From positions 1 through 59,020 of the forward strand of contig NZ_JHZC01000020.1 of the NCBI RefSeq assembly GCF_000621125.1: a DNA stretch of 59,020 nucleotides. Reading direction: 5' to 3'. Shown here piece by piece: positions 1 to 59,020 of this stretch. The stretch's first letter is position 1. The number at the start of each line of letters is the position of its first letter. Made by a program: the position numbers and the translations under genes. Origin of the DNA: Maribacter antarcticus DSM 21422. GTDB lineage: Bacteria > Bacteroidota > Bacteroidia > Flavobacteriales > Flavobacteriaceae. The notes beneath the pieces are model-generated. The model made no database searches, was not told the DNA's origin, and saw only the letters and a program-made list of their open reading frames with translations.

Positions 1-123
1 AACGGTTAGTATATGAAAAGTAGGCGATTACAAAGCACGAAACTTTCGTTTAAGCACAAAGTTTGATACGAACCAAAACCTTTGATTTTAGTACTAATTC
101 GCCTATTTTTTATATACATTGTT
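1..123 (-). repeat. attC-like site E1 (123 bp class)
   Basis: First of about 40 related elements. It starts with AAC and ends with GTT. The arms GTATATGAAAAGTAGGCGA and TCGCCTATTTTTTATATAC pair after spacers of 5 nt (GGTTA, left) and 3 nt (ATT, right). This asymmetric AAC-spacer-stem...stem-spacer-GTT layout matches integron attC sites (R''-L''...L'-R'). The GTT also starts the 10-base end GTTGTAGGCC of the gene unit to its right. Recombination function is inferred. Confidence 0.75.
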
Positions 124-136
124 GTAGGCCGTGTAT

Positions 137-652
137 TTATTTTGTGTTAGTTGAATCCTCGGCAACAGGAGTAATAGTTGCAAATTCATTAGAGTATGTT
201 ACTTTCCACGAATCATCAATCTTTTTAAAAACTAATGTTGCTGCAAATGGATCTATTTTGAACTGCTGCTTGTCTTTAAATGTTGCATGTCCTGTTCCAA
301 TATAAGTCATAATGACATTCTTTTTGTCAATATATGTAAATAGAATGTTGGTTTCATTGTACTTTTGATGGGCCACTGCACCAAAATATTCTTTATTTGA
401 TTTTATATAACCAGTATAATCAGCAACTACTCCATTGCTAATGGCAATAAATTCAGGACTGTTTAAGTAAGGTTCGGTTGCCTTTTCAAAATTTCCAGCT
501 TCACTATTCTCAATAATTTGATTAATTACTACTTCAACCTCCGTTTTAATAGTTGCTTTATCTTGGTCACTTAACACTTCTATTTTTTTTGTATCACACG
601 ATGCAAGTAATAAAGTTGCTAGAGTCAGGATTGTCAGAGTTAATTTTTTCAT
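137..652 (-). CDS. NTF2-like (SnoaL/DUF4440-type) lipoprotein
   Basis: A 171-residue protein with a type II signal peptide and lipobox LLASC, lipidated Cys at residue 19, so it is probably anchored to the periplasmic face of a membrane. Residues 35-160 have the alternating helix/strand pattern of the NTF2-like superfamily (IINQII..., TYIGTGHATFKD, LVFKKIDDSWKVTY). That fold binds small ligands or acts as a small enzyme, and no catalytic residue can be assigned here. It is the only gene in its unit, whose ends GTTGTAGGCC and GGCCTACAAC are perfect inverted repeats. The start is the ATG followed by the usual KK of a signal peptide. Confidence 0.75.
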   Translation of the reverse strand: MKKLTLTILTLATLLLASCDTKKIEVLSDQDKATIKTEVEVVINQIIENSEAGNFEKATEPYLNSPEFIAISNGVVADYTGYIKSNKEYFGAVAHQKYNETNILFTYIDKKNVIMTYIGTGHATFKDKQQFKIDPFAATLVFKKIDDSWKVTYSNEFATITPVAEDSTNTK

Positions 653-698
653 TATTGTGAATTTTTATGGTTAATATAAATGGTTTTAAATGGCCTAC

Positions 699-785
699 AA
701 CGGTGGGTATAAGGTTAGTACGCCTATCAAAAAAGTTTTAAATAAAAGTACTGACCATCATAGCGTATTAACTTTATATAATGTT
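699..785 (-). repeat. attC-like site E2 (87 bp)
   Basis: AAC at 699 and GTT at 783. The arms TATAAGGTTAGTACGC and GCGTATTAACTTTATA pair, allowing G-T pairs. It is a shorter version of the 123 bp class that lacks the central hairpin. Confidence 0.65.
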
Positions 786-969
786 GTACGCTTTTAAAAT
801 TGCGATTATGATACACTTAATTAATTTTTTATTTAAAGTAATAGCAACAATTATTTCTGTACCAGTAAGTGTTTGCTTAATAGTAATAGCAATAATGTTA
901 TGGGATAAAAAATATATAGATATAGCCTCTGTTGTACAGAACGAATATATATGGAACGCAAAAAACTAA
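781..969 (+). CDS. small membrane protein in a reversed cassette
   Basis: A 62-residue ORF, or 53 residues if the internal ATG at 808 is used. It has one long hydrophobic stretch (FLFKVIATIISVPVSVCLIV) followed by MLWDKKYIDIA and a polar tail, so it is probably an inner-membrane protein. It is the only sizeable ORF of its unit (ends GTTGTACGCT/TGCTTACAAC, 8 of 10 complementary) and lies opposite to almost every other gene. The first ATG overlaps the terminal GTT of E2, so the 808 start is preferred biologically. Function unknown. Confidence 0.55.
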   Translation: MLYAFKIAIMIHLINFLFKVIATIISVPVSVCLIVIAIMLWDKKYIDIASVVQNEYIWNAKN

Positions 970-987
970 GTAATTTTTATTGCTTAC

Positions 988-1072
988 AACGTACAGATAT
1001 ACGTATGAATACGGTTATTTCCATTTTATTAGTAGGACTAATCTAGTGGATTTCGTATTATTCTGCATTGTA
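988..1072 (-). repeat. degenerate attC-like site E3 (85 bp)
   Basis: AAC at 988. The right core is GTA (1070) instead of GTT. The arms are CAGATATACG on the left and CGTATTATTCTG on the right. The next unit's ends do not match well, so this site or its neighbour has decayed. Confidence 0.45.
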
Positions 1073-1107
1073 TCAACATGGAAGATCTAAAGGGCTTATT
1101 TCACCAA

Positions 1108-1272
1108 CTATTGTTTTTTCAGCGCATTATAAATAAGTGCATTTTGTAATCCTGCTGCAACTAATAATACACCAAATAGATATGTGTAATTTTCTGTATC
1201 ACTGTAGAGATATGAAGCGAAAAGAATTACAACAGCCCATATTATAGCACTTATAATCAGTATATTTTTCAT
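1108..1272 (-). CDS. 54-residue small membrane protein
   Basis: A complete small ORF, ATG at 1272 to TAG at 1108: MKNILIISAIIWAVVILFAS..., then YLFGVLLVAAGLQNALIYNALKKQ. It has two hydrophobic segments joined by a short polar loop (YLYSDTENYT), a typical two-helix membrane hairpin. It fills the space between E3 and E4, where a cassette gene is expected, and has the orientation of the other cassette genes. No function can be assigned. Confidence 0.6.
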   Translation of the reverse strand: MKNILIISAIIWAVVILFASYLYSDTENYTYLFGVLLVAAGLQNALIYNALKKQ

Positions 1273-1324
1273 TTTTGAATTTATTTGATTGAGATTACTT
1301 ATAGTTTAGTATTCAATTACCTAC

Positions 1325-1448
1325 AACATGTTTGTGTAAGTTTAGTTATAACTTTAAATAATGAAGTTAATAAATAGATCACAAATAGAAAGTCCGTTTG
1401 GACTTTCGTAAGTAGGCTAGAAGCAAGCATTTAAATTTACACGGTGTT
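1325..1448 (-). repeat. attC-like site E4 (124 bp class)
   Basis: AAC at 1325 and GTT at 1446, with outer stem GTGTAA.../...TTACAC. The central hairpin GAAAGTCC-GTTT-GGACTTTC (1388-1407) is the same hairpin as in sibling sites, but A-T is replaced by G-C with compensation on both sides. Confidence 0.75.
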
Positions 1449-1460
1449 CTATGGCGTTTT

Positions 1461-2015
1461 TTATTTCAAAGGATAAAATTCCTCTGAAGTTTTATAGGTT
1501 ATTTTTCCATCTTTTTTACTCAAAAGAAATGTTCCACCCCAAATTATTTCGGGATAGTATAATAATTGTTTTGTCATATCTCTTATAACAAGCGGTGCTT
1601 TCGTGTCTAGTAGCGACATCATTTCAATTGCTTTACTTATTGAAAACCATTGAGCATCTTTTTTGTTTTCGGGTACTTTCAGTTCTCCATCGACGATATT
1701 ACAACTAAAATGTTGTCTAAATTGTGAAATCGGCTTGTAGTCAGACATAAACATAAATATTCCAGCAATTTTAGGGCTATTTATTTTCACTCCATATTCA
1801 GACGCTAAATTCATAAGTCCATCTTTTATAGTTGTTTGAGAATTGTGTCTTAATGCAGGCGTCATCCATCCGAAATCATTTTTTTCCAATAAAACTTCTC
1901 CTTTTTGATTGTAGATTAATAATCTTTGAATTGTATAACTATCATTTCCTGTTTCTTGAGCAAATGATTTTAGTCCAAAAAGGATGATAAATGACAGCAA
2001 AATTAATTTTTTCAT
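1461..2015 (-). CDS. secreted Nudix-like protein, catalytic box lost
   Basis: A 184-residue protein with a Sec signal peptide (residues 1-19, cleavage near SFA-Q). The body looks like a Nudix fold: QRLLIYNQKGEVLLEKND at the start, a central GLMNLASEYGV where the Nudix box (GX5EX7REUXEEXGU) would lie, then WFSISKAIEMM. The glutamates of the REUXEE core are missing, so hydrolase activity is unlikely. It may be a ligand-binding relative. Single-gene unit, ends GTTCTATGGC and GACTTAGAAC (8 of 10). Confidence 0.55.
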   Translation of the reverse strand: MKKLILLSFIILFGLKSFAQETGNDSYTIQRLLIYNQKGEVLLEKNDFGWMTPALRHNSQTTIKDGLMNLASEYGVKINSPKIAGIFMFMSDYKPISQFRQHFSCNIVDGELKVPENKKDAQWFSISKAIEMMSLLDTKAPLVIRDMTKQLLYYPEIIWGGTFLLSKKDGKITYKTSEEFYPLK

Positions 2016-2058
2016 AAATATTATTTATTTTAATCACGGTTTTTCTTAAATGACTTAG

Positions 2059-2245
2059 AACGTTCAAGCTATAAGTAGTGCGGGAGCAGAGAAGCAATTC
2101 CCATTCTGTCATAGCCCTTAGCAAAATCTTTTTGTTTTAATTTATTTTTTTGTCTAAAGTAAAATCCTAAAGATTTTGCGACTTCATAAAAATGCACAAA
2201 CCTTTCGATTTAGCACCTTAGCCCACATTGCCTATAGGTTCTGTT
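2059..2245 (-). repeat. attC-like site E5 (187 bp class)
   Basis: AAC at 2059 and GTT at 2243. The outer stem joins CTATAAGTAGTGCGGG with CCCACATTGCCTATAG. Long-class sites carry an inner hairpin near their middle; here AATCCTAAAGATTTTGCG. Confidence 0.75.
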
Positions 2246-2271
2246 GGCAACAGTATTTTTACGTTCGTACT

Positions 2272-2559
2272 TTAAAGTATATTTTTTAAATCCTGTTTTC
2301 CAACAATCGCGATTATATCAACGGTATCACTATTTATTTTGTAGTAAATGCTGTCCGAACCACAAACACATCGGCGGTATCCTTCTTTTATATGCTCGAC
2401 CGATTCAAATGAAAACGGTCTTTTAGCTATTATGTCAAAATATTCAAAAAATGTTTCGAAATATTTGTCCGCTTGTTGCATTCCAAATTTTTTGGCTCCG
2501 TACCGATGAATACGAATAAGGTCGTCTTTAGCGTCGTTGCTTATTCTATACTTAATCAT
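2272..2559 (-). CDS. parE: RelE/ParE-family toxin
   Basis: A 95-residue protein with the ParE fold. It opens with the YRISNDAKDDLIRIHRYGAK strand-helix, has RPFSFESVEHIKEGYRRCVCGSDSIYY in the centre and ends VDIIAIVGKQDL. ParE toxins poison DNA gyrase, while RelE relatives cleave mRNA on the ribosome; sequence alone leans to ParE. Its ATG lies 8 bp inside the upstream antitoxin gene, so the two are translationally coupled. The pair fills one unit with perfect ends (GTTGGCAACA/TGTTGCCAAC). Toxin-antitoxin cassettes are characteristic of large chromosomal integrons, where they are thought to stabilise the array. Confidence 0.85.
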   Translation of the reverse strand: MIKYRISNDAKDDLIRIHRYGAKKFGMQQADKYFETFFEYFDIIAKRPFSFESVEHIKEGYRRCVCGSDSIYYKINSDTVDIIAIVGKQDLKNIL

Positions 2560-2791
2560 TTAGTATAGACTTGGATTGCGCTAAGATTTGCTCCTTGCTA
2601 TCCTTGCTAAATCCGCTATCTTCAGCTTTCTCCAATTTAGTTTTAATCCAGTCAATTTCGATTTGTTGGCTTCTTGCTTGACGAATTAAGTCATTAACGA
2701 GTTCGCTTTTACTCGAGTATTCTTGATTGTCTACTTGTGTTTTTAACCATTCATCATTTGGTACCGTAAACGATATGCTTTGTCTAGCCAT
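2552..2791 (-). CDS. parD: ParD-like antitoxin
   Basis: A 79-residue protein. Residues 1-40 (ARQSISFTVPNDEWLKTQV, then SSKSELVNDLIRQA) form a ribbon-helix-helix DNA-binding domain. The charged C-terminal helix (EIDWIKTKLEKAEDSG...) is the expected toxin-binding tail. It is the first gene of the pair, overlaps the toxin by 8 bp, and should repress its own promoter as a dimer, which is family knowledge rather than something seen here. The upstream region to the unit border at 2862 is only about 70 bp and must hold the promoter. Confidence 0.85.
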   Translation of the reverse strand: MARQSISFTVPNDEWLKTQVDNQEYSSKSELVNDLIRQARSQQIEIDWIKTKLEKAEDSGFSKDSKEQILAQSKSILND

Positions 2792-2859
2792 AATAAATAT
2801 ATTTTGATGCTAAATTACACCAAATACGAACCAATTCCAAATTTTGCGATATTGTTGCC

Positions 2860-2985
2860 AACGGTGTTGTGCAGGATTAGTTGCTGTGTTTAAGCACTAA
2901 GGTTAATAAATATTTCACAGATAGAAAGTCAGCGAGGACCTTTCTAAATAGGCCAGAACCAAAGTAATTAATTTTGTACGGTGTT
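2860..2985 (-). repeat. attC-like site E6 (126 bp class)
   Basis: AAC at 2860 and GTT at 2983. The outer arms are TGTGCAGGATTAGTTGCT and AGTAATTAATTTTGTAC. The central hairpin GAAAGTC-AGCGAG-GACCTTTC is slightly imperfect. Confidence 0.75.
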
Positions 2986-2989
2986 GGCA

Positions 2990-4714
2990 TTAGTTCTTTA
3001 AATAATTTTCTTTCAATTTTCTTATCATTAATTTAGAAGTACTACTGCTAGGATGTAACTTTATAGCTGCTTGGTAATTTTTTAGGGCACTATTAAAATC
3101 TTCTTTATGAAAATATGCTTCTCCTAAACTATCAAAAGAATTTGCAGATTTTGGAAAAAGTTCTGTATTTAATTTAAATATTTCTATAGCAAGGTCTAAA
3201 TTTCTTTTTTGAATTAATGAGTAGCCTAAATTATTTAAATTAGACTCATTAGCATCATAATTTTCATTTTTAAGTTTATTTAAACTTAAGGGAATTAAAT
3301 TTTCTTTGGTTATACTTTGTAGTTCATTTTCTAAAAAGAAACTTAAAGGTTTTTTAGGTTTGTTTTTAGATTTTTCAAAAAAGATAGATGTTCCTCTTAA
3401 TACACCTAGCCCTTTATTTGTGAATATTAGGGTTTCATTAGTTCTTTCAGAAAAATAAGTATTCGTTTTTATATAACTTAAAGGAGTGTAGTTTCCATCA
3501 TTTTTAATAAATAATTGACTTTTTTCAACTATGATAATTTTATCATTAGATAAATTAGAAGTATAAATACCTTCAAATTTTTTGATGTTTACATTATTAC
3601 TTATATTCAAATATTCTGAGTTTAAAATAATTGAAGCCATTTTCATAGGTGCTTGATAAGATAAATTTCTATCGTATTTACAGTATCCACAATTACGAAG
3701 ATGAGCAATGAATAAATCTTCTTTTGGAAAATAAATAACTACAGCACCATATCCCCAAGTAAGTCCATTATGAATAATATACGGATTTCCGTTTAAGTTT
3801 CCTAAAAACCAACCCAGTCCATTTCTACCAATGATTCCATCGTTAAATTTAATTGGTATTAAAGCTTTATTTATAGAAGACTTGTTGAGTATTTCATAAT
3901 TAATTATTGCCTTGTACCAAGTATATAAGTCATCTACAGAAGACATTAATCCACCAAATGAATAATGTGAAATATCATCTTTTTCTTGTTGTTTTATTTC
4001 ATAAGGAGCATTATTAAAAGAATCATAACCCGTAGCTCTATTTTTTATTACTTTTTTAAAACTTTCTAATTGAGTGTCTTTCATTTTTAAAGGAGTAAAG
4101 AAAGTACTATTTAAATACTCATCGTATTTTTGCTTGGTTACTTTTTCAATTATATAACCTAATAATCCGTAGGCTTCATTGCTATAATCATATTTTTCTC
4201 CAGGTTTGAATTTAAGTTCTTTGTTAGCAAAATGATTAGAAATAGAGTGACTATCGCCTTCTTTTATTTCTTTTTCAAGCTCTCCTCGATCGTGTAAACT
4301 GAAATAAGGCAGTCCAGAGGTATGAGACACTAAGTGTTTTATTAATATTGTATTTCCATTTGGAAAATCTTCAATAAACTTTGATAAAGGGTCTTCTAAT
4401 GATATTTTACCCTCTTCAACCAATTTTAGAATAGCCATAGCTGTAAAAGGTTTGGTAACAGAAGCTATTCCCATTACATTTTCTGATTTCATTGGGATAT
4501 CTAATTCAAGATTAGCTTTTCCAAAGGCTTTCTTATAAAGGATTTTTCCTTTTTGAGCAATTAAAAAAGTGCCTCCAGGTTCATCTTTAGGAAAAAAAGA
4601 TAATAAGTTATCTATTTCTGATTCTTTAAACGTTGAAGAGCTTGAAGATTTTTCTTGAGAACAGCCTAGTTGTGTAAAAAAGACTAAAAGTAATAACGTA
4701 TTAAAAATTTTCAT
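2990..4714 (-). CDS. beta-lactamase-family serine hydrolase lipoprotein with TPR tail
   Basis: A 574-residue protein with a lipobox ending at Cys18 (TQLGCSQ). Residues 45-370 are a class C beta-lactamase/D-peptidase-like (Pfam Beta-lactamase, MEROPS S12) domain: nucleophile motif S85-V-T-K88, Tyr motif YSN near 175, and a third motif around HNGLTWGYG. Residues 500-570 carry TPR helices (AIEIFKLNTELFPKSANSFDSLGEAYF, ALKNYQAAIKLHPSS), a common Bacteroidota fusion. Members act as esterases or peptidases, and the substrate is unknown. It is co-oriented with the AraC-type regulator upstream, 83 bp apart, in the same unit, so the regulator probably controls it. Confidence 0.8.
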   Translation of the reverse strand: MKIFNTLLLLVFFTQLGCSQEKSSSSSTFKESEIDNLLSFFPKDEPGGTFLIAQKGKILYKKAFGKANLELDIPMKSENVMGIASVTKPFTAMAILKLVEEGKISLEDPLSKFIEDFPNGNTILIKHLVSHTSGLPYFSLHDRGELEKEIKEGDSHSISNHFANKELKFKPGEKYDYSNEAYGLLGYIIEKVTKQKYDEYLNSTFFTPLKMKDTQLESFKKVIKNRATGYDSFNNAPYEIKQQEKDDISHYSFGGLMSSVDDLYTWYKAIINYEILNKSSINKALIPIKFNDGIIGRNGLGWFLGNLNGNPYIIHNGLTWGYGAVVIYFPKEDLFIAHLRNCGYCKYDRNLSYQAPMKMASIILNSEYLNISNNVNIKKFEGIYTSNLSNDKIIIVEKSQLFIKNDGNYTPLSYIKTNTYFSERTNETLIFTNKGLGVLRGTSIFFEKSKNKPKKPLSFFLENELQSITKENLIPLSLNKLKNENYDANESNLNNLGYSLIQKRNLDLAIEIFKLNTELFPKSANSFDSLGEAYFHKEDFNSALKNYQAAIKLHPSSSTSKLMIRKLKENYLKN

Positions 4715-4797
4715 AATTGTAAATAATGATTTAATTAGACCACAAAAAACAGGTATAAAAGTGAATTATACGTTCGAATAATTTATTCGAACTCTTT

Positions 4798-5925
4798 TTA
4801 TGAATTTTTTTTTCTAAAAATAGTAGGTGTTACTCCTGTGTTTTTTTTGAAGATGGTATTGAACGAAGATTTTGAATTGAATCCTACTTTATATAGAATC
4901 TCTAATATGGTAAGATTTGAAGAACCTTTATCTTTTAATATTTCTTTAGCTTTACTTATTCGATGATCACTAGTAAACTCGTAGAAGTTCTTACCAAATT
5001 GAGTGTTTATTAAAATTGACAACTCTCTTTCATTCATTCCTAGTTGACTGGCTAAGTCTTTAATGGTAAATTCAGGATTCAAAAAGGGCTCTTTTTGAAT
5101 CATAAATTCCTCAATTTTTACTTTTTGAGTATTTAAAAGTTCTATTTCTTTAATAGATTTTTCATTTATTAAAACAGATGCTAATTTCAGTTTTGAAGAG
5201 ATTCCTTTAAATAATTCTGGAGCATACAGTGCTTTTAGAACTAGCCAACACGAAAAGCCTAGCATTATCAAGGAACTTATTAGCCTTAAAGAAGTGATAT
5301 ACCCAAAATGATTACCAAATCTATATATGTTTTTTACTAAGGCAGAAATAAACAATACTAAACAAATAATATTCATTTGAAATAACCATTTGTAGTTTTT
5401 ACTGTGTTTTTTTGAAAAGTTTTCGAGCACAATTTTTTTATACTTTACAAGTAAAATAAAGGTAATTATTATATAAAAAATACTTTGTAAATGAGCTAAA
5501 GTGTACGAAAATTTACCCTGAAAAGTATGTGTATAATTATTGTAAAATGATAACTGCTCACTTGTATTAGCTAAATAGAAATCTGGAAGTAAAGCTAAAG
5601 TGCTTACAATAAATGGACTAAAACAAATAAGATGGTTTGAGGTAAGTTTAAAATCTGAATAAACTATTGAAAGTGTAAATAAAAATAATAAAGGAGATTG
5701 AAAAAAACTACCAATATCCATTCTTAGAATATCAACAAGTGGGCTTAAACTGATAGAACTAAAAGTTGAAGGGATAATATCGATTGCTCTAACAATTAAA
5801 AAAAGCGAGACTAAAATATTACCTATTTTATTTTCTGATTTTACCGTAATTAAGAAAAACGCGAAGAAAAGCGATGTGAAAATCAATAGAATATTTGAGT
5901 AGTGAAGTAATACGTCGCTATTCAT
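4798..5925 (-). CDS. AraC-family regulator with membrane-embedded N-terminus
   Basis: A 375-residue protein. The first 230 residues hold about seven hydrophobic helices (for example ILLIFTSLFFAFFLITV, LISSLIMLGFSCWLVLKALY). The last 100 form an AraC double helix-turn-helix: FTIKDLASQLGMNERELSILI, then ILEILYKVGFNSKSSFNTIFKK and GVTPTIFRKK. A membrane-anchored one-component regulator of this type probably senses an envelope signal. It is the first gene of its unit and lies directly upstream of the serine hydrolase. Unit ends GTTGGCATTA and TACTGCTAAC agree at 8 of 10 positions. Confidence 0.8.
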   Translation of the reverse strand: MNSDVLLHYSNILLIFTSLFFAFFLITVKSENKIGNILVSLFLIVRAIDIIPSTFSSISLSPLVDILRMDIGSFFQSPLLFLFTLSIVYSDFKLTSNHLICFSPFIVSTLALLPDFYLANTSEQLSFYNNYTHTFQGKFSYTLAHLQSIFYIIITFILLVKYKKIVLENFSKKHSKNYKWLFQMNIICLVLFISALVKNIYRFGNHFGYITSLRLISSLIMLGFSCWLVLKALYAPELFKGISSKLKLASVLINEKSIKEIELLNTQKVKIEEFMIQKEPFLNPEFTIKDLASQLGMNERELSILINTQFGKNFYEFTSDHRISKAKEILKDKGSSNLTILEILYKVGFNSKSSFNTIFKKNTGVTPTIFRKKNS

Positions 5926-5990
5926 TAATAAGTTTTTTCATAAATTTTTGAGAATCATATTCCAATGTTCTAGGTTTTTTAATTACTGCT

Positions 5991-6179
5991 AACGGCTAAG
6001 GTATGGGTAGTGCGGGAGCAGAGCAGTACGCATCTTCCGTACTTTACACTTAGCTAAAGCATTTTTTTTGTGTTTATTTTTTTGTTTTAAATGCCAAATC
6101 AAACTGTTTTGGCGTACCTCCTAAAAATACGCAAACCTTTTGATATTGACCAAGCCCCGCATTACGTATAGGTCTTGTT
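5991..6179 (-). repeat. attC-like site E7 (189 bp class, in copy A)
   Basis: AAC at 5991 and GTT at 6177. The left arm GTATGGGTAGTGCGGG pairs loosely with CCCCGCATTACGTATAG. The inner hairpin is CCAAATCAAACTGTTTTGG. Confidence 0.75.
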
Positions 6180-6575
6180 AGCGGTTTTATGTAACCCGAA
6201 CCAAACGCTAAAAGACAAGCTATTCCTATATTACCCTTAGATTTTGCCGCTTTTAACATGCAGCGTTACACCTAAGCAGACATGAAAAATTAAGAGGTAT
6301 AGAACGTTTAAAAATACCGGCAAGCCACAAGTCCGTCTGGATATTGATTACGCAACACTTGCGTTGTGGCGGCAAAAGGGAAGACCCCGAAAGTTGCGCT
6401 ATTTTTAAAGCCTAGGCCACACTTAAAAGAGAAACCAATGAAACTGGTACCGTAGATTTTATGTTGCTCTGATAAACGTTCTGTTTGCGAAATGAGTAGG
6501 TCTTTTATAGGGTAAGCAGCAAAAAAGGGAAAGCCCCGAAGATTATCTTACTTCTTACCACATATTACCGCTAAC
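5991..6575 (-). mobile_element. ORF-poor repeat cassette, copy A
   Basis: One of four near-identical units (others at 24713, 36287 and 54188). Homology starts at AACGGCTAAGG and stops at ACCGCTAAC, while the flanks differ completely. The duplicated unit is therefore one attC-like site (left, about 189 bp) plus the body to its right (about 399 bp). A 61-codon minus-strand ORF (6074-6259) spans site and body, but copy D interrupts it, so it is probably not a gene. The body holds hairpin ACGCAA-CAC-TTGCGT (6350-6364) and two copies of AAAAGGGAANNCCCCGAA (6374, 6523). These features suggest a structured RNA or DNA element. Confidence 0.8.
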
Positions 6576-6698
6576 GGTCTTGTGTATGGTTAGTTGCGTT
6601 GGCTAGCAAATAAATTAGTAGAAGAAAACGAACCAGAGAAAATTCCGAAGGAATTTTTCAAGTAGGTGAAAACCTAACAATTAAATATACACGTTGTT
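6573..6698 (-). repeat. attC-like site E8 (126 bp class)
   Basis: AAC at 6573 and GTT at 6696. The stem is GTGTATGGTTAGTTG...CAATTAAATATACAC. The central hairpin AAAATTCC-GAA-GGAATTTT has a sequence different from its siblings but is still fully paired. It supplies the stop codon of the gene at 6681. Confidence 0.75.
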
Positions 6699-7310
6699 AG
6701 CAACTGGGTTTTCTTTCGGTTGCCTATATAGTCTAATTGCTGTATAAGTAATCCATAAGAAATAAAATAAGAATGTAATTCTTTGTCCAAGAGCAGGCAT
6801 ATTTGGAAATATAAACACCCAAGCTCCGAATACAATCGTTAAATAAGTAAAAATTAAAGTCGGTGTTTTTGCGTTTTTCCAGTATTCCGTTTTACTCATC
6901 ACTTTGGGATAGGTAAAAGCACCAATTAAAAAGAAAATGTAACTGCCGAAACTACCAAGTGTGTGCAAAAGCATTGTGGTTGATTGTCGGTTGTTAAAAT
7001 CGCCTGGAAATATTCCCGATATAGCCATAAATACACCACTCAATAAAATACCATAAAGAGGTAATTTGCTTGATTTTGTGACAGCAATATTTTTATAAAG
7101 TCCAATCGCATAAATAGCAATTAAAATTCCAGTAAGAATATAGCCGAAAGAATTCCACAACCATTTATTCGACGCATCGAGCGAACCAAGCTCACTAATA
7201 GCTTTTGTAAACATTGAATATTCTGGACGAATTGATGACATAATTAAATAGGTAGTCAAAAACACTATAGGTGTTACAATTCCGATTACTCCATAAGATT
7301 TGTATGTCAT
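6681..7310 (-). CDS. DUF998 family integral membrane protein
   Basis: A 209-residue protein with about six transmembrane helices. The N-terminal block GVIGIVTPIVFLTTYLIMSS, then ISELGS and NSFGYILTGILIAIYAIGLY, is characteristic of DUF998. Function is unknown for the family, although DUF998 proteins often sit beside regulators. The C-terminal residues NNVYI and the TAA stop are encoded by the attC-like site (AACAACGTGTATATTTAA). It lies downstream of a broken Crp-type gene in the same unit, which probably once regulated it. Confidence 0.8.
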   Translation of the reverse strand: MTYKSYGVIGIVTPIVFLTTYLIMSSIRPEYSMFTKAISELGSLDASNKWLWNSFGYILTGILIAIYAIGLYKNIAVTKSSKLPLYGILLSGVFMAISGIFPGDFNNRQSTTMLLHTLGSFGSYIFFLIGAFTYPKVMSKTEYWKNAKTPTLIFTYLTIVFGAWVFIFPNMPALGQRITFLFYFLWITYTAIRLYRQPKENPVANNVYI

Positions 7311-7365
7311 TTTGATTTTTGTGTTGAAAGGTATTGATAATAACAGTTCCTAAATTTGATTTAAA

Positions 7366-8007
7366 TCAAAAAGTGCCTTTTGTCGACCTAACTCTACTTA
7401 ATGTTTCTTGTGTCATTCCTAAATGGGATGCCAACATTCCAAGTGGCACTCGTAGCAATATATTTTTTGAGGATTGTTCAAAGAATTGGTAGCGTTCTTT
7501 TGCAGAGTTAAACTGAAGTGAGATGATACGTTCTGATTGTTCCAAAAAGAGTTTTGAAATCAGCATTCTCCCAAACCTTTCCATTTCGGGAAAATCTTTA
7601 AAGCATTCTTCGAGGTCGGCTAAGGAAATTTTCACGAGTTCTGTTTCTTCTAAAGTTTGAATATGAAAATAGTCGGGAATGTTTTGAAGAAAGCTATAAA
7701 TCGAAGTTATCCATTCATTTTCTGCTGAAAAGTTGTCTGTAATTTCTTTGTCTCCTTTTTTATAGTAAATTCTTGTAAGTCCTTTATTTATAAAATAGGT
7801 AGTTGAACAAATTCTTTGAGGTTTATGAAGAAAATGATTTTTGGGAAAAATCTCAATAGCACAAATTGATTCAAGACGAATTTTCAGCTCGTTTGAAACA
7901 GGGATAAAATTGATAATATGGTTTATTAAACTTTCGATAAGGTTCTTTTGTTTTTCAGCCTTGTTGCTACCGTTTAATGTAAAAAGTTGTTTTAATACTT
8001 TTCACAT
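7366..8007 (-). pseudogene. Crp/Fnr-family regulator, 5' end damaged
   Basis: The minus-strand reading frame from 8001 down to 7366 encodes a nearly full Crp-like protein: LIESLINHIINFIPVSNELK, FINKGLTRIYYKKGDKEITDN, QTLEETELVKISLADLE, and the C-terminal helix ASHLGMTQETLSRVRS. No usable start exists. The only in-frame upstream ATG (8005-8007) is followed at once by TGA (8002-8004), and the 5' end abuts the next unit's GTT at 8011 with no attC-like site between. The shorter stretch 7366-7635, opening with GTG, lacks most of the sensor domain. The start was probably lost when the intervening site was deleted. Confidence 0.7.
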
Positions 8008-8015
8008 AATGTTAA

Positions 8016-9101
8016 CTATAGCTTTTCAAGTAAATAAAAGTATGCTTCAAATTTATGATGTTGCCATATTTCACCTTCATTATTAGGGAAGACCTTGTAA
8101 TATTCTTTATCTGCAAATAAAACCACTGTTTTTCCAACTCGCACATAATTTGTGCTTTCTTGGAAAGTTGGTGATTTAAAATCGGGGAAGTAATTTTGAA
8201 TTTGTTTAGCCATATGCTGTCCAAGATTTTTATTAAATTTATTTTGGGCTTTTTTAGTTGGCTTGTCCAGTTGATTATAAACGTGTTTAAGTATAATGTT
8301 TTTTGGAAACGAAGTTTTTTTAAGGGCTTCATCTACATATTTAAAAGGATTTAGCGTATTGTAATCATTTGTTGTTTGAATAGAAAATGGACCTTCAGGA
8401 ACCCAGTCAGCAGAATTAACAACATTAAAAGCCCATCCTTTTTGTGTCAAGGCTTCATATTCATATGCATAATATAGGTTACCTGGTTTTGGTGCGGCAC
8501 TTGCGTAAGTTTTGATTGTCAAATTTTTATATCTGATGTCTCGTGCTTTTAAATCGTATAGCATAGAAGTCAGCAAATAAGAAATAGCACCTCCTTGACT
8601 ATGCCCAATGATGTAAAAGTCATTAATACCTTTGCTTAGGCTGGAGTCAATTTTTGGTAAAATATCTTGAAATAAACACAAAGACCCAATAAGCCAACCT
8701 GCATGTACAGAAGCTCTATTGTTATTGCTTAGGTGATATTTGTAAATCTGGTTATCGCTAAGGTGTATTATTCCTGATGCAGGAAGCATTGCTGCAAAGA
8801 AGTTTTCTATCCAACTCTCTGTTTTTAACGTTGTTCCCCGAATACTTATTGCTGCTATCGAATCTGGTGATGTCCATAGTTCCCATCTATTATCTAAACC
8901 TAAGACTTGAGATATATAAATCCTATTGAATTTCTCAGGAGCAGGTAGCTCTTTGTTGTAGAGAGAATCACTTTGTCTTGTAGATATTTTTAATAACTCA
9001 GCATATTCTATTTTAGAAAATCCAGGCTCTATTTTAGAAACTTGACTGCCCCCCTTGAAATTGATTAGGAGTAAAAGTATTGTTAGGAATATAATTCTCA
9101 T
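8016..9101 (-). CDS. secreted class 3 lipase-like hydrolase
   Basis: Start chosen at 9101 (MRIIFLTILLLLINF...), which gives a clean Sec signal peptide and 361 residues. The upstream extension reads through the inverted repeat and is not used. The nucleophile elbow GHSQGG sits in FYIIGHSQGGAISYLL, as in the Lipase_3 alpha/beta hydrolase family. Candidate acid and His residues lie further on (NSADWVPEG, and a C-terminal HH in IWQHHKFE). Probably an exported lipase or esterase. Its unit has perfect ends GTTAACTATA/TATAGTTAAC, but the site on its left side is gone. Confidence 0.75.
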   Translation of the reverse strand: MRIIFLTILLLLINFKGGSQVSKIEPGFSKIEYAELLKISTRQSDSLYNKELPAPEKFNRIYISQVLGLDNRWELWTSPDSIAAISIRGTTLKTESWIENFFAAMLPASGIIHLSDNQIYKYHLSNNNRASVHAGWLIGSLCLFQDILPKIDSSLSKGINDFYIIGHSQGGAISYLLTSMLYDLKARDIRYKNLTIKTYASAAPKPGNLYYAYEYEALTQKGWAFNVVNSADWVPEGPFSIQTTNDYNTLNPFKYVDEALKKTSFPKNIILKHVYNQLDKPTKKAQNKFNKNLGQHMAKQIQNYFPDFKSPTFQESTNYVRVGKTVVLFADKEYYKVFPNNEGEIWQHHKFEAYFYLLEKL

Positions 9102-9111
9102 AATTATAGTT

Positions 9112-9255
9112 AACGTTTTAGTTATGAACAGTTCGGGAGCAACTAGCGATTGCTTTCCGACGAGCATTTAGCGAAATCTTTTTATTTTGCTCTGCTGCTC
9201 GACATGCCTTAGCCATTTGTAAAGACCCAAACCCGTATTGTTTATAGGATTTGTT
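9112..9255 (-). repeat. attC-like site E10 (144 bp, shortened long class)
   Basis: AAC at 9112 and GTT at 9253. The arms TTATGAACAGTTCGGG and CCCGTATTGTTTATAG pair. It resembles the 187 bp class with about 40 bp missing from the centre. (E9 is the missing site near 8008.). Confidence 0.65.
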
Positions 9256-9331
9256 GGCAAATCGTTTTTCTAAGCTGTACCTTTCAAGTCTATTTATTGA
9301 GTGTTCACTACGCTTTATTAAAAGCAATTTT

Positions 9332-9700
9332 TTAATCCTCAATTAATTCAAGCAGAACGTTTCCATTGTTATCCAAATTAAGGCTATACGTATAGCTGCC
9401 ATTTTCAAGAGGCGTTTCTCCAACAAAATCATAGGGCTGCAATCTATATTGTACTTCGTCAGCAGTCAATTCGATGTATGCGTACCTGTAAGACAATTCA
9501 TATTCTTTATACTCTGAAAATTCTCCGGGATTTAGCGGTAAATAGTCCACACCTCCAACCTCTATGTTTTCATAGTTGAAGCTACTTTCGTTAAATAATC
9601 TGATATTTACATTAGTGTTCTCATCTACAACATTATCATCGTCGCGAGAACAACCTGTCACTGCTATAATAATTAGTAGAAGTCCTAAAAATGTTTTCAT
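9332..9700 (-). CDS. small lipoprotein of unknown function
   Basis: Start set at the ATG at 9700 (MKTFLGLLLIIIAVTGC), which places a lipobox Cys at residue 17; an upstream TTG start would begin inside the cassette end. The protein is 122 residues. After the lipid anchor comes an acidic linker (SRDDDNVVDEN) and a beta-rich region (FNYENIEVGGVDYLPLNPGE, AYIELTADEVQYRLQPYDFVG). No family is recognised. Single gene of a unit with ends GTTGGCAAAT/GTTTGCCAAC (9 of 10). Confidence 0.65.
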   Translation of the reverse strand: MKTFLGLLLIIIAVTGCSRDDDNVVDENTNVNIRLFNESSFNYENIEVGGVDYLPLNPGEFSEYKEYELSYRYAYIELTADEVQYRLQPYDFVGETPLENGSYTYSLNLDNNGNVLLELIED

Positions 9701-9761
9701 CAGAATACGTTTTGTACTTAATATAGCATTAATTTTAATAGGTTGCGTTATAATGTTTGCC

Positions 9762-9885
9762 AACGTGTTTATATATGATTTTTTACGTTGATTAAATAAC
9801 TAATTTAGTAAATACAAACTGAATAGAAAATCCGCGAGGATTTTCGTAAGTAGCGTAGAACTAGCAATTAATTATACATGGTGTT
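9762..9885 (-). repeat. attC-like site E11 (124 bp class)
   Basis: AAC at 9762 and GTT at 9883, with right arm AATTATACAT-GGT-GTT. The central hairpin is GAAAATCC-GCGA-GGATTTTC. The interior is almost identical to E14. Confidence 0.8.
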
Positions 9886-9935
9886 ACCAAACGTATATTG
9901 AGTTAGTATCAAAATTATGTTTGCTAAATTTATTG

Positions 9936-10856
9936 TTACTTCTTAAAATATGCCATTTTTAACTTGCTGATAATTTCAGTGCTTACCCAATAAAGATTTG
10001 ATAATCCACCTTCTTCGTTATATCGGCTAAAAAATAAATATTTGCCATCTGGAGTGACACTCGGAACTGCTTCACCAAAGTTAGAATTTACTGTATTTCC
10101 TAGGTTAATTGGTTTTGACCATGTTCCATCTTTTTCCTTAAAATAAACATAAATATCGCTACCTCTTTTTTTATCTTCTTTGTTTTGAGCTTGTACCAAT
10201 AAATAATCTTGAGATGAGGAAATAAAAGCGTGAGATCCAATTTCAACTTCAACCTCCTGCACTTCTGGAAACCCACCATTTTTACGGGATGAAGAATACA
10301 TTTTTCGTTTTGAAATGTTGTCATAAAAAACGTCGCCGTTTTTCGCTTGCGTCAAATACATCACATTATCGTCATTTATTGGTGAATCAAGTTTTATTGC
10401 GTTGCTCCACCCATTGCCCAAACGATCTACATACCATATTTCCTCATCCTTATAGTCAGAGCTATACCCAGTAAAATAAATTCTTTTACCGTCAGCCTTG
10501 AAGAATGGTTCCATTTCTGCATCTTTTTGTCCTTTGGTAAAATTCGCTTTTTGAATCGTTTTCCAATTTTTATCTTCGATTTTTGAAAAATAGATATCAG
10601 CAGTTTCACCTTTTTTATTTGCTGAAAAATACATTTCATCTAAATCAGGGGAAAACGAAATACCGTAGTCATATCTTCCATTGACAGAAACAATGCCTGG
10701 AGCAAAAATTTCAGCAGTTAAACCTGGTGTCTTCTGTCCAAAATAAGGGTTTTCTATCGTTGGTGAATCACTGTCTTTTGATTTCTGATTTTTAGTATTA
10801 CAGGCACTTAAAAATACTGAGCATACAAGTATTAAAATAAAATATACTTTTTTCAT
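9936..10856 (-). CDS. PD40/TolB-like beta-propeller lipoprotein
   Basis: A 306-residue protein with lipobox SACN (Cys19). The rest consists of repeated PD40-type blades: [77 protein letters not shown]. Such propellers bind partners or glycans at the cell surface or in the periplasm, and no catalytic site is visible. Single gene in a unit with perfect ends GTTACCAAAC/GTTTGGTAAC; the match extends to 13 of 14 positions. Confidence 0.8.
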
Positions 10857-11019
10857 TGTTCGAACTTTTTAATTGTTAGCAGAATAATAATAAATGCATA
10901 ACCACAATTATTTACAGTATGTTGTTACTAATAAAATACTAAAAACATTATTTTTTTTACGGATAACCTCATTTGAAAGTAGTATTAAATAATTCTCTAT
11001 TTTAGTTAATATGTTTGGT

Positions 11020-11141
11020 AACGGTCTCGGATATGGGTAGTTGCGTGTGTTAGTAGTTAATTTTGCAACTACACACCAAGTTGAAAACCACGAGGATTTT
11101 CAGAAGTAGGCGAGAACAAGCAATTACTTATAGCCATTGTT
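11020..11141 (-). repeat. attC-like site E12 (122 bp class)
   Basis: AAC at 11020 and GTT at 11139, with right arm AATTACTTATAGCC-ATT-GTT. The central hairpin is GAAAACC-ACGA-GGATTTTC. Confidence 0.75.
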
Positions 11142-11176
11142 GGCAACTGGTTTTTTTAGTTAGTATTATTTAAAGA

Positions 11177-11839
11177 TTAATCGGGTCTTTCAGGAATATA
11201 AACAACATCAACTTCTACATTATTTCCATATTTTACTATGATAGAACATAATACAGAAACACTTTCACCATTGTGGGTAGCAGGTTTCATCAAAGGCATT
11301 TTTCTAAGTAATCTTAAGATTTCTGCCTGAACGGTTACTTCTGAATCTCTCACTTTCATGCCAGTTAAATTTCCGTTTTCGTTGATTATAAAAAATACTT
11401 CTACCTGTTTTGGTTCTGAAAGATTTAAATCTTTAGATACACTCAAGTTAAACTCTTGCTTAATAAATGTTGATACTTTATTATTAAAACATTCTCTTGT
11501 TTCTTCTATTGAGAGTTCTTCACAACCATTATACACTGGCGCCATTTCTACATCTTTTAATATCATACTATTATCAGTAGTATAAGTTGCTAAACCGTCA
11601 TCATGCGACACAATGCTACATAAACTTAATAAAGCCTGTTCCTCTACTTTTGTCATATTTCCTTGTGCCATCACTTGTTCCTGTACAGCATTTATTTTCG
11701 TTATTAAATCACTTTCTGTGTTTTTTAACGAGTTGGATTCTTCCTTACAAGAAAAGCATAATAGAACAATAAAAGTGGTTGAAACGACCAATAAATTTTT
11801 AAGTTCAAATTTTATTTTACGATTAAATTTGTATTTCAT
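11177..11839 (-). CDS. lipoprotein with TonB C-terminal-like domain
   Basis: A 220-residue protein with a long positively charged N-terminus, then a hydrophobic segment and lipobox LLCFSCKEE. Residues 140-215 resemble a TonB C-terminal domain (VEVFFIINENGNLTGMKVRD, then EILRLLRKMPLMKPATHNGE, then SVSVLCSIIVKY). Bacteroidota carry many such TonB-C lipoproteins without the proline-rich spanning region, so a role as a full energy transducer is doubtful. Unit ends agree at only 7 of 10 positions and the right core is AAT rather than AAC. Confidence 0.65.
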   Translation of the reverse strand: MKYKFNRKIKFELKNLLVVSTTFIVLLCFSCKEESNSLKNTESDLITKINAVQEQVMAQGNMTKVEEQALLSLCSIVSHDDGLATYTTDNSMILKDVEMAPVYNGCEELSIEETRECFNNKVSTFIKQEFNLSVSKDLNLSEPKQVEVFFIINENGNLTGMKVRDSEVTVQAEILRLLRKMPLMKPATHNGESVSVLCSIIVKYGNNVEVDVVYIPERPD

Positions 11840-11866
11840 AAGTTTTGATTTTTTTTGCTTGTTGCT

Positions 11867-12058
11867 AATGGTCTTGTATATGAAACGTAGTGCCGTTAAA
11901 AAGCAGTTTTGTTTCGAATTAAATACAAGCCGAATTTTTAAATTTTACGTATTATTTTATTCTTGGTAATTTGTCAAATTTAAAAATTTGGCGACTTCAC
12001 AAAAATATACGAACCTTTGTGTTAGTGATGACTCACACTATGTTTTATATACGGTGTT
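11867..12058 (-). repeat. attC-like site E13 (192 bp class)
   Basis: The left core is AAT (11867), the right core GTT (12056). The stem is TATATGAAACGTAG...CTATGTTTTATATA. The inner part AAATTTAAAAATTTGGCGAC is shared with E39. The next gene's last codons lie inside it. Confidence 0.7.
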
Positions 12059-13170
12059 AGCATTAATTTTGCTATTGAGTGTAATATTTCTTGTCTAAAA
12101 TCTTCATCATAGTCACAATTTGCTAATAAAACTAATCCAATATTTTCTTCCGGTATCATTATTAAATAGCTTCTAAATCCTTTATCTCCACCATAGTGTC
12201 CAATTATTTTTTTTGAATTAATTTCACTTAACTGAAAACCCAAACCTATATATGGATTTGAAAGAAAAGTAGGCTCAATCATTGTCGGAAATTTATTATT
12301 GAAGTCTGAATCGTCTAAAGTTTTAAGAAAAGAAATCATCCATTTACTTAAATCTTTTGAAGAAGAATTTAATGTACTGCTTGGTGCATGCTCTCTCGTA
12401 TATGGATAGGTTTTTCTTTCATATATATTTTTTGTAATCCAACTTTTAGAATGTGGAGATGTCTTTAAAGAATCGTGTATTTTGAAATATCTGAAATCAC
12501 TACTGTACATTCCACTTTTATTCAAAATATTTTCTTTCATAAAATCATCAAAATTAGCACCAGAGACTTTTTCTATGACATAGCCTAAAATATCATACCC
12601 CAAATTGCTGTATTCATATTTGGTAGAAGGGTCAGAATCAAGTTTAAGGTTAAGTTTTAAAACAAATTCCTTAAGACTATTATCTGATTGATTATTATTA
12701 CCCCAATGATAGTTACTAATATCAGGTAATCCAGAAGTGTGATTCAAAAGAGTCTTTATTGTAATATCTTCTACTCTTTTATCATCGTATTTTAACTCAG
12801 GAAGTATCTCAATCAATTTGTCATTAATTTTTATCACATTTTGTGCTATAAGCTTCATGGTTGCTTCAGCCGTAAATAACTTGCTAATTGAGGCAGTATG
12901 AAATATGGTATTTTCTGTAACTAAATCCCCCGTTTTAATGCTTCTAATACCATAACCTTTAGTATAAATTATGGAATCATTTCTGATTAATCCAATGGAA
13001 AGTCCAGGGATATTATACTGGTTCATTTTGTTAATGACAATTGAATTTACTTTTCCTCTAAAACTGATAATAGTCTTACTAACTTCAATATTTTGCTTAA
13101 ACTTATTATTAGAACAAGATTGTAATATGGTCAGGGATAAAATAATTACTATTGGTACTATTTTGTTCAT
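12022..13170 (-). CDS. beta-lactamase-family serine hydrolase lipoprotein
   Basis: A 382-residue protein with lipobox LQSCSN (Cys19). S12-type motifs are in order: S94-I-S-K97 (FHTASISKLFTAE), YSN in YEYSNLGYDILGYV, and HYGG near the end (IIGHYGGDKGFRSY). No TPR tail. Probably a periplasmic esterase or D-peptidase-like enzyme with unknown substrate. The last 12 residues (PYIKHSVSHH...) and the stop are encoded inside attC-like site E13. Unit ends GTTAGCATTA/TAATGCTAAC are perfect. Confidence 0.8.
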   Translation of the reverse strand: MNKIVPIVIILSLTILQSCSNNKFKQNIEVSKTIISFRGKVNSIVINKMNQYNIPGLSIGLIRNDSIIYTKGYGIRSIKTGDLVTENTIFHTASISKLFTAEATMKLIAQNVIKINDKLIEILPELKYDDKRVEDITIKTLLNHTSGLPDISNYHWGNNNQSDNSLKEFVLKLNLKLDSDPSTKYEYSNLGYDILGYVIEKVSGANFDDFMKENILNKSGMYSSDFRYFKIHDSLKTSPHSKSWITKNIYERKTYPYTREHAPSSTLNSSSKDLSKWMISFLKTLDDSDFNNKFPTMIEPTFLSNPYIGLGFQLSEINSKKIIGHYGGDKGFRSYLIMIPEENIGLVLLANCDYDEDFRQEILHSIAKLMLTPYIKHSVSHH

Positions 13171-13200
13171 CTATTCTTTTTTGTTCGTTTAATTAATGCT

Positions 13201-13324
13201 AACCTGTTTGTGTATGCTTTTTTGCGTTGATTAAACAACTAGTTTAGTGAATACAGACTGAATAGAAAATCCGCGAGGATTTTCGTAAGTAGCGTAGAAC
13301 TAGCAATTAATTATACACGGTGTT
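13201..13324 (-). repeat. attC-like site E14 (124 bp class)
   Basis: AAC at 13201 and GTT at 13322. The stem is GTGTATGC.../...TTATACAC. The central hairpin is GAAAATCC-GCGA-GGATTTTC with a perfect 8 bp stem. Confidence 0.8.
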
Positions 13325-13629
13325 GGCATTTCGTTGGTTTTTCAGAAATTATATTATTTTGTAAAATCCTCATTGATTGAGTAATTCCGCATTTTTTAAA
13401 AAACCGCACACTATTTGTTTTTTAAAAATTTTCTCAAGTCCAATTTTTAAAGAAAATTCAAATTGTAGTTATCAAAACAAACAGCTAATGAAATAGCACC
13501 ATTTATTGTAAACAGATTCCTTTTACTAACTAGTTTATTCCGATGACTAAAAATACTGCTTGCACAATAAAAAATGGTATGGTTAACATTTTTCTAAAAA
13601 TCTAATTAATGCAAAAACTCTTGGAAGAG
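13325..13629. other. AT-rich spacer, no gene seen
   Basis: About 300 bases between the cassette end at 13324 and the amidohydrolase stop. The longest open frames are about 20 codons. No hairpin or repeat stands out. It is the 3' untranslated part of the unit, or remains of a lost gene. Confidence 0.4.
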
Positions 13630-15078
13630 TTATTCAATCCAATACCCTTCGAGCATCACTTTATAGATGGTTTGCGAATTTTTTATAGCATCTAGCGGGT
13701 TTTTATCAAGTATCAAGAAACTAGCAATTTTTCCTTCTTTAATACTTCCAATTTTATCTTCCATTTTTAAAAATTTAGCAGGAGCAATAGTTGCAGAACG
13801 AAGAACTTCTGCATTGGTCATACCCGCTTCCGACATAAATACTAACTCCTTGTGAGCACTATATCCAGGAATAATTGAAGGGTTTCCGGCATCTGACCCC
13901 ATGAGTATGTTGACACCTGCCTTATACATTGTCGTGAAATTTTTAATATTATTCTCTTTATGCAAATCTATATCAATACCGTAACTGCGAACCATCATTT
14001 GTCTTACTGGCCAGTTTTCAAGGCTGCGATTAGTTCTCTCTGAACTATATTGCATCATAAAAGGGTCTTCTAAAATTTTTGCAGAGCTAATGTATTGAAA
14101 GATATATGCTACAGAAAGGGTAGGTGTATAAGAGATAGAATCCCTTATCATTTTTTCTAAGAAAGGCTCAGCACCTGTTAGTAACTGATCTTCTATGGTA
14201 TGAGCAATAACATCTGCGCCTGCATTAACAGCATCTTGTAAGTCAGCTTTACGGGTTACATGAGCAAAAACGGGTAGCTTGTATTGTGATGCTTTCTGTA
14301 TGATTTTCCCTGTCAATTTATTTGATAATCGTGGTTCTTCTGAAGCACCTCCTAAACCAGATTCTACCATGACTTTTACACCATTTAGGCCAAGCTCTTG
14401 CTTTTTAGAAAATATAACATCCAAATCAGTTTCCTCTGTAATAGTAAATATGCCTTGTTCATTAAGATGTATTTCATCTTCTGATAAGCCTGTCATACTA
14501 GATACAAATGGAATGGGATAACCACCTGGTGCCGTTAGGATACTTCCAGTTGCTAAAATCATCGGGGCTACGATTTCATGCTTTTGTTGTTTTTGTATAA
14601 GTTCTGCCGTGATTTCTTGATTAAATCCGTGTCCGCCTAAAGTAAAAATTGTGCTTACACCATATCGCGCAAACTGCTCCAATGCCATTGGCCGTGTAGT
14701 TTTGTCTGGTGGTATCAACCCACCACTATTCAAATGGGTGTGCATATCTATCATTCCAGGCATGAGGTAACGGTTTTTAGCATCTATAACTTTATAGATT
14801 GTTTTTAAGCTATCAGAAACTTGACCTTCAAAAATCTGCTTAAAAACACCATTCTGTATAATTAGGTGTTTATTTTTAAGGACTACACCAGCTTCAACAT
14901 CAATAATATTTGCGTTGGTTATCAAATAACTATTACTTTTATTAGGACTATAAACTTCTGAAGGTTTTAGTTTTAGAACATGTTCTTCTGTATTATGGAA
15001 CCAAAATAAATAACTCGTTACACCAATTAGTAAAAGTATACCTACTCCAATACCAATAAACTTTAAGACTATTTTCAT
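13630..15078 (-). CDS. membrane-anchored amidohydrolase
   Basis: A 482-residue protein with an N-terminal anchor (IVLKFIGIGVGILLLIGVTSYLFWF). The metal-dependent amidohydrolase signature is complete: HTH in MPGMIDMHTHLN, Lys in GLNGVKVMVESG, His in LPVFAHVTRKADL and DVIAHTIED, Asp in LMGSDAGNP. This is the imidazolonepropionase/prolidase-like subgroup that acts on C-N bonds, often in dipeptides or cyclic amides. It probably faces the periplasm. Unit ends GTTGGCATTT/CAATACCAAC match at 8 of 10. Confidence 0.8.
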   Translation of the reverse strand: MKIVLKFIGIGVGILLLIGVTSYLFWFHNTEEHVLKLKPSEVYSPNKSNSYLITNANIIDVEAGVVLKNKHLIIQNGVFKQIFEGQVSDSLKTIYKVIDAKNRYLMPGMIDMHTHLNSGGLIPPDKTTRPMALEQFARYGVSTIFTLGGHGFNQEITAELIQKQQKHEIVAPMILATGSILTAPGGYPIPFVSSMTGLSEDEIHLNEQGIFTITEETDLDVIFSKKQELGLNGVKVMVESGLGGASEEPRLSNKLTGKIIQKASQYKLPVFAHVTRKADLQDAVNAGADVIAHTIEDQLLTGAEPFLEKMIRDSISYTPTLSVAYIFQYISSAKILEDPFMMQYSSERTNRSLENWPVRQMMVRSYGIDIDLHKENNIKNFTTMYKAGVNILMGSDAGNPSIIPGYSAHKELVFMSEAGMTNAEVLRSATIAPAKFLKMEDKIGSIKEGKIASFLILDKNPLDAIKNSQTIYKVMLEGYWIE

Positions 15079-15271
15079 ATGTTTTAGTTCTTCATTTCAA
15101 GTGTTTTGTCGCTTTAGTTATTTAGATGCATAAACTTTTTTCAATGGCGATTGAGTGAGCAATTCAAAATCTTAATAATTACAAAAATATTCATACCAAT
15201 CATTTTGTTTTTAGCTCAGTAAATTTAAAAAATTCTGATATTTAAATTGCACTCCTTCTTCAATCAATACC
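15079..15271. other. upstream region of the amidohydrolase
   Basis: About 190 bases between the start codon and the cassette border. AT-rich, no ORF and no clear operator. It should contain the promoter, but I cannot place it with confidence. Confidence 0.35.
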
Positions 15272-15395
15272 AACGTTGTTGTATGAGAATAGTTGCGTAA
15301 TTTAAGTACTAAATTTAGTAAATAATTCACAGATAGAAAGGCTGCGAGGACTTTCGCAAATAAGCTAAAACCAGTAATTATTTTTATGCGTTGTT
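15272..15395 (-). repeat. attC-like site E15 (124 bp class)
   Basis: AAC at 15272 and GTT at 15393. The central hairpin GAAAGGC-TGCGAG-GACTTTC is partly mismatched. The spacer GTTGTT after AAC is unusual for its class. About 215 bases to its right hold no recognisable gene. Confidence 0.7.
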
Positions 15396-15611
15396 GGCAA
15401 TTGGCTTTTGTTTCTCCATCTTGTCAGATAGTTACCCTTAAATAAATTGACATAGAACTAGTCTTTTGAGCATTGCTTTTATAGTTGGTTCTATTGACTA
15501 ATTCTCTAAATTCTTTTAGTTGGTTCCTTACATTTGAATAGACTCAATGTGTTTATTAAGTCTATGATTACAAGGCTAAAGAATATTTAGTTCTTTTTAG
15601 TTTAATACATA

Positions 15612-17174
15612 CTAATCATTAAACTGTACAAGTAATAACTCACTAGTAATAAAACTATAAAAGATTTTAATGTTCATATGATAACTGGAAGCCATAGACT
15701 CAGTACTACTTTTTAATTCTTCAATTTTTTGTTTATCATAATACATTCCATTTTGTATAATTCCATAAATTTCTTTTGTATTGCTTATAAACTTTAATGG
15801 ATTTTTATCAAGAATCACCATATCTGCAAGCTTCCCAGTTTCAATACTTCCTAATTCGTATTCTTTGTTAGCATACTCAGCAGGGATCATAGTTGCTGCT
15901 CTTAAAGCTTCGATATTCGATAATCCAGCATCTACTAAATCTATTAATTCTTGATGGACACTAAAACCAGCAAACGTATAGGAGTCTGTAACGTCCGTGC
16001 CAACCATAATTGGTACTCCGAGACTATTGGCTTTACTCACTAACTCTTTAGATTTTCCATAAAATTTCTCACTAATGATATGGTTAGGATGAGCCAAATT
16101 CCTCTCTTTATTACCTGAAATATCAAATGACCACCACAGTTTTTTTCTTGCTATAGAAATATATTTTGTCATTGAATTATTTAAAAATTCCTCTTTATGA
16201 GCATTCGCTTCAAATTTAAGAGTCTGTAGCGTAGGCGTCCAATAGGCATTTTCTTCACTCATTAATTGCATGAGTTCTTCAGCTTTTCGGTCATCAAATT
16301 GATCGATCATCTCATTTTTATACAAACTATAGTTTTTACGCCAGTTTAGACTCAATCTTAAACTATCTGCATGGGGAAAGCAATCATACATAAAAATGCG
16401 TCCATGTTCAAAGCTTTTTTGTCCTGCTTTTATAGCTTCTTCTAGGCTTATAAATATGGGTTTATGACCTGCTAAATGCATATTATATTGCGAGGCTTTT
16501 TTGGCTAATTCTCTGTAAGATTCAGGTTTTATCTGTTGATAGATTTTTATGAAGTCTACCTGTTCTTTTTTATAAAAATCTAAAAAGGGTTCAACATCTT
16601 TTTTGTTATTTAGTTTGAAGAAATTTGGCACGCCATTTGGAACCGATTGTTCACCATCTATCTGGTAACTACCCTGTAATACATATCGAGGCGTAACACG
16701 CTTCTTGTTTTGTAAATCTTTATTCCATTGCAGTCTGGTCTTACTTCCTACCCAATAGGCATCCTCTTTATCTAGAGTCCCAGACATATCTCTAATAGTG
16801 GTGACCCCATTTGCAATGTATAAAGGATGATGAAGCCATTCAGAATGCACATTAGAATGCGTGTGCATATCCCAAAGTCCAGGAATTACATATTTTCCTT
16901 GGCCATTAATGATAAAGATTTCATCAGCACTGTTAACGGAACCAGAAATTCCGATTTCTGTAATTCTATTACCTGTTATTTTTATGTCTTGGTCTTTAAT
17001 TAATGTTCCTGATTCTATATCAATAACGGATATCGATTTGATTAGTATTGTCTCGTGTATTTCAGGCACTTCAAGATTTTGAAGCGGCCAATACACACCG
17101 GCAAAAAAAAGTAGTACTAGTCCCATAATTAGTAATGAGGTTATTTTTAAAACCCTAAAAAGTTTCCGTTTCAT
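15612..17174 (-). CDS. membrane-anchored amidohydrolase
   Basis: A 520-residue protein with a hydrophobic N-terminal anchor (LLIMGLVLLFFAGVYW). Metal ligands: HTH in VIPGLWDMHTHS, Lys in QVDFIKIYQQI, His in HLAGHKPIFIS and SFEHGR, Asp in MVGTDVTDS. It is a paralogue-like relative of the amidohydrolase at 13630 but differs strongly in sequence. The final 30 residues or so beyond the usual domain end look unusual. It lies 8 bp downstream of the serine hydrolase at 17183, so the two form an operon and may act on the same substrate. Confidence 0.8.
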   Translation of the reverse strand: MKRKLFRVLKITSLLIMGLVLLFFAGVYWPLQNLEVPEIHETILIKSISVIDIESGTLIKDQDIKITGNRITEIGISGSVNSADEIFIINGQGKYVIPGLWDMHTHSNVHSEWLHHPLYIANGVTTIRDMSGTLDKEDAYWVGSKTRLQWNKDLQNKKRVTPRYVLQGSYQIDGEQSVPNGVPNFFKLNNKKDVEPFLDFYKKEQVDFIKIYQQIKPESYRELAKKASQYNMHLAGHKPIFISLEEAIKAGQKSFEHGRIFMYDCFPHADSLRLSLNWRKNYSLYKNEMIDQFDDRKAEELMQLMSEENAYWTPTLQTLKFEANAHKEEFLNNSMTKYISIARKKLWWSFDISGNKERNLAHPNHIISEKFYGKSKELVSKANSLGVPIMVGTDVTDSYTFAGFSVHQELIDLVDAGLSNIEALRAATMIPAEYANKEYELGSIETGKLADMVILDKNPLKFISNTKEIYGIIQNGMYYDKQKIEELKSSTESMASSYHMNIKIFYSFITSELLLVQFND

Positions 17175-17182
17175 TAATTATT

Positions 17183-18415
17183 TTATTTTAATGTCTTATA
17201 TACAGATTTTCTAAAGTCTTTTCTAACTTTCAAAGAGTGCCATCCTCCTAATTGTGTCATCATCAAAGCAGCAAAGCCTTCTTTGGGATCAATTATAAAC
17301 GTAGTTGAATAAGCACCTTCCCAATAATAACTACCTTCACTATAGCATTCATTAAATGTTCCATTCTCGGTAATTATATTTAGACCAAATCCAAACTTAT
17401 TGCCTTTACCTAAAATAGGATAAAACCCTTTAGGATAATCAATGCCTCCAATTTGATTTGTAGTCATCATTTCAATTGACTTCCTTGATAGGATTCGTTT
17501 GTCTTCATAGATTCCATTATTGAGAAGCATTTGACAAAACCTTATATAATCTGAAGCTGTAGAAATTAATCCACTTCCTGCCATAAATACTTTTGTTTTG
17601 TACTCTTTTTTCAAATCGAGTTCTTTGTTAATCCCTTTAAGGCTATCGCCTTTTTTTGAATATGCTCTAACTAATCTATCAATGCTTTGACGATGTGCAT
17701 CAAAACCTGTACTAACCATGCCTAAAGGCTCAAATATGTTTTGTTCTAAGTAAATTTCTAAATTTTGATTAGTAACAACTTCAATTAAGTATCCAAGAAC
17801 ATCTGTAGATGGGCCATAGGTGAATTTTTCTCCGGGTTGATGAACAATTGGCATGGAGCTTAAATCTTTCATAAAGCTAGAAAGGCTTTCGTGTGTAGGA
17901 TTAGAAAAAGACAAACTTTTCTCTTTGTACAGTTTTGAAATTATAGGGCCATCGTAAGCAAAACCAGCAGTCTGATTTAGTAGCTGTCTAATGGTTATTT
18001 TTTTTTCAGTGCTTTCAAGTGTATAATTTTCAGAAGAACGATCTTCAATAATCACTTTGGTGTCTTTAAAAATTGGAAGATAAAGCTCTATAGGATCATC
18101 TAAATCAAAATTGCCATCTTCATATAATTTCATGATGGCAACAGTTGTAATAACTTTTGAAAGTGATGCGATTTTAAAGTAGTCATTGACCTCCATATCT
18201 CTTTGAGATTCTAAATTGGATTTTCCTTTATTTGTTGCGTATAAAATATTGTCTTTGTCTGCGATTAAAATTACAGCTCCAGATAAATTATTGTCATTTA
18301 TATTTGATTGTAACCAAGTGTCAATCGTTTTTAAATTTTCGAATTTTGGATTTTGAGCTTCCGTGGATTGATAGAAACTACATGCGATTGTAAATAAAAA
18401 TAGTGCTCTTCTCAT
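17183..18415 (-). CDS. EstB-like serine hydrolase (beta-lactamase family)
   Basis: A 410-residue protein with a Sec signal peptide. Nucleophile S84-L-S-K87 (KIASLSKVITT). The second motif is YGPSTDVLGYLIEV, the YxxST variant of family VIII esterases. The third is YYWEGAYSTTFIIDP, corresponding to the WGG box. This makes an esterase more likely than a peptidase. It sits between an AraC regulator (18522) and an amidohydrolase (15612) in one operon. Confidence 0.8.
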   Translation of the reverse strand: MRRALFLFTIACSFYQSTEAQNPKFENLKTIDTWLQSNINDNNLSGAVILIADKDNILYATNKGKSNLESQRDMEVNDYFKIASLSKVITTVAIMKLYEDGNFDLDDPIELYLPIFKDTKVIIEDRSSENYTLESTEKKITIRQLLNQTAGFAYDGPIISKLYKEKSLSFSNPTHESLSSFMKDLSSMPIVHQPGEKFTYGPSTDVLGYLIEVVTNQNLEIYLEQNIFEPLGMVSTGFDAHRQSIDRLVRAYSKKGDSLKGINKELDLKKEYKTKVFMAGSGLISTASDYIRFCQMLLNNGIYEDKRILSRKSIEMMTTNQIGGIDYPKGFYPILGKGNKFGFGLNIITENGTFNECYSEGSYYWEGAYSTTFIIDPKEGFAALMMTQLGGWHSLKVRKDFRKSVYKTLK

Positions 18416-18521
18416 AGTGTTTGTTTTATATTAATACCACAAAAAGAACCTATGTATAAAGATAAATAAGCAAGTATTTATAAATCACAAAGACGAATTT
18501 ATAAATTCGTCAGACGTAAGA

Positions 18522-19559
18522 CTATGCATCTCGATATTGAGAAGGTGTTTTGAATTCAATTTTTTTGAAAGCCGAATTAAATGAAGACATGCTGTTGAAA
18601 CCTACATCATAAGCTATTGAAGCAATCGTAAACCGTTTCTCTTTATCATTAGAAATGATTTTTTTCGCTTCTTCAATCCTAAATTTATTGATATAACTAT
18701 TAAAATTATAACCTGTTTCTTCATTGATAATATGAGACACTTGATGTATACTTAATGATGAAATTTTTCCAATTTTATTCAAATCTAAATTTGAATCCAA
18801 ATAGAGTTTGTCTTTTCTAATGACATTATCAATACGTTTAAACAAGCTACTATCATTTGAATCACTTTTAAAAACCATTCCATCATAATTAATAACGCCC
18901 AATTTAAAAGCAATAAATGTGAGGATATATATGGTGATGCTGTATATAATTGGGCCTAAAATATAAGGTACCCTATCTTCGAAAATATTTAGAATATAGC
19001 TAAACCATATGATCAGTACTCCAGCGATAACATATCTTGACCAAATTAGTACTGTGTTTTGCGATTTAGTTAATGTATGGTTTTCTTTTTTTAATATCTT
19101 TTTTACGATTTGCCAAGATTTGAAAATATAGAAAGCTAAATGACTATACACAAAAGCCAGAAGGATAAAAGCCCAAAATTCACCGTGTTCAATAAACCAT
19201 TCTTCGGTAGCAAGAAAACTCATGATAAGCATTAACACGAATGGCCAAAAATAATGGAAATTCGTTTTTTTTAGTTGGTAATTAGGAATTGTTAGAGACT
19301 TAATATAAAAGTAGAGTAATGGGCCTATTAGTAGTAAAAAAGACAAACCAATAAATATAATAAAGAAATCTACATCTTTAACAAAATTAAATAATACTGA
19401 TTTACCTACCCTTAAAGCCATTAATAGCAGCATTATAGCCATCAATGATTTTGCAAGTGTATTTTTTGTTCTGTTCGTTAGCAGAAACAATGAGATTAGA
19501 ATACCATGGATTAATCCAGCTCCACTAATTATAATTAAAATAATATCTAAGCTTTCCAT
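18522..19559 (-). CDS. AraC-family regulator with membrane-embedded N-terminus
   Basis: A 345-residue protein. The first 215 residues form six to seven hydrophobic helices (IILIIISGAGLIHGILISLFL and so on). The last 100 are an AraC domain: LDLNKIGKISSLSIHQVSHIIN, then FTIASIAYDVGFNSMSSFNSAFKK and TPSQYRDA. It has the same architecture as the regulator at 4798 and again lies upstream of a serine hydrolase. It probably responds to an envelope or lipid signal and controls the esterase/amidohydrolase pair. Confidence 0.8.
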   Translation of the reverse strand: MESLDIILIIISGAGLIHGILISLFLLTNRTKNTLAKSLMAIMLLLMALRVGKSVLFNFVKDVDFFIIFIGLSFLLLIGPLLYFYIKSLTIPNYQLKKTNFHYFWPFVLMLIMSFLATEEWFIEHGEFWAFILLAFVYSHLAFYIFKSWQIVKKILKKENHTLTKSQNTVLIWSRYVIAGVLIIWFSYILNIFEDRVPYILGPIIYSITIYILTFIAFKLGVINYDGMVFKSDSNDSSLFKRIDNVIRKDKLYLDSNLDLNKIGKISSLSIHQVSHIINEETGYNFNSYINKFRIEEAKKIISNDKEKRFTIASIAYDVGFNSMSSFNSAFKKIEFKTPSQYRDA

Positions 19560-19739
19560 TCACATCTTTTGGTAGAATAATTATAGGCAGAAACATAAGA
19601 GGCAATGACCTAATAGATCGCTTAGAGGTTCTATATGAATTTTAATATTTGCCACTAAGAAGAAAACAATCAATAATTTCTTTAGTCATCATTTATTTAA
19701 ACTGTAAACCAGGTTTAATTTTTTAGTCAAATGTTTTAC

Positions 19740-19863
19740 AACGTGTTTGTATATGGTTTGTTGCATGTTTTAAGTACTAAAGCTAGTAAATAAATCACAG
19801 ATAGGAAGTCCGCGAGGACTTTCGTAAAAAAGCTAAAAGCAGCAATTAATTTTATACTGTGAC
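19740..19863 (-). repeat. attC-like site E16 (124 bp class, right core GAC)
   Basis: AAC at 19740. The right core is GAC (19861) instead of GTT, but the 10-base end GACATGTGCA still matches the far end TGCACATAAC at 8 of 10. The central hairpin GGAAGTCC-GCGA-GGACTTTC carries compensated changes. The 15395-19740 unit's ends match at only 6 of 10, suggesting a fused cassette. The 180 bases between 19560 and 19740 hold no gene. Confidence 0.7.
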
Positions 19864-19874
19864 ATGTGCAGTTT

Positions 19875-20369
19875 TTACTTCATCAGTTCTATTATTTTGT
19901 TCAAACCGAATGCAGATAAATATATTCCAAATCCATAAAAACAATGAGTTATCAGACTTTTAAATCGTGCTATGTTTGGGGCAGGTAATTTTGAACCAGC
20001 TATTCCAATACCAAATGATGGTTGCATTAAAAAGAATGGTGCAATTATAGTAACTAAACCAATTAATATTGCCGGCTTTAATGTTGGGTTTTCAACCCAC
20101 TCCTTTCCGTAAATTAAAACAAGTAAAAAAACAAAAGTTATTCCAATCGCATAGTGCGCAATCCAGCCTATTAATTTTTCATAAGGAAATGGCGTTGTAT
20201 CAAATATTTTGTTGTGCCTCACTTTTCCTTTTGTTAGGTTTCCTACCCATCTTCCTAAAAACTTATAATCCAAAGATTTTATATTGAACAATTTCAATAT
20301 AAATGCCCAGATATCCATTGTTAAAGTTGCTCCAATTCCGATTACTATAATTTTTATTAGTGTTTGCAT
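19875..20369 (-). CDS. DUF2938 family membrane protein
   Basis: A 164-residue protein with about four transmembrane helices. MDIWAFILKLFNIKSLDYKFLGRW, PFPYEKLIGWIAHYAIG and PFFLMQPSFGIGIAGSKLP are diagnostic of DUF2938. Function unknown. It is divergent from a Fur-family gene, with 59 bp between the two start codons, so a shared operator is likely and this gene is the obvious target of that regulator. Both genes share one unit. Confidence 0.8.
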   Translation of the reverse strand: MQTLIKIIVIGIGATLTMDIWAFILKLFNIKSLDYKFLGRWVGNLTKGKVRHNKIFDTTPFPYEKLIGWIAHYAIGITFVFLLVLIYGKEWVENPTLKPAILIGLVTIIAPFFLMQPSFGIGIAGSKLPAPNIARFKSLITHCFYGFGIYLSAFGLNKIIELMK

Positions 20370-20409
20370 CTTGTTTTTTTTTGGTAAATATATAATATTT
20401 TTTTATTAT

Positions 20410-20424
20410 TGCAACAAAGTCGCA
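20410..20424. promoter_or_regulatory. candidate Fur/Zur-type operator
   Basis: TGCAACAAAGTCGCA is an inverted repeat (TGCAAC / GTCGCA, one mismatched pair, AAA centre) in the 59 bp between the divergent DUF2938 and Fur-family genes, ending 4 bp before the latter's ATG. A TGCAAC-N3-GTTGCA-like palindrome suits a dimeric Fur-family repressor. Binding is inferred from position and symmetry only. Confidence 0.5.
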
Positions 20425-20428
20425 TTAA

Positions 20429-20803
20429 ATGAAAAGAAGAAAAACAGAATCAACAGATGAAATATACTCAATACTTAAAGAATCTAAATTAGCTTTAAGT
20501 CACGATATGGTTCAAGAAAAAATCTCAAATAATATGGATAGGGCGACTATCTATAGAATACTTAATCGTTTTTGTAAAGATAAAATCGTTCATAAAGTCA
20601 GAGGTGATGACGGAAAGCAATATTTTGCTTTTTGTTTTAATTGCCAACAAAAAACACATAAACATAATCACTTTCATTTTAGGTGCAAAAATTGTGGAAA
20701 AGTCGAATGTTTAGAGTCGGAAATAAAAATTGATTTACCAAAAAATTATGTCTTAGAAAATTTCAATGGTGTAATTTCTGGTGTTTGCTCAAATTGCACA
20801 TAA
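20429..20803 (+). CDS. Fur-family transcriptional regulator
   Basis: A 124-residue protein. The N-terminal winged helix (STDEIYSILKESKLALSHDMVQEKI, MDRATIYRILNRFCKDKIVHKV) is followed by the Fur metal region HKHNHFHFRCKNCGKVECL and a second CSNC pair (GVCSNC). Four cysteines in CxxC pairs suit a structural zinc site, as in Zur or Fur. It transcribes away from DUF2938 and is one of the few plus-strand genes. Its TAA stop overlaps the AAC of the next attC-like site by 2 bp. Metal specificity cannot be told. Confidence 0.85.
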   Translation: MKRRKTESTDEIYSILKESKLALSHDMVQEKISNNMDRATIYRILNRFCKDKIVHKVRGDDGKQYFAFCFNCQQKTHKHNHFHFRCKNCGKVECLESEIKIDLPKNYVLENFNGVISGVCSNCT

Positions 20804-20987
20804 CGTCAAGGCTATGATTAGTACCGGAATTAAAAGTAGTGAACTTTCGATTAAGCACTTAGCCAAAACTTTTTATTTTGTTTTATCTTTTCTTCTTTAA
20901 AGCCAAATCAAAAGATTTGGCGGACTTGTTTATAAGCTCTAAACTTTGGGTACAGCGCCAAAACCCGTATTAACTATAGCCACTGTT
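20802..20987 (-). repeat. attC-like site E17 (186 bp class)
   Basis: AAC at 20802 and GTT at 20985. The arms GGCTATGATTAGTACCGG and CCCGTATTAACTATAGCC pair. The inner hairpin is CCAAATCAAAAGATTTGG. Confidence 0.8.
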
Positions 20988-20998
20988 GTAAGCCGTTT

Positions 20999-21469
20999 TT
21001 ATTCCACAGTTGTATTCGGATTATGTCTAATTTTAAAGTTACAAGAATTAGCAATAAAGCACATTTTGTTAGCTTCTTCGTGTAATTCGTTCGCTTTTTC
21101 AATCATACTTCCGTCCGTTATTTTTACTTTAGGATTTAGAGTTACTTCAGTAAATTTGCTGTTTCCGTTATCAATTTCTTCCATTATTCCTGTTGCGTTG
21201 TCCAAATATTCAGTCACAATAATTTTGTTTACAGAACATAAATGCAAATACCAAAGCATATGACATGACGATAAGGAAGATAAAAAAAGGTCTTCTGGGT
21301 TATATCTCGTTTTATCTCCTAGAAAAGAAGGGTCAGAAGAACCGTTTATTTCACCATATTTTCCGTCAGCTATGATTTTATGATTTCTATTAAACGACTT
21401 GTAATTCAGAGTTCCTTTTCCTTCATTTCCTGTCCATTCAATTTTGATTTTGTAATGATGATTTTTCAT
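20999..21469 (-). CDS. OsmC-family peroxiredoxin-like protein
   Basis: A 156-residue cytoplasmic protein with the OsmC/Ohr pattern: IEWTGNEGKGTLNYKSFNRNH at the start, LFLSSLSSCHMLWYLHLCS carrying the first redox Cys, and EEANKMCFIANSCNF carrying the second. OsmC proteins reduce organic hydroperoxides with thiols. Compared with Ohr, the spacing and the C-terminal MCF motif suit the OsmC branch. Single gene in a unit with perfect ends GTTGTAAGCC/GGCTTACAAC. Confidence 0.8.
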   Translation of the reverse strand: MKNHHYKIKIEWTGNEGKGTLNYKSFNRNHKIIADGKYGEINGSSDPSFLGDKTRYNPEDLFLSSLSSCHMLWYLHLCSVNKIIVTEYLDNATGIMEEIDNGNSKFTEVTLNPKVKITDGSMIEKANELHEEANKMCFIANSCNFKIRHNPNTTVE

Positions 21470-21509
21470 TCTTAGTTCAAATTTTGTTGGTTTTTTCCAA
21501 TGGCTTACA

Positions 21510-21631
21510 ACGGTTAGTATATGAAAAGTAGGCGATTACAAAGCACGAAACTTTCGGATAAGCACAAAGTTTGATACGAGCCAAAAGCCTTGAATGTACT
21601 ACTATTTCGCCTATTTTTTATATACATTGTT
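21510..21631 (-). repeat. attC-like site E18 (122 bp class)
   Basis: AAC at 21510 and GTT at 21629, nearly identical to E1. The stem GTATATGAAAAGTAGGCGA pairs with TTTCGCCTATTTTTTATAT. It encodes the NNVYKK tail and stop of the gene at 21611. Confidence 0.8.
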
Positions 21632-23032
21632 ATCTGCTGGCTTTTCTCCAGTCTTTAGTATATAGTTCGGTATCATTTTGTTTGGTGGTGTACTTTCCCC
21701 ATAAAGTGCATATGAATTGTAATTTCCGCCCGTAAACACGGTAATCATATCCAGTTCGGGCCAAATATTGATTTTTTGTCCACCGTTACCCGAAGCTAAA
21801 TACGAATTATATTTTTGTCCATCAATTACAAAATATTTATGTTCCCACAAATACCCATAATCTCCTTCGTCCATATCAAATGTTTTGTTAATCCAACTTT
21901 CGGAAATTATTTGCTTGTCTTTCCATTTACCGCCATCTTTAAATAGCTTCGCTAATTTTATCAAGTCCCTAGACGTAATATACATTTGACTAAAATTATT
22001 TCTACTAGCCTGATTCGGTTCAAAAGTCCAAGCGTAATCTGAGATTCCCAAGGGGGTAAATAGGTTTTCTTTTGCAAAATCTTCGATGTTTTTATTTGTT
22101 ACTATCTCAACTAAACTACCTAAAGTCAAAGCGCAACCTGTGCAATAGGATGATGATTTCCCAGACTCTGCGACCATCGGTAAATCGAGAGTGTATTTTA
22201 CCCAATCCTTGCTTTCCATCATTGATTGCTCGTTTCCTTTGCTTTCAACATTATTATTTTCACAGTCCATACCGTGTCGGTACATTAAGAAGTTTTCTAT
22301 AGTAATTTCTTTTTTTCTGTCATCCAAATTGGCTATTTCTGGGTATCTCGAATTGAAATAGGGCAAGAGTTTTTCTTTTTCACTTTTTATTAATCCTTTC
22401 TCAACGGCAATTCCAAGAATTCCGCTAATGAACGGTTTTGTGGCAGACCTTAATTGATGCGGTGTATTTTCATCATAACCGTAGAAATATTCTTCAAGTA
22501 CCAATTTGTTATTCTTGTAAATCAAGATGCTGTGAACATCGGGAAATTTTCCTTTTATGGTTTCTTTGACCATATTGATTATAGGTTCGGGATTTTTGAA
22601 TTCATCTTCTAAACTGCCCGTTTCTAGTCCATCTGTGGTTTTTTTTGGTTTGTGATAAACGTAGCTATCAGGATTATGTAATAATTCTTTTCTCGGGAAC
22701 ATTTCCATTTTTTCAATTTTGGAAGTAATTAGTTTAAATTCTAGTCCGTCAGTTCTGTAACCTTTAACTCGATTGGATTTGTCTCGTTCAAAAACGACTG
22801 GAACATCCTGAATATTTGTAAAACTATCCAAGGCGATATGTTTTAAAGGGTATTTCGCGCTATCTACGATTGCATAAAGTGTTGTGTCAAGTTCAGACGC
22901 TACAATGTCGAGCGTAGTTTTATCTACATATTCATAGTTCCCTTCATATTCACAAAGTTTTTCATAATCCGATTTTTCTTTAGGTGATGAACATCCAATT
23001 ATTAAAGGAATCAGAAATAATAATTTTTTCAT
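21611..23032 (-). CDS. NylB-like serine hydrolase lipoprotein
   Basis: A 473-residue protein with lipobox IIGCSSP (Cys14). S12/NylB-type motifs: SATK in LRSATKPFISGILG, Tyr in SSYCTGCALTLG, and GNGGQK in YLASGNGGQKINIW, the GGQ-type third motif typical of 6-aminohexanoate-dimer-hydrolase relatives. A 140-residue N-terminal extension precedes the domain. Its last six residues, NNVYKK, and the TAG stop are encoded within E18. Unit ends GTTATCTGCT/TGCAGATAAC match at 9 of 10. Confidence 0.8.
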   Translation of the reverse strand: MKKLLFLIPLIIGCSSPKEKSDYEKLCEYEGNYEYVDKTTLDIVASELDTTLYAIVDSAKYPLKHIALDSFTNIQDVPVVFERDKSNRVKGYRTDGLEFKLITSKIEKMEMFPRKELLHNPDSYVYHKPKKTTDGLETGSLEDEFKNPEPIINMVKETIKGKFPDVHSILIYKNNKLVLEEYFYGYDENTPHQLRSATKPFISGILGIAVEKGLIKSEKEKLLPYFNSRYPEIANLDDRKKEITIENFLMYRHGMDCENNNVESKGNEQSMMESKDWVKYTLDLPMVAESGKSSSYCTGCALTLGSLVEIVTNKNIEDFAKENLFTPLGISDYAWTFEPNQASRNNFSQMYITSRDLIKLAKLFKDGGKWKDKQIISESWINKTFDMDEGDYGYLWEHKYFVIDGQKYNSYLASGNGGQKINIWPELDMITVFTGGNYNSYALYGESTPPNKMIPNYILKTGEKPADNNVYKK

Positions 23033-23097
23033 ATGATTGTTCTTTGATTAATGACGATTGGATAATTTGAATGTTACATTTTTTTCAGCTTGCAGAT

Positions 23098-23149
23098 AAC
23101 GGTTAGTATATGATCATTATCCCGAAGGGTATGAATCATATACATTGTT
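23098..23149 (-). repeat. minimal attC-like site E19 (52 bp)
   Basis: AAC-GGTTA, then the stem GTATATGAT.../...ATCATATAC closed by CCC-GAA-GGG, then ATT-GTT. The right arm carries one extra unpaired A. It shows the bare architecture: cores, unequal spacers of 5 and 3 nt, one stem with extrahelical bases, and a short loop. Confidence 0.75.
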
Positions 23150-23157
23150 ACCATTTG

Positions 23158-24690
23158 TCATTTCATATTATTTAACTTTTGCTGTATTTCGCTTAAGATT
23201 TTCTTGTGAGAATAATTGGTACAATGACCTTTCATTGGTGTAAACTCAATCTCAGCATCAGACGTAGGGTTTGTAGTATTTGTCAGGAAGTCATCAAAAT
23301 CTCTCATAGAATTATTCAGATAAAAGTTATCCATATCACCCATCCATATATGTATTTTTCCTTTAAGCTCGGGCCCAAGCTCAGCCCATTTAGCAGAAGT
23401 ATACAGGAGCAGATCATATTTCTTCCAGTGCTCAGCAACTTCTTTGTCTATTGTCCCGGTTATAGGATTAAAAATCGGTTTCGGTAATTCATCGTCAGCT
23501 TTAGGACTGTACAGTGCATTCCAGGCTCCCCATTGCCCTCCGGAAGTCACGAACGTATTTGATGCTCCTAGAACATTTTCTTCTTTAATTTCTTGTTTTA
23601 TTGAAAATAGAGGATCGCCATATTGATCTCTCATACTCGGACGTATATAGTCCCTGTCATTGTAGAACGCATTCTCATCTTCATAAATATTAACAAGCTG
23701 CATCTTTTCAAAACTGACCGGATCGGGACTGTAGGACCAGCACCCGTTGAAGCTCTCCGGATAAAAAAGTTGTAAGGCGAGTGATACCCACCCACCTGTG
23801 GAGCAACCATCAACAAAACGAGTATTAGGAGTTCCATCCATTCTAAATTGGTTCTCAATTTTTGGGATCAATTCTGTAATTAAAGCCTCCCCGTATGGGC
23901 CACTGTTTTCTGAGTCAAGTTGATAACTATCTCCATAGGGACCTTCGCCATCAAGAAAAACAGTAATGATTTGTGGCGCCTCTACTGAAGTCCACCAAGA
24001 CATAAACTCTTTACGCTTAACGAGGGAATTGATTCTTGTGTAGCGACCTCCATAACCCGCTACATTATAACGAACAGGATATTTTTCATCGGGATTACTG
24101 TTATAGCCAGAGGGTAATAGCACCGATGCTTTTACACGCATAGATTTGGACCACCATTTGGATAACACCTTACTTTCCATCTCGAAGAATTTAACCAACT
24201 CATGGTCTTCTAATTCTCTTTGGGGTATGGTCTTAGATAAGGTTAATTCAATATTTTGTAATTCTTGTGTATTAACTTTTATGGGTTCACTATATAAATT
24301 GCCCGGAGTATTACTTCGCGATTCAGAATCCATGTTTTGATTCCAAACGGCCTGTATATAATAGACTCCATGGGGAACAGCCCTAAAACCCCATTCAGGA
24401 GTTTTCAACCAATCATTGCTGCCATCCAAGACCTTGTTTTGATTCTTATCCCAATTTTTTATGTTCATCCCAAAGGTTGATCCATTGCCATTAAAAACTG
24501 AGGCGTATCTGGGCTGAGATTCATCCGTTTCTGAGACATACAATAGCAACCTTCCATCAGATTTAAAGGATGCCTTAAGACTATCACTTACAGAAATGGA
24601 AAATGATAATTTTACATATACCTGTTGTGCAGCTACTTTTTGATTGGCTATAACAAGTAATAACAGAATGAGAAAATTTTTTAAATACAT
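23158..24690 (-). CDS. secreted esterase (Esterase D/feruloyl esterase-like)
   Basis: Start taken at 24690 (MYLKNFLILLLLVIANQKVAAQ), which gives a proper signal peptide and 510 residues; the upstream MALPF start is encoded by the cassette end. Residues 20-170 are a beta-rich N-terminal domain. The rest is a putative-esterase alpha/beta hydrolase: YPVRYNVAGYGGRYTRIN, nucleophile elbow GCSTGGWVSLALQ, a downstream acid, and the C-terminal His in GHCTNYSHK. Related proteins hydrolyse carbohydrate esters or siderophores. Unit ends GTTACCATTT/AAATGGTAAC are perfect. Confidence 0.75.
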   Translation of the reverse strand: MYLKNFLILLLLVIANQKVAAQQVYVKLSFSISVSDSLKASFKSDGRLLLYVSETDESQPRYASVFNGNGSTFGMNIKNWDKNQNKVLDGSNDWLKTPEWGFRAVPHGVYYIQAVWNQNMDSESRSNTPGNLYSEPIKVNTQELQNIELTLSKTIPQRELEDHELVKFFEMESKVLSKWWSKSMRVKASVLLPSGYNSNPDEKYPVRYNVAGYGGRYTRINSLVKRKEFMSWWTSVEAPQIITVFLDGEGPYGDSYQLDSENSGPYGEALITELIPKIENQFRMDGTPNTRFVDGCSTGGWVSLALQLFYPESFNGCWSYSPDPVSFEKMQLVNIYEDENAFYNDRDYIRPSMRDQYGDPLFSIKQEIKEENVLGASNTFVTSGGQWGAWNALYSPKADDELPKPIFNPITGTIDKEVAEHWKKYDLLLYTSAKWAELGPELKGKIHIWMGDMDNFYLNNSMRDFDDFLTNTTNPTSDAEIEFTPMKGHCTNYSHKKILSEIQQKLNNMK

Positions 24691-24712
24691 CTGATCTTTT
24701 TTTATAAATGGT

Positions 24713-24900
24713 AACGCCAAAGCTATACGTAGTGCGGGAGCAGAGCAGTACTCATCTTTCTTATTTTACACTTAGCTGAAGCAGTTTTTTTGTATTTATT
24801 TTTTATTTTAAAAGCCAAATCAAACTGTTTTGGCGGACCTCCTAAAAATACGCAAACCTTTTGATATTGACCAAGTCCCGCATTACGGATAGGTCTTGTT
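24713..24900 (-). repeat. attC-like site E20 (188 bp class, in copy B)
   Basis: AAC at 24713 and GTT at 24898, very similar to E7, E28 and E37. The inner hairpin is CCAAATCAAACTGTTTTGG. Confidence 0.75.
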
Positions 24901-25297
24901 AGCGGTTTTATGTAACCCGAACCAAACGCTAAAAGACAAGCTATTCCTATATTACCCTTAGATTTTACCGCTTTTAACATGCAGTGATACACCTAAGTAG
25001 ACATAAAAAAATTAAGAGGTATAGAAGGTTTATAAATACCGACAAGCCAAAAGTCCGTCCGTATATCGATTGCGCAACACTTGCGTTTTGGCGGTAAAAG
25101 GGAAAACCCCGAAAGCTGCTCTATTTTTAAAGCCTAGGCCACACTTAAAAGATGAACCAATGAAACTAGTACCGTAGATTTTTTGTTGCTCTTATAAACG
25201 TTCTGCTTGCGAAATGGGCAGGTCTTTTATAGGGTAAGCAGTAAAAAAGGGAAAGCCCCGAAGATTATCTTACTTCTTAGCACATATTACCGCTAAC
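24713..25297 (-). mobile_element. ORF-poor repeat cassette, copy B
   Basis: Second copy of the repeated unit, with borders AACGCCAAAG and ACCGCTAAC. It contains attC-like site E20 on the left and the body with hairpin GCGCAA-CAC-TTGCGT and the paired AAAAGGGAANNCCCCGAA motifs. Here the minus-strand ORF reaches 89 codons (24723-24992), running through the attC-like site, which argues against a real gene. Confidence 0.8.
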
Positions 25298-25321
25298 GTG
25301 TTTGTATAAGGTTAGTTGCGT
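25295..25321 (-). repeat. truncated attC-like site E21 (left arm only)
   Basis: AACGTGTTTGTATAAGGTTAG starts as a normal 124 bp-class left arm, but the coding region of the next gene begins within about 30 bp. The centre, right arm and GTT end are missing. Probably removed by a deletion. Confidence 0.55.
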
Positions 25322-25326
25322 GTTTG

Positions 25327-25821
25327 TTATTTTTCTTTGTAGGCATTCTTAACCATTCTTTTAACAATTTGTCTATGAAATGGCTTTATTATTCCCATAT
25401 ATATTTTCCCTTTAAAGTTATTGTACTCCACCAGAGTGATTACTTTAATGTTAAAAGAATCAGATTTGTCATTCTTAACTAATGCACGAAAGTTCAAATG
25501 AGAATCATCTGCCCCTAAAACTACTTCATTATCTGAAATTGAGAATATTTTAAAGAATTTCACATATCCGCCAATTTTGAAATGCTCATTGTAATCATTT
25601 GGCACTTCTGTTTTTAATCCAAATATGCCTGCAACTTTATTTCGTATTGTGAACAATGAATTAACCCACCTAGGTGTTGTGTTAAAAACCAAGTTCGTAA
25701 TCTCTTCTATATTGTTTATGTGATTAGTTGTAGAAAAAGTATCGGAAAAATCAATTTTTAGCAGTAAACTTTTTTGATTATCTGTTAATGCTATTTTGTC
25801 TTCTATTACTTTTTTAATCAT
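25327..25821 (-). CDS. DUF2867 family protein
   Basis: Start chosen at 25821 (MIKKVIEDKIALTDNQ); the longer frame to 25863 adds 14 residues with no support. The protein is 164 residues and probably cytoplasmic. DUF2867 features: PRWVNSLFTIRNKVAGIFGLK, then VVLGADDSHLNFRALVK, then YMGIIKPFHRQIVKRMVKNA. Function unknown. The stop codon lies next to the truncated left half of E21, so the cassette has lost its own 3' site. Confidence 0.7.
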   Translation of the reverse strand: MIKKVIEDKIALTDNQKSLLLKIDFSDTFSTTNHINNIEEITNLVFNTTPRWVNSLFTIRNKVAGIFGLKTEVPNDYNEHFKIGGYVKFFKIFSISDNEVVLGADDSHLNFRALVKNDKSDSFNIKVITLVEYNNFKGKIYMGIIKPFHRQIVKRMVKNAYKEK

Positions 25822-25896
25822 AATTGAAATCTTATTTCTCTGCTTACCTCGCTGAATTAACATGGAGATTAAGTTCTGTTCGGTCTAATGACACAC

Positions 25897-26017
25897 AACG
25901 TTTGGTATATGGTTTGTTGCGTGTTTAAGCAACTAATTTAGTAAACAAATCACAGATAGAAAATCCGCGAAGATTTTCTTAAGTAGGCGAGGACTAGCAA
26001 TAAATTATATACTGTGT
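25897..26017 (-). repeat. attC-like site E22 (121 bp class)
   Basis: AAC at 25897 and GTT at 26015. The arms are GTATATGGTTTGTTGC and GCAATAAATTATATAC. The central hairpin is GAAAATCC-GCGA-AGATTTTC. Confidence 0.8.
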
Positions 26018-26027
26018 TGGCATGTCG

Positions 26028-27448
26028 TTATGCTTTTTCCAATGTTTTCATTAACTCAAAACAACGTTTATCAATATTTCCCATATTGGGATTGAATGCT
26101 GATATATTTGATAGTATAACTATACCGTTTTTTGTCTTTTCGTCAAATACCATTGATGATGAATATCCACCTGTCCCGCCATTATGCCAGTACCAAATGT
26201 TTTTAGATTGGGATTTTAATAAATGCCATCCTAAACCAATATCCATAGTGTCATTTATTTCAAAGGTTTTCTGCCTTGTCAATTCTAAAGCCTTGTTTGA
26301 AGTGTTAAATTGAGCAATAACGAATTTCGATAAGTCCTCTGGCGTTGATAGTATTCCACCAGCACCAGCAAAAATTGAAAATTCCCAATTTGGAATCTCT
26401 TTTCCTTCATTATTTATTCCTCTTATTAAATGTCCTTTTACTTTATTAATATCTGCTGTTGCGTTTTGCATCTCGTCTTTGGAAAATATTTTATTCTGTA
26501 ATAGGTTTCCATAAGTAGTATTTCCAATTTTACTTAACGTGTACCCCATTAATACTCCTCCTAAATTTGAATACTGATATTTTCCTTTATTTGACAATTC
26601 AAGATGGTTTATTAGATATTCCTCCAATTCTTTTTCCTTGTAATATTTATATGGATTTTCAATATTTACTTTTGCTAAATCTAAATTTGAAGGCAAACGA
26701 GGAAGTCCAGAAGTATGATTCGCTAAATTGATAAACGCTATTTTTATATTATTATGAAAAGGTGTTTTTAAATAATCATTGACATTATTATTTAGTTTAA
26801 TTTTTCCGTCCATACCAAAATTAGCAAGTAGCGTGGATATAAAAACTTTTGAGACAGAACCTATTTCAAAGACACTTTTATGATTATCAATTGTCGAAAT
26901 GGTATCATTATTCTTTTTTGTGCCGAATTAACTCACTTTTCCATTATTGATAAAAGCTATCGAAATTTGTGTTTGATCAGGAAAAGTCTTAGCGTTTTCA
27001 AATATTAATTGAGATTGCTTTTTGGAATACTATTTTCTCTAATAGATAAATTATTTATTACAGTTTCTGAAGTATTTTCTTCTGCAAAAGGTGTTACAGC
27101 AAAACCATTAATTTTAGAATTATGGTCTAAAGAAATATTTAGGGCGTAAATGGCGCTTTCAAAATTTATTTTGTAAACCGCAACACGCTCGTTTTTATAA
27201 CTTACAAATTCTCATTTGCTTATGTTTCCAGCTTGTTTTTTCAAATTGGTTAAATAGGGTGTTAATTTATTTAAGGGCACTGCTACTTTCATATCGCTTG
27301 AAAACATAGAGAAAATAACTTCAAAATTGTTGGTATTGTAGTTTTTTTCAAAGGTATCTACAACGACTTTGTAAGTAGGTTTTTCAGTTTGTGCAAATGT
27401 TATGTTTGCAATCAAAACAAATAAGCTAGTAGATATAATTTTTTCATA
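26028..27448 (-). pseudogene. decayed NTF2-like/beta-lactamase-family serine hydrolase
   Basis: One ancestral gene in several pieces. Its ATG at 27448 is followed by six A's where seven would keep frame with ISTSLFVLIANITFAQ. An NTF2/DUF3887-like domain (27212-27415) ends in an in-frame TGA at 27212. A second A-run (CCAAAAAGC, near 27025) shifts frame. An in-frame TAA (26928) interrupts KVS*FGTKK. The hydrolase domain then continues with SVSK, HTSGLPRLP, YQYSNLGG and HNGGTGGYSS. Four lesions make this a pseudogene; only 26028-26813 is a long open frame, and it lacks the SxxK nucleophile. Confidence 0.8.
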
Positions 27449-27455
27449 ATTGGTA

Positions 27456-27749
27456 CTATTTTTTTCTTTTTAATTTTTTGAGAAACTTTTTTAATAATTG
27501 AGATATTTTGGATACATCTTTAGATATTGAGTCTTTTTCCCATTGGCTCACATTTCCTTTATACTGTTTCCAAGCCGATTTGATTTTTGTTACATCAGAT
27601 TTAATTGAATCTTTTTCCCATTGACTCGTATTCGCCTTTAATTCTTCAATTAAAGTTGAAAATTGAAAATTAATTTTTTCTCCTAAGGATGAACTTCCCC
27701 ATATTTCTTTTATGTCTTGCCAAGTTTCTCTTTGTTCCTGTTTTGCCAT
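27456..27749 (-). CDS. small charged protein beside an ECF sigma factor
   Basis: A 97-residue, very charged, helical protein. It contains an internal duplication: SQWEKDSIKSDVTKIKSAW and SQWEKDSISKDVSKISQLL. The C-terminus is strongly basic (KKFLKKLKRKK). There is no signal peptide or membrane helix. It starts 1 bp after the sigma factor stop, so it is co-translated with it. An anti-sigma or accessory role is possible from position but is not shown by sequence. No family recognised. Confidence 0.6.
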   Translation of the reverse strand: MAKQEQRETWQDIKEIWGSSSLGEKINFQFSTLIEELKANTSQWEKDSIKSDVTKIKSAWKQYKGNVSQWEKDSISKDVSKISQLLKKFLKKLKRKK

Positions 27750-27750
27750 T

Positions 27751-28257
27751 TTATTTTAATTTAGGTGTTATACAATCCAATAATATTTTTTTTATTCTTT
27801 TCATTTTTACAGCAATGTGATTTTCAGTCAAATCTGTTATTGCTGCTATTTCTTTATAATGCAGTTCGTCTAAATGCAAAATAATAATTGACCCATCAAC
27901 TGCATTCAAGAGGGAAATACATTCACGTAGTGCCTTGAACTTTATCTCTTCAATTGCATCTGGAATAGTTTCCGAAAGCTTAAACTGGATGGATTCTAAT
28001 CGCGTGGTTTTGTTGTTCAAGCTTGCAAACTGCACTTTAGAACGATTGCATACATTTAGTGCAATTTTATAAACCCAAGTACTGATATTAGATTTTCCTT
28101 TAAATGTTGAATATGACTTCCAAATGTGAAATACTACTTCTTGGAAAAGATCTTGTGGTTCAATTGGTGAAATAGCATATATTCGACATATTCTGTAAAT
28201 ACGGGTCTTATTGTCTTCCAGAATCTGATTAAATAGTTGTTCTTCTTCTTTTTGCAT
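27751..28257 (-). CDS. ECF-type RNA polymerase sigma factor
   Basis: A 168-residue protein. Region 2 is DLFQEVVFHIWKSYSTFKGKSNISTWVYKIALNVC, with the -10 recognition helix. Region 4 is IILHLDELHYKEIAAITDLTENHIAVKMKRIKKIL, the -35 helix-turn-helix. It is the first gene of a unit whose remaining genes are the charged 97-residue protein and the decayed serine hydrolase, so it probably drove that operon. Unit ends GTTGGCATGT/GAATGCCAAC agree at 8 of 10. Confidence 0.85.
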   Translation of the reverse strand: MQKEEEQLFNQILEDNKTRIYRICRIYAISPIEPQDLFQEVVFHIWKSYSTFKGKSNISTWVYKIALNVCNRSKVQFASLNNKTTRLESIQFKLSETIPDAIEEIKFKALRECISLLNAVDGSIIILHLDELHYKEIAAITDLTENHIAVKMKRIKKILLDCITPKLK

Positions 28258-28389
28258 ATTATTTTTTTTCTATTTCCTGTTCTCTATTAACCTTAGTGAC
28301 AAGAGTTATGAAAATATGACAAGAAAATTCAATTATTTTTCAGTTAGTCAGTTTTATGGTAGATTTTTTTGCCAGGTTTAATGAATGCC

Positions 28390-28430
28390 AACGATTAGTA
28401 TATGGCGCGTTTTAATGCGCTATATACATC
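28390..28430 (-). repeat. attC-like site E23, interrupted by an IS110-family element
   Basis: AAC-GATTA-GTATATGGCGC, loop TTTTAAT, then GCGCTATATAC-ATC. This is a short-class site whose right end is cut off after ATATACATCT. The missing TTGTTACC end reappears at 29523, on the far side of the insertion. Confidence 0.75.
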
Positions 28431-28431
28431 T

Positions 28432-28641
28432 TAAGTTTGATTCCTTAACTTTTAGGATATACATCAGAAAGAACAAAAGAGAGCATTAATGTTACTGTAC
28501 ACGGTGAAGCACTAGACTTCGACAACATTGATAATCCCCGCTCTTTTACTACTTAGACCACGTTCAGTTCTGTGAGACTTTAGATCTCGTTTTCAAGTTG
28601 TTGTGAGCAGAAGTAGCTGGTTCCTTCATACAATAGTACGT
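28432..28641 (+). ncRNA. candidate bridge RNA region of the IS110 element
   Basis: IS110-family elements encode a non-coding bridge RNA in a long end, with loops matching target and donor. Here ATATACATC (28457-28465) repeats the 9 bases left of the insertion (28422-28430). Then AACAAAAG (28472-28479) nearly complements the target on the right (CTTTGTT). The placement fits a target-binding loop but the region is AT-rich, so chance is possible. Boundaries are not known. Confidence 0.45.
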
Positions 28642-29412
28642 ATGAATAAATATAACGAAACTTTCGGAGTCGACCTCAGTAAAGATGTCTTTGATGTACA
28701 TGGTAGTACCGTAGGACACGATCAGTATAAAAATGATGAATCTGGGTTTCGGAAGTTCCTTAAAGCGTTACCGGATACTTCATTGGTTGTTATGGAAGCA
28801 ACTGGTTATTACCATTATCGTCTTGCACAGTTTCTCTATAAAAATGGGATTACGGTATCGGTTGTGAATCCCTTATCCGTAAAGCGTTTTATACAGATGA
28901 AATTGGCCAAAGTGAAAACGGACAAGAGCGATGCCAGGGCCATTTGTAAATATGCTGTAATAATTGAAGAGAAGCTTCTTTCTTTGGTAAAACAAGACCA
29001 GCAACATCAGCTGACGGTACTAACTAGTATCCCTGGTATCGGAATCAGAACGGCTCTTTTTTTGATTGTTTGTACGGATGGTTTTAAGAAGTTCGAAACA
29101 GTATCTCAGCTATGTAGTTATGTTGGTATCACCCCAACCATACGGGAATCTGGTAGTAGTGTCAGAGGCCGTAGTAGAATTAGCAAGATTGGTAATAGAA
29201 AGCTGAGGAATCTACTATTCTTATGTTCGTTCAATGCCTGCAAACACAACAAGGCCTGTAAAGGAGTATATGAGCGAATCGTGAACAAGGGCGAGCGCAA
29301 GAAACTTGCCTTGATAGCCGTATCGATCAAACTGCTCAAACGAAGCTTTACTATAGCCAAATCGGGTAAGCCTTACAATGAAACCTATGTTTCTGTATTG
29401 CGAGTAAAGTAG
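28642..29412 (+). CDS. IS110-family transposase, internally shortened
   Basis: A 256-residue protein with start ATG at 28642 (MNKYNETFGVDLSKD). The N-terminal DEDD RuvC-like domain is present: GVDLSKDVFDVH, VVMEATGYYHYRLA, KTDKSDARAICKYA. The C-terminal Tnp/serine domain is also present: LTSIPGIGIRTALFLI, LCSYVGITPTIRESGSSVRG, KIGNRKLRNLLFLCSFNA. Between ICKYAVI and IEEKLLSLVKQ the coiled-coil spacer of about 60-70 residues found in full-length relatives appears to be missing, in frame. Probably inactive. Confidence 0.8.
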   Translation: MNKYNETFGVDLSKDVFDVHGSTVGHDQYKNDESGFRKFLKALPDTSLVVMEATGYYHYRLAQFLYKNGITVSVVNPLSVKRFIQMKLAKVKTDKSDARAICKYAVIIEEKLLSLVKQDQQHQLTVLTSIPGIGIRTALFLIVCTDGFKKFETVSQLCSYVGITPTIRESGSSVRGRSRISKIGNRKLRNLLFLCSFNACKHNKACKGVYERIVNKGERKKLALIAVSIKLLKRSFTIAKSGKPYNETYVSVLRVK

Positions 29413-29541
29413 TTGAAAATCATCTTTAATAAAGCTCAAAGAATCATTAAAGAGAATCTATGGGCCTAAAATACTAGTGTCTTGAATTAATGAAGAAAAG
29501 AGTTGTTTTTTACCTCAGTTCTTTGTTACCTACTGTTATTT

Positions 29542-30570
29542 TTAAATTTCTCCACTAATCAAAGAATTTATTTTTTCCTTATCAGTCTGAGATAAACCAT
29601 TATAGAACTCGGTCAATTTAGATTTAATATGGGTTATTTTCACTACTCTGATTACCTTGGGAGCATTTTCCGCATCGCTCGCTCTTACCATAATGCCAAG
29701 TAATTGTCCATCCGAATTAAAGGCACCGCCACCGCTCATTCCAGCTAATCCCGTTGCTTCTACAAAAAATTCAACCAGAGAATTATAAGGAATATCACCT
29801 TCAGACTCTCCGGCAACTTTCCATTCATTAATTATTGTTGCAGCTTCCAAGTCCGAAAGAATTTTTCCTATAGCGACTGCTCCATTTGGGTAATTCTCTT
29901 TATCTTGAGGATAACCGACCAACATTGCATTTTCACCATCATAAGGCATGTTCCAGGTTTGGTCAAGTTTCGTTCGATTATATTGATCGTACATATCCAA
30001 AGGAGTATTGATTTGGACTAAGTTTGGATATTGTGGAAAGTCACCTTGCTCGACACGTTGATTATCAATAATCCCCAAATAAAAATCCTCAGATGGCAAT
30101 ATATTGGTATTGGTAGCAGACGGTGAAATATCAAAATGAATCAAGGGAAAATCTGCTATCAAAGTATTTCCCCAAACAATATTACCGTTAGTTGGCGGGA
30201 TTTGTGAAGTTTCAAAAATTCCAAGGTTTTCAGAAGTTATGTCAAAAAACTCAGCATCTCTGGAACTCCAGCCACTAATATTATAAACATGATTTGCACT
30301 AATATATAAACCTAAACCATAGTCATTCTTTCTGCTCCAAATAGTTTTTGATGCAGGACCTTTTTTGCCAACACTACCCCTAACGATATGCAATAAGTCA
30401 ATTAAATTTTGATTATCACCATTTAATATATCCTCGATTTTGGAAAGTCCAACTATATCAATTGACGAGGGCGGAGTAATCGGATTAGGATTATCATTGT
30501 CTTTTGAGCAAGATTGACAAAAGACAAATATACCTACCAAGATCAGGTTAATTAAAGACTTTGTTTTCAT
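29542..30570 (-). CDS. trypsin-like serine protease lipoprotein
   Basis: A 342-residue protein with a lipobox ending CQSCSKD (Cys21). Chymotrypsin-fold pointers: His in LGLYISANHVYNISGW, Asp probably in ADFPLIHFDIS, and the Ser motif GLAGMSGGGAFNSDGQLLGIMV, equivalent to GDSGGP. It is membrane-anchored, probably acting in the periplasm or at the surface. The unit's left end GTTACCTACT (29525) pairs at 8 of 10 with the right end AGCTGGTAAC, showing that the IS lies outside this unit, in its attC-like site. Confidence 0.75.
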   Translation of the reverse strand: MKTKSLINLILVGIFVFCQSCSKDNDNPNPITPPSSIDIVGLSKIEDILNGDNQNLIDLLHIVRGSVGKKGPASKTIWSRKNDYGLGLYISANHVYNISGWSSRDAEFFDITSENLGIFETSQIPPTNGNIVWGNTLIADFPLIHFDISPSATNTNILPSEDFYLGIIDNQRVEQGDFPQYPNLVQINTPLDMYDQYNRTKLDQTWNMPYDGENAMLVGYPQDKENYPNGAVAIGKILSDLEAATIINEWKVAGESEGDIPYNSLVEFFVEATGLAGMSGGGAFNSDGQLLGIMVRASDAENAPKVIRVVKITHIKSKLTEFYNGLSQTDKEKINSLISGEI

Positions 30571-30625
30571 TTCTTATTAAATTATATGATGACAGTTTTC
30601 TCTACAAGGTTGCTTAATAGCTGGT

Positions 30626-30813
30626 AACGTTTTGGCTATGGTTAGTACGGGAGTTCAGAGAACTGAACTTTCGATTAAGCACTTAGCCAAAACTTTTTAT
30701 TTTGTTTTATTTTTTTTGTTCTAAAGCCAAATAAAAAAGATTTGGCGGACTTGGTATAAAAGCACGAAACTTTAGGTTAAGTCCCAAAACCCTTATTAAT
30801 TATAGCCATTGTT
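30626..30813 (-). repeat. attC-like site E24 (188 bp class)
   Basis: AAC at 30626 and GTT at 30811. The arms GGCTATGGTTAGTACGGG and CCCTTATTAATTATAGCC pair. The inner hairpin is CCAAATAAAAAAGATTTGG. Confidence 0.8.
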
Positions 30814-30826
30814 CTAACCAGTTTGA

Positions 30827-31948
30827 TTACTCTAATTTTAGATTAATTCTATCTTCGGGTTTTAAATCCAATACTATTTCTTTTAATTCACGTGTCATCT
30901 TTCTAATTGGAAAAGTTCTCATATTCCCTAGTATGATAACAGTTAGTCTATCGTCAGAATATCTATGTAGATTAGACATAAATCCATCCATAGTTCCTCC
31001 GTGTCTCATTAAGGTTCCATTCTTATTACCTTTTCTTCTTTGATATTCTGTAATGCGAAAACCATAACTATAGTTACCGAATTCAGAATTTTCTCCATCA
31101 AACAGCAGGGATATGCTTTTTTCGGATAATAGTGTATTATTATATAAGGCTTGATCCCACTTATATAAATCTTCAACAGTAGAGAATATATCTCCTGAGC
31201 CTAAGGCATAAGAAACTATATTTTCGTCATTTTTAATCGCAAAAGTTGTTTTTCGATAGCCTTTTGCTCTTTCTTTTGGATATTTTGATTTTCTTTCAAC
31301 ACCAGAGTGGTACATTTTTAGTGGTTTGAATGTTTTTTCTTGTAAAACTTGGGCAAATGATTTACCTGTTACTTTCTCGATTGCAATTGCTGACAGCGTG
31401 TAATTAAGATTAGAATATTGATATTCAGACCCAGGTGTAAATAAGAGAGAAGATGTATTGATTATTTCAATAATTTCTTGAGAGCTTACATCTTTATCTT
31501 CAAAATCAACGATTCGTTCTAAATGAGGTACAAAACCTGATTGATGTTTAAGAAGAATATGTAGTGTTAAATTCTTTCCTAGGTTATCTTTAAGTTCAGG
31601 AATATACGTTCTAATAGGTTCATTTAAATCTAATAATCCGTCTTCAACTAATTGTAATACAGAGACGGCTACGAATGATTTTGTTAGAGAACCAATCAAA
31701 AACTGGGTCTCCGTAGTATTTTTTATTTTCTTTTCTCTATTTGCAAAACCATAAGCTTTGTTAAAAAGTATTTTTTCATCTTTTGCTACAAGAACAGCTC
31801 CTTGATAATCATCATTATCTACGTGGTTTTTAAGCGTTGTTTCGATTTTTTCAGATAGACTATCACTATTATGATAATTTTCAGCACTTTTTGAACTAAA
31901 AAAACCTAATATACTTATTAGTAATAAGGAAAATAAAATCTTTTTCAT
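30827..31948 (-). CDS. secreted beta-lactamase-family serine hydrolase
   Basis: A 373-residue protein with a Sec signal peptide (ILFSLLLISILGFFSSKSA). Motifs: S87-L-T-K90 (LIGSLTKSFVAVSVLQLVEDG), YSN in YQYSNLNYTLSAIAIEKV, and HGG in MRHGGTMDGFMSN. A single catalytic domain, probably periplasmic. Single gene in a unit with ends GTTCTAACCA/TGGTTACAAC (9 of 10). Substrate unknown. Confidence 0.8.
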   Translation of the reverse strand: MKKILFSLLLISILGFFSSKSAENYHNSDSLSEKIETTLKNHVDNDDYQGAVLVAKDEKILFNKAYGFANREKKIKNTTETQFLIGSLTKSFVAVSVLQLVEDGLLDLNEPIRTYIPELKDNLGKNLTLHILLKHQSGFVPHLERIVDFEDKDVSSQEIIEIINTSSLLFTPGSEYQYSNLNYTLSAIAIEKVTGKSFAQVLQEKTFKPLKMYHSGVERKSKYPKERAKGYRKTTFAIKNDENIVSYALGSGDIFSTVEDLYKWDQALYNNTLLSEKSISLLFDGENSEFGNYSYGFRITEYQRRKGNKNGTLMRHGGTMDGFMSNLHRYSDDRLTVIILGNMRTFPIRKMTRELKEIVLDLKPEDRINLKLE

Positions 31949-32018
31949 TGCGTTTTAGTTTTTAAATTAAAAAAGAATAAATGTCAAGAATTGTTCCGTT
32001 TTTTCTCAAATTGGTTAC

Positions 32019-32144
32019 AACCGACGTTTGGTATATGGTTTGTTGGGTAGTTAAATACCTAATTTAGTAAATAAAAACTGAGTAGAAAATCTGCGAGGAT
32101 TTTCGTAAGCAAGCGCGAACTAGCAATAAATTATATACGGTGTT
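32019..32144 (-). repeat. attC-like site E25 (126 bp class)
   Basis: AAC at 32019, followed by a duplicated-looking CGACG before the usual TTTGGTATATGG; GTT at 32142. The central hairpin is GAAAATCT-GCGA-GGATTTTC. Confidence 0.75.
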
Positions 32145-32154
32145 GTAAAGCGTA

Positions 32155-33249
32155 TTATTCGAGCTTCCCAATTAAGCCCCAACCATTTGCTTTGTCGATA
32201 ACAGCGCAATGAAGTGTATTTTTACCTTTTTTTAAGTTCAAATATAATTTGTTAGCATTAATATCTATGTGTCCTTGGTATTGTAATCCTTTAGATCTAA
32301 ATGCGTTATTACCACTAAAAATGGCTGTTCCATTTAGATAGACTATTATTTTATCACTATAATCAAATGAGAATAGCCTTACTTGATTGTTATTTGATTC
32401 AATACTAGTTGAAGCCACAGCATAGACTTCTTTGTTTTTTTCGAAATTACCTGACGATGGCTTTTTAATGAATTTTGAGAATGGAAGTAAACCAGAATTT
32501 TCGGTTGTAACAGTTGCGAATTTCTTTTTTGAAAAACTGTTGAAACTTAACTCGTCTTCAATAAATGGAAATGCTTTTGTAATATTCCACTGCGATATAA
32601 GGTTAGATTCTTTCTTGTTTTGAGTTTCTTTATTAGGTTTGCTAGTAACCTCTTTGCTAGTAACCTCTTTACTAGTAAATCTAAAATTTGAAAACCTATT
32701 ATTAAATAGTGAAAATAAGCCTATTTCTCCATTGTTGTTTGCCGTTCTCAGATTATCTAGCGTAAGCATTTTTTCATCATTAATAAAAACTTCAGCAGTA
32801 TTACTGTTTACTTCGATACGTAAGGTATTCCAACCCTTATTTTTAAAAGTAACATTGGCTTGGTATTCTTTATATAATTGCCAAGTAGGCTCTTCATTAT
32901 AAGTTGGCGAGTATTGTATTGCATCAGCTTGGTTAGATTTATGAAGCCTCATATAGACTTCCTCCATAGTGTTTTGTTGCTTTCTAAAAATGATACCAGC
33001 AAAACTTCTATTTTTATTGGCGTATACATCAACCTCTATAGTTCCATTTGAGAATTGTTTGTTTTTCACAAAAGCTTTGCCATTCAGAAGAAGTGTTTCT
33101 TTATTGTCAAATGTTTCAAAAGTAGAAGTTCCTTTATGTATTTCCCAGTTTGAAGAATTCATAGGAATATCAGTGGCGTTATTTTGTGCATATGATAATT
33201 GCAAGCTAAGTAGGATGATAAACAAATTGAAGCAGAATAAATTTTTCAT
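32155..33249 (-). CDS. secreted ConA-like (DUF1080/LamG-type) protein
   Basis: A 364-residue protein with a Sec signal peptide (LFIILLSLQLSYAQ). Residues 25-195 have a concanavalin-like jelly roll: ETLLLNGKAFVKNKQFSNGTIEVDV, AGIIFRKQ, WNTLRIEVNSNTAEVFIND, NGEIGLFSLFNNRFSNFRF. A TSKEV repeat linker follows (18 bp tandem DNA repeat near 32640-32680), then a second beta-rich domain (DKIIVYLNGTAIFSGNNAF, GKNTLHCAVIDKANGWG). Probably binds or acts on a glycan. An AraC regulator precedes it in the same unit. Confidence 0.7.
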   Translation of the reverse strand: MKNLFCFNLFIILLSLQLSYAQNNATDIPMNSSNWEIHKGTSTFETFDNKETLLLNGKAFVKNKQFSNGTIEVDVYANKNRSFAGIIFRKQQNTMEEVYMRLHKSNQADAIQYSPTYNEEPTWQLYKEYQANVTFKNKGWNTLRIEVNSNTAEVFINDEKMLTLDNLRTANNNGEIGLFSLFNNRFSNFRFTSKEVTSKEVTSKPNKETQNKKESNLISQWNITKAFPFIEDELSFNSFSKKKFATVTTENSGLLPFSKFIKKPSSGNFEKNKEVYAVASTSIESNNNQVRLFSFDYSDKIIVYLNGTAIFSGNNAFRSKGLQYQGHIDINANKLYLNLKKGKNTLHCAVIDKANGWGLIGKLE

Positions 33250-33328
33250 AGTATTTTCGATTTTTTAATACTGGCAAAGGTTGCTCTTCATTCTTGTAAA
33301 GAGCATATCATTTTATAATAAATGACTA

Positions 33329-34186
33329 TCATTTTGGTAATTTACGATACAAACCTGGGGTAGTACCCTCGAGCCTATTGAAAAAGCGTGTAAGATTATT
33401 GGCTTCACTAAAATGTAGAACGTCTGCAATTTCAGAAATAGTTTTATTGGAATAACTTAATTCCATTTTAATTTCCTGCAGTAATCTAAAATGGATAATT
33501 TCTTTAGAAGTACAAACAAAGTACGCTTTTGTAAGCTTATTTAATTGCTGTCTGGAGGTGTTCAGAATTTTACAGTAGGCAGCTACAGAATGTAATTTCC
33601 GGATATGTAACTCTAACTTTTCTTTAAACCTGTAAGCAGTTGAACTTCCTTGCGTTTCTGGCGAAAGATTGTAATGTTTTGAGAATAGCCTGTTTATTTT
33701 TGATAAATAGAAATATAAAAGAGACCTGATAATATGAATGCTATCATTTTGAAAATCATTTATTTCAGATATGATTTCATTTAATATAAATTGAATTTTA
33801 TTATATTCTCTTTTTGGTAGCTGTAAGTATTGCGGGTATTTTGAATTGTAAAAGTATTGAAGTCTATATACAAACAGTTTGTCGTCAAAAAAATCAGATA
33901 AGAAATCATTTTGAAAAACAAGATGAAAGCCTTTAATATCTGAAAGGTCTATTTCACATCTTTTTTTTTGGTACGGTGAAATAAAAAATATGGAGTTTTC
34001 TCTAATATTTAATCTATCTCCATTTAACTCAATATACCCTTTTGCTTTTTCAAAAATGAAAATTTCAAAAAAGTCAGTAGAATGAAGGGAATTTTCAAAA
34101 AATACGGTAGGATTTGTTTCGAATTTGTGCAAATCCATTAGGAGTTTAAATCCATATTTTTCTTTTTCAAAATGAAATGTGATCAA
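33329..34186 (-). CDS. AraC-family regulator
   Basis: A 285-residue cytoplasmic protein. The N-terminal half is a cupin-like sensing domain (FFEIFIFEKAKGYIELNGDRL, ENSIFFISPYQKKRC). The C-terminal 100 residues form the AraC domain: SVAAYCKILNTSRQQLNKLTK, then TISEIADVLHFSEANNLTRFF, then TPGLYRKLPK. It is 79 bp upstream of the ConA-like gene and co-oriented, so it is the likely regulator. Unit ends GTTGTAAAGC/GATTTGCAAC match at 8 of 10. Confidence 0.8.
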   Translation of the reverse strand: MITFHFEKEKYGFKLLMDLHKFETNPTVFFENSLHSTDFFEIFIFEKAKGYIELNGDRLNIRENSIFFISPYQKKRCEIDLSDIKGFHLVFQNDFLSDFFDDKLFVYRLQYFYNSKYPQYLQLPKREYNKIQFILNEIISEINDFQNDSIHIIRSLLYFYLSKINRLFSKHYNLSPETQGSSTAYRFKEKLELHIRKLHSVAAYCKILNTSRQQLNKLTKAYFVCTSKEIIHFRLLQEIKMELSYSNKTISEIADVLHFSEANNLTRFFNRLEGTTPGLYRKLPK

Positions 34187-34226
34187 ATTTTAATTCTTTT
34201 TGTTTGTGGTTTTTTATATGATTTGC

Positions 34227-34415
34227 AACGGTCTTGTGTATGAAACGTAGCATATAAAAAGACACTAACTTTTCGGATAAACACAGAGCAGAATTTTTAT
34301 ATTTTGTTTTTATCTTTTCTATTTTAAAAGCCAAATTAAAAATTTGGAGGTACTTTAAAAATAAGCACAAACCTTTCGGTTTAGCTCTTACTAGCTATGT
34401 TTCATACACGGTGTT
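34227..34415 (-). repeat. attC-like site E26 (189 bp class)
   Basis: AAC-GGTCTT, then a long outer stem GTGTATGAAACGTAGC pairing with GCTATGTTTCATACAC almost perfectly, then GGT-GTT (34413). The inner hairpin is CCAAATTAAAAATTTGG. Confidence 0.85.
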
Positions 34416-35064
34416 CTATGCCGTTTTTCTTTTCATTTTTAAATAGTAGATAGGAATATACTATTGGTATGATAGAGATTATTCCTGTTATAATTAAAAA
34501 TAGTGTAAAATTCGGCTGTTTGTCTAATATCAAACTTGACAGAACAACAATAATTCCACCTATAAACCACATCTTTCCGCCTAATTTATGTGTCTCTTTC
34601 CAAACTGTTTCATTTTCGAGAGTCCAAGGCGTTCTAATTCCTATGAAGTAATTTGCTTTTATTGTTTTAAAATAATTACCTAGAATAATATATAATACAC
34701 CTATTAATAATACAATATAATTTGGATTAGCGAAAGATTGGTTTTTGGCTGAATATATTATAAACAAAGCTAGAACAGACATAAAAGTTGTCATCAAAAC
34801 TTTTAGAGTTTGAAGTTTGTTCCCCATTTTATTTAGTTTGTTTTTAGGGTCAATTTTTGGAATGACCAAAAAGATAATATACACAAGAAAAGGTAGGAGA
34901 AAAGGAATTAGTAACAGTTCTGTTTTTTCTCCATATCTATCTATTTCACCTTTGATATTCCAATGCATAGGAACTTTTTCAGGTAATTGGTTCCATACAT
35001 ATGCTAAATAAATAAAAGGGAGTAATACAATTACAATTAATGGAATTTCTTTTTTAAGTTTCAT
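34402..35064 (-). CDS. sdpI: SdpI-family immunity-like membrane protein
   Basis: A 220-residue protein with about six transmembrane helices. It has an N-terminal DUF1648 motif (LPEKVPMHWNIKGEIDRYGEK) and a SdpI C-terminal half (NYFKTIKANYFIGIRTPWTLENETVWKETHKLGGKMW). In Bacillus, SdpI protects against the SdpC toxin and titrates the repressor SdpR. The gene follows a SdpR-like ArsR gene with a 3 bp gap, the same order logic. No SdpC toxin is visible here, so it may protect against foreign toxins. The stop codon lies inside E26 (tail EHRV). Confidence 0.85.
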   Translation of the reverse strand: MKLKKEIPLIVIVLLPFIYLAYVWNQLPEKVPMHWNIKGEIDRYGEKTELLLIPFLLPFLVYIIFLVIPKIDPKNKLNKMGNKLQTLKVLMTTFMSVLALFIIYSAKNQSFANPNYIVLLIGVLYIILGNYFKTIKANYFIGIRTPWTLENETVWKETHKLGGKMWFIGGIIVVLSSLILDKQPNFTLFLIITGIISIIPIVYSYLLFKNEKKNGIEHRV

Positions 35065-35067
35065 GTT

Positions 35068-35322
35068 TTATTTTTTTAATGTTAGTATCCAGTTTATTAA
35101 ATCTTCCAATATGCTCGTATTTAAAGAGTATTCTACAAATTGTCCTTTTTTCTCACTTGTTATCAAATCTGCTCTTTTTAGAATTTCAAGGTGGTGAGAA
35201 ATACTAGGTTTTGAAATATTGAATTTATCTGCAATTTCTCCAGCATTCATATCTCTTTCTTTTAATAATTCTACAATCTTCCTTCTTGTTTCATCATTAA
35301 GAGCTTTAAATAGTAAATTCAT
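35068..35322 (-). CDS. sdpR: ArsR/SdpR-family repressor
   Basis: An 84-residue winged-helix protein: FKALNDETRRKIVELLKER, DMNAGEIADKFNISKPSISHHLEILKRADLI, then KKGQFVEYSLNTSILEDL. There is no metal-binding Cys/His motif, as in SdpR-type autorepressors. It is the first gene of the unit, only 3 bp upstream of the SdpI-like gene. A perfect 9+9 bp palindrome 16 bp before its start is a plausible autoregulatory operator. Unit ends GTTCTATGCC/GGCATAGAAC are perfect. Confidence 0.85.
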   Translation of the reverse strand: MNLLFKALNDETRRKIVELLKERDMNAGEIADKFNISKPSISHHLEILKRADLITSEKKGQFVEYSLNTSILEDLINWILTLKK

Positions 35323-35337
35323 TTCAGTTATTTAGTT

Positions 35338-35357
35338 ATTTAGATAAATATCTAAAT
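35338..35357. promoter_or_regulatory. palindromic operator upstream of the SdpR-like gene
   Basis: ATTTAGATA-AA-TATCTAAAT is a perfect inverted repeat of two 9 bp arms, centred about 26 bp before the ATG at 35322. Its position, symmetry and AT content fit an ArsR/SdpR dimer site covering the promoter. Binding is inferred. Confidence 0.6.
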
Positions 35358-35401
35358 ATTATTTCAAATGACCAAATGTTTTCGGATTTCAAATGGCATA
35401 G

Positions 35402-35521
35402 AACGCTTATTATAAGAATAGTAAGGGATTAAAAGGCACTTACTTTCAGGTTTTGGGGACTTTGTTAATATGCACAAATTTTTGATTTAGCACTTAACCC
35501 GTATTATTTTTATACTTTGTT
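35402..35521 (-). repeat. attC-like site E27 (120 bp class)
   Basis: AAC at 35402 and GTT at 35519. The arms are CTTATTATAAGAATAGTAAGG and CCGTATTATTTTTATAC, paired in part. It encodes the NKV tail of the gene at 35510. Confidence 0.7.
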
Positions 35522-36277
35522 AGCAATAGTATTTTGTTTTTCCCATTTTTTGATAATAACAAACCATATAACAACTATAACACCTGAAATTATTAGTTTT
35601 TCAGTTCCATCAATTCCGTTTTTGATTAAAGCATTAAACATCATAATTTGGATAATCATATGAAAACAAGCACCAGCAATTATTGACTTTGTCGATTCAA
35701 CTACTTGTCCAATTCCCCAACTCCCAAGAATCATCATTGCCAAAAAGAAAAAGTTATCCCCAATAGTTGCTTTGGTCAAGAATGTCAAATGCCACAAGTA
35801 CCACATAAATCCAATTACTAAATATTTTTGCCAAGTTTTAAGTGTTTTTAATTCTTCTTGTAAATAGCCTCTCCATCCATATTCCTCCATTATGCAATAG
35901 AGTAAAGTTCCAATTACAGCAATGAATCCATAAATATGCGAGTCCATTTCAAAGTCATTTTTCACTCCAATTATTGTTAAAATTATGATTGGAATAACGA
36001 TCATTATGAGACTTTTCGGTTTTGATGTGCCAAATATGGTTATTTCCGTTTTCTTGTTCTTTTTTAAAAAATAAATGGCTATTAATGCACCAATAAATAC
36101 TCCTATTCCTTCAAGAAAAACAACAGTCAGCACAAAAATCCAAGTTGGTAATTTCTCCAATTCTAGTTTGAATTCGAAAATATCGAACCTGAAAACATTA
36201 GAGATTGTAGTCGCAATGATAAAAAAAATCAAGATTCTTTTCCAACTGATTCTATTATGTTTGATTTCGTTTTTCAT
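35510..36277 (-). CDS. CPBP-family intramembrane metalloprotease
   Basis: A 255-residue protein with about seven transmembrane helices. CPBP (Abi/CAAX protease) motifs: EEYGWRGYLQEEL (EExxxR), WYLWHLTFLTKA carrying the His, and a final helix with GACFHMIIQIMMFN. Such proteins cleave in the membrane and in bacteria often confer bacteriocin immunity, which would suit the neighbouring SdpI-type unit. The last residues ANKV and the TAA stop come from E27. Unit ends GTTAGCAATA/TATTGCTAAT (9 of 10, right core AAT). Confidence 0.8.
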   Translation of the reverse strand: MKNEIKHNRISWKRILIFFIIATTISNVFRFDIFEFKLELEKLPTWIFVLTVVFLEGIGVFIGALIAIYFLKKNKKTEITIFGTSKPKSLIMIVIPIIILTIIGVKNDFEMDSHIYGFIAVIGTLLYCIMEEYGWRGYLQEELKTLKTWQKYLVIGFMWYLWHLTFLTKATIGDNFFFLAMMILGSWGIGQVVESTKSIIAGACFHMIIQIMMFNALIKNGIDGTEKLIISGVIVVIWFVIIKKWEKQNTIANKV

Positions 36278-36286
36278 ATTATTGCT

Positions 36287-36473
36287 AATGCCAAAGCTAT
36301 TAGTAGTGCGGGAGCAGAGCAGTACTCATCTTCCTTACTTTACACGTAGCTAAAGCAGTTTTTTGTGTTTATTTTTTGCTTTAAATGCCAAATCAAACTG
36401 TTTTGGCGGACCTCCTAAAAATACGCAAACCTTTTGATATTGACCAAGCCCCGCATTACGTATAGGTCTTGTT
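36287..36473 (-). repeat. attC-like site E28 (187 bp class, in copy C)
   Basis: Left core AAT at 36287, GTT at 36471, otherwise as in E7. The inner hairpin is CCAAATCAAACTGTTTTGG. Confidence 0.7.
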
Positions 36474-36873
36474 AGCGGTTTTATATAATCCGAACCAAAC
36501 GCTAAAAGACAAACCATTACTATATTACCCTTAGATTTTGCCGTTTTTAACATGCAGCGATACACCTAAGCAGACATAAAAAAAATTAAGAGGTATAGCA
36601 GGTTTATAAATACGGGCAAGCCACAAGTCCGTCCGCATATCGATTGCGCAACCGTTGCGTTGTGGCGGCAAAAAGGGAATACCCCGAAAGCTGCTCTATT
36701 TTTAGAGCCTAGGCCACACTTAAAAGGATAAACCAATGAAACTGGTACCGTATATTTTTTGTTGCTCTGATAAACGTTCTACTTGCGAAATGAGTAAGTC
36801 TTTTATAAGGTAAGCAGCCAAAAAGGGAAAGCCCCGAAAATTATCTTATTTCTTACCACATATTACCGCTTAC
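36287..36873 (-). mobile_element. ORF-poor repeat cassette, copy C
   Basis: Third copy, with borders AATGCCAAAG (core AAC changed to AAT) and ACCGCTTAC (core TAC). Body hairpin GCGCAAC-CG-TTGCGT differs from copies A and B but remains paired. The motif AAAAGGGAANNCCCCGAA occurs twice. The corresponding ORF (36350-36565) is 71 codons. Both changed cores suggest the copy can no longer recombine. Confidence 0.8.
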
Positions 36874-36994
36874 GGTTGGGCTAAGGTTCGTTGCTGTGAT
36901 TCATCCGAAGGACAATCCAGCCGAACCTAAAGATAGCTTTTTGCACGTAATTTCCGTTTAGGAAATCCGCAAGCAATGAATTTTAGCCATTGAT
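36871..36994 (-). repeat. degenerate attC-like site E29 (124 bp class)
   Basis: Left core TAC (36871) and right core GAT (36992). The central hairpin is ATTTCC-GTTTA-GGAAAT, with the strand order reversed relative to siblings. Both cores are mutated, so the site is probably fixed in place. Confidence 0.6.
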
Positions 36995-37054
36995 AGCTTC
37001 AGTTTTTTTATCAGTGCAGTTACTCTTACAATTTCACAATTTTTTATTCTAATA

Positions 37055-38392
37055 TCAAAATGTTCGATACTTCGTATCTAAATATTGATTTGCTTCCTCT
37101 TCTTCAAATTTGGCAGCTGCACTATTCCAATGTAATGTTTGATTTGGAAAACGACCAGCAAGGACTCCAAGCAAAATTGTTTCTGTCAACCGAGATGCAT
37201 AAGAAAATGGCGCGGTACATTTATCTTTTCCCAAACATGCATCAATGAATTGATGATAATGTTTGGGTGCTTCCACCGCATAATCTCTGACGGGTTCTTC
37301 TAAGTTAAATTTTGAAATATCGATGTCTTGATATTTTCCATTGACAATTAATTTTGGCATCAATTGAAAGTGAGGTAAATACAATCTCCCTTTCTCGCCA
37401 ATAAACATGGCCCCTTGATCATGAAGCATTTCATCATTTGGTAATTTCAAATCTTCATGTGGAGCAGGAGCTTCTCCATCTGACCAAATCCAAGTGTGAT
37501 TTTCGGTAGTATATTTTGTTCCAGGAAATTGATAAGTAACTTCACTTTTTTCTGGAAAACCAAACCCATTAGGTGCTCTACATTTATTAGTAATCGTTTT
37601 TGGAACGTCTAATTGTAAAGCATTATAAGGCGTATCAAAAATATGAACACCCATATCACCAAGTGTACTACAACCATAGTCTAATAGGTTTCTCCATTTT
37701 CCAGGATGGTAAATTTCTTCTTTATAAGGTCTTTTGGGGGCAGTTCCCAACCAAAGATTCCAATCTAAATGTGCTGGAACTGAATCTTCCCCTTCAGGTG
37801 CGGGGCCATATCCCCAATTCCTTGGAGTCCAAGCTCTGACGGTACTTACTTTTCCAATGATGCCATCTTGAATCAAAAGTGTTGCTAGTTTATAATCATA
37901 AAAAGAATGAACTTGGATACCCATTTGAGTAATTAAGCTTTTTTCTTTTGCTATTTTTTGCATTGCTCTAGCTTCTGATACCTTATGAGCCAACGGTTTT
38001 TGACAATAAACTGCCTTCCCTAATTCCATTGCCATCATCGAAGCAGGTGCGTGAGTATGGTCTGGAGTGGAAACAATTACAGCATCTACTTCCCCTTCCA
38101 TTTCTTTTAAGAGCTTGCGATAATCCTTGTATATTTTTGCTTGTGGAAAAAGTACTTTTGCTGCTTCTAAATTATTTGCATCGACATCACACAAGGCAGC
38201 TACATCGACTAATTGATGAGAAGCAATTGCTTGTAAGTCTTCCATACCCATTCCTCCGACTCCAATGTGTGCGGTGCGTATTCTTTTGATCTTATTAGTC
38301 GCATTAGCTATTTTGTTAACACCACATGAAGGAAAAAGGGTAATGCCAGTTGTGAAGACGGCCACTTTTTTTAGAAATTCTCTTTTTTTCAT
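37055..38392 (-). CDS. Gfo/Idh/MocA-family oxidoreductase
   Basis: A 445-residue protein. The N-terminus KKREFLKKVAVFTTGITLFPSC has a Tat-like KR-x-FLK motif and a possible lipobox Cys, so it is probably exported folded. Rossmann motif RTAHIGVGGMGMEDL, then YCQKPLAHKVSEARAMQ (the EKP-type loop), GIQVHSFYDYKLATLLIQDG and SRLTETILLGVLAGRFP. This subgroup acts on sugar-like substrates with bound NAD(P). It is a large, metabolism-type protein for a cassette. Unit ends GATAGCTTCA/AAAAGCTAAC (7 of 10). Confidence 0.85.
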   Translation of the reverse strand: MKKREFLKKVAVFTTGITLFPSCGVNKIANATNKIKRIRTAHIGVGGMGMEDLQAIASHQLVDVAALCDVDANNLEAAKVLFPQAKIYKDYRKLLKEMEGEVDAVIVSTPDHTHAPASMMAMELGKAVYCQKPLAHKVSEARAMQKIAKEKSLITQMGIQVHSFYDYKLATLLIQDGIIGKVSTVRAWTPRNWGYGPAPEGEDSVPAHLDWNLWLGTAPKRPYKEEIYHPGKWRNLLDYGCSTLGDMGVHIFDTPYNALQLDVPKTITNKCRAPNGFGFPEKSEVTYQFPGTKYTTENHTWIWSDGEAPAPHEDLKLPNDEMLHDQGAMFIGEKGRLYLPHFQLMPKLIVNGKYQDIDISKFNLEEPVRDYAVEAPKHYHQFIDACLGKDKCTAPFSYASRLTETILLGVLAGRFPNQTLHWNSAAAKFEEEEANQYLDTKYRTF

Positions 38393-38528
38393 TTTTTGTT
38401 GATTTTATTCTCGAACACCAAAATAGTTACTCCATTTAGGGGGTTATTCAACTTTAAATTATCTTTTTTTGTCCAAATTGCTATTGGTTCATCGGAGTTT
38501 GTCATTTTTGTTTTTTCTAATAAAAGCT

Positions 38529-38715
38529 AACGGTTAGGCTATGGTTAGTACGGGAATTAAAAGTGCTGAACTTTCGAACTAGCAGTTAGCAAAATCTTTT
38601 TATTTTGTTTTATCTTTTTTATTCTAAAGCCAAATTAAAAAATTTGGCGGACTTTGTAAATAAACACTAAACTTTGGGTTAAACACCAAACCCCGTATTA
38701 ATTATAGCCATTGTT
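38529..38715 (-). repeat. attC-like site E30 (187 bp class)
   Basis: AAC at 38529 and GTT at 38713. The arms GGCTATGGTTAGTACGGG and CCCGTATTAATTATAGCC pair almost fully. The inner hairpin is CCAAATTAAAAAATTTGG. It encodes the tail and stop of the gene at 38698. Confidence 0.85.
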
Positions 38716-39255
38716 GCCAGTAGTTTTTATTTCCGATAGTGCTTTTTCCGTTTTCTCTTTCAACCCCACTTCACCATCTATTCTCAAGACATTACATTTG
38801 AGTGATTCAATCCAGGCATTATGAACTTTTAAAGACCTTCCATTAAAATCAGGGTTTTCATATTGATTAGCCCATTCGAGAAATGCTTTTGAATCGTTTT
38901 GAGTTTTTTTGTCCGTTAATAGTTTTTCACCATAGCGTTCAGTTTCTCGATTCTCAAGTCGTTTTATTCTGTCGTTATTGTTCAAGTGAATGAATATTGC
39001 TAAATCAAATGATTTTTCCCATTCTTTTCCCCAACTAACCATTGAACCACTTACTATGATATTTTCAAACTTTTTAAAATCGACTTTCAGATTATCATTT
39101 CGTTTTTTTAAAGATAATTTTTCTTGAAAGGGTGGTTCAGTCTTTTTCCAATAATAATCATCAACATCCAGATGCTTAAAATCTGTCTTTTTTTCAATTT
39201 CCTTTCCTAAAGTTGTAGTTCCAGAACCTGACGCACCAAAGATCAAAATTTTCAT
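38698..39255 (-). CDS. P-loop kinase-like protein (AAA/adenylate-kinase fold)
   Basis: A 185-residue protein. Walker A: MKILIFGASGSGTTTLGKEI. DVDDYYWKKTEPPF is a substrate-side motif seen in adenylate-kinase-like nucleotide kinases. The lid-like part has RIKRLENRETERYG. Substrate unknown. Proteins of this type are frequent in environmental cassettes. Its C-terminus GNNGYN and the TAA stop are encoded by the left border of E30. Single gene in a unit with perfect ends GTTGCCAGTA/TACTGGCAAC. Confidence 0.8.
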   Translation of the reverse strand: MKILIFGASGSGTTTLGKEIEKKTDFKHLDVDDYYWKKTEPPFQEKLSLKKRNDNLKVDFKKFENIIVSGSMVSWGKEWEKSFDLAIFIHLNNNDRIKRLENRETERYGEKLLTDKKTQNDSKAFLEWANQYENPDFNGRSLKVHNAWIESLKCNVLRIDGEVGLKEKTEKALSEIKTTGNNGYN

Positions 39256-39295
39256 TATAATTATCTATATTTCTCGGTTTAGTCTAATTACTGGC

Positions 39296-39418
39296 AACGG
39301 TTTGTATATGAAAAGTAGCGGATTGTGACGCACTAAATTTTCAAACCATTACTGACTTTAAATTTATGAAATTGCTTTTAACTAGACACTTAAACCGCTA
39401 TTTTTTATATACTGTGTT
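39296..39418 (-). repeat. attC-like site E31 (123 bp class)
   Basis: AAC at 39296 and GTT at 39416. The arms GTATATGAAAAGTAGCGG and CCGCTATTTTTTATATAC pair. The centre lacks the strong GAAAATCC hairpin. Confidence 0.75.
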
Positions 39419-39426
39419 GTAACACG

Positions 39427-40155
39427 TTATTCTTGTATTGAATAACTACTTAAGGTTCCATCAACTTTAAATCCCATTTTGGAGTAAATTCTTTCACCAG
39501 ATTCTGACGCTACTAAAACAACAGTATTGCTTCGGTTATTAAAAGCTTCGCATATCAACTTGGTAGTCATGATTTTTCCCAATCCACGCCCTCTATATTC
39601 AGGGATTGTCCCAATCATATGGATGCCAGAAACTTTATTTTCATCTAAAAAAATGATGCCACAGCTCACTGAAGAACCATTATGACTGCCTAAATACAAC
39701 CTGATTTTTGAATCAAAATCAAGTAAAGAGATTATTGTCTTTGGGTAAATTTCATACCCAAATGATTTGGCAGCAACATTTGCAAATTTAATTGCTTTTG
39801 ACTTTGTATCTACTCGCTGTATGGTCGGAAAATTATCTTTAGGTTTATGTTCTCTAGATATATTTAAAAACATTCCTTTCACTACTGATGTTTTTTCAAA
39901 ATTGTGAATTAAAAGCAACTTTTCTGTCAATTCATCTTTAGGTATGCCTAACGATTTTGGTAAAAGCCCGTTTTTTATGTTCACTTTTAGCTGCTCAAAA
40001 TCTATACGGTTACTATCAATTCCGAAGATTTTACTTGGCCAAGACATATTACTTTGGCAGCTAAACTTGTAACCTCTTTCAGTGGTAAAAAAATCACCTT
40101 GTACTCCAATGTATTCCCAAAAATCAAACAAGTGATCTATGCTATAATTAGTCAT
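39427..40155 (-). CDS. GNAT-family N-acetyltransferase
   Basis: A 242-residue protein. The C-terminal GNAT domain has motif A GTIPEYRGRGLGKIMTTKLI, which binds acetyl-CoA, and motif B ERIYSKMGFKVDGT. The N-terminal 110 residues (FDFWEYIGVQGDFFTTERGYKFS and so on) are a substrate-side extension. Acyl acceptor unknown. It is the last gene of a five-gene unit (39427-42357) with perfect ends GTTGTAACAC/GTGTTACAAC. GNAT genes are frequent in integron cassettes. Confidence 0.8.
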   Translation of the reverse strand: MTNYSIDHLFDFWEYIGVQGDFFTTERGYKFSCQSNMSWPSKIFGIDSNRIDFEQLKVNIKNGLLPKSLGIPKDELTEKLLLIHNFEKTSVVKGMFLNISREHKPKDNFPTIQRVDTKSKAIKFANVAAKSFGYEIYPKTIISLLDFDSKIRLYLGSHNGSSVSCGIIFLDENKVSGIHMIGTIPEYRGRGLGKIMTTKLICEAFNNRSNTVVLVASESGERIYSKMGFKVDGTLSSYSIQE

Positions 40156-40223
40156 AATATAAAATTTTTAATTGTTGGAGTAATAATTAAACGTGATGCT
40201 TACTATTACTCCATTCTTGAGTT

Positions 40224-40634
40224 TTATTCTGTTGAAGCTGCAACAAAAGCTGCCGAATCTTCAAAAAATCGATACTCCTTTATTTTTTTATTCTCGATAA
40301 TGCAAAGCTGAACCCATGAGCTATTGAAAAGCTTGCCAGTTGTTTTGACTTCATGCGAAAAAGTGCCATTTGCCATTACTAAATTGTCTCCTGCGGACGC
40401 TATATGATTTACCGTAAAATCTTTTGTATTGAACAAAGAAGTGATGTTATTCAAAAACTGTTTGGCCTCCTCTTTTGTTCTGTAAATACCGTGTAATTGC
40501 TCTATTGGACGTTCTTCTTCTTTAACGCTTACGATATAACAATCTGGATGAAATGTGTTTAAAACGTGTTCCATATCTCCATTTTGAAATGCATTAAAGT
40601 AAGCTTGTACGACTTCTATATTTGATTTTTTCAT
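40224..40634 (-). CDS. SnoaL/NTF2-like protein
   Basis: Start taken at 40634 (MKKSNIEVVQAYFNAF); a second ATG 9 bp upstream is also possible. About 136 residues, cytoplasmic. The SnoaL-like NTF2 fold is plain: VVQAYFNAFQNGDMEHVLNTFHPDC, IYRTKEEAKQFLNNITSLF, WVQLCIIENKKIKEYRFFED. Such proteins are cyclases, isomerases or binding proteins. It sits between DoxX (40666) and GNAT in an operon led by a Crp-type regulator. Confidence 0.75.
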   Translation of the reverse strand: MKKSNIEVVQAYFNAFQNGDMEHVLNTFHPDCYIVSVKEEERPIEQLHGIYRTKEEAKQFLNNITSLFNTKDFTVNHIASAGDNLVMANGTFSHEVKTTGKLFNSSWVQLCIIENKKIKEYRFFEDSAAFVAASTE

Positions 40635-40665
40635 TTGTATCATTTTAGTTTAAATTGATTGATTT

Positions 40666-41070
40666 CTAATCCCATTTATTTTTAGTTGACACGCTATATT
40701 TACCACCACCAGTAAAAAATAATGCGATGCCAAAAAGAGTGTAAATAAATAATGGACCCATTTCCCAGCCGCCAAAACCATTAAGTTTTAGCAGGTTTGG
40801 AAGTTGCACCAATAATGTCGCTACGAAGCAATTAGTTGCGAATATTAGTCCGGCTAGTTTTGTTCTATACCCGATAATAATTAGAATAGGAGCAATGATT
40901 TCTCCAAGATAAACGCCATAGCCTAAAAATGATGGCAGTCCGTATTGGGCTATTTGGTCTGAAATAAAATCAATTCCAAATCTCAATTTGCTGATTCCGT
41001 AAATGAGCATTGTAAATGCAATACTTACTCTTATAAGTACTATTCCGAGGTCTTGTTTTGTGTTTTTCAT
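40666..41070 (-). CDS. DoxX-family membrane protein
   Basis: A 134-residue protein with four transmembrane helices: LGIVLIRVSIAFTMLIYGISKL, FLGYGVYLGEIIAPILIIIGY, LAGLIFATNCFVATLLVQL, PLFIYTLFGIALFFTGGG. This is the DoxX pattern, four helices with a G-K-L motif in helix 1. Family members sit in redox-related complexes, exact role unknown. It belongs to the operon Crp - outer membrane protein - DoxX - SnoaL - GNAT. Confidence 0.85.
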   Translation of the reverse strand: MKNTKQDLGIVLIRVSIAFTMLIYGISKLRFGIDFISDQIAQYGLPSFLGYGVYLGEIIAPILIIIGYRTKLAGLIFATNCFVATLLVQLPNLLKLNGFGGWEMGPLFIYTLFGIALFFTGGGKYSVSTKNKWD

Positions 41071-41079
41071 ATCTATAGT

Positions 41080-41700
41080 TTAAAAGTTACATTTTATAAA
41101 AAGCCCGTAATTTTGGAGTGTTTTTACTCCTCCTGTAAATTGATCTAGATTGACTGCTATTCCTGTGATAAGGTTTTCTTTTTGAATCCCAATTCTAAAT
41201 TGTTGTATCCCTCTATTTACTATTTCAAAATCGGTATTTACAATTACAAATAGATTTAGATAAGCCTTAATGTCTTTACTCAAAACGGGGGTGTAATTCA
41301 GTATCAAATTTTGTTCAAGTGTAAACCCATTTTGATAGGTGCTGCCAATCGCATAGCTCAACTTAAAACTGGATGCCGAAAATTTGTATTGCGTGGTTAG
41401 AGTAGCAAATGAACCAGGGTTTTTAGCGCCTAACGCAGCATTGACTTGAATGTGTTTATTGAAATGGAAAGACACCATATTTCTAATAAAATAGATGTCG
41501 TTTGTTTCATTGGTATATTCTGTGTCAAAGTAGGATACATTATTTATAGACCATTTATCGTTAAAACGATGCGCTACAAAATGTTGATAGGTAAGTGACC
41601 TATGGCCGAACAGCAATTCTGGAGAGAAACCAACCTCTTGTGCATTTGATGCCAAAGCGGAAAATAGGAGAGTAATCGATACACTTATAATTCTTAACAT
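41080..41700 (-). CDS. putative outer-membrane beta-barrel protein
   Basis: A 206-residue protein with a Sec signal peptide (MLRIISVSITLLFSALASNAQ). The body alternates aromatic and hydrophobic residues (FGHRSLTYQHFVAHRFNDKWS, SFKLSYAIGSTYQNGF, AYLNLFVIVNTDFEI) and ends YGLFIKCNF, with a C-terminal aromatic residue typical of barrels. No named family recognised. It is the second gene of the five-gene unit, 10 bp before DoxX. Confidence 0.6.
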   Translation of the reverse strand: MLRIISVSITLLFSALASNAQEVGFSPELLFGHRSLTYQHFVAHRFNDKWSINNVSYFDTEYTNETNDIYFIRNMVSFHFNKHIQVNAALGAKNPGSFATLTTQYKFSASSFKLSYAIGSTYQNGFTLEQNLILNYTPVLSKDIKAYLNLFVIVNTDFEIVNRGIQQFRIGIQKENLITGIAVNLDQFTGGVKTLQNYGLFIKCNF

Positions 41701-41775
41701 AGCCCAATCTTTTTATTGATAGGACAAAGAAACTGCTATGTTATGTAGGGAATCTTAATGTAGGTTAATAACGAC

Positions 41776-42357
41776 TTATTGCGAAATGTTTTTTCTGAGT
41801 TTGCTTAAAAATTCGGGTGTAATACCTAAGTAAGAAGCGATCATATATTGCGGCACACGCTGCTCTATATCTCTATGCTTTGTACGAAAATCAAGGTAAT
41901 GCTCTTCGGCCGTTTTACTCATGGCATTAATAGTTCGTTCCTGTAATGAAACATAGGCTTTTTCAAATTTGAATCTAAAAAAACGTTCTACTGCTGGGAC
42001 GTTGTTATACAGATCGTTTAATTTGTCTTTATGTATTTGGAGTACTACGCTATTTTCAATAGCTTGAACAAATTGTTTCGAAGGAGTATTAGTTAGGTAA
42101 CTGTATAAATCATTAATCCACCAATCTTCTATTCCGAATTGAATGATATGCTCTTTTGTATCTTCATCCATATAATAACTTCTGAGACAGCCGTCTGAAA
42201 TAAATCTCATATGCGATGAAAGATCACCCTCGTATAAAAGAATTTCTTTCTTTTTTAATTCTACGATAGTAAAACATCCACCAACGATTTCCGCTTCATC
42301 GTCTGTAAGTGTTATACTTTTTCTAAAATGCACTATGAGTTTATCAATTGGAGTCAT
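41776..42357 (-). CDS. Crp/Fnr-family regulator
   Basis: A 193-residue protein. The cyclic-nucleotide-binding-like beta roll (LKKKEILLYEGDLSSHMRFISDGCLRSYY) is followed by a dimer helix and a short Bacteroidota-type HTH (YMIASYLGITPEFLSKLRKN). It lacks a full-length winged helix, as in this subfamily. It is the first gene of the five-gene unit and probably controls the downstream genes. Four relatives in the window (7366 broken, 48958, 53608, 57733) occupy the same first position. Confidence 0.8.
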   Translation of the reverse strand: MTPIDKLIVHFRKSITLTDDEAEIVGGCFTIVELKKKEILLYEGDLSSHMRFISDGCLRSYYMDEDTKEHIIQFGIEDWWINDLYSYLTNTPSKQFVQAIENSVVLQIHKDKLNDLYNNVPAVERFFRFKFEKAYVSLQERTINAMSKTAEEHYLDFRTKHRDIEQRVPQYMIASYLGITPEFLSKLRKNISQ

Positions 42358-42388
42358 TTCTTTCTCGATATTGTTTTTAATGTGTTAC

Positions 42389-42433
42389 AACGCATTGAAT
42401 AAACGCCTGTTTTAATGGCGTTTATTTTTTGTT
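42389..42433 (-). repeat. minimal attC-like site E32 (45 bp)
   Basis: AAC-GCATTG, then AATAAACGCC and GGCGTTTATT pairing perfectly around TGTTTTAAT, then TTTT-GTT. It is the smallest complete site here and separates two of the largest units. The hairpin followed by a T run also looks like a rho-independent terminator for plus-strand transcription. Confidence 0.75.
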
Positions 42434-45400
42434 AGGCATAGTTTCTACTACCAGTTTTATATTGTCGTCATATACTCTATCAATTAGTAAATGACGAGGG
42501 TCAATAGCTAATTTTGATGGTAGTGAATCAATTTCAAATACGAAAGTCATTTTTGGCTTATTAACTTTTACCCTTTTTTGGAATATTAAATTTTCTTCAT
42601 CATCATCGGCAAATGCACCAACATCAATCCAATCATTAATTGCAGTTTTCGTTTCGTTTCCTAAGCTATCAGCTTTTACTTTAGAACTTTCAATCTCGAA
42701 TGTTACTTCATACTTACCATTATCCAATTTTTTGTAATTGGCTTCTTTTAGACGGTTATCGTATAAGGTAATTTCTTTAAACCAATCTGTGATTAGATAA
42801 TTTAGCGAATCTGGAACTTGAGGTTCTAAATACCTTAAGAAGTCATACGACGTTGGATAAGGTGGCTCTTTATAGCGGTATTCTTCTAAGAAACCTTTCA
42901 TTGCTAAATTTACTTTATCCTCACCGATGTAATCTTGTAAGGCATATAAAATAACACTGCCTTTTCCATAATGGATATAGCCTTGGTTTTCCACGGTATA
43001 CAATGGCAACTCTTTAAGACGTTCACCACTGCGCCCTCTTAAGTAGCGATCGTGATCATACTTTAAAAATTCACGCATTTTCATCGGGTTCTCGGTCATA
43101 TTCTTAATCGTCATTAAAGCGGAATATTCAGAAAAACTTTCACTCATCATCACACTACCTTGCATGTTGGCTCCAATAACTTGATGAGCCCACCATTGGT
43201 GTGCCATTTCGTGCGCAATCACAGCATCTACTATGTTATTTCCGGTTTCGTCTTCAAGATTAATAATAAATCCGATCGCTTCAGAATAAGGCATGGTTCC
43301 TGGAAATGCTTGTGCGAATGACGCATAACGTGGAAATTCTATAATACGACATTGCTTATGAAAATAAGGTCCAAAGTTTTCCGTGTAATAAGTCAAAGAA
43401 CGCTCTACAGCATCTAACATCATCTCCACATTTTCAGGATGTTTTTCATCGTAATAGACTTCAATATCAATACCATTCCATTTGCGTTTTGCAATTTCAT
43501 AATCGCCAGACATAAACGCATAAAAGTTTAAAGATGGAGTATCACTCTTATAATGGTAATAGTCTCTGCCGTTTTCTTCCCATTTTTTAATTAAAGAACC
43601 AGGAGCAATAGCTGTTTGGTCTTTACTTGTGGAAATAATGGTTTCCACATTAATATAATCGGATTGTCCATTACTGATATAGTTATTATGATGTAAATCG
43701 GAAATTTCCCGTGTTAATTTTGGCATCCGCTCTTTTGGCTCTAGGTCATACTTTTTGCGTGTGTTTTTATCTGAGAGCTCAAAATTTTCAGCATATCCCA
43801 TTGTTGGTAAAACATCTCCGTTATTAAAAAAGGTTCCGTTATTAATGATGTTTGTATTACCTCTGCCATTTTCAAAACCTTTAGTAAGGTATGTATTGTC
43901 AACATGAAGCATAATTTGCTCACCAGGTTGCAATGCAGGACTCAATTTATAGATGGTGTATAAATAGGTGTCATCTTCAAAGACTACGGTTGCATTAGGT
44001 ATAGTCAATTTGGTGTCCCAGCCTTCAAGATTATAAAAGTGTAGTGAATCAATAGCTTTGTTAGAGGCATTGGTTAACTGAATATCTGCTTTAACATTAA
44101 TATTCCGTTTTTCAGGAAAAATATCTATATAATATTTCGCATCCGTGATTTTTGGTGATACCACACCTCTGTACGTACTATATTTTTTCTCATAATCAGC
44201 AGATAATTGCTCAGTCGCATCACTAGAACGGTAAGGGTTTAATACTTGCGTATTATAATAGATAAAACTCGCAACACCAATCCATACAATTGCCGTTAAG
44301 GCTATAATACCGCGGTAACTTTTAGGCACCTCTTTCCGTGCCGTTTTTATACGACTAAATAAAGAGCTTTTCGACCCACGATTCCATAGCGCACCTGCTA
44401 TGAGTAACCCTAAAAACGACAGTAAAATCCAATAAAAATTAAACCACAAGGCGCTTGTTAATCCTGGCCCGAAGCTATTCATGTCCGAATAGAAAACAGA
44501 ACCTCCTCCTCCAATATCTAGCATATTGGTGGAAATATCTAAAATACTTAAGACAATTTCCCATACTAAGAGTACCAATACAGATATAAAATAGCCAATG
44601 TATTTATTACTAGACAGCACTTGAATCATAATCATAATGCCAGCAAAGACAATATAAAGCGCCAGATTAGAATAAAAGAAATCTAAGAGGTAAACATCTA
44701 ATTCTATACGTGTAAAGCCATTAAGTAATTGATAGATAATTGCAATAAAAATAAAGAAGAGATTTAAAATTGTAGTAATACAAATTAATGATAAGGCTTT
44801 TGCAGCCATAGAAATAAAAGAGGTATGTGCAGTTGCGTCTACAACTTCATTAATCTTAGAATCTCTATCGCGCCAAATTAATTCACCACTAAAAAATATC
44901 AGAATAATGACTGTAAACAGGTTTGTATTTCCCTTTATAGAATCAATGAGTTTATAGGTTAAAGGATAGGATTGTAAACCAAAATATTCAAAACCTCCAC
45001 TTAAATCCGCAACTAAAATGATAATACAAAAAAGAAATAATATCTTAAAGGTGACACTTTTTGCAATGCTTAAAAAGTTGGTGTAAAAGAAACTTTTAAA
45101 TTGAAGCCAATTCGCAGCAGCACCATACGTTGGATTTAACGTTGGAAGTGCAAATACAGTTTCGTCTTTTGCGACTTTACCTTTTGGCTTCTTTACTTTC
45201 TTATTTTTCTGCTGGAACGAGAAACTAAAGTACGAAATCAGTAAAATAATAATACCCACAGACGTCCAAAGGATTCGGTTCCAAAATAAAAGGCCAGAAA
45301 ACCCAGGACTGATGGTATTTTTTTCTATTGGAGTAAAATATTTAGTTTCAATAGAGTAGGTGTTAATTCCAAATATATCTGATAAACCAGCGATGGTTTC

Positions 45401-46015
45401 ATTATCTACATCAGACATTAAAGAGCCAGAAACTATATAAGCTACAATAATAACTAAACCTCCAACAAATGAAATAATAGTACTCTTCCATTTGTTTGCC
45501 ATGGCAAAAATAACGGCTCCGGCAAGGAACATATTAGGTAAAATAAATAAGAGGTAATTATTCACGAAGGTTTCAAGGTAAAATGGACCAAAGCGTTCTA
45601 CATCGATCCATCCGAAAATAGAATTCATAGCAGTTCCTAGCAGCATGCCAATAAAAACGCCTGTTAATGGTAATGTTGAGACGACTAAAGCTCCTAAAAA
45701 GCGCCCAAAAAAGTAGCCTGGTTTGCTTAAGGGTGTTGTAAATAAGATTTCGTTAAATTCACTATTATGGTCGCGTAAAGCTGCATTATTGAAAAAGGCT
45801 ACAGCCATTAGAAGACTAAAAACACAAAAGACAGTGATATGTACAGTCATTGTATATGGCGAGTTGCGATACACATTACCAATGGCTCCTCCAATTTGTA
45901 CGTTATCACTAACGGTTGCAAAGAATTCCATTAATGCCAAGATGAATATGAAAATATACACCATCGGTTGCTTAAGGGTATATTTTAATTCTGATGAAAA
46001 GAATGTTTTAAACAT
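42422..46015 (-). CDS. ABC transporter permease fused to M1-family aminopeptidase
   Basis: A 1197-residue protein. Residues 1-580 form two sets of about six transmembrane helices (ABC-2 type). Residues 600-1180 are an extracytoplasmic M1-like peptidase: zinc motif HEMAHQWW followed by the glutamate ESFSEYSAL, with GTMPYSEAIGF as the exopeptidase-type loop. This fusion is known in Bacteroidota. Export is probably powered by the ATPase encoded 21 bp upstream. The C-terminus NKK and the stop lie inside E32. It is a very large protein for a cassette. Confidence 0.85.
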   Translation of the reverse strand: MFKTFFSSELKYTLKQPMVYIFIFILALMEFFATVSDNVQIGGAIGNVYRNSPYTMTVHITVFCVFSLLMAVAFFNNAALRDHNSEFNEILFTTPLSKPGYFFGRFLGALVVSTLPLTGVFIGMLLGTAMNSIFGWIDVERFGPFYLETFVNNYLLFILPNMFLAGAVIFAMANKWKSTIISFVGGLVIIVAYIVSGSLMSDVDNETIAGLSDIFGINTYSIETKYFTPIEKNTISPGFSGLLFWNRILWTSVGIIILLISYFSFSFQQKNKKVKKPKGKVAKDETVFALPTLNPTYGAAANWLQFKSFFYTNFLSIAKSVTFKILFLFCIIILVADLSGGFEYFGLQSYPLTYKLIDSIKGNTNLFTVIILIFFSGELIWRDRDSKINEVVDATAHTSFISMAAKALSLICITTILNLFFIFIAIIYQLLNGFTRIELDVYLLDFFYSNLALYIVFAGIMIMIQVLSSNKYIGYFISVLVLLVWEIVLSILDISTNMLDIGGGGSVFYSDMNSFGPGLTSALWFNFYWILLSFLGLLIAGALWNRGSKSSLFSRIKTARKEVPKSYRGIIALTAIVWIGVASFIYYNTQVLNPYRSSDATEQLSADYEKKYSTYRGVVSPKITDAKYYIDIFPEKRNINVKADIQLTNASNKAIDSLHFYNLEGWDTKLTIPNATVVFEDDTYLYTIYKLSPALQPGEQIMLHVDNTYLTKGFENGRGNTNIINNGTFFNNGDVLPTMGYAENFELSDKNTRKKYDLEPKERMPKLTREISDLHHNNYISNGQSDYINVETIISTSKDQTAIAPGSLIKKWEENGRDYYHYKSDTPSLNFYAFMSGDYEIAKRKWNGIDIEVYYDEKHPENVEMMLDAVERSLTYYTENFGPYFHKQCRIIEFPRYASFAQAFPGTMPYSEAIGFIINLEDETGNNIVDAVIAHEMAHQWWAHQVIGANMQGSVMMSESFSEYSALMTIKNMTENPMKMREFLKYDHDRYLRGRSGERLKELPLYTVENQGYIHYGKGSVILYALQDYIGEDKVNLAMKGFLEEYRYKEPPYPTSYDFLRYLEPQVPDSLNYLITDWFKEITLYDNRLKEANYKKLDNGKYEVTFEIESSKVKADSLGNETKTAINDWIDVGAFADDDEENLIFQKRVKVNKPKMTFVFEIDSLPSKLAIDPRHLLIDRVYDDNIKLVVETMPNKK

Positions 46016-46036
46016 GATTAAAATGGTTAGGGTTGA

Positions 46037-46921
46037 TTAAACAAGTACGTTAGACGTGTTGATTTTAGAAAAGAAGACATCCTCTAAATTAGGTCTCACT
46101 TGTTCAAATCCGTTTTGCGGATGCTCTTCACTAAATACATGAATAAGGGGCAGTCCACCTACCATTTTATTTGAAATGATTTTATAGTCGTTAGCATAAT
46201 TTTGAAGTTCGTCTCTGTCAACTATTTTTTGAAATACTTTAGAGCTTAATTCGTCAATTGCCGATTGTGGAGACCCGTGATACACGATTTCTCCTAAATT
46301 CATAATCGCCATCTTGGTACATAATTCTCTTACATCATCAACGATATGTGTGGATAGAATGACAATAACGTCTTTACCAACATCTGCCAATAAGTTATAA
46401 AAACGATTACGCTCTCCAGGGTCTAGACCCGCTGTTGGCTCATCAACAATGATTAATTTAGGATTACCGATTAAGGCTTGTGCAATCCCAACACGCTGTT
46501 TCATTCCTCCAGAAAACCCTTTTACAGATTTGTTTCGTTTATCGTAAAGGTTCACCTTGTTTAATAAGTACTTCACCAATTCTTTACGTTCAGACGTATT
46601 GGTAATTCCTTTTAAAATGGCGAGATGTGTTAATAATTGTTCTGCTGTAATACGAGGATACACACCAAATTCTTGTGGCAAGTAGCCTAAAACTTTTCGC
46701 AGTTCTGCAGGTTGGTTTAAAATATCAATATCATCTAAAGTCGCAGTACCAGAATCTGCTTCTTGCAGTGTGGCAAGCGTTCGCATTAGCGAGGATTTAC
46801 CAGCCCCGTTTGGACCTAATAGTCCGAACATGCCGTTTTCTAATTCTAGATTAACATCAACTAAGGCTTTGACACCATTAGGATAGGTTTTTGATAAGTT
46901 TTTGATAGTTAATTTATGCAT
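46037..46921 (-). CDS. ABC transporter ATP-binding protein
   Basis: A 294-residue protein. Walker A GPNGAGKSS in MFGLLGPNGAGKSSLMRTLA, Q-loop LPQEFGVYPR, signature SGGMKQRVGIAQ, Walker B LIIVDEPTAGLDPGE, switch His in ILSTHIVDDV. It is the partner ATPase of the permease/peptidase fusion downstream. The two form one unit of about 4.5 kb with perfect ends GTTAGGCATA/TATGCCTAAC. Confidence 0.9.
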   Translation of the reverse strand: MHKLTIKNLSKTYPNGVKALVDVNLELENGMFGLLGPNGAGKSSLMRTLATLQEADSGTATLDDIDILNQPAELRKVLGYLPQEFGVYPRITAEQLLTHLAILKGITNTSERKELVKYLLNKVNLYDKRNKSVKGFSGGMKQRVGIAQALIGNPKLIIVDEPTAGLDPGERNRFYNLLADVGKDVIVILSTHIVDDVRELCTKMAIMNLGEIVYHGSPQSAIDELSSKVFQKIVDRDELQNYANDYKIISNKMVGGLPLIHVFSEEHPQNGFEQVRPNLEDVFFSKINTSNVLV

Positions 46922-46982
46922 CGTTTATTCTCTTTTTTGATTAGGCGATTGAGAGAGTGATTTGTTACAATTTATTATGCCT

Positions 46983-47106
46983 AACGTTAAAATATATGAT
47001 TAGTAGCCGTAAATAAGCGACTGCTTTCGTATTAAAAACTAAATTATTAAACAGACAATAGCCTTTAAAACAAGCACGACACAGGCTATTAATTAGATAC
47101 AGTGTT
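46983..47106 (-). repeat. attC-like site E33 (124 bp class)
   Basis: AAC at 46983 and GTT at 47104. The arms ATATATGATTAGTAGCC and GGCTATTAATTAGATAC pair. The inner hairpin is weak. Confidence 0.7.
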
Positions 47107-47120
47107 GTGCGCAATTAATT

Positions 47121-47351
47121 ATGAAAGTAGGACAAAAAGTAGTTTGCATAAATGACGAATGTGGATGGTTAGATGGTGAAAAGAAGTTAGTTAAGGGCGA
47201 AATATATACTGTATTATGGGTAAGTGAAAAAGATGTTCAGGTTATACATAATGATGCTAGATGGGATAAATCTCGTTTTCGTCCTATAGATACAGAATGG
47301 GGTGAGGAATTATTACGAAAGATTTCAAAAAGTGAATTGGTTTGTGTTTAA
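47121..47351 (+). CDS. small SH3-like protein in a reversed cassette
   Basis: A 76-residue protein: MKVGQKVVCINDECGWLDGEKKLVKGEIYTVLWV..., then RWDKSRFRPIDTEWGEELLRKI. The pattern VGQKVVCI...VKGEIYTV...RFRPID is seen in small SH3-barrel phage or cassette proteins of unknown role. It is the only ORF in its unit and faces opposite to the attC-like polarity. The ends GTTGTGCGCA/TGCGCACAAC are perfect, with complementarity running 5 further bases into the unit (ATTAA/TTAAT). Confidence 0.7.
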   Translation: MKVGQKVVCINDECGWLDGEKKLVKGEIYTVLWVSEKDVQVIHNDARWDKSRFRPIDTEWGEELLRKISKSELVCV

Positions 47352-47359
47352 TTGCGCAC

Positions 47360-47546
47360 AACGGTTAGTATATGAAAAGTAGGGCAGTTGGTAAGTATTT
47401 AACTTTCCGTAAAGCAAGAAGCCATATTTTTAATTTTTTCTTAGCTTTATTATGAGCTACAATACAAATTAAAAACATGGCGACCCCGTAAATAAGCCCA
47501 AGCCATTGGTCAAGCAATAATCGTCCTATTTTTTAGATACATTGTT
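47360..47546 (-). repeat. attC-like site E34 (187 bp class)
   Basis: AAC-GGTTA-GTATATGAAAAGTAGG on the left; CCTATTTTTTAGATAC-ATT-GTT (47544) on the right. The outer stem resembles E1/E18 but the length is of the long class. It encodes the NNVSKK tail of the gene at 47526. Confidence 0.8.
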
Positions 47547-48113
47547 AGCAAAAGTTTTTGTCCAACCAATTCCAATCTGATATCCAGATTGAGCTTTGTC
47601 CTTAATAAAAGGTAGAAATGTAGTAAGTCCAATGCTATTAGAATTATTAATCTTGTATTTTGGTGAAAAAGAAAATCCATAAGTAAAGAAAACTTCATTA
47701 TTGGAATAATCTCGTTCGAAACCTATGGTTTCATTTACCAAAGTACCTTTTGTATGGGCATAACTTAAACCAATGGGTACTTCAAAATTTAATTGGACTT
47801 TATTAAAATTTAACGAATACCCAAAATTAACAGTTGGTATTAATCGCATATCAATATCATCTACTAAATAAGCATTTCGTTCTGATTCTCCTTTAAAATC
47901 GAAATAGGCAGTTAGAGCAAAAGAAATCGTAAAATAATTTGTTTTATTAGACAGCGGTACGATAAATTTGCTGTAGCCTCCGTAATATAATGATTCATCG
48001 CCTGCTCCCAATACACCTACTTCTAAAGAGTTGTTGTTGGTTTTTTGAGCGTATAGCGTGTTACTGATAGATATCAAACCGATAATTGTAATTATTCTAA
48101 TTACTGAATACAT
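47526..48113 (-). CDS. putative outer-membrane beta-barrel protein
   Basis: A 195-residue protein with a signal peptide (IRIITIIGLISISNTLYAQ). The body has strand-like segments (YYGGYSKFIVPLSNKTNYFTI, VNFGYSLNFNKVQLNFEVPIG, FFTYGFSFSPKYKIN, SGYQIGIGWTKTFA). No family recognised. The stop and the last residues NNVSKK come from E34. Its start overlaps the 3' end of the upstream esterase gene by 17 bp. Confidence 0.55.
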   Translation of the reverse strand: MYSVIRIITIIGLISISNTLYAQKTNNNSLEVGVLGAGDESLYYGGYSKFIVPLSNKTNYFTISFALTAYFDFKGESERNAYLVDDIDMRLIPTVNFGYSLNFNKVQLNFEVPIGLSYAHTKGTLVNETIGFERDYSNNEVFFTYGFSFSPKYKINNSNSIGLTTFLPFIKDKAQSGYQIGIGWTKTFANNVSKK

Positions 48114-48888
48114 AGTCTAATCCTTTTTTAAATATTGTATGTGCAGAACCCGTATGTCCGCTTTTTTCTATTAATTCACTTTTATGCTTAAAATTCGGAT
48201 AGTTTCTATTGTCTATACGCTCATTCATTTCCTCAAAAGACGCCAGCATAACTCCTCCTTCTAAGGTTCCCATTCCATTATAAAATGTTACATCTAAGTC
48301 AATGTTTTCATTTGCATAATTCTGTTCATATTCGAATATAACACCTGAATCGTACCAATATGATGTGCCACTTGCAATAAATTTATTGAATGGGTTATCT
48401 TGCCTATTTTGTGCCATAACATACTGTGTGAATAACCCACCAAAAGAATGCCCAATTAGTGTTTTATTATTTGAGGGGTCTAAATTATATCTTGATTCAA
48501 GTTCAGGTATCAGTTCTTCTTTAATAAACTGATAAAAGTTATTAGCACCTCCAGTACCGTGATCATAAGATGTTGGCGTATAATCTCGATTCCTATTTTT
48601 ATTGTTTCCAATAGATATTAAAATAGAAGGTGGCATACTTCCGTTCTGAGTTTTATCGGAAATTAGATTTGCTATAGCATTGAATCGAGTATCACCATCT
48701 AAACCAATTATCAATTGATTGGAAGAATCATTGGAATAATTTTCTGGTAAATAAACATAAATAGGATAGCTATCCTTACTAATGTTTGATTGTAAACTAA
48801 ATTCTTCGATAACTCCAATGATCTCTAAATTGTCATCATTTGAGCAACTCAAAAGTATAGGTAGAAATAAAAGATAAATAAATTTCAT
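48097..48888 (-). CDS. esterase D-like alpha/beta hydrolase lipoprotein
   Basis: A 263-residue protein with lipobox LLSCSND (Cys15). Fold: YPIYVYLPENYSNDSSNQLIIGLDG, nucleophile elbow GHSFGGLFTQYV, C-terminal His in EKSGHTGSAHTIF. This is the putative-esterase family related to siderophore esterases (IroE/Fes). It is the second gene of a unit led by a Crp-type regulator (48958) and followed by a beta-barrel-like protein. Unit ends GTTAGCAAAA/TTTTGCTCAC (9 of 10). Confidence 0.75.
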   Translation of the reverse strand: MKFIYLLFLPILLSCSNDDNLEIIGVIEEFSLQSNISKDSYPIYVYLPENYSNDSSNQLIIGLDGDTRFNAIANLISDKTQNGSMPPSILISIGNNKNRNRDYTPTSYDHGTGGANNFYQFIKEELIPELESRYNLDPSNNKTLIGHSFGGLFTQYVMAQNRQDNPFNKFIASGTSYWYDSGVIFEYEQNYANENIDLDVTFYNGMGTLEGGVMLASFEEMNERIDNRNYPNFKHKSELIEKSGHTGSAHTIFKKGLDYVFSN

Positions 48889-48957
48889 AATTCAAAGTTT
48901 GCCACAAAGGTGAAACAACTCTAAGTCATAAAACTTATTTCAAATCAATAAACGAAT

Positions 48958-49563
48958 TTACTTTTTTAGATATTCCTTTTTTACTCTGCTATAAGATTCA
49001 GGTGTCATACTTAAGTAATTTGCAATTAATTTTTGAGGTATTTCTTCTATGAATACTTTAGATTTTTCAATTGTTTTTAGAAATAATTCATACTTTTTAA
49101 AGACATCTTTGTGTTGCAAGAGTAAAGACCTTTTTTCACGCTCTAAATGCACTTGTTCAAATAGCTTAGTGTAGATGTAGCAAAAAGGTTGGCTTTTTAA
49201 TAGTAATTTTTCAATATCTTGTTTTTTAAAATAAAGAATTTCTACATCAGTCATTGCCTTTTGTATTTGATTTGAAGGCGAGTTTTCTATATAACTAGTG
49301 AAATTGTTAAAACCCATACCGGAAAGCGAAAAATCAATTGTAAACAGCTCCCCTTCAATTATTACGTACTGATGAACAAAGCCTTTAATTAATAAACTAG
49401 TTTTTGTTTCAACTTGACCAATATCTAGAATAATTTCTCCCTTTTTGTATTTTTTCTTTTTTAAAATTTCAGCTATGGGCTTAAATTCCAATTCTGTAAG
49501 AGGGTACACAGGATTTAAAAAGCTATATAAAATATTTTCTTCTTTTGAGAAAGCTTTATTCAT
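48958..49563 (-). CDS. Crp/Fnr-family regulator
   Basis: A 201-residue protein. The cNMP-binding-like domain (KKKYKKGEIILDIGQVETKTSLLIKGFVHQYV) is followed by a dimer helix and the HTH LIANYLSMTPESYSRVKKEYLKK. It is the first gene of its unit, 69 bp before the esterase gene. It probably regulates the esterase and barrel pair. Confidence 0.8.
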   Translation of the reverse strand: MNKAFSKEENILYSFLNPVYPLTELEFKPIAEILKKKKYKKGEIILDIGQVETKTSLLIKGFVHQYVIIEGELFTIDFSLSGMGFNNFTSYIENSPSNQIQKAMTDVEILYFKKQDIEKLLLKSQPFCYIYTKLFEQVHLEREKRSLLLQHKDVFKKYELFLKTIEKSKVFIEEIPQKLIANYLSMTPESYSRVKKEYLKK

Positions 49564-49591
49564 TTGTAGGTAGGTTGCTTAAATTTTTGCT

Positions 49592-49664
49592 CACGTTAAG
49601 TGTATATTGCGTTTCTTATCGACTTTTTTTAGCCGATACAAGACATGCAATTATACATATTGTT
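49592..49664 (-). repeat. attC-like site E35 (73 bp)
   Basis: Left core CAC (49592), right core GTT (49662). The arms GTGTATATTGCG and TGCAATTATACATAT pair. The centre is short, with GACTTTTTTTAGCC. Confidence 0.6.
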
Positions 49665-49676
49665 AGGCATAGTTTT

Positions 49677-50119
49677 TTAATCCTCAATTTCGACTATCAT
49701 ATATATTGAAGCTGCAATATTATGAGGTACACTTACTCCAACTGCTGTACGAGTGTGTTTTCCAATTTCTCCAAATACTTCAACAACAAAATCGGAAGCA
49801 ATATTCATAGCATCAGCTTGTTCAGTATTTTCCGAAGTAGAATTTACTAATCCGTGAATTGCAACAATACTGGTTACTTTATCTAGCGAACTAATAGTTT
49901 TAATTGCTGCTAAACAACCTATGGCACAAAGTTTAGTAGCGCATTTGCTTTCTTCTAAACTTAAATCCTTTCCAAGTCTGCCTTTTTTTATGATTCCATT
50001 CTCTACTAGAATCTGTCAAGCAACATAAATCAAGTTACCAGTACGTTTTGCTGGGATATGATTTGCAACAGGCTTTGGAACTTCTGGTGATTGAATTCCC
50101 AATTCGATTAATTTTGGTT
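49677..50119 (-). pseudogene. RidA/YjgF-family protein, broken
   Basis: The minus-strand frame encodes a RidA-like protein: REIEPKLIELGIQSPEVPKPV, HIPAKRTGNLIYVA, KKGRLGKDLSLEESKCATKLC, VTSIVAIHGLVNSTSE, GKHTRTAVGVSVPHNIA. An in-frame TGA stands where relatives have Gly (YVA*QI, near 50012-50014). No start codon is available, because the frame has a TAA two codons before REIEP. RidA proteins deaminate reactive enamines. It is the last gene of an AraC-OsmC-MddA-RidA operon and appears inactive. Confidence 0.75.
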
Positions 50120-50875
50120 CTATTTCACGCTTTTAATCTTTGAATTTTTTTTTGAAAAAGGTACCACCATAGGGACTTCTTTTTGGTATATTTCATATTC
50201 TTCTCCAATATATTTACGAAGGTCTTTTTCTTCTAAATATTTTACAGCTATTAGAATATATAAAGTCGTAACTAAGGTAAATAATAAATGTCCAACCGTC
50301 ATAGTAGGTGTTGCCCAAAAGGCGATTATAAATCCTAACATAATGGGATGTCTCACAATTTTATATAAATAGTTAGTTTGAAATTTGGGGTTAGGAGTTT
50401 GTTTGTTCTTTAGATTATCAATAATCTGTGCTAGACCAAAAAGTTCGAAATGATTTATCATAAATGTTGATAGAAGAACAATTAGCCAACCTAGAAAGAA
50501 GATTCCTGTTAGAATATCAATAGCAATTTTACTATTGGTTTCCCATACAGTAATGGTGATTGGTTGCCATTGCCAATAAATTAACATTAGAGCCAAACTT
50601 GATAAAAGTATATAAGTACTTCGTTCCATTGCTGGACTAATGATAGTTGTAAACCATTTTTTAAATGCTGGTCGAGCCATTATACTATGTTGTAAAGCGA
50701 ATACGCTTAATAAAACAACATTGATTAATATGGAAGAAAACAAGGTTGTCTCTGTCCCAGAATCTATAGATTTTGGGACAAGGATATTACCTATAAAACC
50801 AATTGCATACATAAAAGCAACTAGAAAAACACAATAGGCTAAAATTCCGTAAAGTAAGATGATTGATTTTTTCAT
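50120..50875 (-). CDS. mddA: methanethiol S-methyltransferase-like (MddA/NnrU family) membrane protein
   Basis: A 251-residue protein with about six transmembrane helices. It begins YGILAYCVFLVAFMYAIGFIGN with ILVPKSIDSG and contains FALQHSIMARPAFK and VRHPIMLGFIIAFWATPTMT. It closes with EEKDLRKYIGEEYEIYQKEVPM. This pattern matches MddA, which methylates methanethiol to dimethyl sulfide using S-adenosylmethionine; it belongs to the isoprenylcysteine-methyltransferase superfamily. Closely related NnrU-type proteins cannot be excluded. It sits 10 bp after an OsmC gene. Confidence 0.7.
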   Translation of the reverse strand: MKKSIILLYGILAYCVFLVAFMYAIGFIGNILVPKSIDSGTETTLFSSILINVVLLSVFALQHSIMARPAFKKWFTTIISPAMERSTYILLSSLALMLIYWQWQPITITVWETNSKIAIDILTGIFFLGWLIVLLSTFMINHFELFGLAQIIDNLKNKQTPNPKFQTNYLYKIVRHPIMLGFIIAFWATPTMTVGHLLFTLVTTLYILIAVKYLEEKDLRKYIGEEYEIYQKEVPMVVPFSKKNSKIKSVK

Positions 50876-50885
50876 AATTTATATT

Positions 50886-51446
50886 TTAGTTTGTAATTCT
50901 AAAGTCCGCATTTAAGGTAATGGGAGTTCCTTTTTTTACAGTTTGATAAACGATGCAACTATTTTTCGCTCCTTTTATTAAGGTACTCAAGAGCTTTTTG
51001 TTTGTGTTTTTGGCAATTAGTAAAGCATCAATATGCATAGATTGAAATTCAACAGGAATTGATTTATCAATCATCAATGTGCCTCTTACATCAACTTGTG
51101 CATTTGCTCGTATTTTTGTTTCAATGAGTTCTACTCCCAATTTATTTGAAATCATTCTAATGGTACTTTCAAAGCAAGATGCTAACGATGCACATAATAA
51201 ATCGCCTGCATTTGGAAAATCGTGATCACCACCAACTGCTTTATGAACTCCAATTTTGAATGGAATTTTCATTGTATCATTGATGGAAACTGTTGTTCTA
51301 AAAGGGTCTTGTAGATTTATTCCTATGACCTCTGCGGAATCAGTAATCCAAGCAGTTACAGGATATTTTTGATACTTTTCGTGAAGAATTAAATGTCTTT
51401 GATGAACTAAGGAGCTATTTTTTATGGATTTTAACTGACTTTGCAT
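50886..51446 (-). CDS. OsmC-family protein
   Basis: A 186-residue cytoplasmic protein. FPNAGDLLCASLASCFESTIRMISNKLG carries the first conserved Cys, and KGAKNSCIVYQTVKKG the second. It belongs to the OsmC-like branch that reduces organic hydroperoxides or acts on thiols. It is the second gene of an operon (AraC 51541, OsmC, MddA-like, RidA), which suggests handling of reactive thiols or electrophiles. Confidence 0.8.
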   Translation of the reverse strand: MQSQLKSIKNSSLVHQRHLILHEKYQKYPVTAWITDSAEVIGINLQDPFRTTVSINDTMKIPFKIGVHKAVGGDHDFPNAGDLLCASLASCFESTIRMISNKLGVELIETKIRANAQVDVRGTLMIDKSIPVEFQSMHIDALLIAKNTNKKLLSTLIKGAKNSCIVYQTVKKGTPITLNADFRITN

Positions 51447-51540
51447 GATATTAGTTTTTATAATTAACTAATACAAAGGACAGGTTTTATGTTTTTTTTA
51501 GGATTTCTTAAAAGTCCAAAAAGTGTTCTTAAAAGTTCAA

Positions 51541-52407
51541 TTAAATTTCCTTTTGGAGTGCTCTGAATTTATTGGGAGTTAGGTTTGCTTTCTTTTTAAA
51601 AGCTTGAATAAAATGCGAAATGTTTTTAAACCCACATTCGTATCCTATTTCACTTACAGTTAGGTTAGTTCCTAGCAACAGGGTTTTGGAGTGGTCTAAT
51701 CTTTTATCGATTAACCACCTACTTGGTGTCGTGTTAAAACATTTTTTGAACTCACGTTTAAAGGAAGATAAACTTTTACCACAAAGTTTGGCAAAATCAG
51801 CTATTTGCAACTCGTATTGAAAATTTTCTGTCATAATATTTTCAATATTAGATTTGGCATTTTGCGTTATTGAATTGAAGAAAAATAGCAGTTCGTTATT
51901 ATTTGAATTGAGCACTATATTAAAGAGTAATTCTTTAAATTTAATTTCCACTAGTTCTTTCGGAATTTCTTCCCCTTGCTTTAAATAATGAAAGATGCTT
52001 TCTATTAATGTTTTAAATACAGCATTTGTAGTAATTTCGAAAATTTGAGTATGCTCTTTCTGATGATTTAATTCTCTTTTAAATGAGGGATTTTCGGTAA
52101 TAAACCTTTTGATGAATTTATCGTTGATAAAGAAAAGCATTACACAATAATCACTTTCTAGATATTGCTTTGTTGTATAAACCCCTTTTCTTACAAACAG
52201 CGTGTCTCCTGCTGTAAGTTTATGTGTTTTATTTGAGGTAATCCAATCTTTTCTACCACTTACAACATATGTTATTAAGTGATTCTCAATCCATAGTTGA
52301 TATTCTTCAATATTAAGAGGACATTTATATTCTACGAATAAGAAATCATTCCCAACAAGCTTGTTGAATTTCGGATGATTTTTAAAGTACTCGTATGCGT
52401 TAATCAC
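51541..52407 (-). CDS. AraC-family regulator
   Basis: A 288-residue protein. The N-terminal 170 residues form a cupin-like sensing domain (WIENHLITYVVSGRKDWITSN, KLTAGDTLFVRKGVYTTKQYLE). The C-terminal AraC domain is LQIADFAKLCGKSLSSFKREFKK, TTPSRWLIDKRLDHSKTLL, LTVSEIGYECGFKNISHFIQAFKK. It is the first gene of its unit and the likely regulator of OsmC/MddA/RidA. Unit ends GTTAGGCATA/TATGTCTAAC (9 of 10). Confidence 0.85.
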   Translation of the reverse strand: MINAYEYFKNHPKFNKLVGNDFLFVEYKCPLNIEEYQLWIENHLITYVVSGRKDWITSNKTHKLTAGDTLFVRKGVYTTKQYLESDYCVMLFFINDKFIKRFITENPSFKRELNHQKEHTQIFEITTNAVFKTLIESIFHYLKQGEEIPKELVEIKFKELLFNIVLNSNNNELLFFFNSITQNAKSNIENIMTENFQYELQIADFAKLCGKSLSSFKREFKKCFNTTPSRWLIDKRLDHSKTLLLGTNLTVSEIGYECGFKNISHFIQAFKKKANLTPNKFRALQKEI

Positions 52408-52436
52408 TATGTTGATTTCAATTTTTAATTATGTCT

Positions 52437-52621
52437 AACGTTTAGTATAAGAAACGTAGGGCAATAAATAAGCACTATGTTTCGGTTTCTAACTTAGCTA
52501 AATATAAATATTTTGCTTTTATATTTTTTCGTAAAGACCAAATTTTATATTTAGCGGACTTTGTAAATAGACACAGAACTTTGGAGTTAACACAAAAGCC
52601 CTATGTTTTTTATACATTGTT
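52437..52621 (-). repeat. attC-like site E36 (185 bp class)
   Basis: AAC at 52437 and GTT at 52619. The arms GTATAAGAAACGTAGGGC and GCCCTATGTTTTTTATAC pair. The inner part has CCAAATTTTATATTTAGCGG. Confidence 0.8.
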
Positions 52622-52650
52622 GGCAGTAGTATTTTAATTTCTCAACAATT

Positions 52651-53109
52651 TCATTCAGATGGTTTAGAAAACTTATTTCTAAAGTTAAAAGCTACTTGTG
52701 ATGAACCGTTTTTTTGTAAATAATCTAACTTTTTAACTGCCTCTTGAATTGTAGGAAATTCTCCTTTAGGTATCCACCACATTGCTGTATAAACCTTACC
52801 GTAAGAATGAAACCATTCTTTTCTTTTTTTTAAAAAATCTGTATGAAAAGTTTTGTACACAAACATTTCTAACGACTCAATTGTTTCCCATAGAGATACA
52901 TTTATAATAACCTGTTCATCATTATAAGGATTGAAGTTAGTTGCGTCATTATTCTCATCTTTCAATCTCCAGACAAAACCTTTGGTATTTTCAGCTAAAT
53001 CATTAACTCTGTCTAAGTTGTCTACAAACTCTTTCATAATCGGGTCATCAATATTTACTCCTTTCATTCGAGCAATATTAATTTCTGCAATTTGGTATTT
53101 TTTTATCAT
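52651..53109 (-). CDS. DUF3291 family protein
   Basis: A 152-residue cytoplasmic protein. The monooxygenase-like ferredoxin fold of DUF3291 is recognisable: YQIAEINIARMKGVNIDDPIM, KGFVWRLKDE, VIINVSLWETIESLEMFVYKT, HTDFLKKRKEWFH, TAMWWIPKGEFPT. Substrate unknown. It is the last gene of a three-gene unit with a secreted cupin and a Crp-type regulator. Unit ends GTTGGCAGTA/TACTGCCAAC are perfect. Confidence 0.8.
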   Translation of the reverse strand: MIKKYQIAEINIARMKGVNIDDPIMKEFVDNLDRVNDLAENTKGFVWRLKDENNDATNFNPYNDEQVIINVSLWETIESLEMFVYKTFHTDFLKKRKEWFHSYGKVYTAMWWIPKGEFPTIQEAVKKLDYLQKNGSSQVAFNFRNKFSKPSE

Positions 53110-53158
53110 TTTTTTACAAAGTGTCTTTTATATTAAAGTGAAATATGTTGGCTGTAGT

Positions 53159-53548
53159 TTATTCCAATATATGAGTTAATTTTGTTTCATGATTATTTAA
53201 ATAGGTAACGACAAATTTCAGTTTTTGACTTTCTGAATTATTATTAAAATGGATTATTGTTTTTTCAGCAGGCTCAATAAATGCTTCCCCTTTCTTTAAT
53301 ACTATTGCTTTTTCTCCTTCAATTTGAAAGAGGCATTCTCCAGATATAATATATCCAATAACTATACAAGGGTGTTTATGTTTAAGAGCTTTAAAACCTT
53401 CTTTAAATTCTATTTCAGTCGTTTTTATATTAGAAAAACATTGTGTTTCAATATTTGATTCTTGTAAATTCTTTCGAGTAATGACTTTTTGTGAAAATGA
53501 ATTATAATTGGTTAAAAAGAGAACAATAATTATTAAATAATGCTTCAT
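53159..53548 (-). CDS. secreted cupin-domain protein
   Basis: Start chosen at 53548 (MKHYLIIIVLFLTNYNSFSQ), a Sec signal peptide; the upstream ATG adds 13 residues that spoil it. About 129 residues. Cupin motif 1 is FKALKHKHPCIVIGYIISGECLFQIEGE with metal-type His residues; motif 2 is KGEAFIEPAEKTIIHFNN. Small exported cupins of this kind bind or modify small molecules. Middle gene between DUF3291 and a Crp-type regulator. Confidence 0.75.
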   Translation of the reverse strand: MKHYLIIIVLFLTNYNSFSQKVITRKNLQESNIETQCFSNIKTTEIEFKEGFKALKHKHPCIVIGYIISGECLFQIEGEKAIVLKKGEAFIEPAEKTIIHFNNNSESQKLKFVVTYLNNHETKLTHILE

Positions 53549-53607
53549 GAAAACTATATTTATAGATTTTGACAAAGATATTTTCAATTATTTTATTATT
53601 CATTGAC

Positions 53608-54171
53608 CTAGGTTAACTTCTTAAGTCGACTTAAAGATTCTGGTTTAATTCCTAAATAAGAAGCAATTTGATATTGAGGAATTAGTTGTTCTATATTAGG
53701 GTAATTTTTCAGTAAAAACTCATATCGTTCTCGAGCAGTATCCATTAAAAGAGTCGTTTCTCTTTTACATTTTCGAATGAATAAAGTCTCAGATATTAAT
53801 TTACTTAATTTATAAAATTCAGAATCTGTATTTAAAAGTTTTTGATAGTTTGAACTTGATAAATAATATACTGTTGAATTAGATAACGCTTGTATATAAC
53901 CTTTAGTGGGAGTTTGTGTAATAAAGCTAGTATATGAGCTCATATATGTTTTAGGCATGTAGAAGTCAATGTTAAATTCGGTACCATTCTTTATTATGTA
54001 AGAACGAAATATTCCATTATTTACTAACGCAATAAATGAACATACTTTTCCTGGTTGTATTAATAAATCATTTTTTTGATAATCGGTTTTTTCGACATGA
54101 TTTTCCAATAAGTCTAAATTTTCCTTTTTTAGATTGATTGAATTCGTGATTTGATTTCTAAATTCGTTCAT
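53608..54171 (-). CDS. Crp/Fnr-family regulator
   Basis: Start chosen at 54171 (MNEFRNQITNSINLKKEN); a TTG start at 54189 would lie within the cassette end. The protein is 187 residues. The cNMP-binding-like core (YQKNDLLIQPGKVCSFIALVNNGIFRSYI) is followed by the HTH YQIASYLGIKPESLSRLKKLT. First gene of the unit, probably controlling the cupin and DUF3291 genes. Confidence 0.8.
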   Translation of the reverse strand: MNEFRNQITNSINLKKENLDLLENHVEKTDYQKNDLLIQPGKVCSFIALVNNGIFRSYIIKNGTEFNIDFYMPKTYMSSYTSFITQTPTKGYIQALSNSTVYYLSSSNYQKLLNTDSEFYKLSKLISETLFIRKCKRETTLLMDTARERYEFLLKNYPNIEQLIPQYQIASYLGIKPESLSRLKKLT

Positions 54172-54187
54172 TTTTTTTATTACTGCC

Positions 54188-54374
54188 AACGGCTAAGCTA
54201 TAGGTAATGCGGGAGCAGCGCAGTACTCATTTTCCTTATTTTACACTTAGCTAAAGCAGTTTTTTTGTGTTTATTTTTGTTCTAAATCCCAAATCAAACT
54301 GTTTTGGCGTACCTCCTAAAAATACACAAACCTTTTGATATTGACCAAGCCCCGCATTACGTATAGGTCTTGTT
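54188..54374 (-). repeat. attC-like site E37 (187 bp class, in copy D)
   Basis: AAC at 54188 and GTT at 54372, as E7. The inner hairpin is CCAAATCAAACTGTTTTGG. Confidence 0.75.
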
Positions 54375-54772
54375 AGCGGTTTTATGTAACCCGAACCAAA
54401 CGCTAAAAGACAAGCTATTCCTATATTACCTGTAGATTTTGCCGCTTATAACATGCTGCGATTCACCTAAGCAGACATCAAAAAAATTAATAGGTATAGA
54501 AGGTTTAAGAATACCAGCAAGCCACAAGTCCGTCCGCATATCGATTGCGCAACACTTGCGTTTTGGCGGCAAAAGGGAAAACCCCAAAAGCTGTTCTATT
54601 TTTAAAGGCTAGGGCACACTTAAAAGAGAAACAAATGAAATTGGTACCGTAGATTTGTTGTTGCACTGATAAACGTTCTGTTTGCGAAATGAGTAGGTCT
54701 CTTATAGGGTAAGCAGCAAAAAAGGGAAAGCCCCGATGATTATCTTACTTCTTACCACATATTACTGCTAAC
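54188..54772 (-). mobile_element. ORF-poor repeat cassette, copy D
   Basis: Fourth copy, with borders AACGGCTAAGC and ACTGCTAAC. The minus-strand ORF seen in the other copies is interrupted here: the shared start region reads ATG TTA TAA. This is the best argument that the repeated unit is not protein-coding. The body hairpin GCGCAA-CAC-TTGCGT and both GGGAA...CCCC motifs are kept, one with CCCCAAAAG. Confidence 0.8.
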
Positions 54773-54896
54773 GGTTTGTGTATGGTTAGTTGCGATTGTC
54801 TAGCAACTAATTTAGTAAAAGGAAACCGAACGTTTGGGAAATCCGTAGGATTTTCCGAGTACATACAGACCTAAGCAATTAATTATACACTTTGTT
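54770..54896 (-). repeat. attC-like site E38 (127 bp class)
   Basis: AAC at 54770 and GTT at 54894. The stem is GTGTATGGTTAGTTGC / GCAATTAATTATACAC. The central hairpin GGAAATCC-GTA-GGATTTTCC is a variant with most pairs kept. It encodes the NKVYN tail of the next gene. Confidence 0.8.
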
Positions 54897-56003
54897 AGCG
54901 ATTGTCGGCTTCTTTTCTAATGTTACGCTAAACAGTTCTTCTTTCTTATTTCTTCCTTTCAGTTCTATCTCTCCTTTAGAGCTATATTGATAGTTAGAAT
55001 GGGGTAATAATTCTTTAATTGCACCTGAGATCAGTAGGTCAGATTTTAATTCCTTACAAAGACTTTGAATTCTAGCGGCCGTATTTAAGACATCCCCCGT
55101 AAATACGATTTCTTTTTTTAAGGCTCCAATTTCTCCAATAGTGACTTCACCGAAATGAATCCCTGCTTTGAATCCAATTTCAAAGCCAAATTCATGAAAT
55201 AAAACTTCTTTTTGTTCATTGAGATGATCGCGTATGTCAAAGAAGCATTTGATGCAGCTTGACTGGTTAATCCCCTTGCCAGGTTTCCATGAAATCACGA
55301 CTTCATCTCCTATGTACTGGTAGACTTCACCGAATGAATTGATGATGGAGTCTGACATAATACTGTAATAGGTGTCCAGTAATTTGAAGTATTTTACGTG
55401 GCCTAGAGTTTCGGCTATTGTAGTCGAAGATTTCATGTCTAGGAACATGAAAATCCGCTTTTCAATTTTGGGTTGGTGGTATTTCCCGGAAAAAAAATTT
55501 AAAAGCACCTGATGTCCTAAGTTTTCACTTATAGCTGAATATATCAAACTAACCATAAGCTTTACAGACAACTGAAATAAGGTGATAAGGAAAGAGATAC
55601 TTATTAGGAATCTACCCAATTTTTGCCAAGCATCAACTTCTAGCAAACTTATGCCTGTTTCGAGCGTAGATGCCACAGGAAATAAGAGGACTATAATGAT
55701 AATTAATAAGGTAAGGTAGATTAAGAATTTGTAAAAAAGCTTGGCACTCAGTGATTGGTTTGAGAATCTCTTTTCTAAATAAACCACTTCTAAAACCCCT
55801 ACAATAAGTCCAACCAGGACATTCGCCAGGCTAGCAAAAATCAGCACTGGGATGGTGTAGGAAATACCAGTATCTGGATTGAGGATTTGGTTATGTGTTA
55901 CATCGAACACTGTTATATCAATTATCCATCCAATCAATAACCAGATAATCGCAAAGGGAGTAATCCTTGAAATGTTTCTTTTCGCTTTTGGAGTTATTTT
56001 CAC
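54879..56003 (-). CDS. membrane-bound class III nucleotidyl cyclase
   Basis: A 374-residue protein. Residues 1-165 hold four to five transmembrane helices. Residues 185-355 form a class III cyclase domain: first metal Asp in IFMFLDMKSSTTIAETLG, second in YQYIGDEVVISW, FKAGIHFGEVTIGEIG, and the transition-state region DVLNTAARIQSLCK with Asn and Arg. It makes cAMP or cGMP, base not assignable. The last residues ANKVYN and the TAA stop are encoded by E38. Unit ends GTTAGCGATT/TATCGCTAAC (9 of 10). Confidence 0.85.
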   Translation of the reverse strand: MKITPKAKRNISRITPFAIIWLLIGWIIDITVFDVTHNQILNPDTGISYTIPVLIFASLANVLVGLIVGVLEVVYLEKRFSNQSLSAKLFYKFLIYLTLLIIIIVLLFPVASTLETGISLLEVDAWQKLGRFLISISFLITLFQLSVKLMVSLIYSAISENLGHQVLLNFFSGKYHQPKIEKRIFMFLDMKSSTTIAETLGHVKYFKLLDTYYSIMSDSIINSFGEVYQYIGDEVVISWKPGKGINQSSCIKCFFDIRDHLNEQKEVLFHEFGFEIGFKAGIHFGEVTIGEIGALKKEIVFTGDVLNTAARIQSLCKELKSDLLISGAIKELLPHSNYQYSSKGEIELKGRNKKEELFSVTLEKKPTIANKVYN

Positions 56004-56055
56004 GTTATGTTGACAATGTTAGGTTAAATGTAAGGAATGATGATTTATTATCGCT

Positions 56056-56247
56056 AACGGTTTTGTATGTGAAAAGTAGCGCTGAAAATAAGCGATAATT
56101 TTCGGATGAAACACAAGCCGAATTTTCAAATTTTACTAATTATTTTATTTTTGGAAATTTGTCAAATTTAAAAATTTGGCGACTTCCTAAAAATGCCCGA
56201 ACCCGGCGTGTTAGCAAAGACTCGCGCTATTTTTTATATACGTTGTT
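56056..56247 (-). repeat. attC-like site E39 (192 bp class)
   Basis: AAC at 56056 and GTT at 56245. The arms GTATGTGAAAAGTAGCGC and GCGCTATTTTTTATATAC pair. The inner part AAATTTAAAAATTTGGCGAC is shared with E13. Confidence 0.8.
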
Positions 56248-56256
56248 GTGCTTTCG

Positions 56257-56985
56257 TTATTTTTTTAATCTTTTAATTTCTTTATCAATTTCGGTTATAA
56301 CTGTAATAGTTTTTTCCAACATCATATATGAGTAATTCTGAAAGTTTTCGTTTTCAGCTGTAATATGGGATAATGTATTCAGGAATTCTGTGTCTCCTTT
56401 CAAGTCATTATAATTGTTCGGTATTTTATGGTCAATATCTTTTGTTGTAAAAAGCCTTTTATTCAGCATATTGTATGTGTTCGAGTAAACCTCACTTTTT
56501 AAATCTCTGATGTGTGAATTAACTAAATACGTCTCATCATATAATTCAATAATTTGTTTTCTTAATGAATCGTTTTTTATCGAGTGAAGACCTTTCGATT
56601 TAAGTGTTTCATATGCCATTTGTTGAGGAAAAAATATTTGATATCGATTAATATTTCCAAAACTAAATTGAAGTGAATCATTAAAGGTTGAATTATTATC
56701 TTTCAATAAAGAAAGAATGTGTTGATTTCCTGTAATTATTATTGAGTCTCTCGAAATCAAATTATCTATCTTGATTTTATTATTAGCAATGTCGTTATAA
56801 AGACCGGATAATATTTCCAATTCCAAGTTAGACTCTTTTCTGTTTTCATTCCAATTATTAATTGATAGCGCAATTAAAATTCCAATAACAACAAGGATTA
56901 TTTCTCCAATTGCATAAAGTAAATACTTGCTGAATTTGTTTTCAGTCAGCATTTTTTGTCTAATTTTTCTAAAGAATTTTATCAT
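56257..56985 (-). CDS. DUF6090 family membrane protein
   Basis: A 242-residue protein. A basic N-terminus (MIKFFRKIRQKML) and one transmembrane helix (YLLYAIGEIILVVIGILIALSINNWNE) are followed by a long helical periplasmic domain. This head is diagnostic of DUF6090, abundant in Flavobacteria and of unknown function. Single gene in a unit with ends GTTGTGCTTT/GAAGCACAAC (9 of 10). A second, partial member lies at 58482 in a unit with the same left end. Confidence 0.8.
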   Translation of the reverse strand: MIKFFRKIRQKMLTENKFSKYLLYAIGEIILVVIGILIALSINNWNENRKESNLELEILSGLYNDIANNKIKIDNLISRDSIIITGNQHILSLLKDNNSTFNDSLQFSFGNINRYQIFFPQQMAYETLKSKGLHSIKNDSLRKQIIELYDETYLVNSHIRDLKSEVYSNTYNMLNKRLFTTKDIDHKIPNNYNDLKGDTEFLNTLSHITAENENFQNYSYMMLEKTITVITEIDKEIKRLKK

Positions 56986-57013
56986 TGGTTAGCGGTTTCT
57001 GATAATGAAGCAC

Positions 57014-57198
57014 AACGATTAGTGTATGAGTAGTAAGGGAATAAATACACAATAATTTTCAGTTTAGCACTTAGACAAATTTGCAATTTTACTGTCACCC
57101 TTTTTCATTTAACCGTCAAATTGCAAATTTGGGGAACTTTGTAAATAAGTACTAACTTTCAGTTTAGCACATAACCCTTATTACTTATACACGCTGTT
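57014..57198 (-). repeat. attC-like site E40 (185 bp class)
   Basis: AAC at 57014 and GTT at 57196. The arms GTGTATGAGTAGTAAGGG and CCCTTATTACTTATACAC pair nearly perfectly. The inner hairpin AAATTGCAAATTTGGGG lies near the centre. Confidence 0.85.
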
Positions 57199-57215
57199 AG
57201 CCACTGGCTTTTCCT

Positions 57216-57668
57216 TTATATTCTTATTGTACTAATATAAGTCCAAATAATAAATAATATTTGTAAAGGTATCCTAAACCATAAATACATCATACCGTTA
57301 CCATCAAGTGTTCCTTTTTGGAGATTTACGTTGTTCATAGCAGCATATATATTAGCAGGTAACATTAATAGAAGAAAAATTATAAGTGTCCATCCAGATA
57401 CCATTTTAAGTTTAGGAATTAGTAAACCTATTGCTAATAGAATTTCAAAAACTCCAGTTAAGTAAACAAAAATTTCTTTAAAAGGAATAAACTTAGGAAT
57501 CATCATTGACATTCCTTTTGTAAATGCAAAATGACCAATAGCAGTAAACACAAGCATTATGGACATTGCAATTCTTGCTGAAAATGCAAATTCATATTCT
57601 TTTTTGATAATTTTAATAACTAAAAGAGAGATTGTAAAACTTAATAAAAGTACAATTAGTGGTTTCAT
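57216..57668 (-). CDS. DoxX-like membrane protein
   Basis: Start chosen at 57668 (MKPLIVLLLSFTISLLVIKI); the longer frame to 57731 has no support. About 150 residues, four transmembrane helices: ARIAMSIMLVFTAIGHFAFT, IFVYLTGVFEILLAIGLLIP, SGWTLIIFLLLMLPANIYAAM, WFRIPLQILFIIWTYIST. The GHF motif in helix 2 and the overall spacing suit the DoxX-like family. Downstream of a Crp-type regulator in the same unit (ends GTTAGCCACT/TGTGGCTAAC, 9 of 10). Confidence 0.8.
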   Translation of the reverse strand: MKPLIVLLLSFTISLLVIKIIKKEYEFAFSARIAMSIMLVFTAIGHFAFTKGMSMMIPKFIPFKEIFVYLTGVFEILLAIGLLIPKLKMVSGWTLIIFLLLMLPANIYAAMNNVNLQKGTLDGNGMMYLWFRIPLQILFIIWTYISTIRI

Positions 57669-57732
57669 ATTTTTTTCTAAATTATTTGAATACAAAGGTT
57701 GTAAAAGAAGAAATAAAAATAATGAACCCAAG

Positions 57733-58299
57733 TTAATTAATCCGTTTTCTTATTCTACTCAATGCTTGTGGTGTAACACCAATATATGAGGCGATATATT
57801 TTAATGGAATTTGTTGTAATAATTTAGGACGGTCAATGAATAAGCTCAAGTATCGTTCTTCTGCTGTTTTATTTAATAAGGAAATCTCTCTCTTTGATTT
57901 TATTAAAAATATATTTTCAGCCATTTTTCGACCAATAATATTTCCATTACTTGTTTTTTGATAAACTTCTTCTAAGTCTTTTTTTGAAATCCGCCATAAA
58001 ACACTTTCTGTTAAGGTTTCAATTTGGTATTCAGAAGGCATTTGTGATAAAAAAGAATCATAGCCTGTAACAAACTCATTTTCAAATAGAAAGCCAAAAG
58101 TTAAGTCAGATTCTACTCTTGGAATATAAAGCCTGATTATTCCTTTTGAAATAAAGTATAAATAATTTTCAGTTTTACCGACTTTTAATAGAGGAGTATT
58201 TCTGTCAAGTTTTATTTCTTGTAATTTTGAAGAGAAAAACTCCCAATCAGAATTGTTCATTGGAGAAATATTGTCAATAAATTTTCTAATTTCATCCAT
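57733..58299 (-). CDS. Crp/Fnr-family regulator
   Basis: A 188-residue protein. The beta roll (KLDRNTPLLKVGKTENYLYFISKGIIRLYI) is followed by the HTH KYIASYIGVTPQALSRIRKRI. First gene of its unit, with the DoxX-like gene downstream. The pairing of a Crp-type regulator with DoxX repeats the arrangement at 40666-42357. Confidence 0.8.
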   Translation of the reverse strand: MDEIRKFIDNISPMNNSDWEFFSSKLQEIKLDRNTPLLKVGKTENYLYFISKGIIRLYIPRVESDLTFGFLFENEFVTGYDSFLSQMPSEYQIETLTESVLWRISKKDLEEVYQKTSNGNIIGRKMAENIFLIKSKREISLLNKTAEERYLSLFIDRPKLLQQIPLKYIASYIGVTPQALSRIRKRIN

Positions 58300-58315
58300 T
58301 TTTTTGCTTGTGGCT

Positions 58316-58442
58316 AACGTATTTGTATAAGATTAGTTGCGTGGTTATAGTCATTAACTTACTAAATAAAACAAGAAACAGAGGAAATTCAGAAGATATT
58401 TCCAAGTAGGCAGGAACCAAGCAATTGATTATACACGTTGTT
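58316..58442 (-). repeat. attC-like site E41 (127 bp class)
   Basis: AAC at 58316 and GTT at 58440. The arms are GTATAAGATTAGTTGC and GCAATTGATTATACAC. The central hairpin is GGAAATTC-AGAAGAT-ATTTCC. Confidence 0.75.
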
Positions 58443-58481
58443 GTGCTTTCGTTATTTTTTAATATATTTTTCTAAAGATTT

Positions 58482-59020
58482 TCATTCTTTTAATTTTTCA
58501 CCCAAAATTTTTAATATTTCTGTAGCGTTGGTATTGTAATCTTTTAGTCTACCTAAATAATATTTTGAGTAAATTAAGTGTTTGTCACTTTTGGTACGAT
58601 ACTCATCACTCTCAAAAATATAGGTAACTAACTCCTTGTTGTAGGTTCTTCGCTCAAAAACAGACCATTCTACAAACCAATCATATTTTTGGAAATCATC
58701 AGTTGTTTCAATTGTAATATCTAACAACATTTTATTCACATCTGGGAATATTGCATCGTAGTCTTTATAAAAAGCATCTATTTTAAAAGAAAGCGAGTCT
58801 ACCTTATTGCTTTGGTCTGTGTTAAGTGATTTCAATAAGTGATAACCCGTTTCTAAATTTTGAAAAGAATCTGCATCAGCAACATCAATTCTACACTTTT
58901 CACAATTGGCATAATTGGATTCATTGATGGTATCATAATACGATATTGGTATGTTGCGGTCAATAATATCAGTCAACCTGTTGTTCTTTTGTAAATAAAG
59001 TTCAATCTTTTGAGAGACAT
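58482..59020 (-). CDS. C-terminal part of a DUF6090-like protein (runs off the window)
   Basis: The frame is open up to the last base of the window (SQKIELYLQKNNRLTDIIDRN...), so the 5' end is missing. The visible 179 or so residues are helical and resemble the periplasmic part of DUF6090 proteins (LETGYHLLKSLNTDQ, DSLSFKIDAFYKDYDAIFPD, YYLGRLKDYNTNATEIL). The transmembrane head lies outside. Its unit has the same left end (GTTGTGCTTTCGTTATTTTTT) as the DUF6090 unit at 56245, pointing to a duplicated cassette family. Confidence 0.6.
   Translation of the reverse strand, partial: VSQKIELYLQKNNRLTDIIDRNIPISYYDTINESNYANCEKCRIDVADADSFQNLETGYHLLKSLNTDQSNKVDSLSFKIDAFYKDYDAIFPDVNKMLLDITIETTDDFQKYDWFVEWSVFERRTYNKELVTYIFESDEYRTKSDKHLIYSKYYLGRLKDYNTNATEILKILGEKLKE

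What the first reader, a model, noticed from the sequence alone, without database searches (positions are those of the whole stretch)
1..59020. The whole window is an integron-like gene-cassette array in a Bacteroidota genome
About 40 inverted-repeat elements alternate with single genes or small operons over 59 kb. Each runs AAC - short spacer - stem - variable centre - stem - shorter spacer - GTT, as integron attC sites do. Cargo is typical of cassettes: ParDE, GNAT, P-loop, NTF2-like, DUF and lipoprotein genes. To my knowledge arrays of this scale are described mainly in Proteobacteria such as Vibrio, so this may be a little-known or divergent integron type. Recombination is inferred; the repeat structure is seen directly.
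Basis: partly seen in the sequence, partly recalled or inferred. Interest (0 to 1): 0.95.

Follow-up and report, generated by a model that had tools for sequence, protein, structure and literature searches.

The report
A second kind of integron
This stretch of a Bacteroidota chromosome is part of a huge row of small gene packets, each ending in a hairpin-like DNA site, that was likely assembled by an enzyme different from the one that drives known integrons; it matters because it would be a second, overlooked system by which bacteria collect and shuffle genes.

Summary
The window carries 35 elements of the stated form in one orientation, with covarying stems. They belong to an array of 195 detected elements on eight contigs, about 313 kb of a 4.85-Mb genome close to Maribacter. 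The intervals behave as integron cassettes: the 6-mers at the two ends of a unit are complementary (93 of 198 perfect; permutation mean 3.8), the flanks of one element are not (4 of 209). A 585-bp cassette recurs in 24 contexts with breakpoints at AAC/GTT. The array ends at an attI-like site and a tyrosine recombinase gene, truncated here. In 36 named loci 71 of 75 element hits lie 3' of the recombinase on the predicted strand; three sister pairs share recombinase and attI but differ after the GTT. The recombinase is not IntI: it lacks the IntI insertion, has an extra N-terminal domain, and no canonical IntI passes its cut-off in 60 relatives. It works like an integron but fails a defining feature: a new variant. 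Recombination is inferred, not shown. A relative sits beside tet(X3) on a plasmid.

The parts
1..59020 (+). Segment (whole contig C17) of a ~313-kb cassette array; elements read on +, cassette genes mostly on -
1..123 (+). attC-like element (short class)
   Evidence: R1 95.8 bits; same element as C4:352567-352689 in a 702-bp 100% contig overlap
699..785 (+). attC-like element (87 bp)
   Evidence: R1 44.2 bits, not in training set
987..1053 (-). second copy of the attI-like stretch at the recombinase 3' end, 97% over 67 bp to L018:2202-2268
1325..1448 (+). attC-like element (short)
   Evidence: R1 98.7 bits
2059..2245 (+). attC-like element (long class)
   Evidence: R2 162.9 bits
2059..2862 (-). 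ParE-type toxin-antitoxin cassette; also in genomes G010 and G022 in other contexts, ending at the same AAC
2860..2985 (+). attC-like element (short)
   Evidence: R1 106.7 bits
5991..6179 (+). attC-like element (long)
   Evidence: R2 176 bits
5991..6575 (-). ORF-less 585-bp cassette, copy 1 of 4 in the window; 24 full-length copies in the array
6573..6698 (+). attC-like element (short)
   Evidence: R1 99.6 bits
9112..9255 (+). attC-like element
   Evidence: R2 64.8 bits, not in training set
9762..9885 (+). attC-like element (short)
   Evidence: R1 116.6 bits
11020..11141 (+). attC-like element (short)
   Evidence: R1 104 bits
11867..12058 (+). attC-like element (long)
   Evidence: R2 140.3 bits
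13201..13324 (+). attC-like element (short)
   Evidence: R1 116.9 bits
15272..15395 (+). attC-like element (short)
   Evidence: R1 112.9 bits
19740..19863 (+). attC-like element (short)
   Evidence: R1 110.5 bits
20802..20987 (+). attC-like element (long)
   Evidence: R2 172.9 bits
21509..21631 (+). attC-like element (short)
   Evidence: R1 93 bits
23098..23149 (+). attC-like element (52 bp, weak)
   Evidence: R2 27.7 bits, not in training set
24713..24900 (+). attC-like element (long)
   Evidence: R2 174.8 bits
24713..25297 (-). ORF-less cassette, copy 2
   Evidence: 92%
25897..26018 (+). attC-like element (short)
   Evidence: R1 123.9 bits
30626..30813 (+). attC-like element (long)
   Evidence: R2 178.4 bits
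32023..32144 (+). attC-like element (short)
   Evidence: R1 112.6 bits
34227..34415 (+). attC-like element (long)
   Evidence: R2 146.1 bits
35402..35521 (+). attC-like element (short)
   Evidence: R1 71.7 bits
36287..36473 (+). attC-like element (long)
   Evidence: R2 167.2 bits
36287..36873 (-). ORF-less cassette, copy 3
   Evidence: 92%
36871..36994 (+). attC-like element
   Evidence: R1 35.9 bits, not in training set
38529..38715 (+). attC-like element (long)
   Evidence: R2 184.5 bits
39296..39418 (+). attC-like element (short)
   Evidence: R1 91.9 bits
46983..47106 (+). attC-like element (short)
   Evidence: R1 84.3 bits
47360..47546 (+). attC-like element (long)
   Evidence: R2 149.8 bits
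52437..52621 (+). attC-like element (long)
   Evidence: R2 157.9 bits
54188..54374 (+). attC-like element (long)
   Evidence: R2 168.1 bits
54188..54772 (-). ORF-less cassette, copy 4
   Evidence: 92%
54770..54896 (+). attC-like element (short)
   Evidence: R1 96 bits
56056..56247 (+). attC-like element (long)
   Evidence: R2 147.4 bits
57014..57198 (+). attC-like element (long)
   Evidence: R2 145.1 bits
58316..58442 (+). attC-like element (short)
   Evidence: R1 98.8 bits
58699..59020 (.). contig-end overlap: 322 bp 100% to one end of contig C22; 98% over 309 bp to the start of C3, the contig with the recombinase

Best explanation
The window is part of a chromosomal array of gene cassettes in which each cassette ends in its own recombination-site-like hairpin element, and the array was likely built by a tyrosine recombinase that is not IntI and that is predicted to cut at a GTT triplet, release cassettes as circles and insert them at an attI-like site beside its own gene. 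SHOWN from sequence: (1) Elements of one orientation separate units of about 1 kb. (2) In gene sense a unit runs GTT - gene - nnnnnn AAC - element core - GTT, and the 6-mers at its two ends are mostly complementary, so that in a circle the site would regain a longer stem. (3) Copies of one cassette in different contexts begin and end at the AAC/GTT triplet, and the element travels with the unit whose 3' end (gene sense) it abuts, as in integrons. (4) In Flavobacteriales and at least Marivirga, elements lie on the 3' side of a recombinase gene, which is 375-392 aa where intact, and in 23 of 30 loci a palindrome and a GTT lie within 51 nt after its stop codon. (5) The stem carries G.T wobbles almost only on the strand opposite to the genes. 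INFERRED: that this strand folds and is the one recombined; that this recombinase does the excision and insertion; that its extra N-terminal domain helps to recognise folded DNA. In this genome the recombinase next to the array has lost its 5' part, so this array may be inactive or served in trans.
For: Unit ends: 93 of 198 consecutive pairs match 6/6 and 132 at least 5/6, against a permutation mean of 3.8 (max 11 in 2000) for 6/6; flanks of the same element match 6/6 in 4 of 209. In 14 loci of other species 42 of 53 units match 6/6. Repeated cassette: in 24 full-length copies pairwise identity is 0.92-1.00 on the AAC at both ends and falls at once outside. A shared toxin-antitoxin cassette in G010 and G022 ends at GCCAAC and then diverges. 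Recombinase: in 36 named loci 71 of 75 element hits lie 3' of it, all 71 on the predicted strand, though the 3' side holds 127,098 of 418,678 bases. attI: palindrome (score 8 or more) plus GTT in 21 of 30 loci, 0.4 expected from shuffles. Sister pairs: identity 0.96-0.98 over 600 nt before the GTT and 0.52-0.54 after it (shuffled 0.51-0.53) in 3 of 3 pairs compared. Strand bias: 343 G.T wobbles on + against 26 on - in 141 elements; + strand folds better in 120 of 147; circle-form site folds better than array form in 120, worse in 21, equal in 6 of 147. Control: R1 finds nothing in 90 kb around 12 canonical IntI and 12 XerD genes.
Against: No recombination has been seen; all is comparative. The array's own recombinase lacks about the first 139 residues of its nearest relative (241 residues left), and the other distant copy has two stop codons. 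4 of 75 element hits lie 5' of the recombinase: three in L085, one in L076. 4 of 21 loci with at least 1 kb on the 3' side show no element. 9 of 30 loci have no dyad of score 8 or more, among them the nearest relative L052; the own attI and the Chryseobacterium plasmid also score 0. In the own genome 66 of 198 units match at less than 5/6; in others 8 of 53; missed elements explain part of this. Outside the repeated cassette single positions are still alike (-8 in all copies, -14, -13, -9 at 0.66-0.70). Several same-genus genomes hold elements without a close recombinase, e.g. G028 with 12.
Confidence: 0.9

Rival explanations
1. It is an ordinary (canonical) integron whose intI lies in an assembly gap or was lost; the neighbouring recombinase is a bystander.
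For: Elements have the general attC plan (AAC...GTT, two spacers, stem). Canonical IntI is common elsewhere in the phylum: over the cut-off in 105 of 395 genomes sampled.
Against: No match over the TIGR02249 cut-off in the own genome (99.99% complete) or in any of 60 relatives, although R1 hits occur in 35 of 37 genus or family rows, own genome included. Of the 107 genomes with a match, one is marked same class and none nearer. The non-IntI recombinase stands beside arrays in many genera on the predicted side and strand. R1 has no hit around 12 canonical intI genes.
Confidence: 0.04
2. The elements are dispersed repeats (MITE or REP-like) or RNA structures such as terminators that sit between genes; cassette exchange does not take place.
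For: Elements are intergenic, abundant and structured; for 19 of 35 window elements the next stop codon lies within 40 nt.
Against: All elements of a contig share one orientation; unit ends pair with each other rather than element ends; breakpoints of repeated cassettes fall at AAC/GTT; no Rfam family reached its threshold in the window.
Confidence: 0.03
3. Cassette exchange is real but is catalysed by the host XerC/XerD or another recombinase, and the linked recombinase only marks the site.
For: The own linked copy is truncated, and elements occur in some genomes without a close homologue.
Against: The recombinase 3' end, the attI-like site and the array keep one layout over many genera; a palindrome plus GTT ends 36-51 nt past the stop in 23 of 30 loci. 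Xer proteins form a separate, well supported group in the tree.
Confidence: 0.07
4. The array of this one genome is an inactive fossil: cassettes were gathered earlier and it is now fixed. (This can be true together with the best explanation.)
For: Truncated recombinase beside it; unit-end match lower here (132 of 198 at 5/6 or more) than in 14 loci of other species (45 of 53), 10 of which have a recombinase frame of 375 aa or more.
Against: A recombinase in trans is possible and was not ruled out; copies of the ORF-less cassette at 87-93% identity in 24 places imply movement over a long time.
Confidence: 0.45

Closest known systems
Chromosomal (sedentary) integrons with IntI, attI and attC
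   Same: One-orientation array of cassettes; element 3' of its gene; AAC/GTT boxes at the ends; breakpoints at the distal GTT; recombinase and attI-like site at one end; strand opposite to the genes folds better.
   Different: Recombinase lacks the IntI insertion and carries about 100 extra N-terminal residues; spacers of 5-6 and 3 nt; polarity marked by G.T wobbles rather than extrahelical bases (the latter recalled); unit-specific 6-mer beyond AAC/GTT; attI-like palindrome at the recombinase 3' end.
IntI4 of Vibrio cholerae (PDB 2a3v; species recalled)
   Same: Core-binding and catalytic parts align over residues 14-178 and 243-317; second entry among the PDB matches of the model (E 5e-16, TM 0.47-0.49 by query length).
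   Different: 22 residues where IntI4 has 64 between these stretches, i.e. no IntI-specific insertion.
XerA/XerC/XerD recombinases (NF040815 XerA-like is the best NCBIfam match)
   Same: SAM-like plus Phage_integrase domains; NF040815 238.8, 216.1 and 210 bits for three proteins, cut-off 220, passed by one; XerA is the first PDB match of the model.
   Different: Separate branch from XerC/XerD in the tree (XerA not included); stands at cassette arrays; has an extra N-terminal domain.
TnpF/XerD beside tet(X3) on Acinetobacter plasmids and pHH1107
   Same: 55% identity over query residues 148-380; a palindrome plus GTT lies between tnpF and tet(X3).
   Different: Annotated recombinase is shorter (221 aa); no array; the far end of tet(X3) shows no matching 6-mer by eye and no R1 hit (R2 was not run there).

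Membership tests
Integron (IntI type) | IntI-family integrase over the TIGR02249 cut-off (265 bits) | tested here: not met
   Full-length homologues 209.2 and 205.1 bits, own copy 186.9 bits; none of 60 relatives over the cut-off
Integron (IntI type) | IntI-specific insertion in the catalytic domain (called essential for integron function in PMC8138268, passage seen, which adds that it is not fully conserved in its integron-like subgroup) | tested here: not met
   22 against 64 residues to IntI4; TIGR02249 positions 180-241 unmatched
Integron (IntI type) | Tandem cassettes of one orientation separated by imperfect inverted repeats with AAC/GTT ends | tested here: met
   195 elements on 8 contigs, one strand per contig; 170 of 210 elements read exactly AAC...GTT
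Integron (IntI type) | Cassette boundary at the GTT of the element 3' of the gene | tested here: met
   Breakpoints of 24 copies; shared cassette in G010 and G022; end complementarity
Integron (IntI type) | attI site adjacent to the integrase gene where first cassettes differ | tested here: met
   Palindrome+GTT in 21 of 30 loci; three sister pairs diverge at the GTT
Integron (IntI type) | attC with extrahelical bases and the usual R/L spacing | tested here: inconclusive
   Arms differ by 2-3 nt in spacer and carry one-sided G.T wobbles; IntegronFinder's attC model could not be run
Integron (IntI type) | Recombination of the folded bottom strand | not testable with these tools
   Only folding energies and wobble bias
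Integron (IntI type) | Cassette promoter Pc | not tested
   No promoter analysis of the attI side was made
XerC/XerD chromosome-resolution recombinases | Falls in the Xer group | tested here: not met
   XerD homologues plus the own XerC and XerD (13 rows) form a 100/99 group apart from array recombinases and IntI
XPB damage-recognition / HARP-like domain (N-terminal 105 residues) | Same fold | tested here: inconclusive

The most novel reading that the evidence does not exclude
Flavobacteriia and relatives run a second class of integron: a recombinase clade outside IntI, without the insertion held to be needed for integron work, equipped instead with an N-terminal branched-DNA-binding-like domain, acts on hairpin sites whose strand is marked by G.T wobbles and whose outer stem is a cassette-specific barcode restored only in the excised circle. 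It has built some of the largest cassette arrays known, and the tet(X3) tigecycline-resistance gene was captured at the attI of a stripped-down member before it reached Acinetobacter plasmids.
Probability: 0.6. Interest if true: 0.93.

Novelty: new variant of a known kind. Interest (0 to 1): 0.88.

Why it matters
Integrons are defined by IntI. IntegronFinder 2.0 reports one complete integron in Bacteroidetes proper, in Salinibacter (PMC9024848, passage seen); reviews list Bacteroidota among integron-bearing phyla (PMC8618304, PMC9668308, passages seen), and one search finds canonical IntI in other classes of the phylum, but not in this lineage. A parallel system with another recombinase would show that cassette capture does not need the IntI insertion, would make the origin of integrons testable, and would explain part of the variable gene content of flavobacteria. 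It might also name the source platform of a clinically important resistance gene. The covariance models and the end-match test give a way to look for more.

Tried and rejected
A loose inverted-repeat scan without the arm offset gave little excess over shuffles and was replaced. Shared cassettes between the own array and the 45 named loci were few and diverged at DNA level, so sister comparison was done at attI and through. The ORF-less repeated cassette was tested as a promoter (Bacteroidetes-type -33/-7 pattern, recalled: none in 24 copies on either strand; a -7-like motif alone in 16 of 24) and as a structured RNA (z -0.33): negative. The N-terminal domain has no Pfam match in four proteins tried; XPB/HARP likeness is weak and its tie to branched DNA is recalled. 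The idea that the window joins C3 directly was given up: C22 overlaps at 100%, C3 at 98%. Literature: ten searches of open-licence PMC papers; in the nine on integrons (all but 105) I saw no listed title or abstract start that describes this system, but the lists were capped (20 of 45, 25 of 64), and subscription papers and preprints are not held. Papers: passages seen of PMC9024848, PMC9668308, PMC8618304, PMC2426708, PMC8138268, PMC8635130, PMC7758954; abstract and outline of PMC6557892. The tree has 12 IntI rows from a narrow set and a long-branch warning; its array group has support 90/70, so sisterhood to IntI is not claimed.

Dropped before counts: hits on the other strand that overlap a stronger hit (window 39304-39418 and 38537-38709, L102:13736-13848), one hit cut by a contig end (L108:1-172), and one start coordinate of L103 was taken from R2; one element (C4:352567 = window 1-123) lies in a contig overlap and is counted twice, so 195 and 210 are 194 and 209 distinct. 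For one search, nine of 45 loci with partial or remote recombinase matches, hits above E 0.01 and one overlapping echo on the other strand. For one search, elements not ending AA...GTT, outside 80-210 bp, next to gaps over 3.5 kb or (wobble count) with stem score under 9. For one search, units over 3 kb. For one search, L081, L084, L085 and three loci with under 60 nt after the stop codon. For one search, loci with one element, elements cut by a locus end and two short hits. For one search, L167 gave no sequence. For one search, L054, L082 and L083 were left out.

Full report
WHAT THE WINDOW IS. The window is the whole of contig C17 of a 4.85-Mb, 99.99% complete genome in 32 contigs. One genome of its genus, G012, is Maribacter sp. 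ACAM166: the recombinase position in the G contig and in NZ_VAUW01000008.1 coincide. ARAGORN finds no tRNA and no Rfam family reaches its threshold in the window.

THE ELEMENTS. AAC...GTT pairs with any two inner stems are about as frequent in shuffled sequence (52 against 34-54; at a stricter score 17 against 3-8). The signature with the left arm 2-3 nt longer than the right is not: 31 in the window against 2-8 in five shuffles. Two size classes (about 124 and 187 bp) were aligned and folded: 16 and 26 consensus pairs, of which 11 and 14 have compensatory changes. Models R1 and R2 give 35 elements in the window; 31 of these trained the models. In the genome R1 alone gives 111 matches at E 0.1 or better (150 of 5,091 candidates were scored), massed on C4:194-353 kb, C17, C21, C22, C24, C25, C26 and the start of C3, with some on C2, C5, C7, C12, C14 and C19. 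On 20 stretches fetched plus window and L018, the union of R1 and R2 is 210 elements on 12 contigs, all of one strand within each contig after echoes of the palindrome on the other strand were set aside.

ONE ARRAY. Contig ends dovetail: C4 right to C17 left (702 bp, 100%), C17 right to C22 (322 bp, 100%), C22 to C26 left (357 bp, 100%), C25 right to C3 left (311 bp, 100%). C21 and C24 were not placed, and 2.3 kb of C24 was not read. The eight contigs hold 195 elements (one of them counted twice in an overlap) with a median gap of 1.0 kb; by adding contig lengths this is about 313 kb, 6.4% of the genome. That they form one array is inferred from the overlaps and the common orientation.

THE UNIT. 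The 6-mer outside the GTT of one element tends to be the reverse complement of the 6-mer outside the AAC of the next element. Of 198 consecutive pairs 93 match 6/6 and 132 at least 5/6; permutation gives a mean of 3.8 and a maximum of 11 perfect pairs in 2000 runs; the two flanks of one element match 6/6 in 4 of 209. By position the match is 0.79-0.88 at -6 to -1 for 147 unit ends and 0.27-0.45 for 169 elements. In 14 loci of other species 42 of 53 units match 6/6 (at least 5/6: 45; permutation mean 2.4, max 8); in Cellulophaga, Flaviramulus, Zobellia, Maribacter huludaoensis and Marivirga all but one match 6/6. This is what circle formation by a crossover at the GTT predicts: the two ends of a unit meet and restore the outer stem. 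Sites rebuilt in circle form fold better than in the array (120 better, 21 worse, 6 equal of 147).

MOVEMENT. A 585-bp ORF-less cassette occurs in 24 full-length copies (of 29 hits) at 87-93% identity to the first. Pairwise identity at its left edge is 0.92-1.00 on AAC and variable (0.38-1.00) in the next bases; before it 0.23-0.49 except at -14, -13 and -9 (0.66-0.70) and -8 (1.00). At the right edge it is 0.70-1.00 up to one base past the closing AAC and then 0.25-0.64. So the element core travels with the unit whose 3' end, in gene sense, it abuts. The ParE cassette (window 2059-2862) recurs in G010 and G022, most of its element included, ending at GCCAAC with other sequence beyond; in G007, G029 and G013 the match is more diverged and the end less clear. 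Of 36 genus genomes, the own one included, 20 share some stretch with window 1-20000 at E 1e-40.

THE RECOMBINASE AND attI. At the C3 end an element, two genes and a 67-bp stretch lead into a tyrosine recombinase gene, followed by genes that look like core genes (named by eye only). The protein (241 aa) has Phage_integrase and part of a SAM-like domain. In 24 of 26 relatives the protein is 375-392 aa from the chosen start codon, with an N-terminal region of about 100 residues without Pfam match. The own gene lacks about the first 139 residues of L052 (protein match from L052 base 10001; BLASTN homology from 10071). In the 60-genome set, own included, 24 genomes have a match of at least 55% identity over nearly the whole query. 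In 36 named loci, 71 of 75 element hits (E 0.01 or better) lie 3' of the recombinase, all 71 on the predicted strand, while the 3' side makes up 30% of the bases (binomial 5e-32; loci are not fully independent). Exceptions: three in L085 and one in L076; 4 of 21 loci with at least 1 kb of 3' sequence show none. After the stop codon lies a palindrome and a GTT at which the first cassette begins: 21 of 30 loci at score 8 or more, 0.4 expected; own and L052 are not among them by this rule. Three sister pairs (own/L052, two Cellulophaga, two Maribacter) are 96-98% identical over 600 nt up to the GTT and no better than shuffled after it. A second copy of the attI stretch lies at window 987-1053.

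STRAND. In 141 elements the 15-bp stem has 343 G.T wobbles on the + strand and 26 on the -, gathered at stem positions 5, 6, 10 and 11 (counted from 0); the + strand folds better in 120 of 147. Genes lie on the - strand (54 of 56 in the window), so the favoured strand is the template strand, as for attC (recalled).

SPREAD. R1 hits (E 1e-9) occur in 35 of 37 rows of the genus and family (own included) and in 3 of 23 rows of other families. Named recombinase loci include Maribacter, Cellulophaga, Zobellia, Arenibacter, Leeuwenhoekiella, Psychroflexus, Bizionia, Winogradskyella, Kordia, Marivirga and Algoriphagus; Arenibacter has almost no 3' sequence and Algoriphagus no element at E 0.01. A Chryseobacterium plasmid carries a relative with three R1 hits 3' of it on the predicted strand, and a Persicobacter plasmid one. 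On pHH1107 a 55% relative (TnpF) lies just upstream of tet(X3), with a palindrome plus GTT between them (1 of 200 shuffles reaches score 8); papers describe xerD-tet(X3)-res as the common setting (PMC8635130, PMC7758954, passages).

CARGO. Of 56 window proteins scanned, 48 have a Pfam match at E 0.001, among them PF00144 serine hydrolases (six), AraC-type and cyclic-nucleotide-binding regulators (four of each, one of the latter below its cut-off), OsmC (two), DoxX types, GNAT, SnoaL, esterases, ParE and one IS110 transposase on the + strand.

VERDICT. A likely working analogue of an integron, tested not to be an IntI integron: a new variant of a known kind, with strong comparative and no experimental evidence.

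Noticed in passing
L171:6052-8073 (pHH1107, FJ012881.1): TnpF, a 55% relative of the array recombinase, lies just upstream of tet(X3) with an attI-like palindrome plus GTT between; tet(X3) may have been a captured cassette, but its far end shows no matching site.
   Followed up: partly
window:5991-6575, 24713-25297, 36287-36873, 54188-54772: An ORF-less 585-bp cassette, 24 full-length copies in the array; no full promoter pattern and no unusual RNA fold found; its use is unknown.
   Followed up: partly
window:987-1053: Second copy of the attI stretch from the recombinase 3' end inside the array, perhaps a trace of a former array head.
   Followed up: no
L018:2253-2978: The recombinase beside this array lacks its 5' part; intact relatives exist in other species.
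   Followed up: yes
G000:C4 206600-276686 and 290562-294226: A ~1.3-1.4-kb unit recurs in several C4 cassettes and on C19 (82-93% identity); a 75% relative lies in Psychroflexus montanilacus L085:15724-17038.
   Followed up: no
L172 (Chryseobacterium plasmid NZ_CP041688.1): Recombinase relative followed by Crp/Fnr, RidA and other genes with three element hits: the system on a plasmid.
   Followed up: partly
window:28603-29412: IS110-type transposase on the + strand, against the direction of the cassette genes.
   Followed up: no
window:41776-42357, 48958-49563, 53608-54189, 57733-58299: Four cyclic-nucleotide-binding-type regulators in one window; two of them share a unit with a DoxX-type gene.
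   Followed up: no
G006:C1: Eight places in one genome with the same score (E 2.8e-38) for a 298-aa tyrosine recombinase frame at 40% to this one, perhaps a transposon.
   Followed up: no
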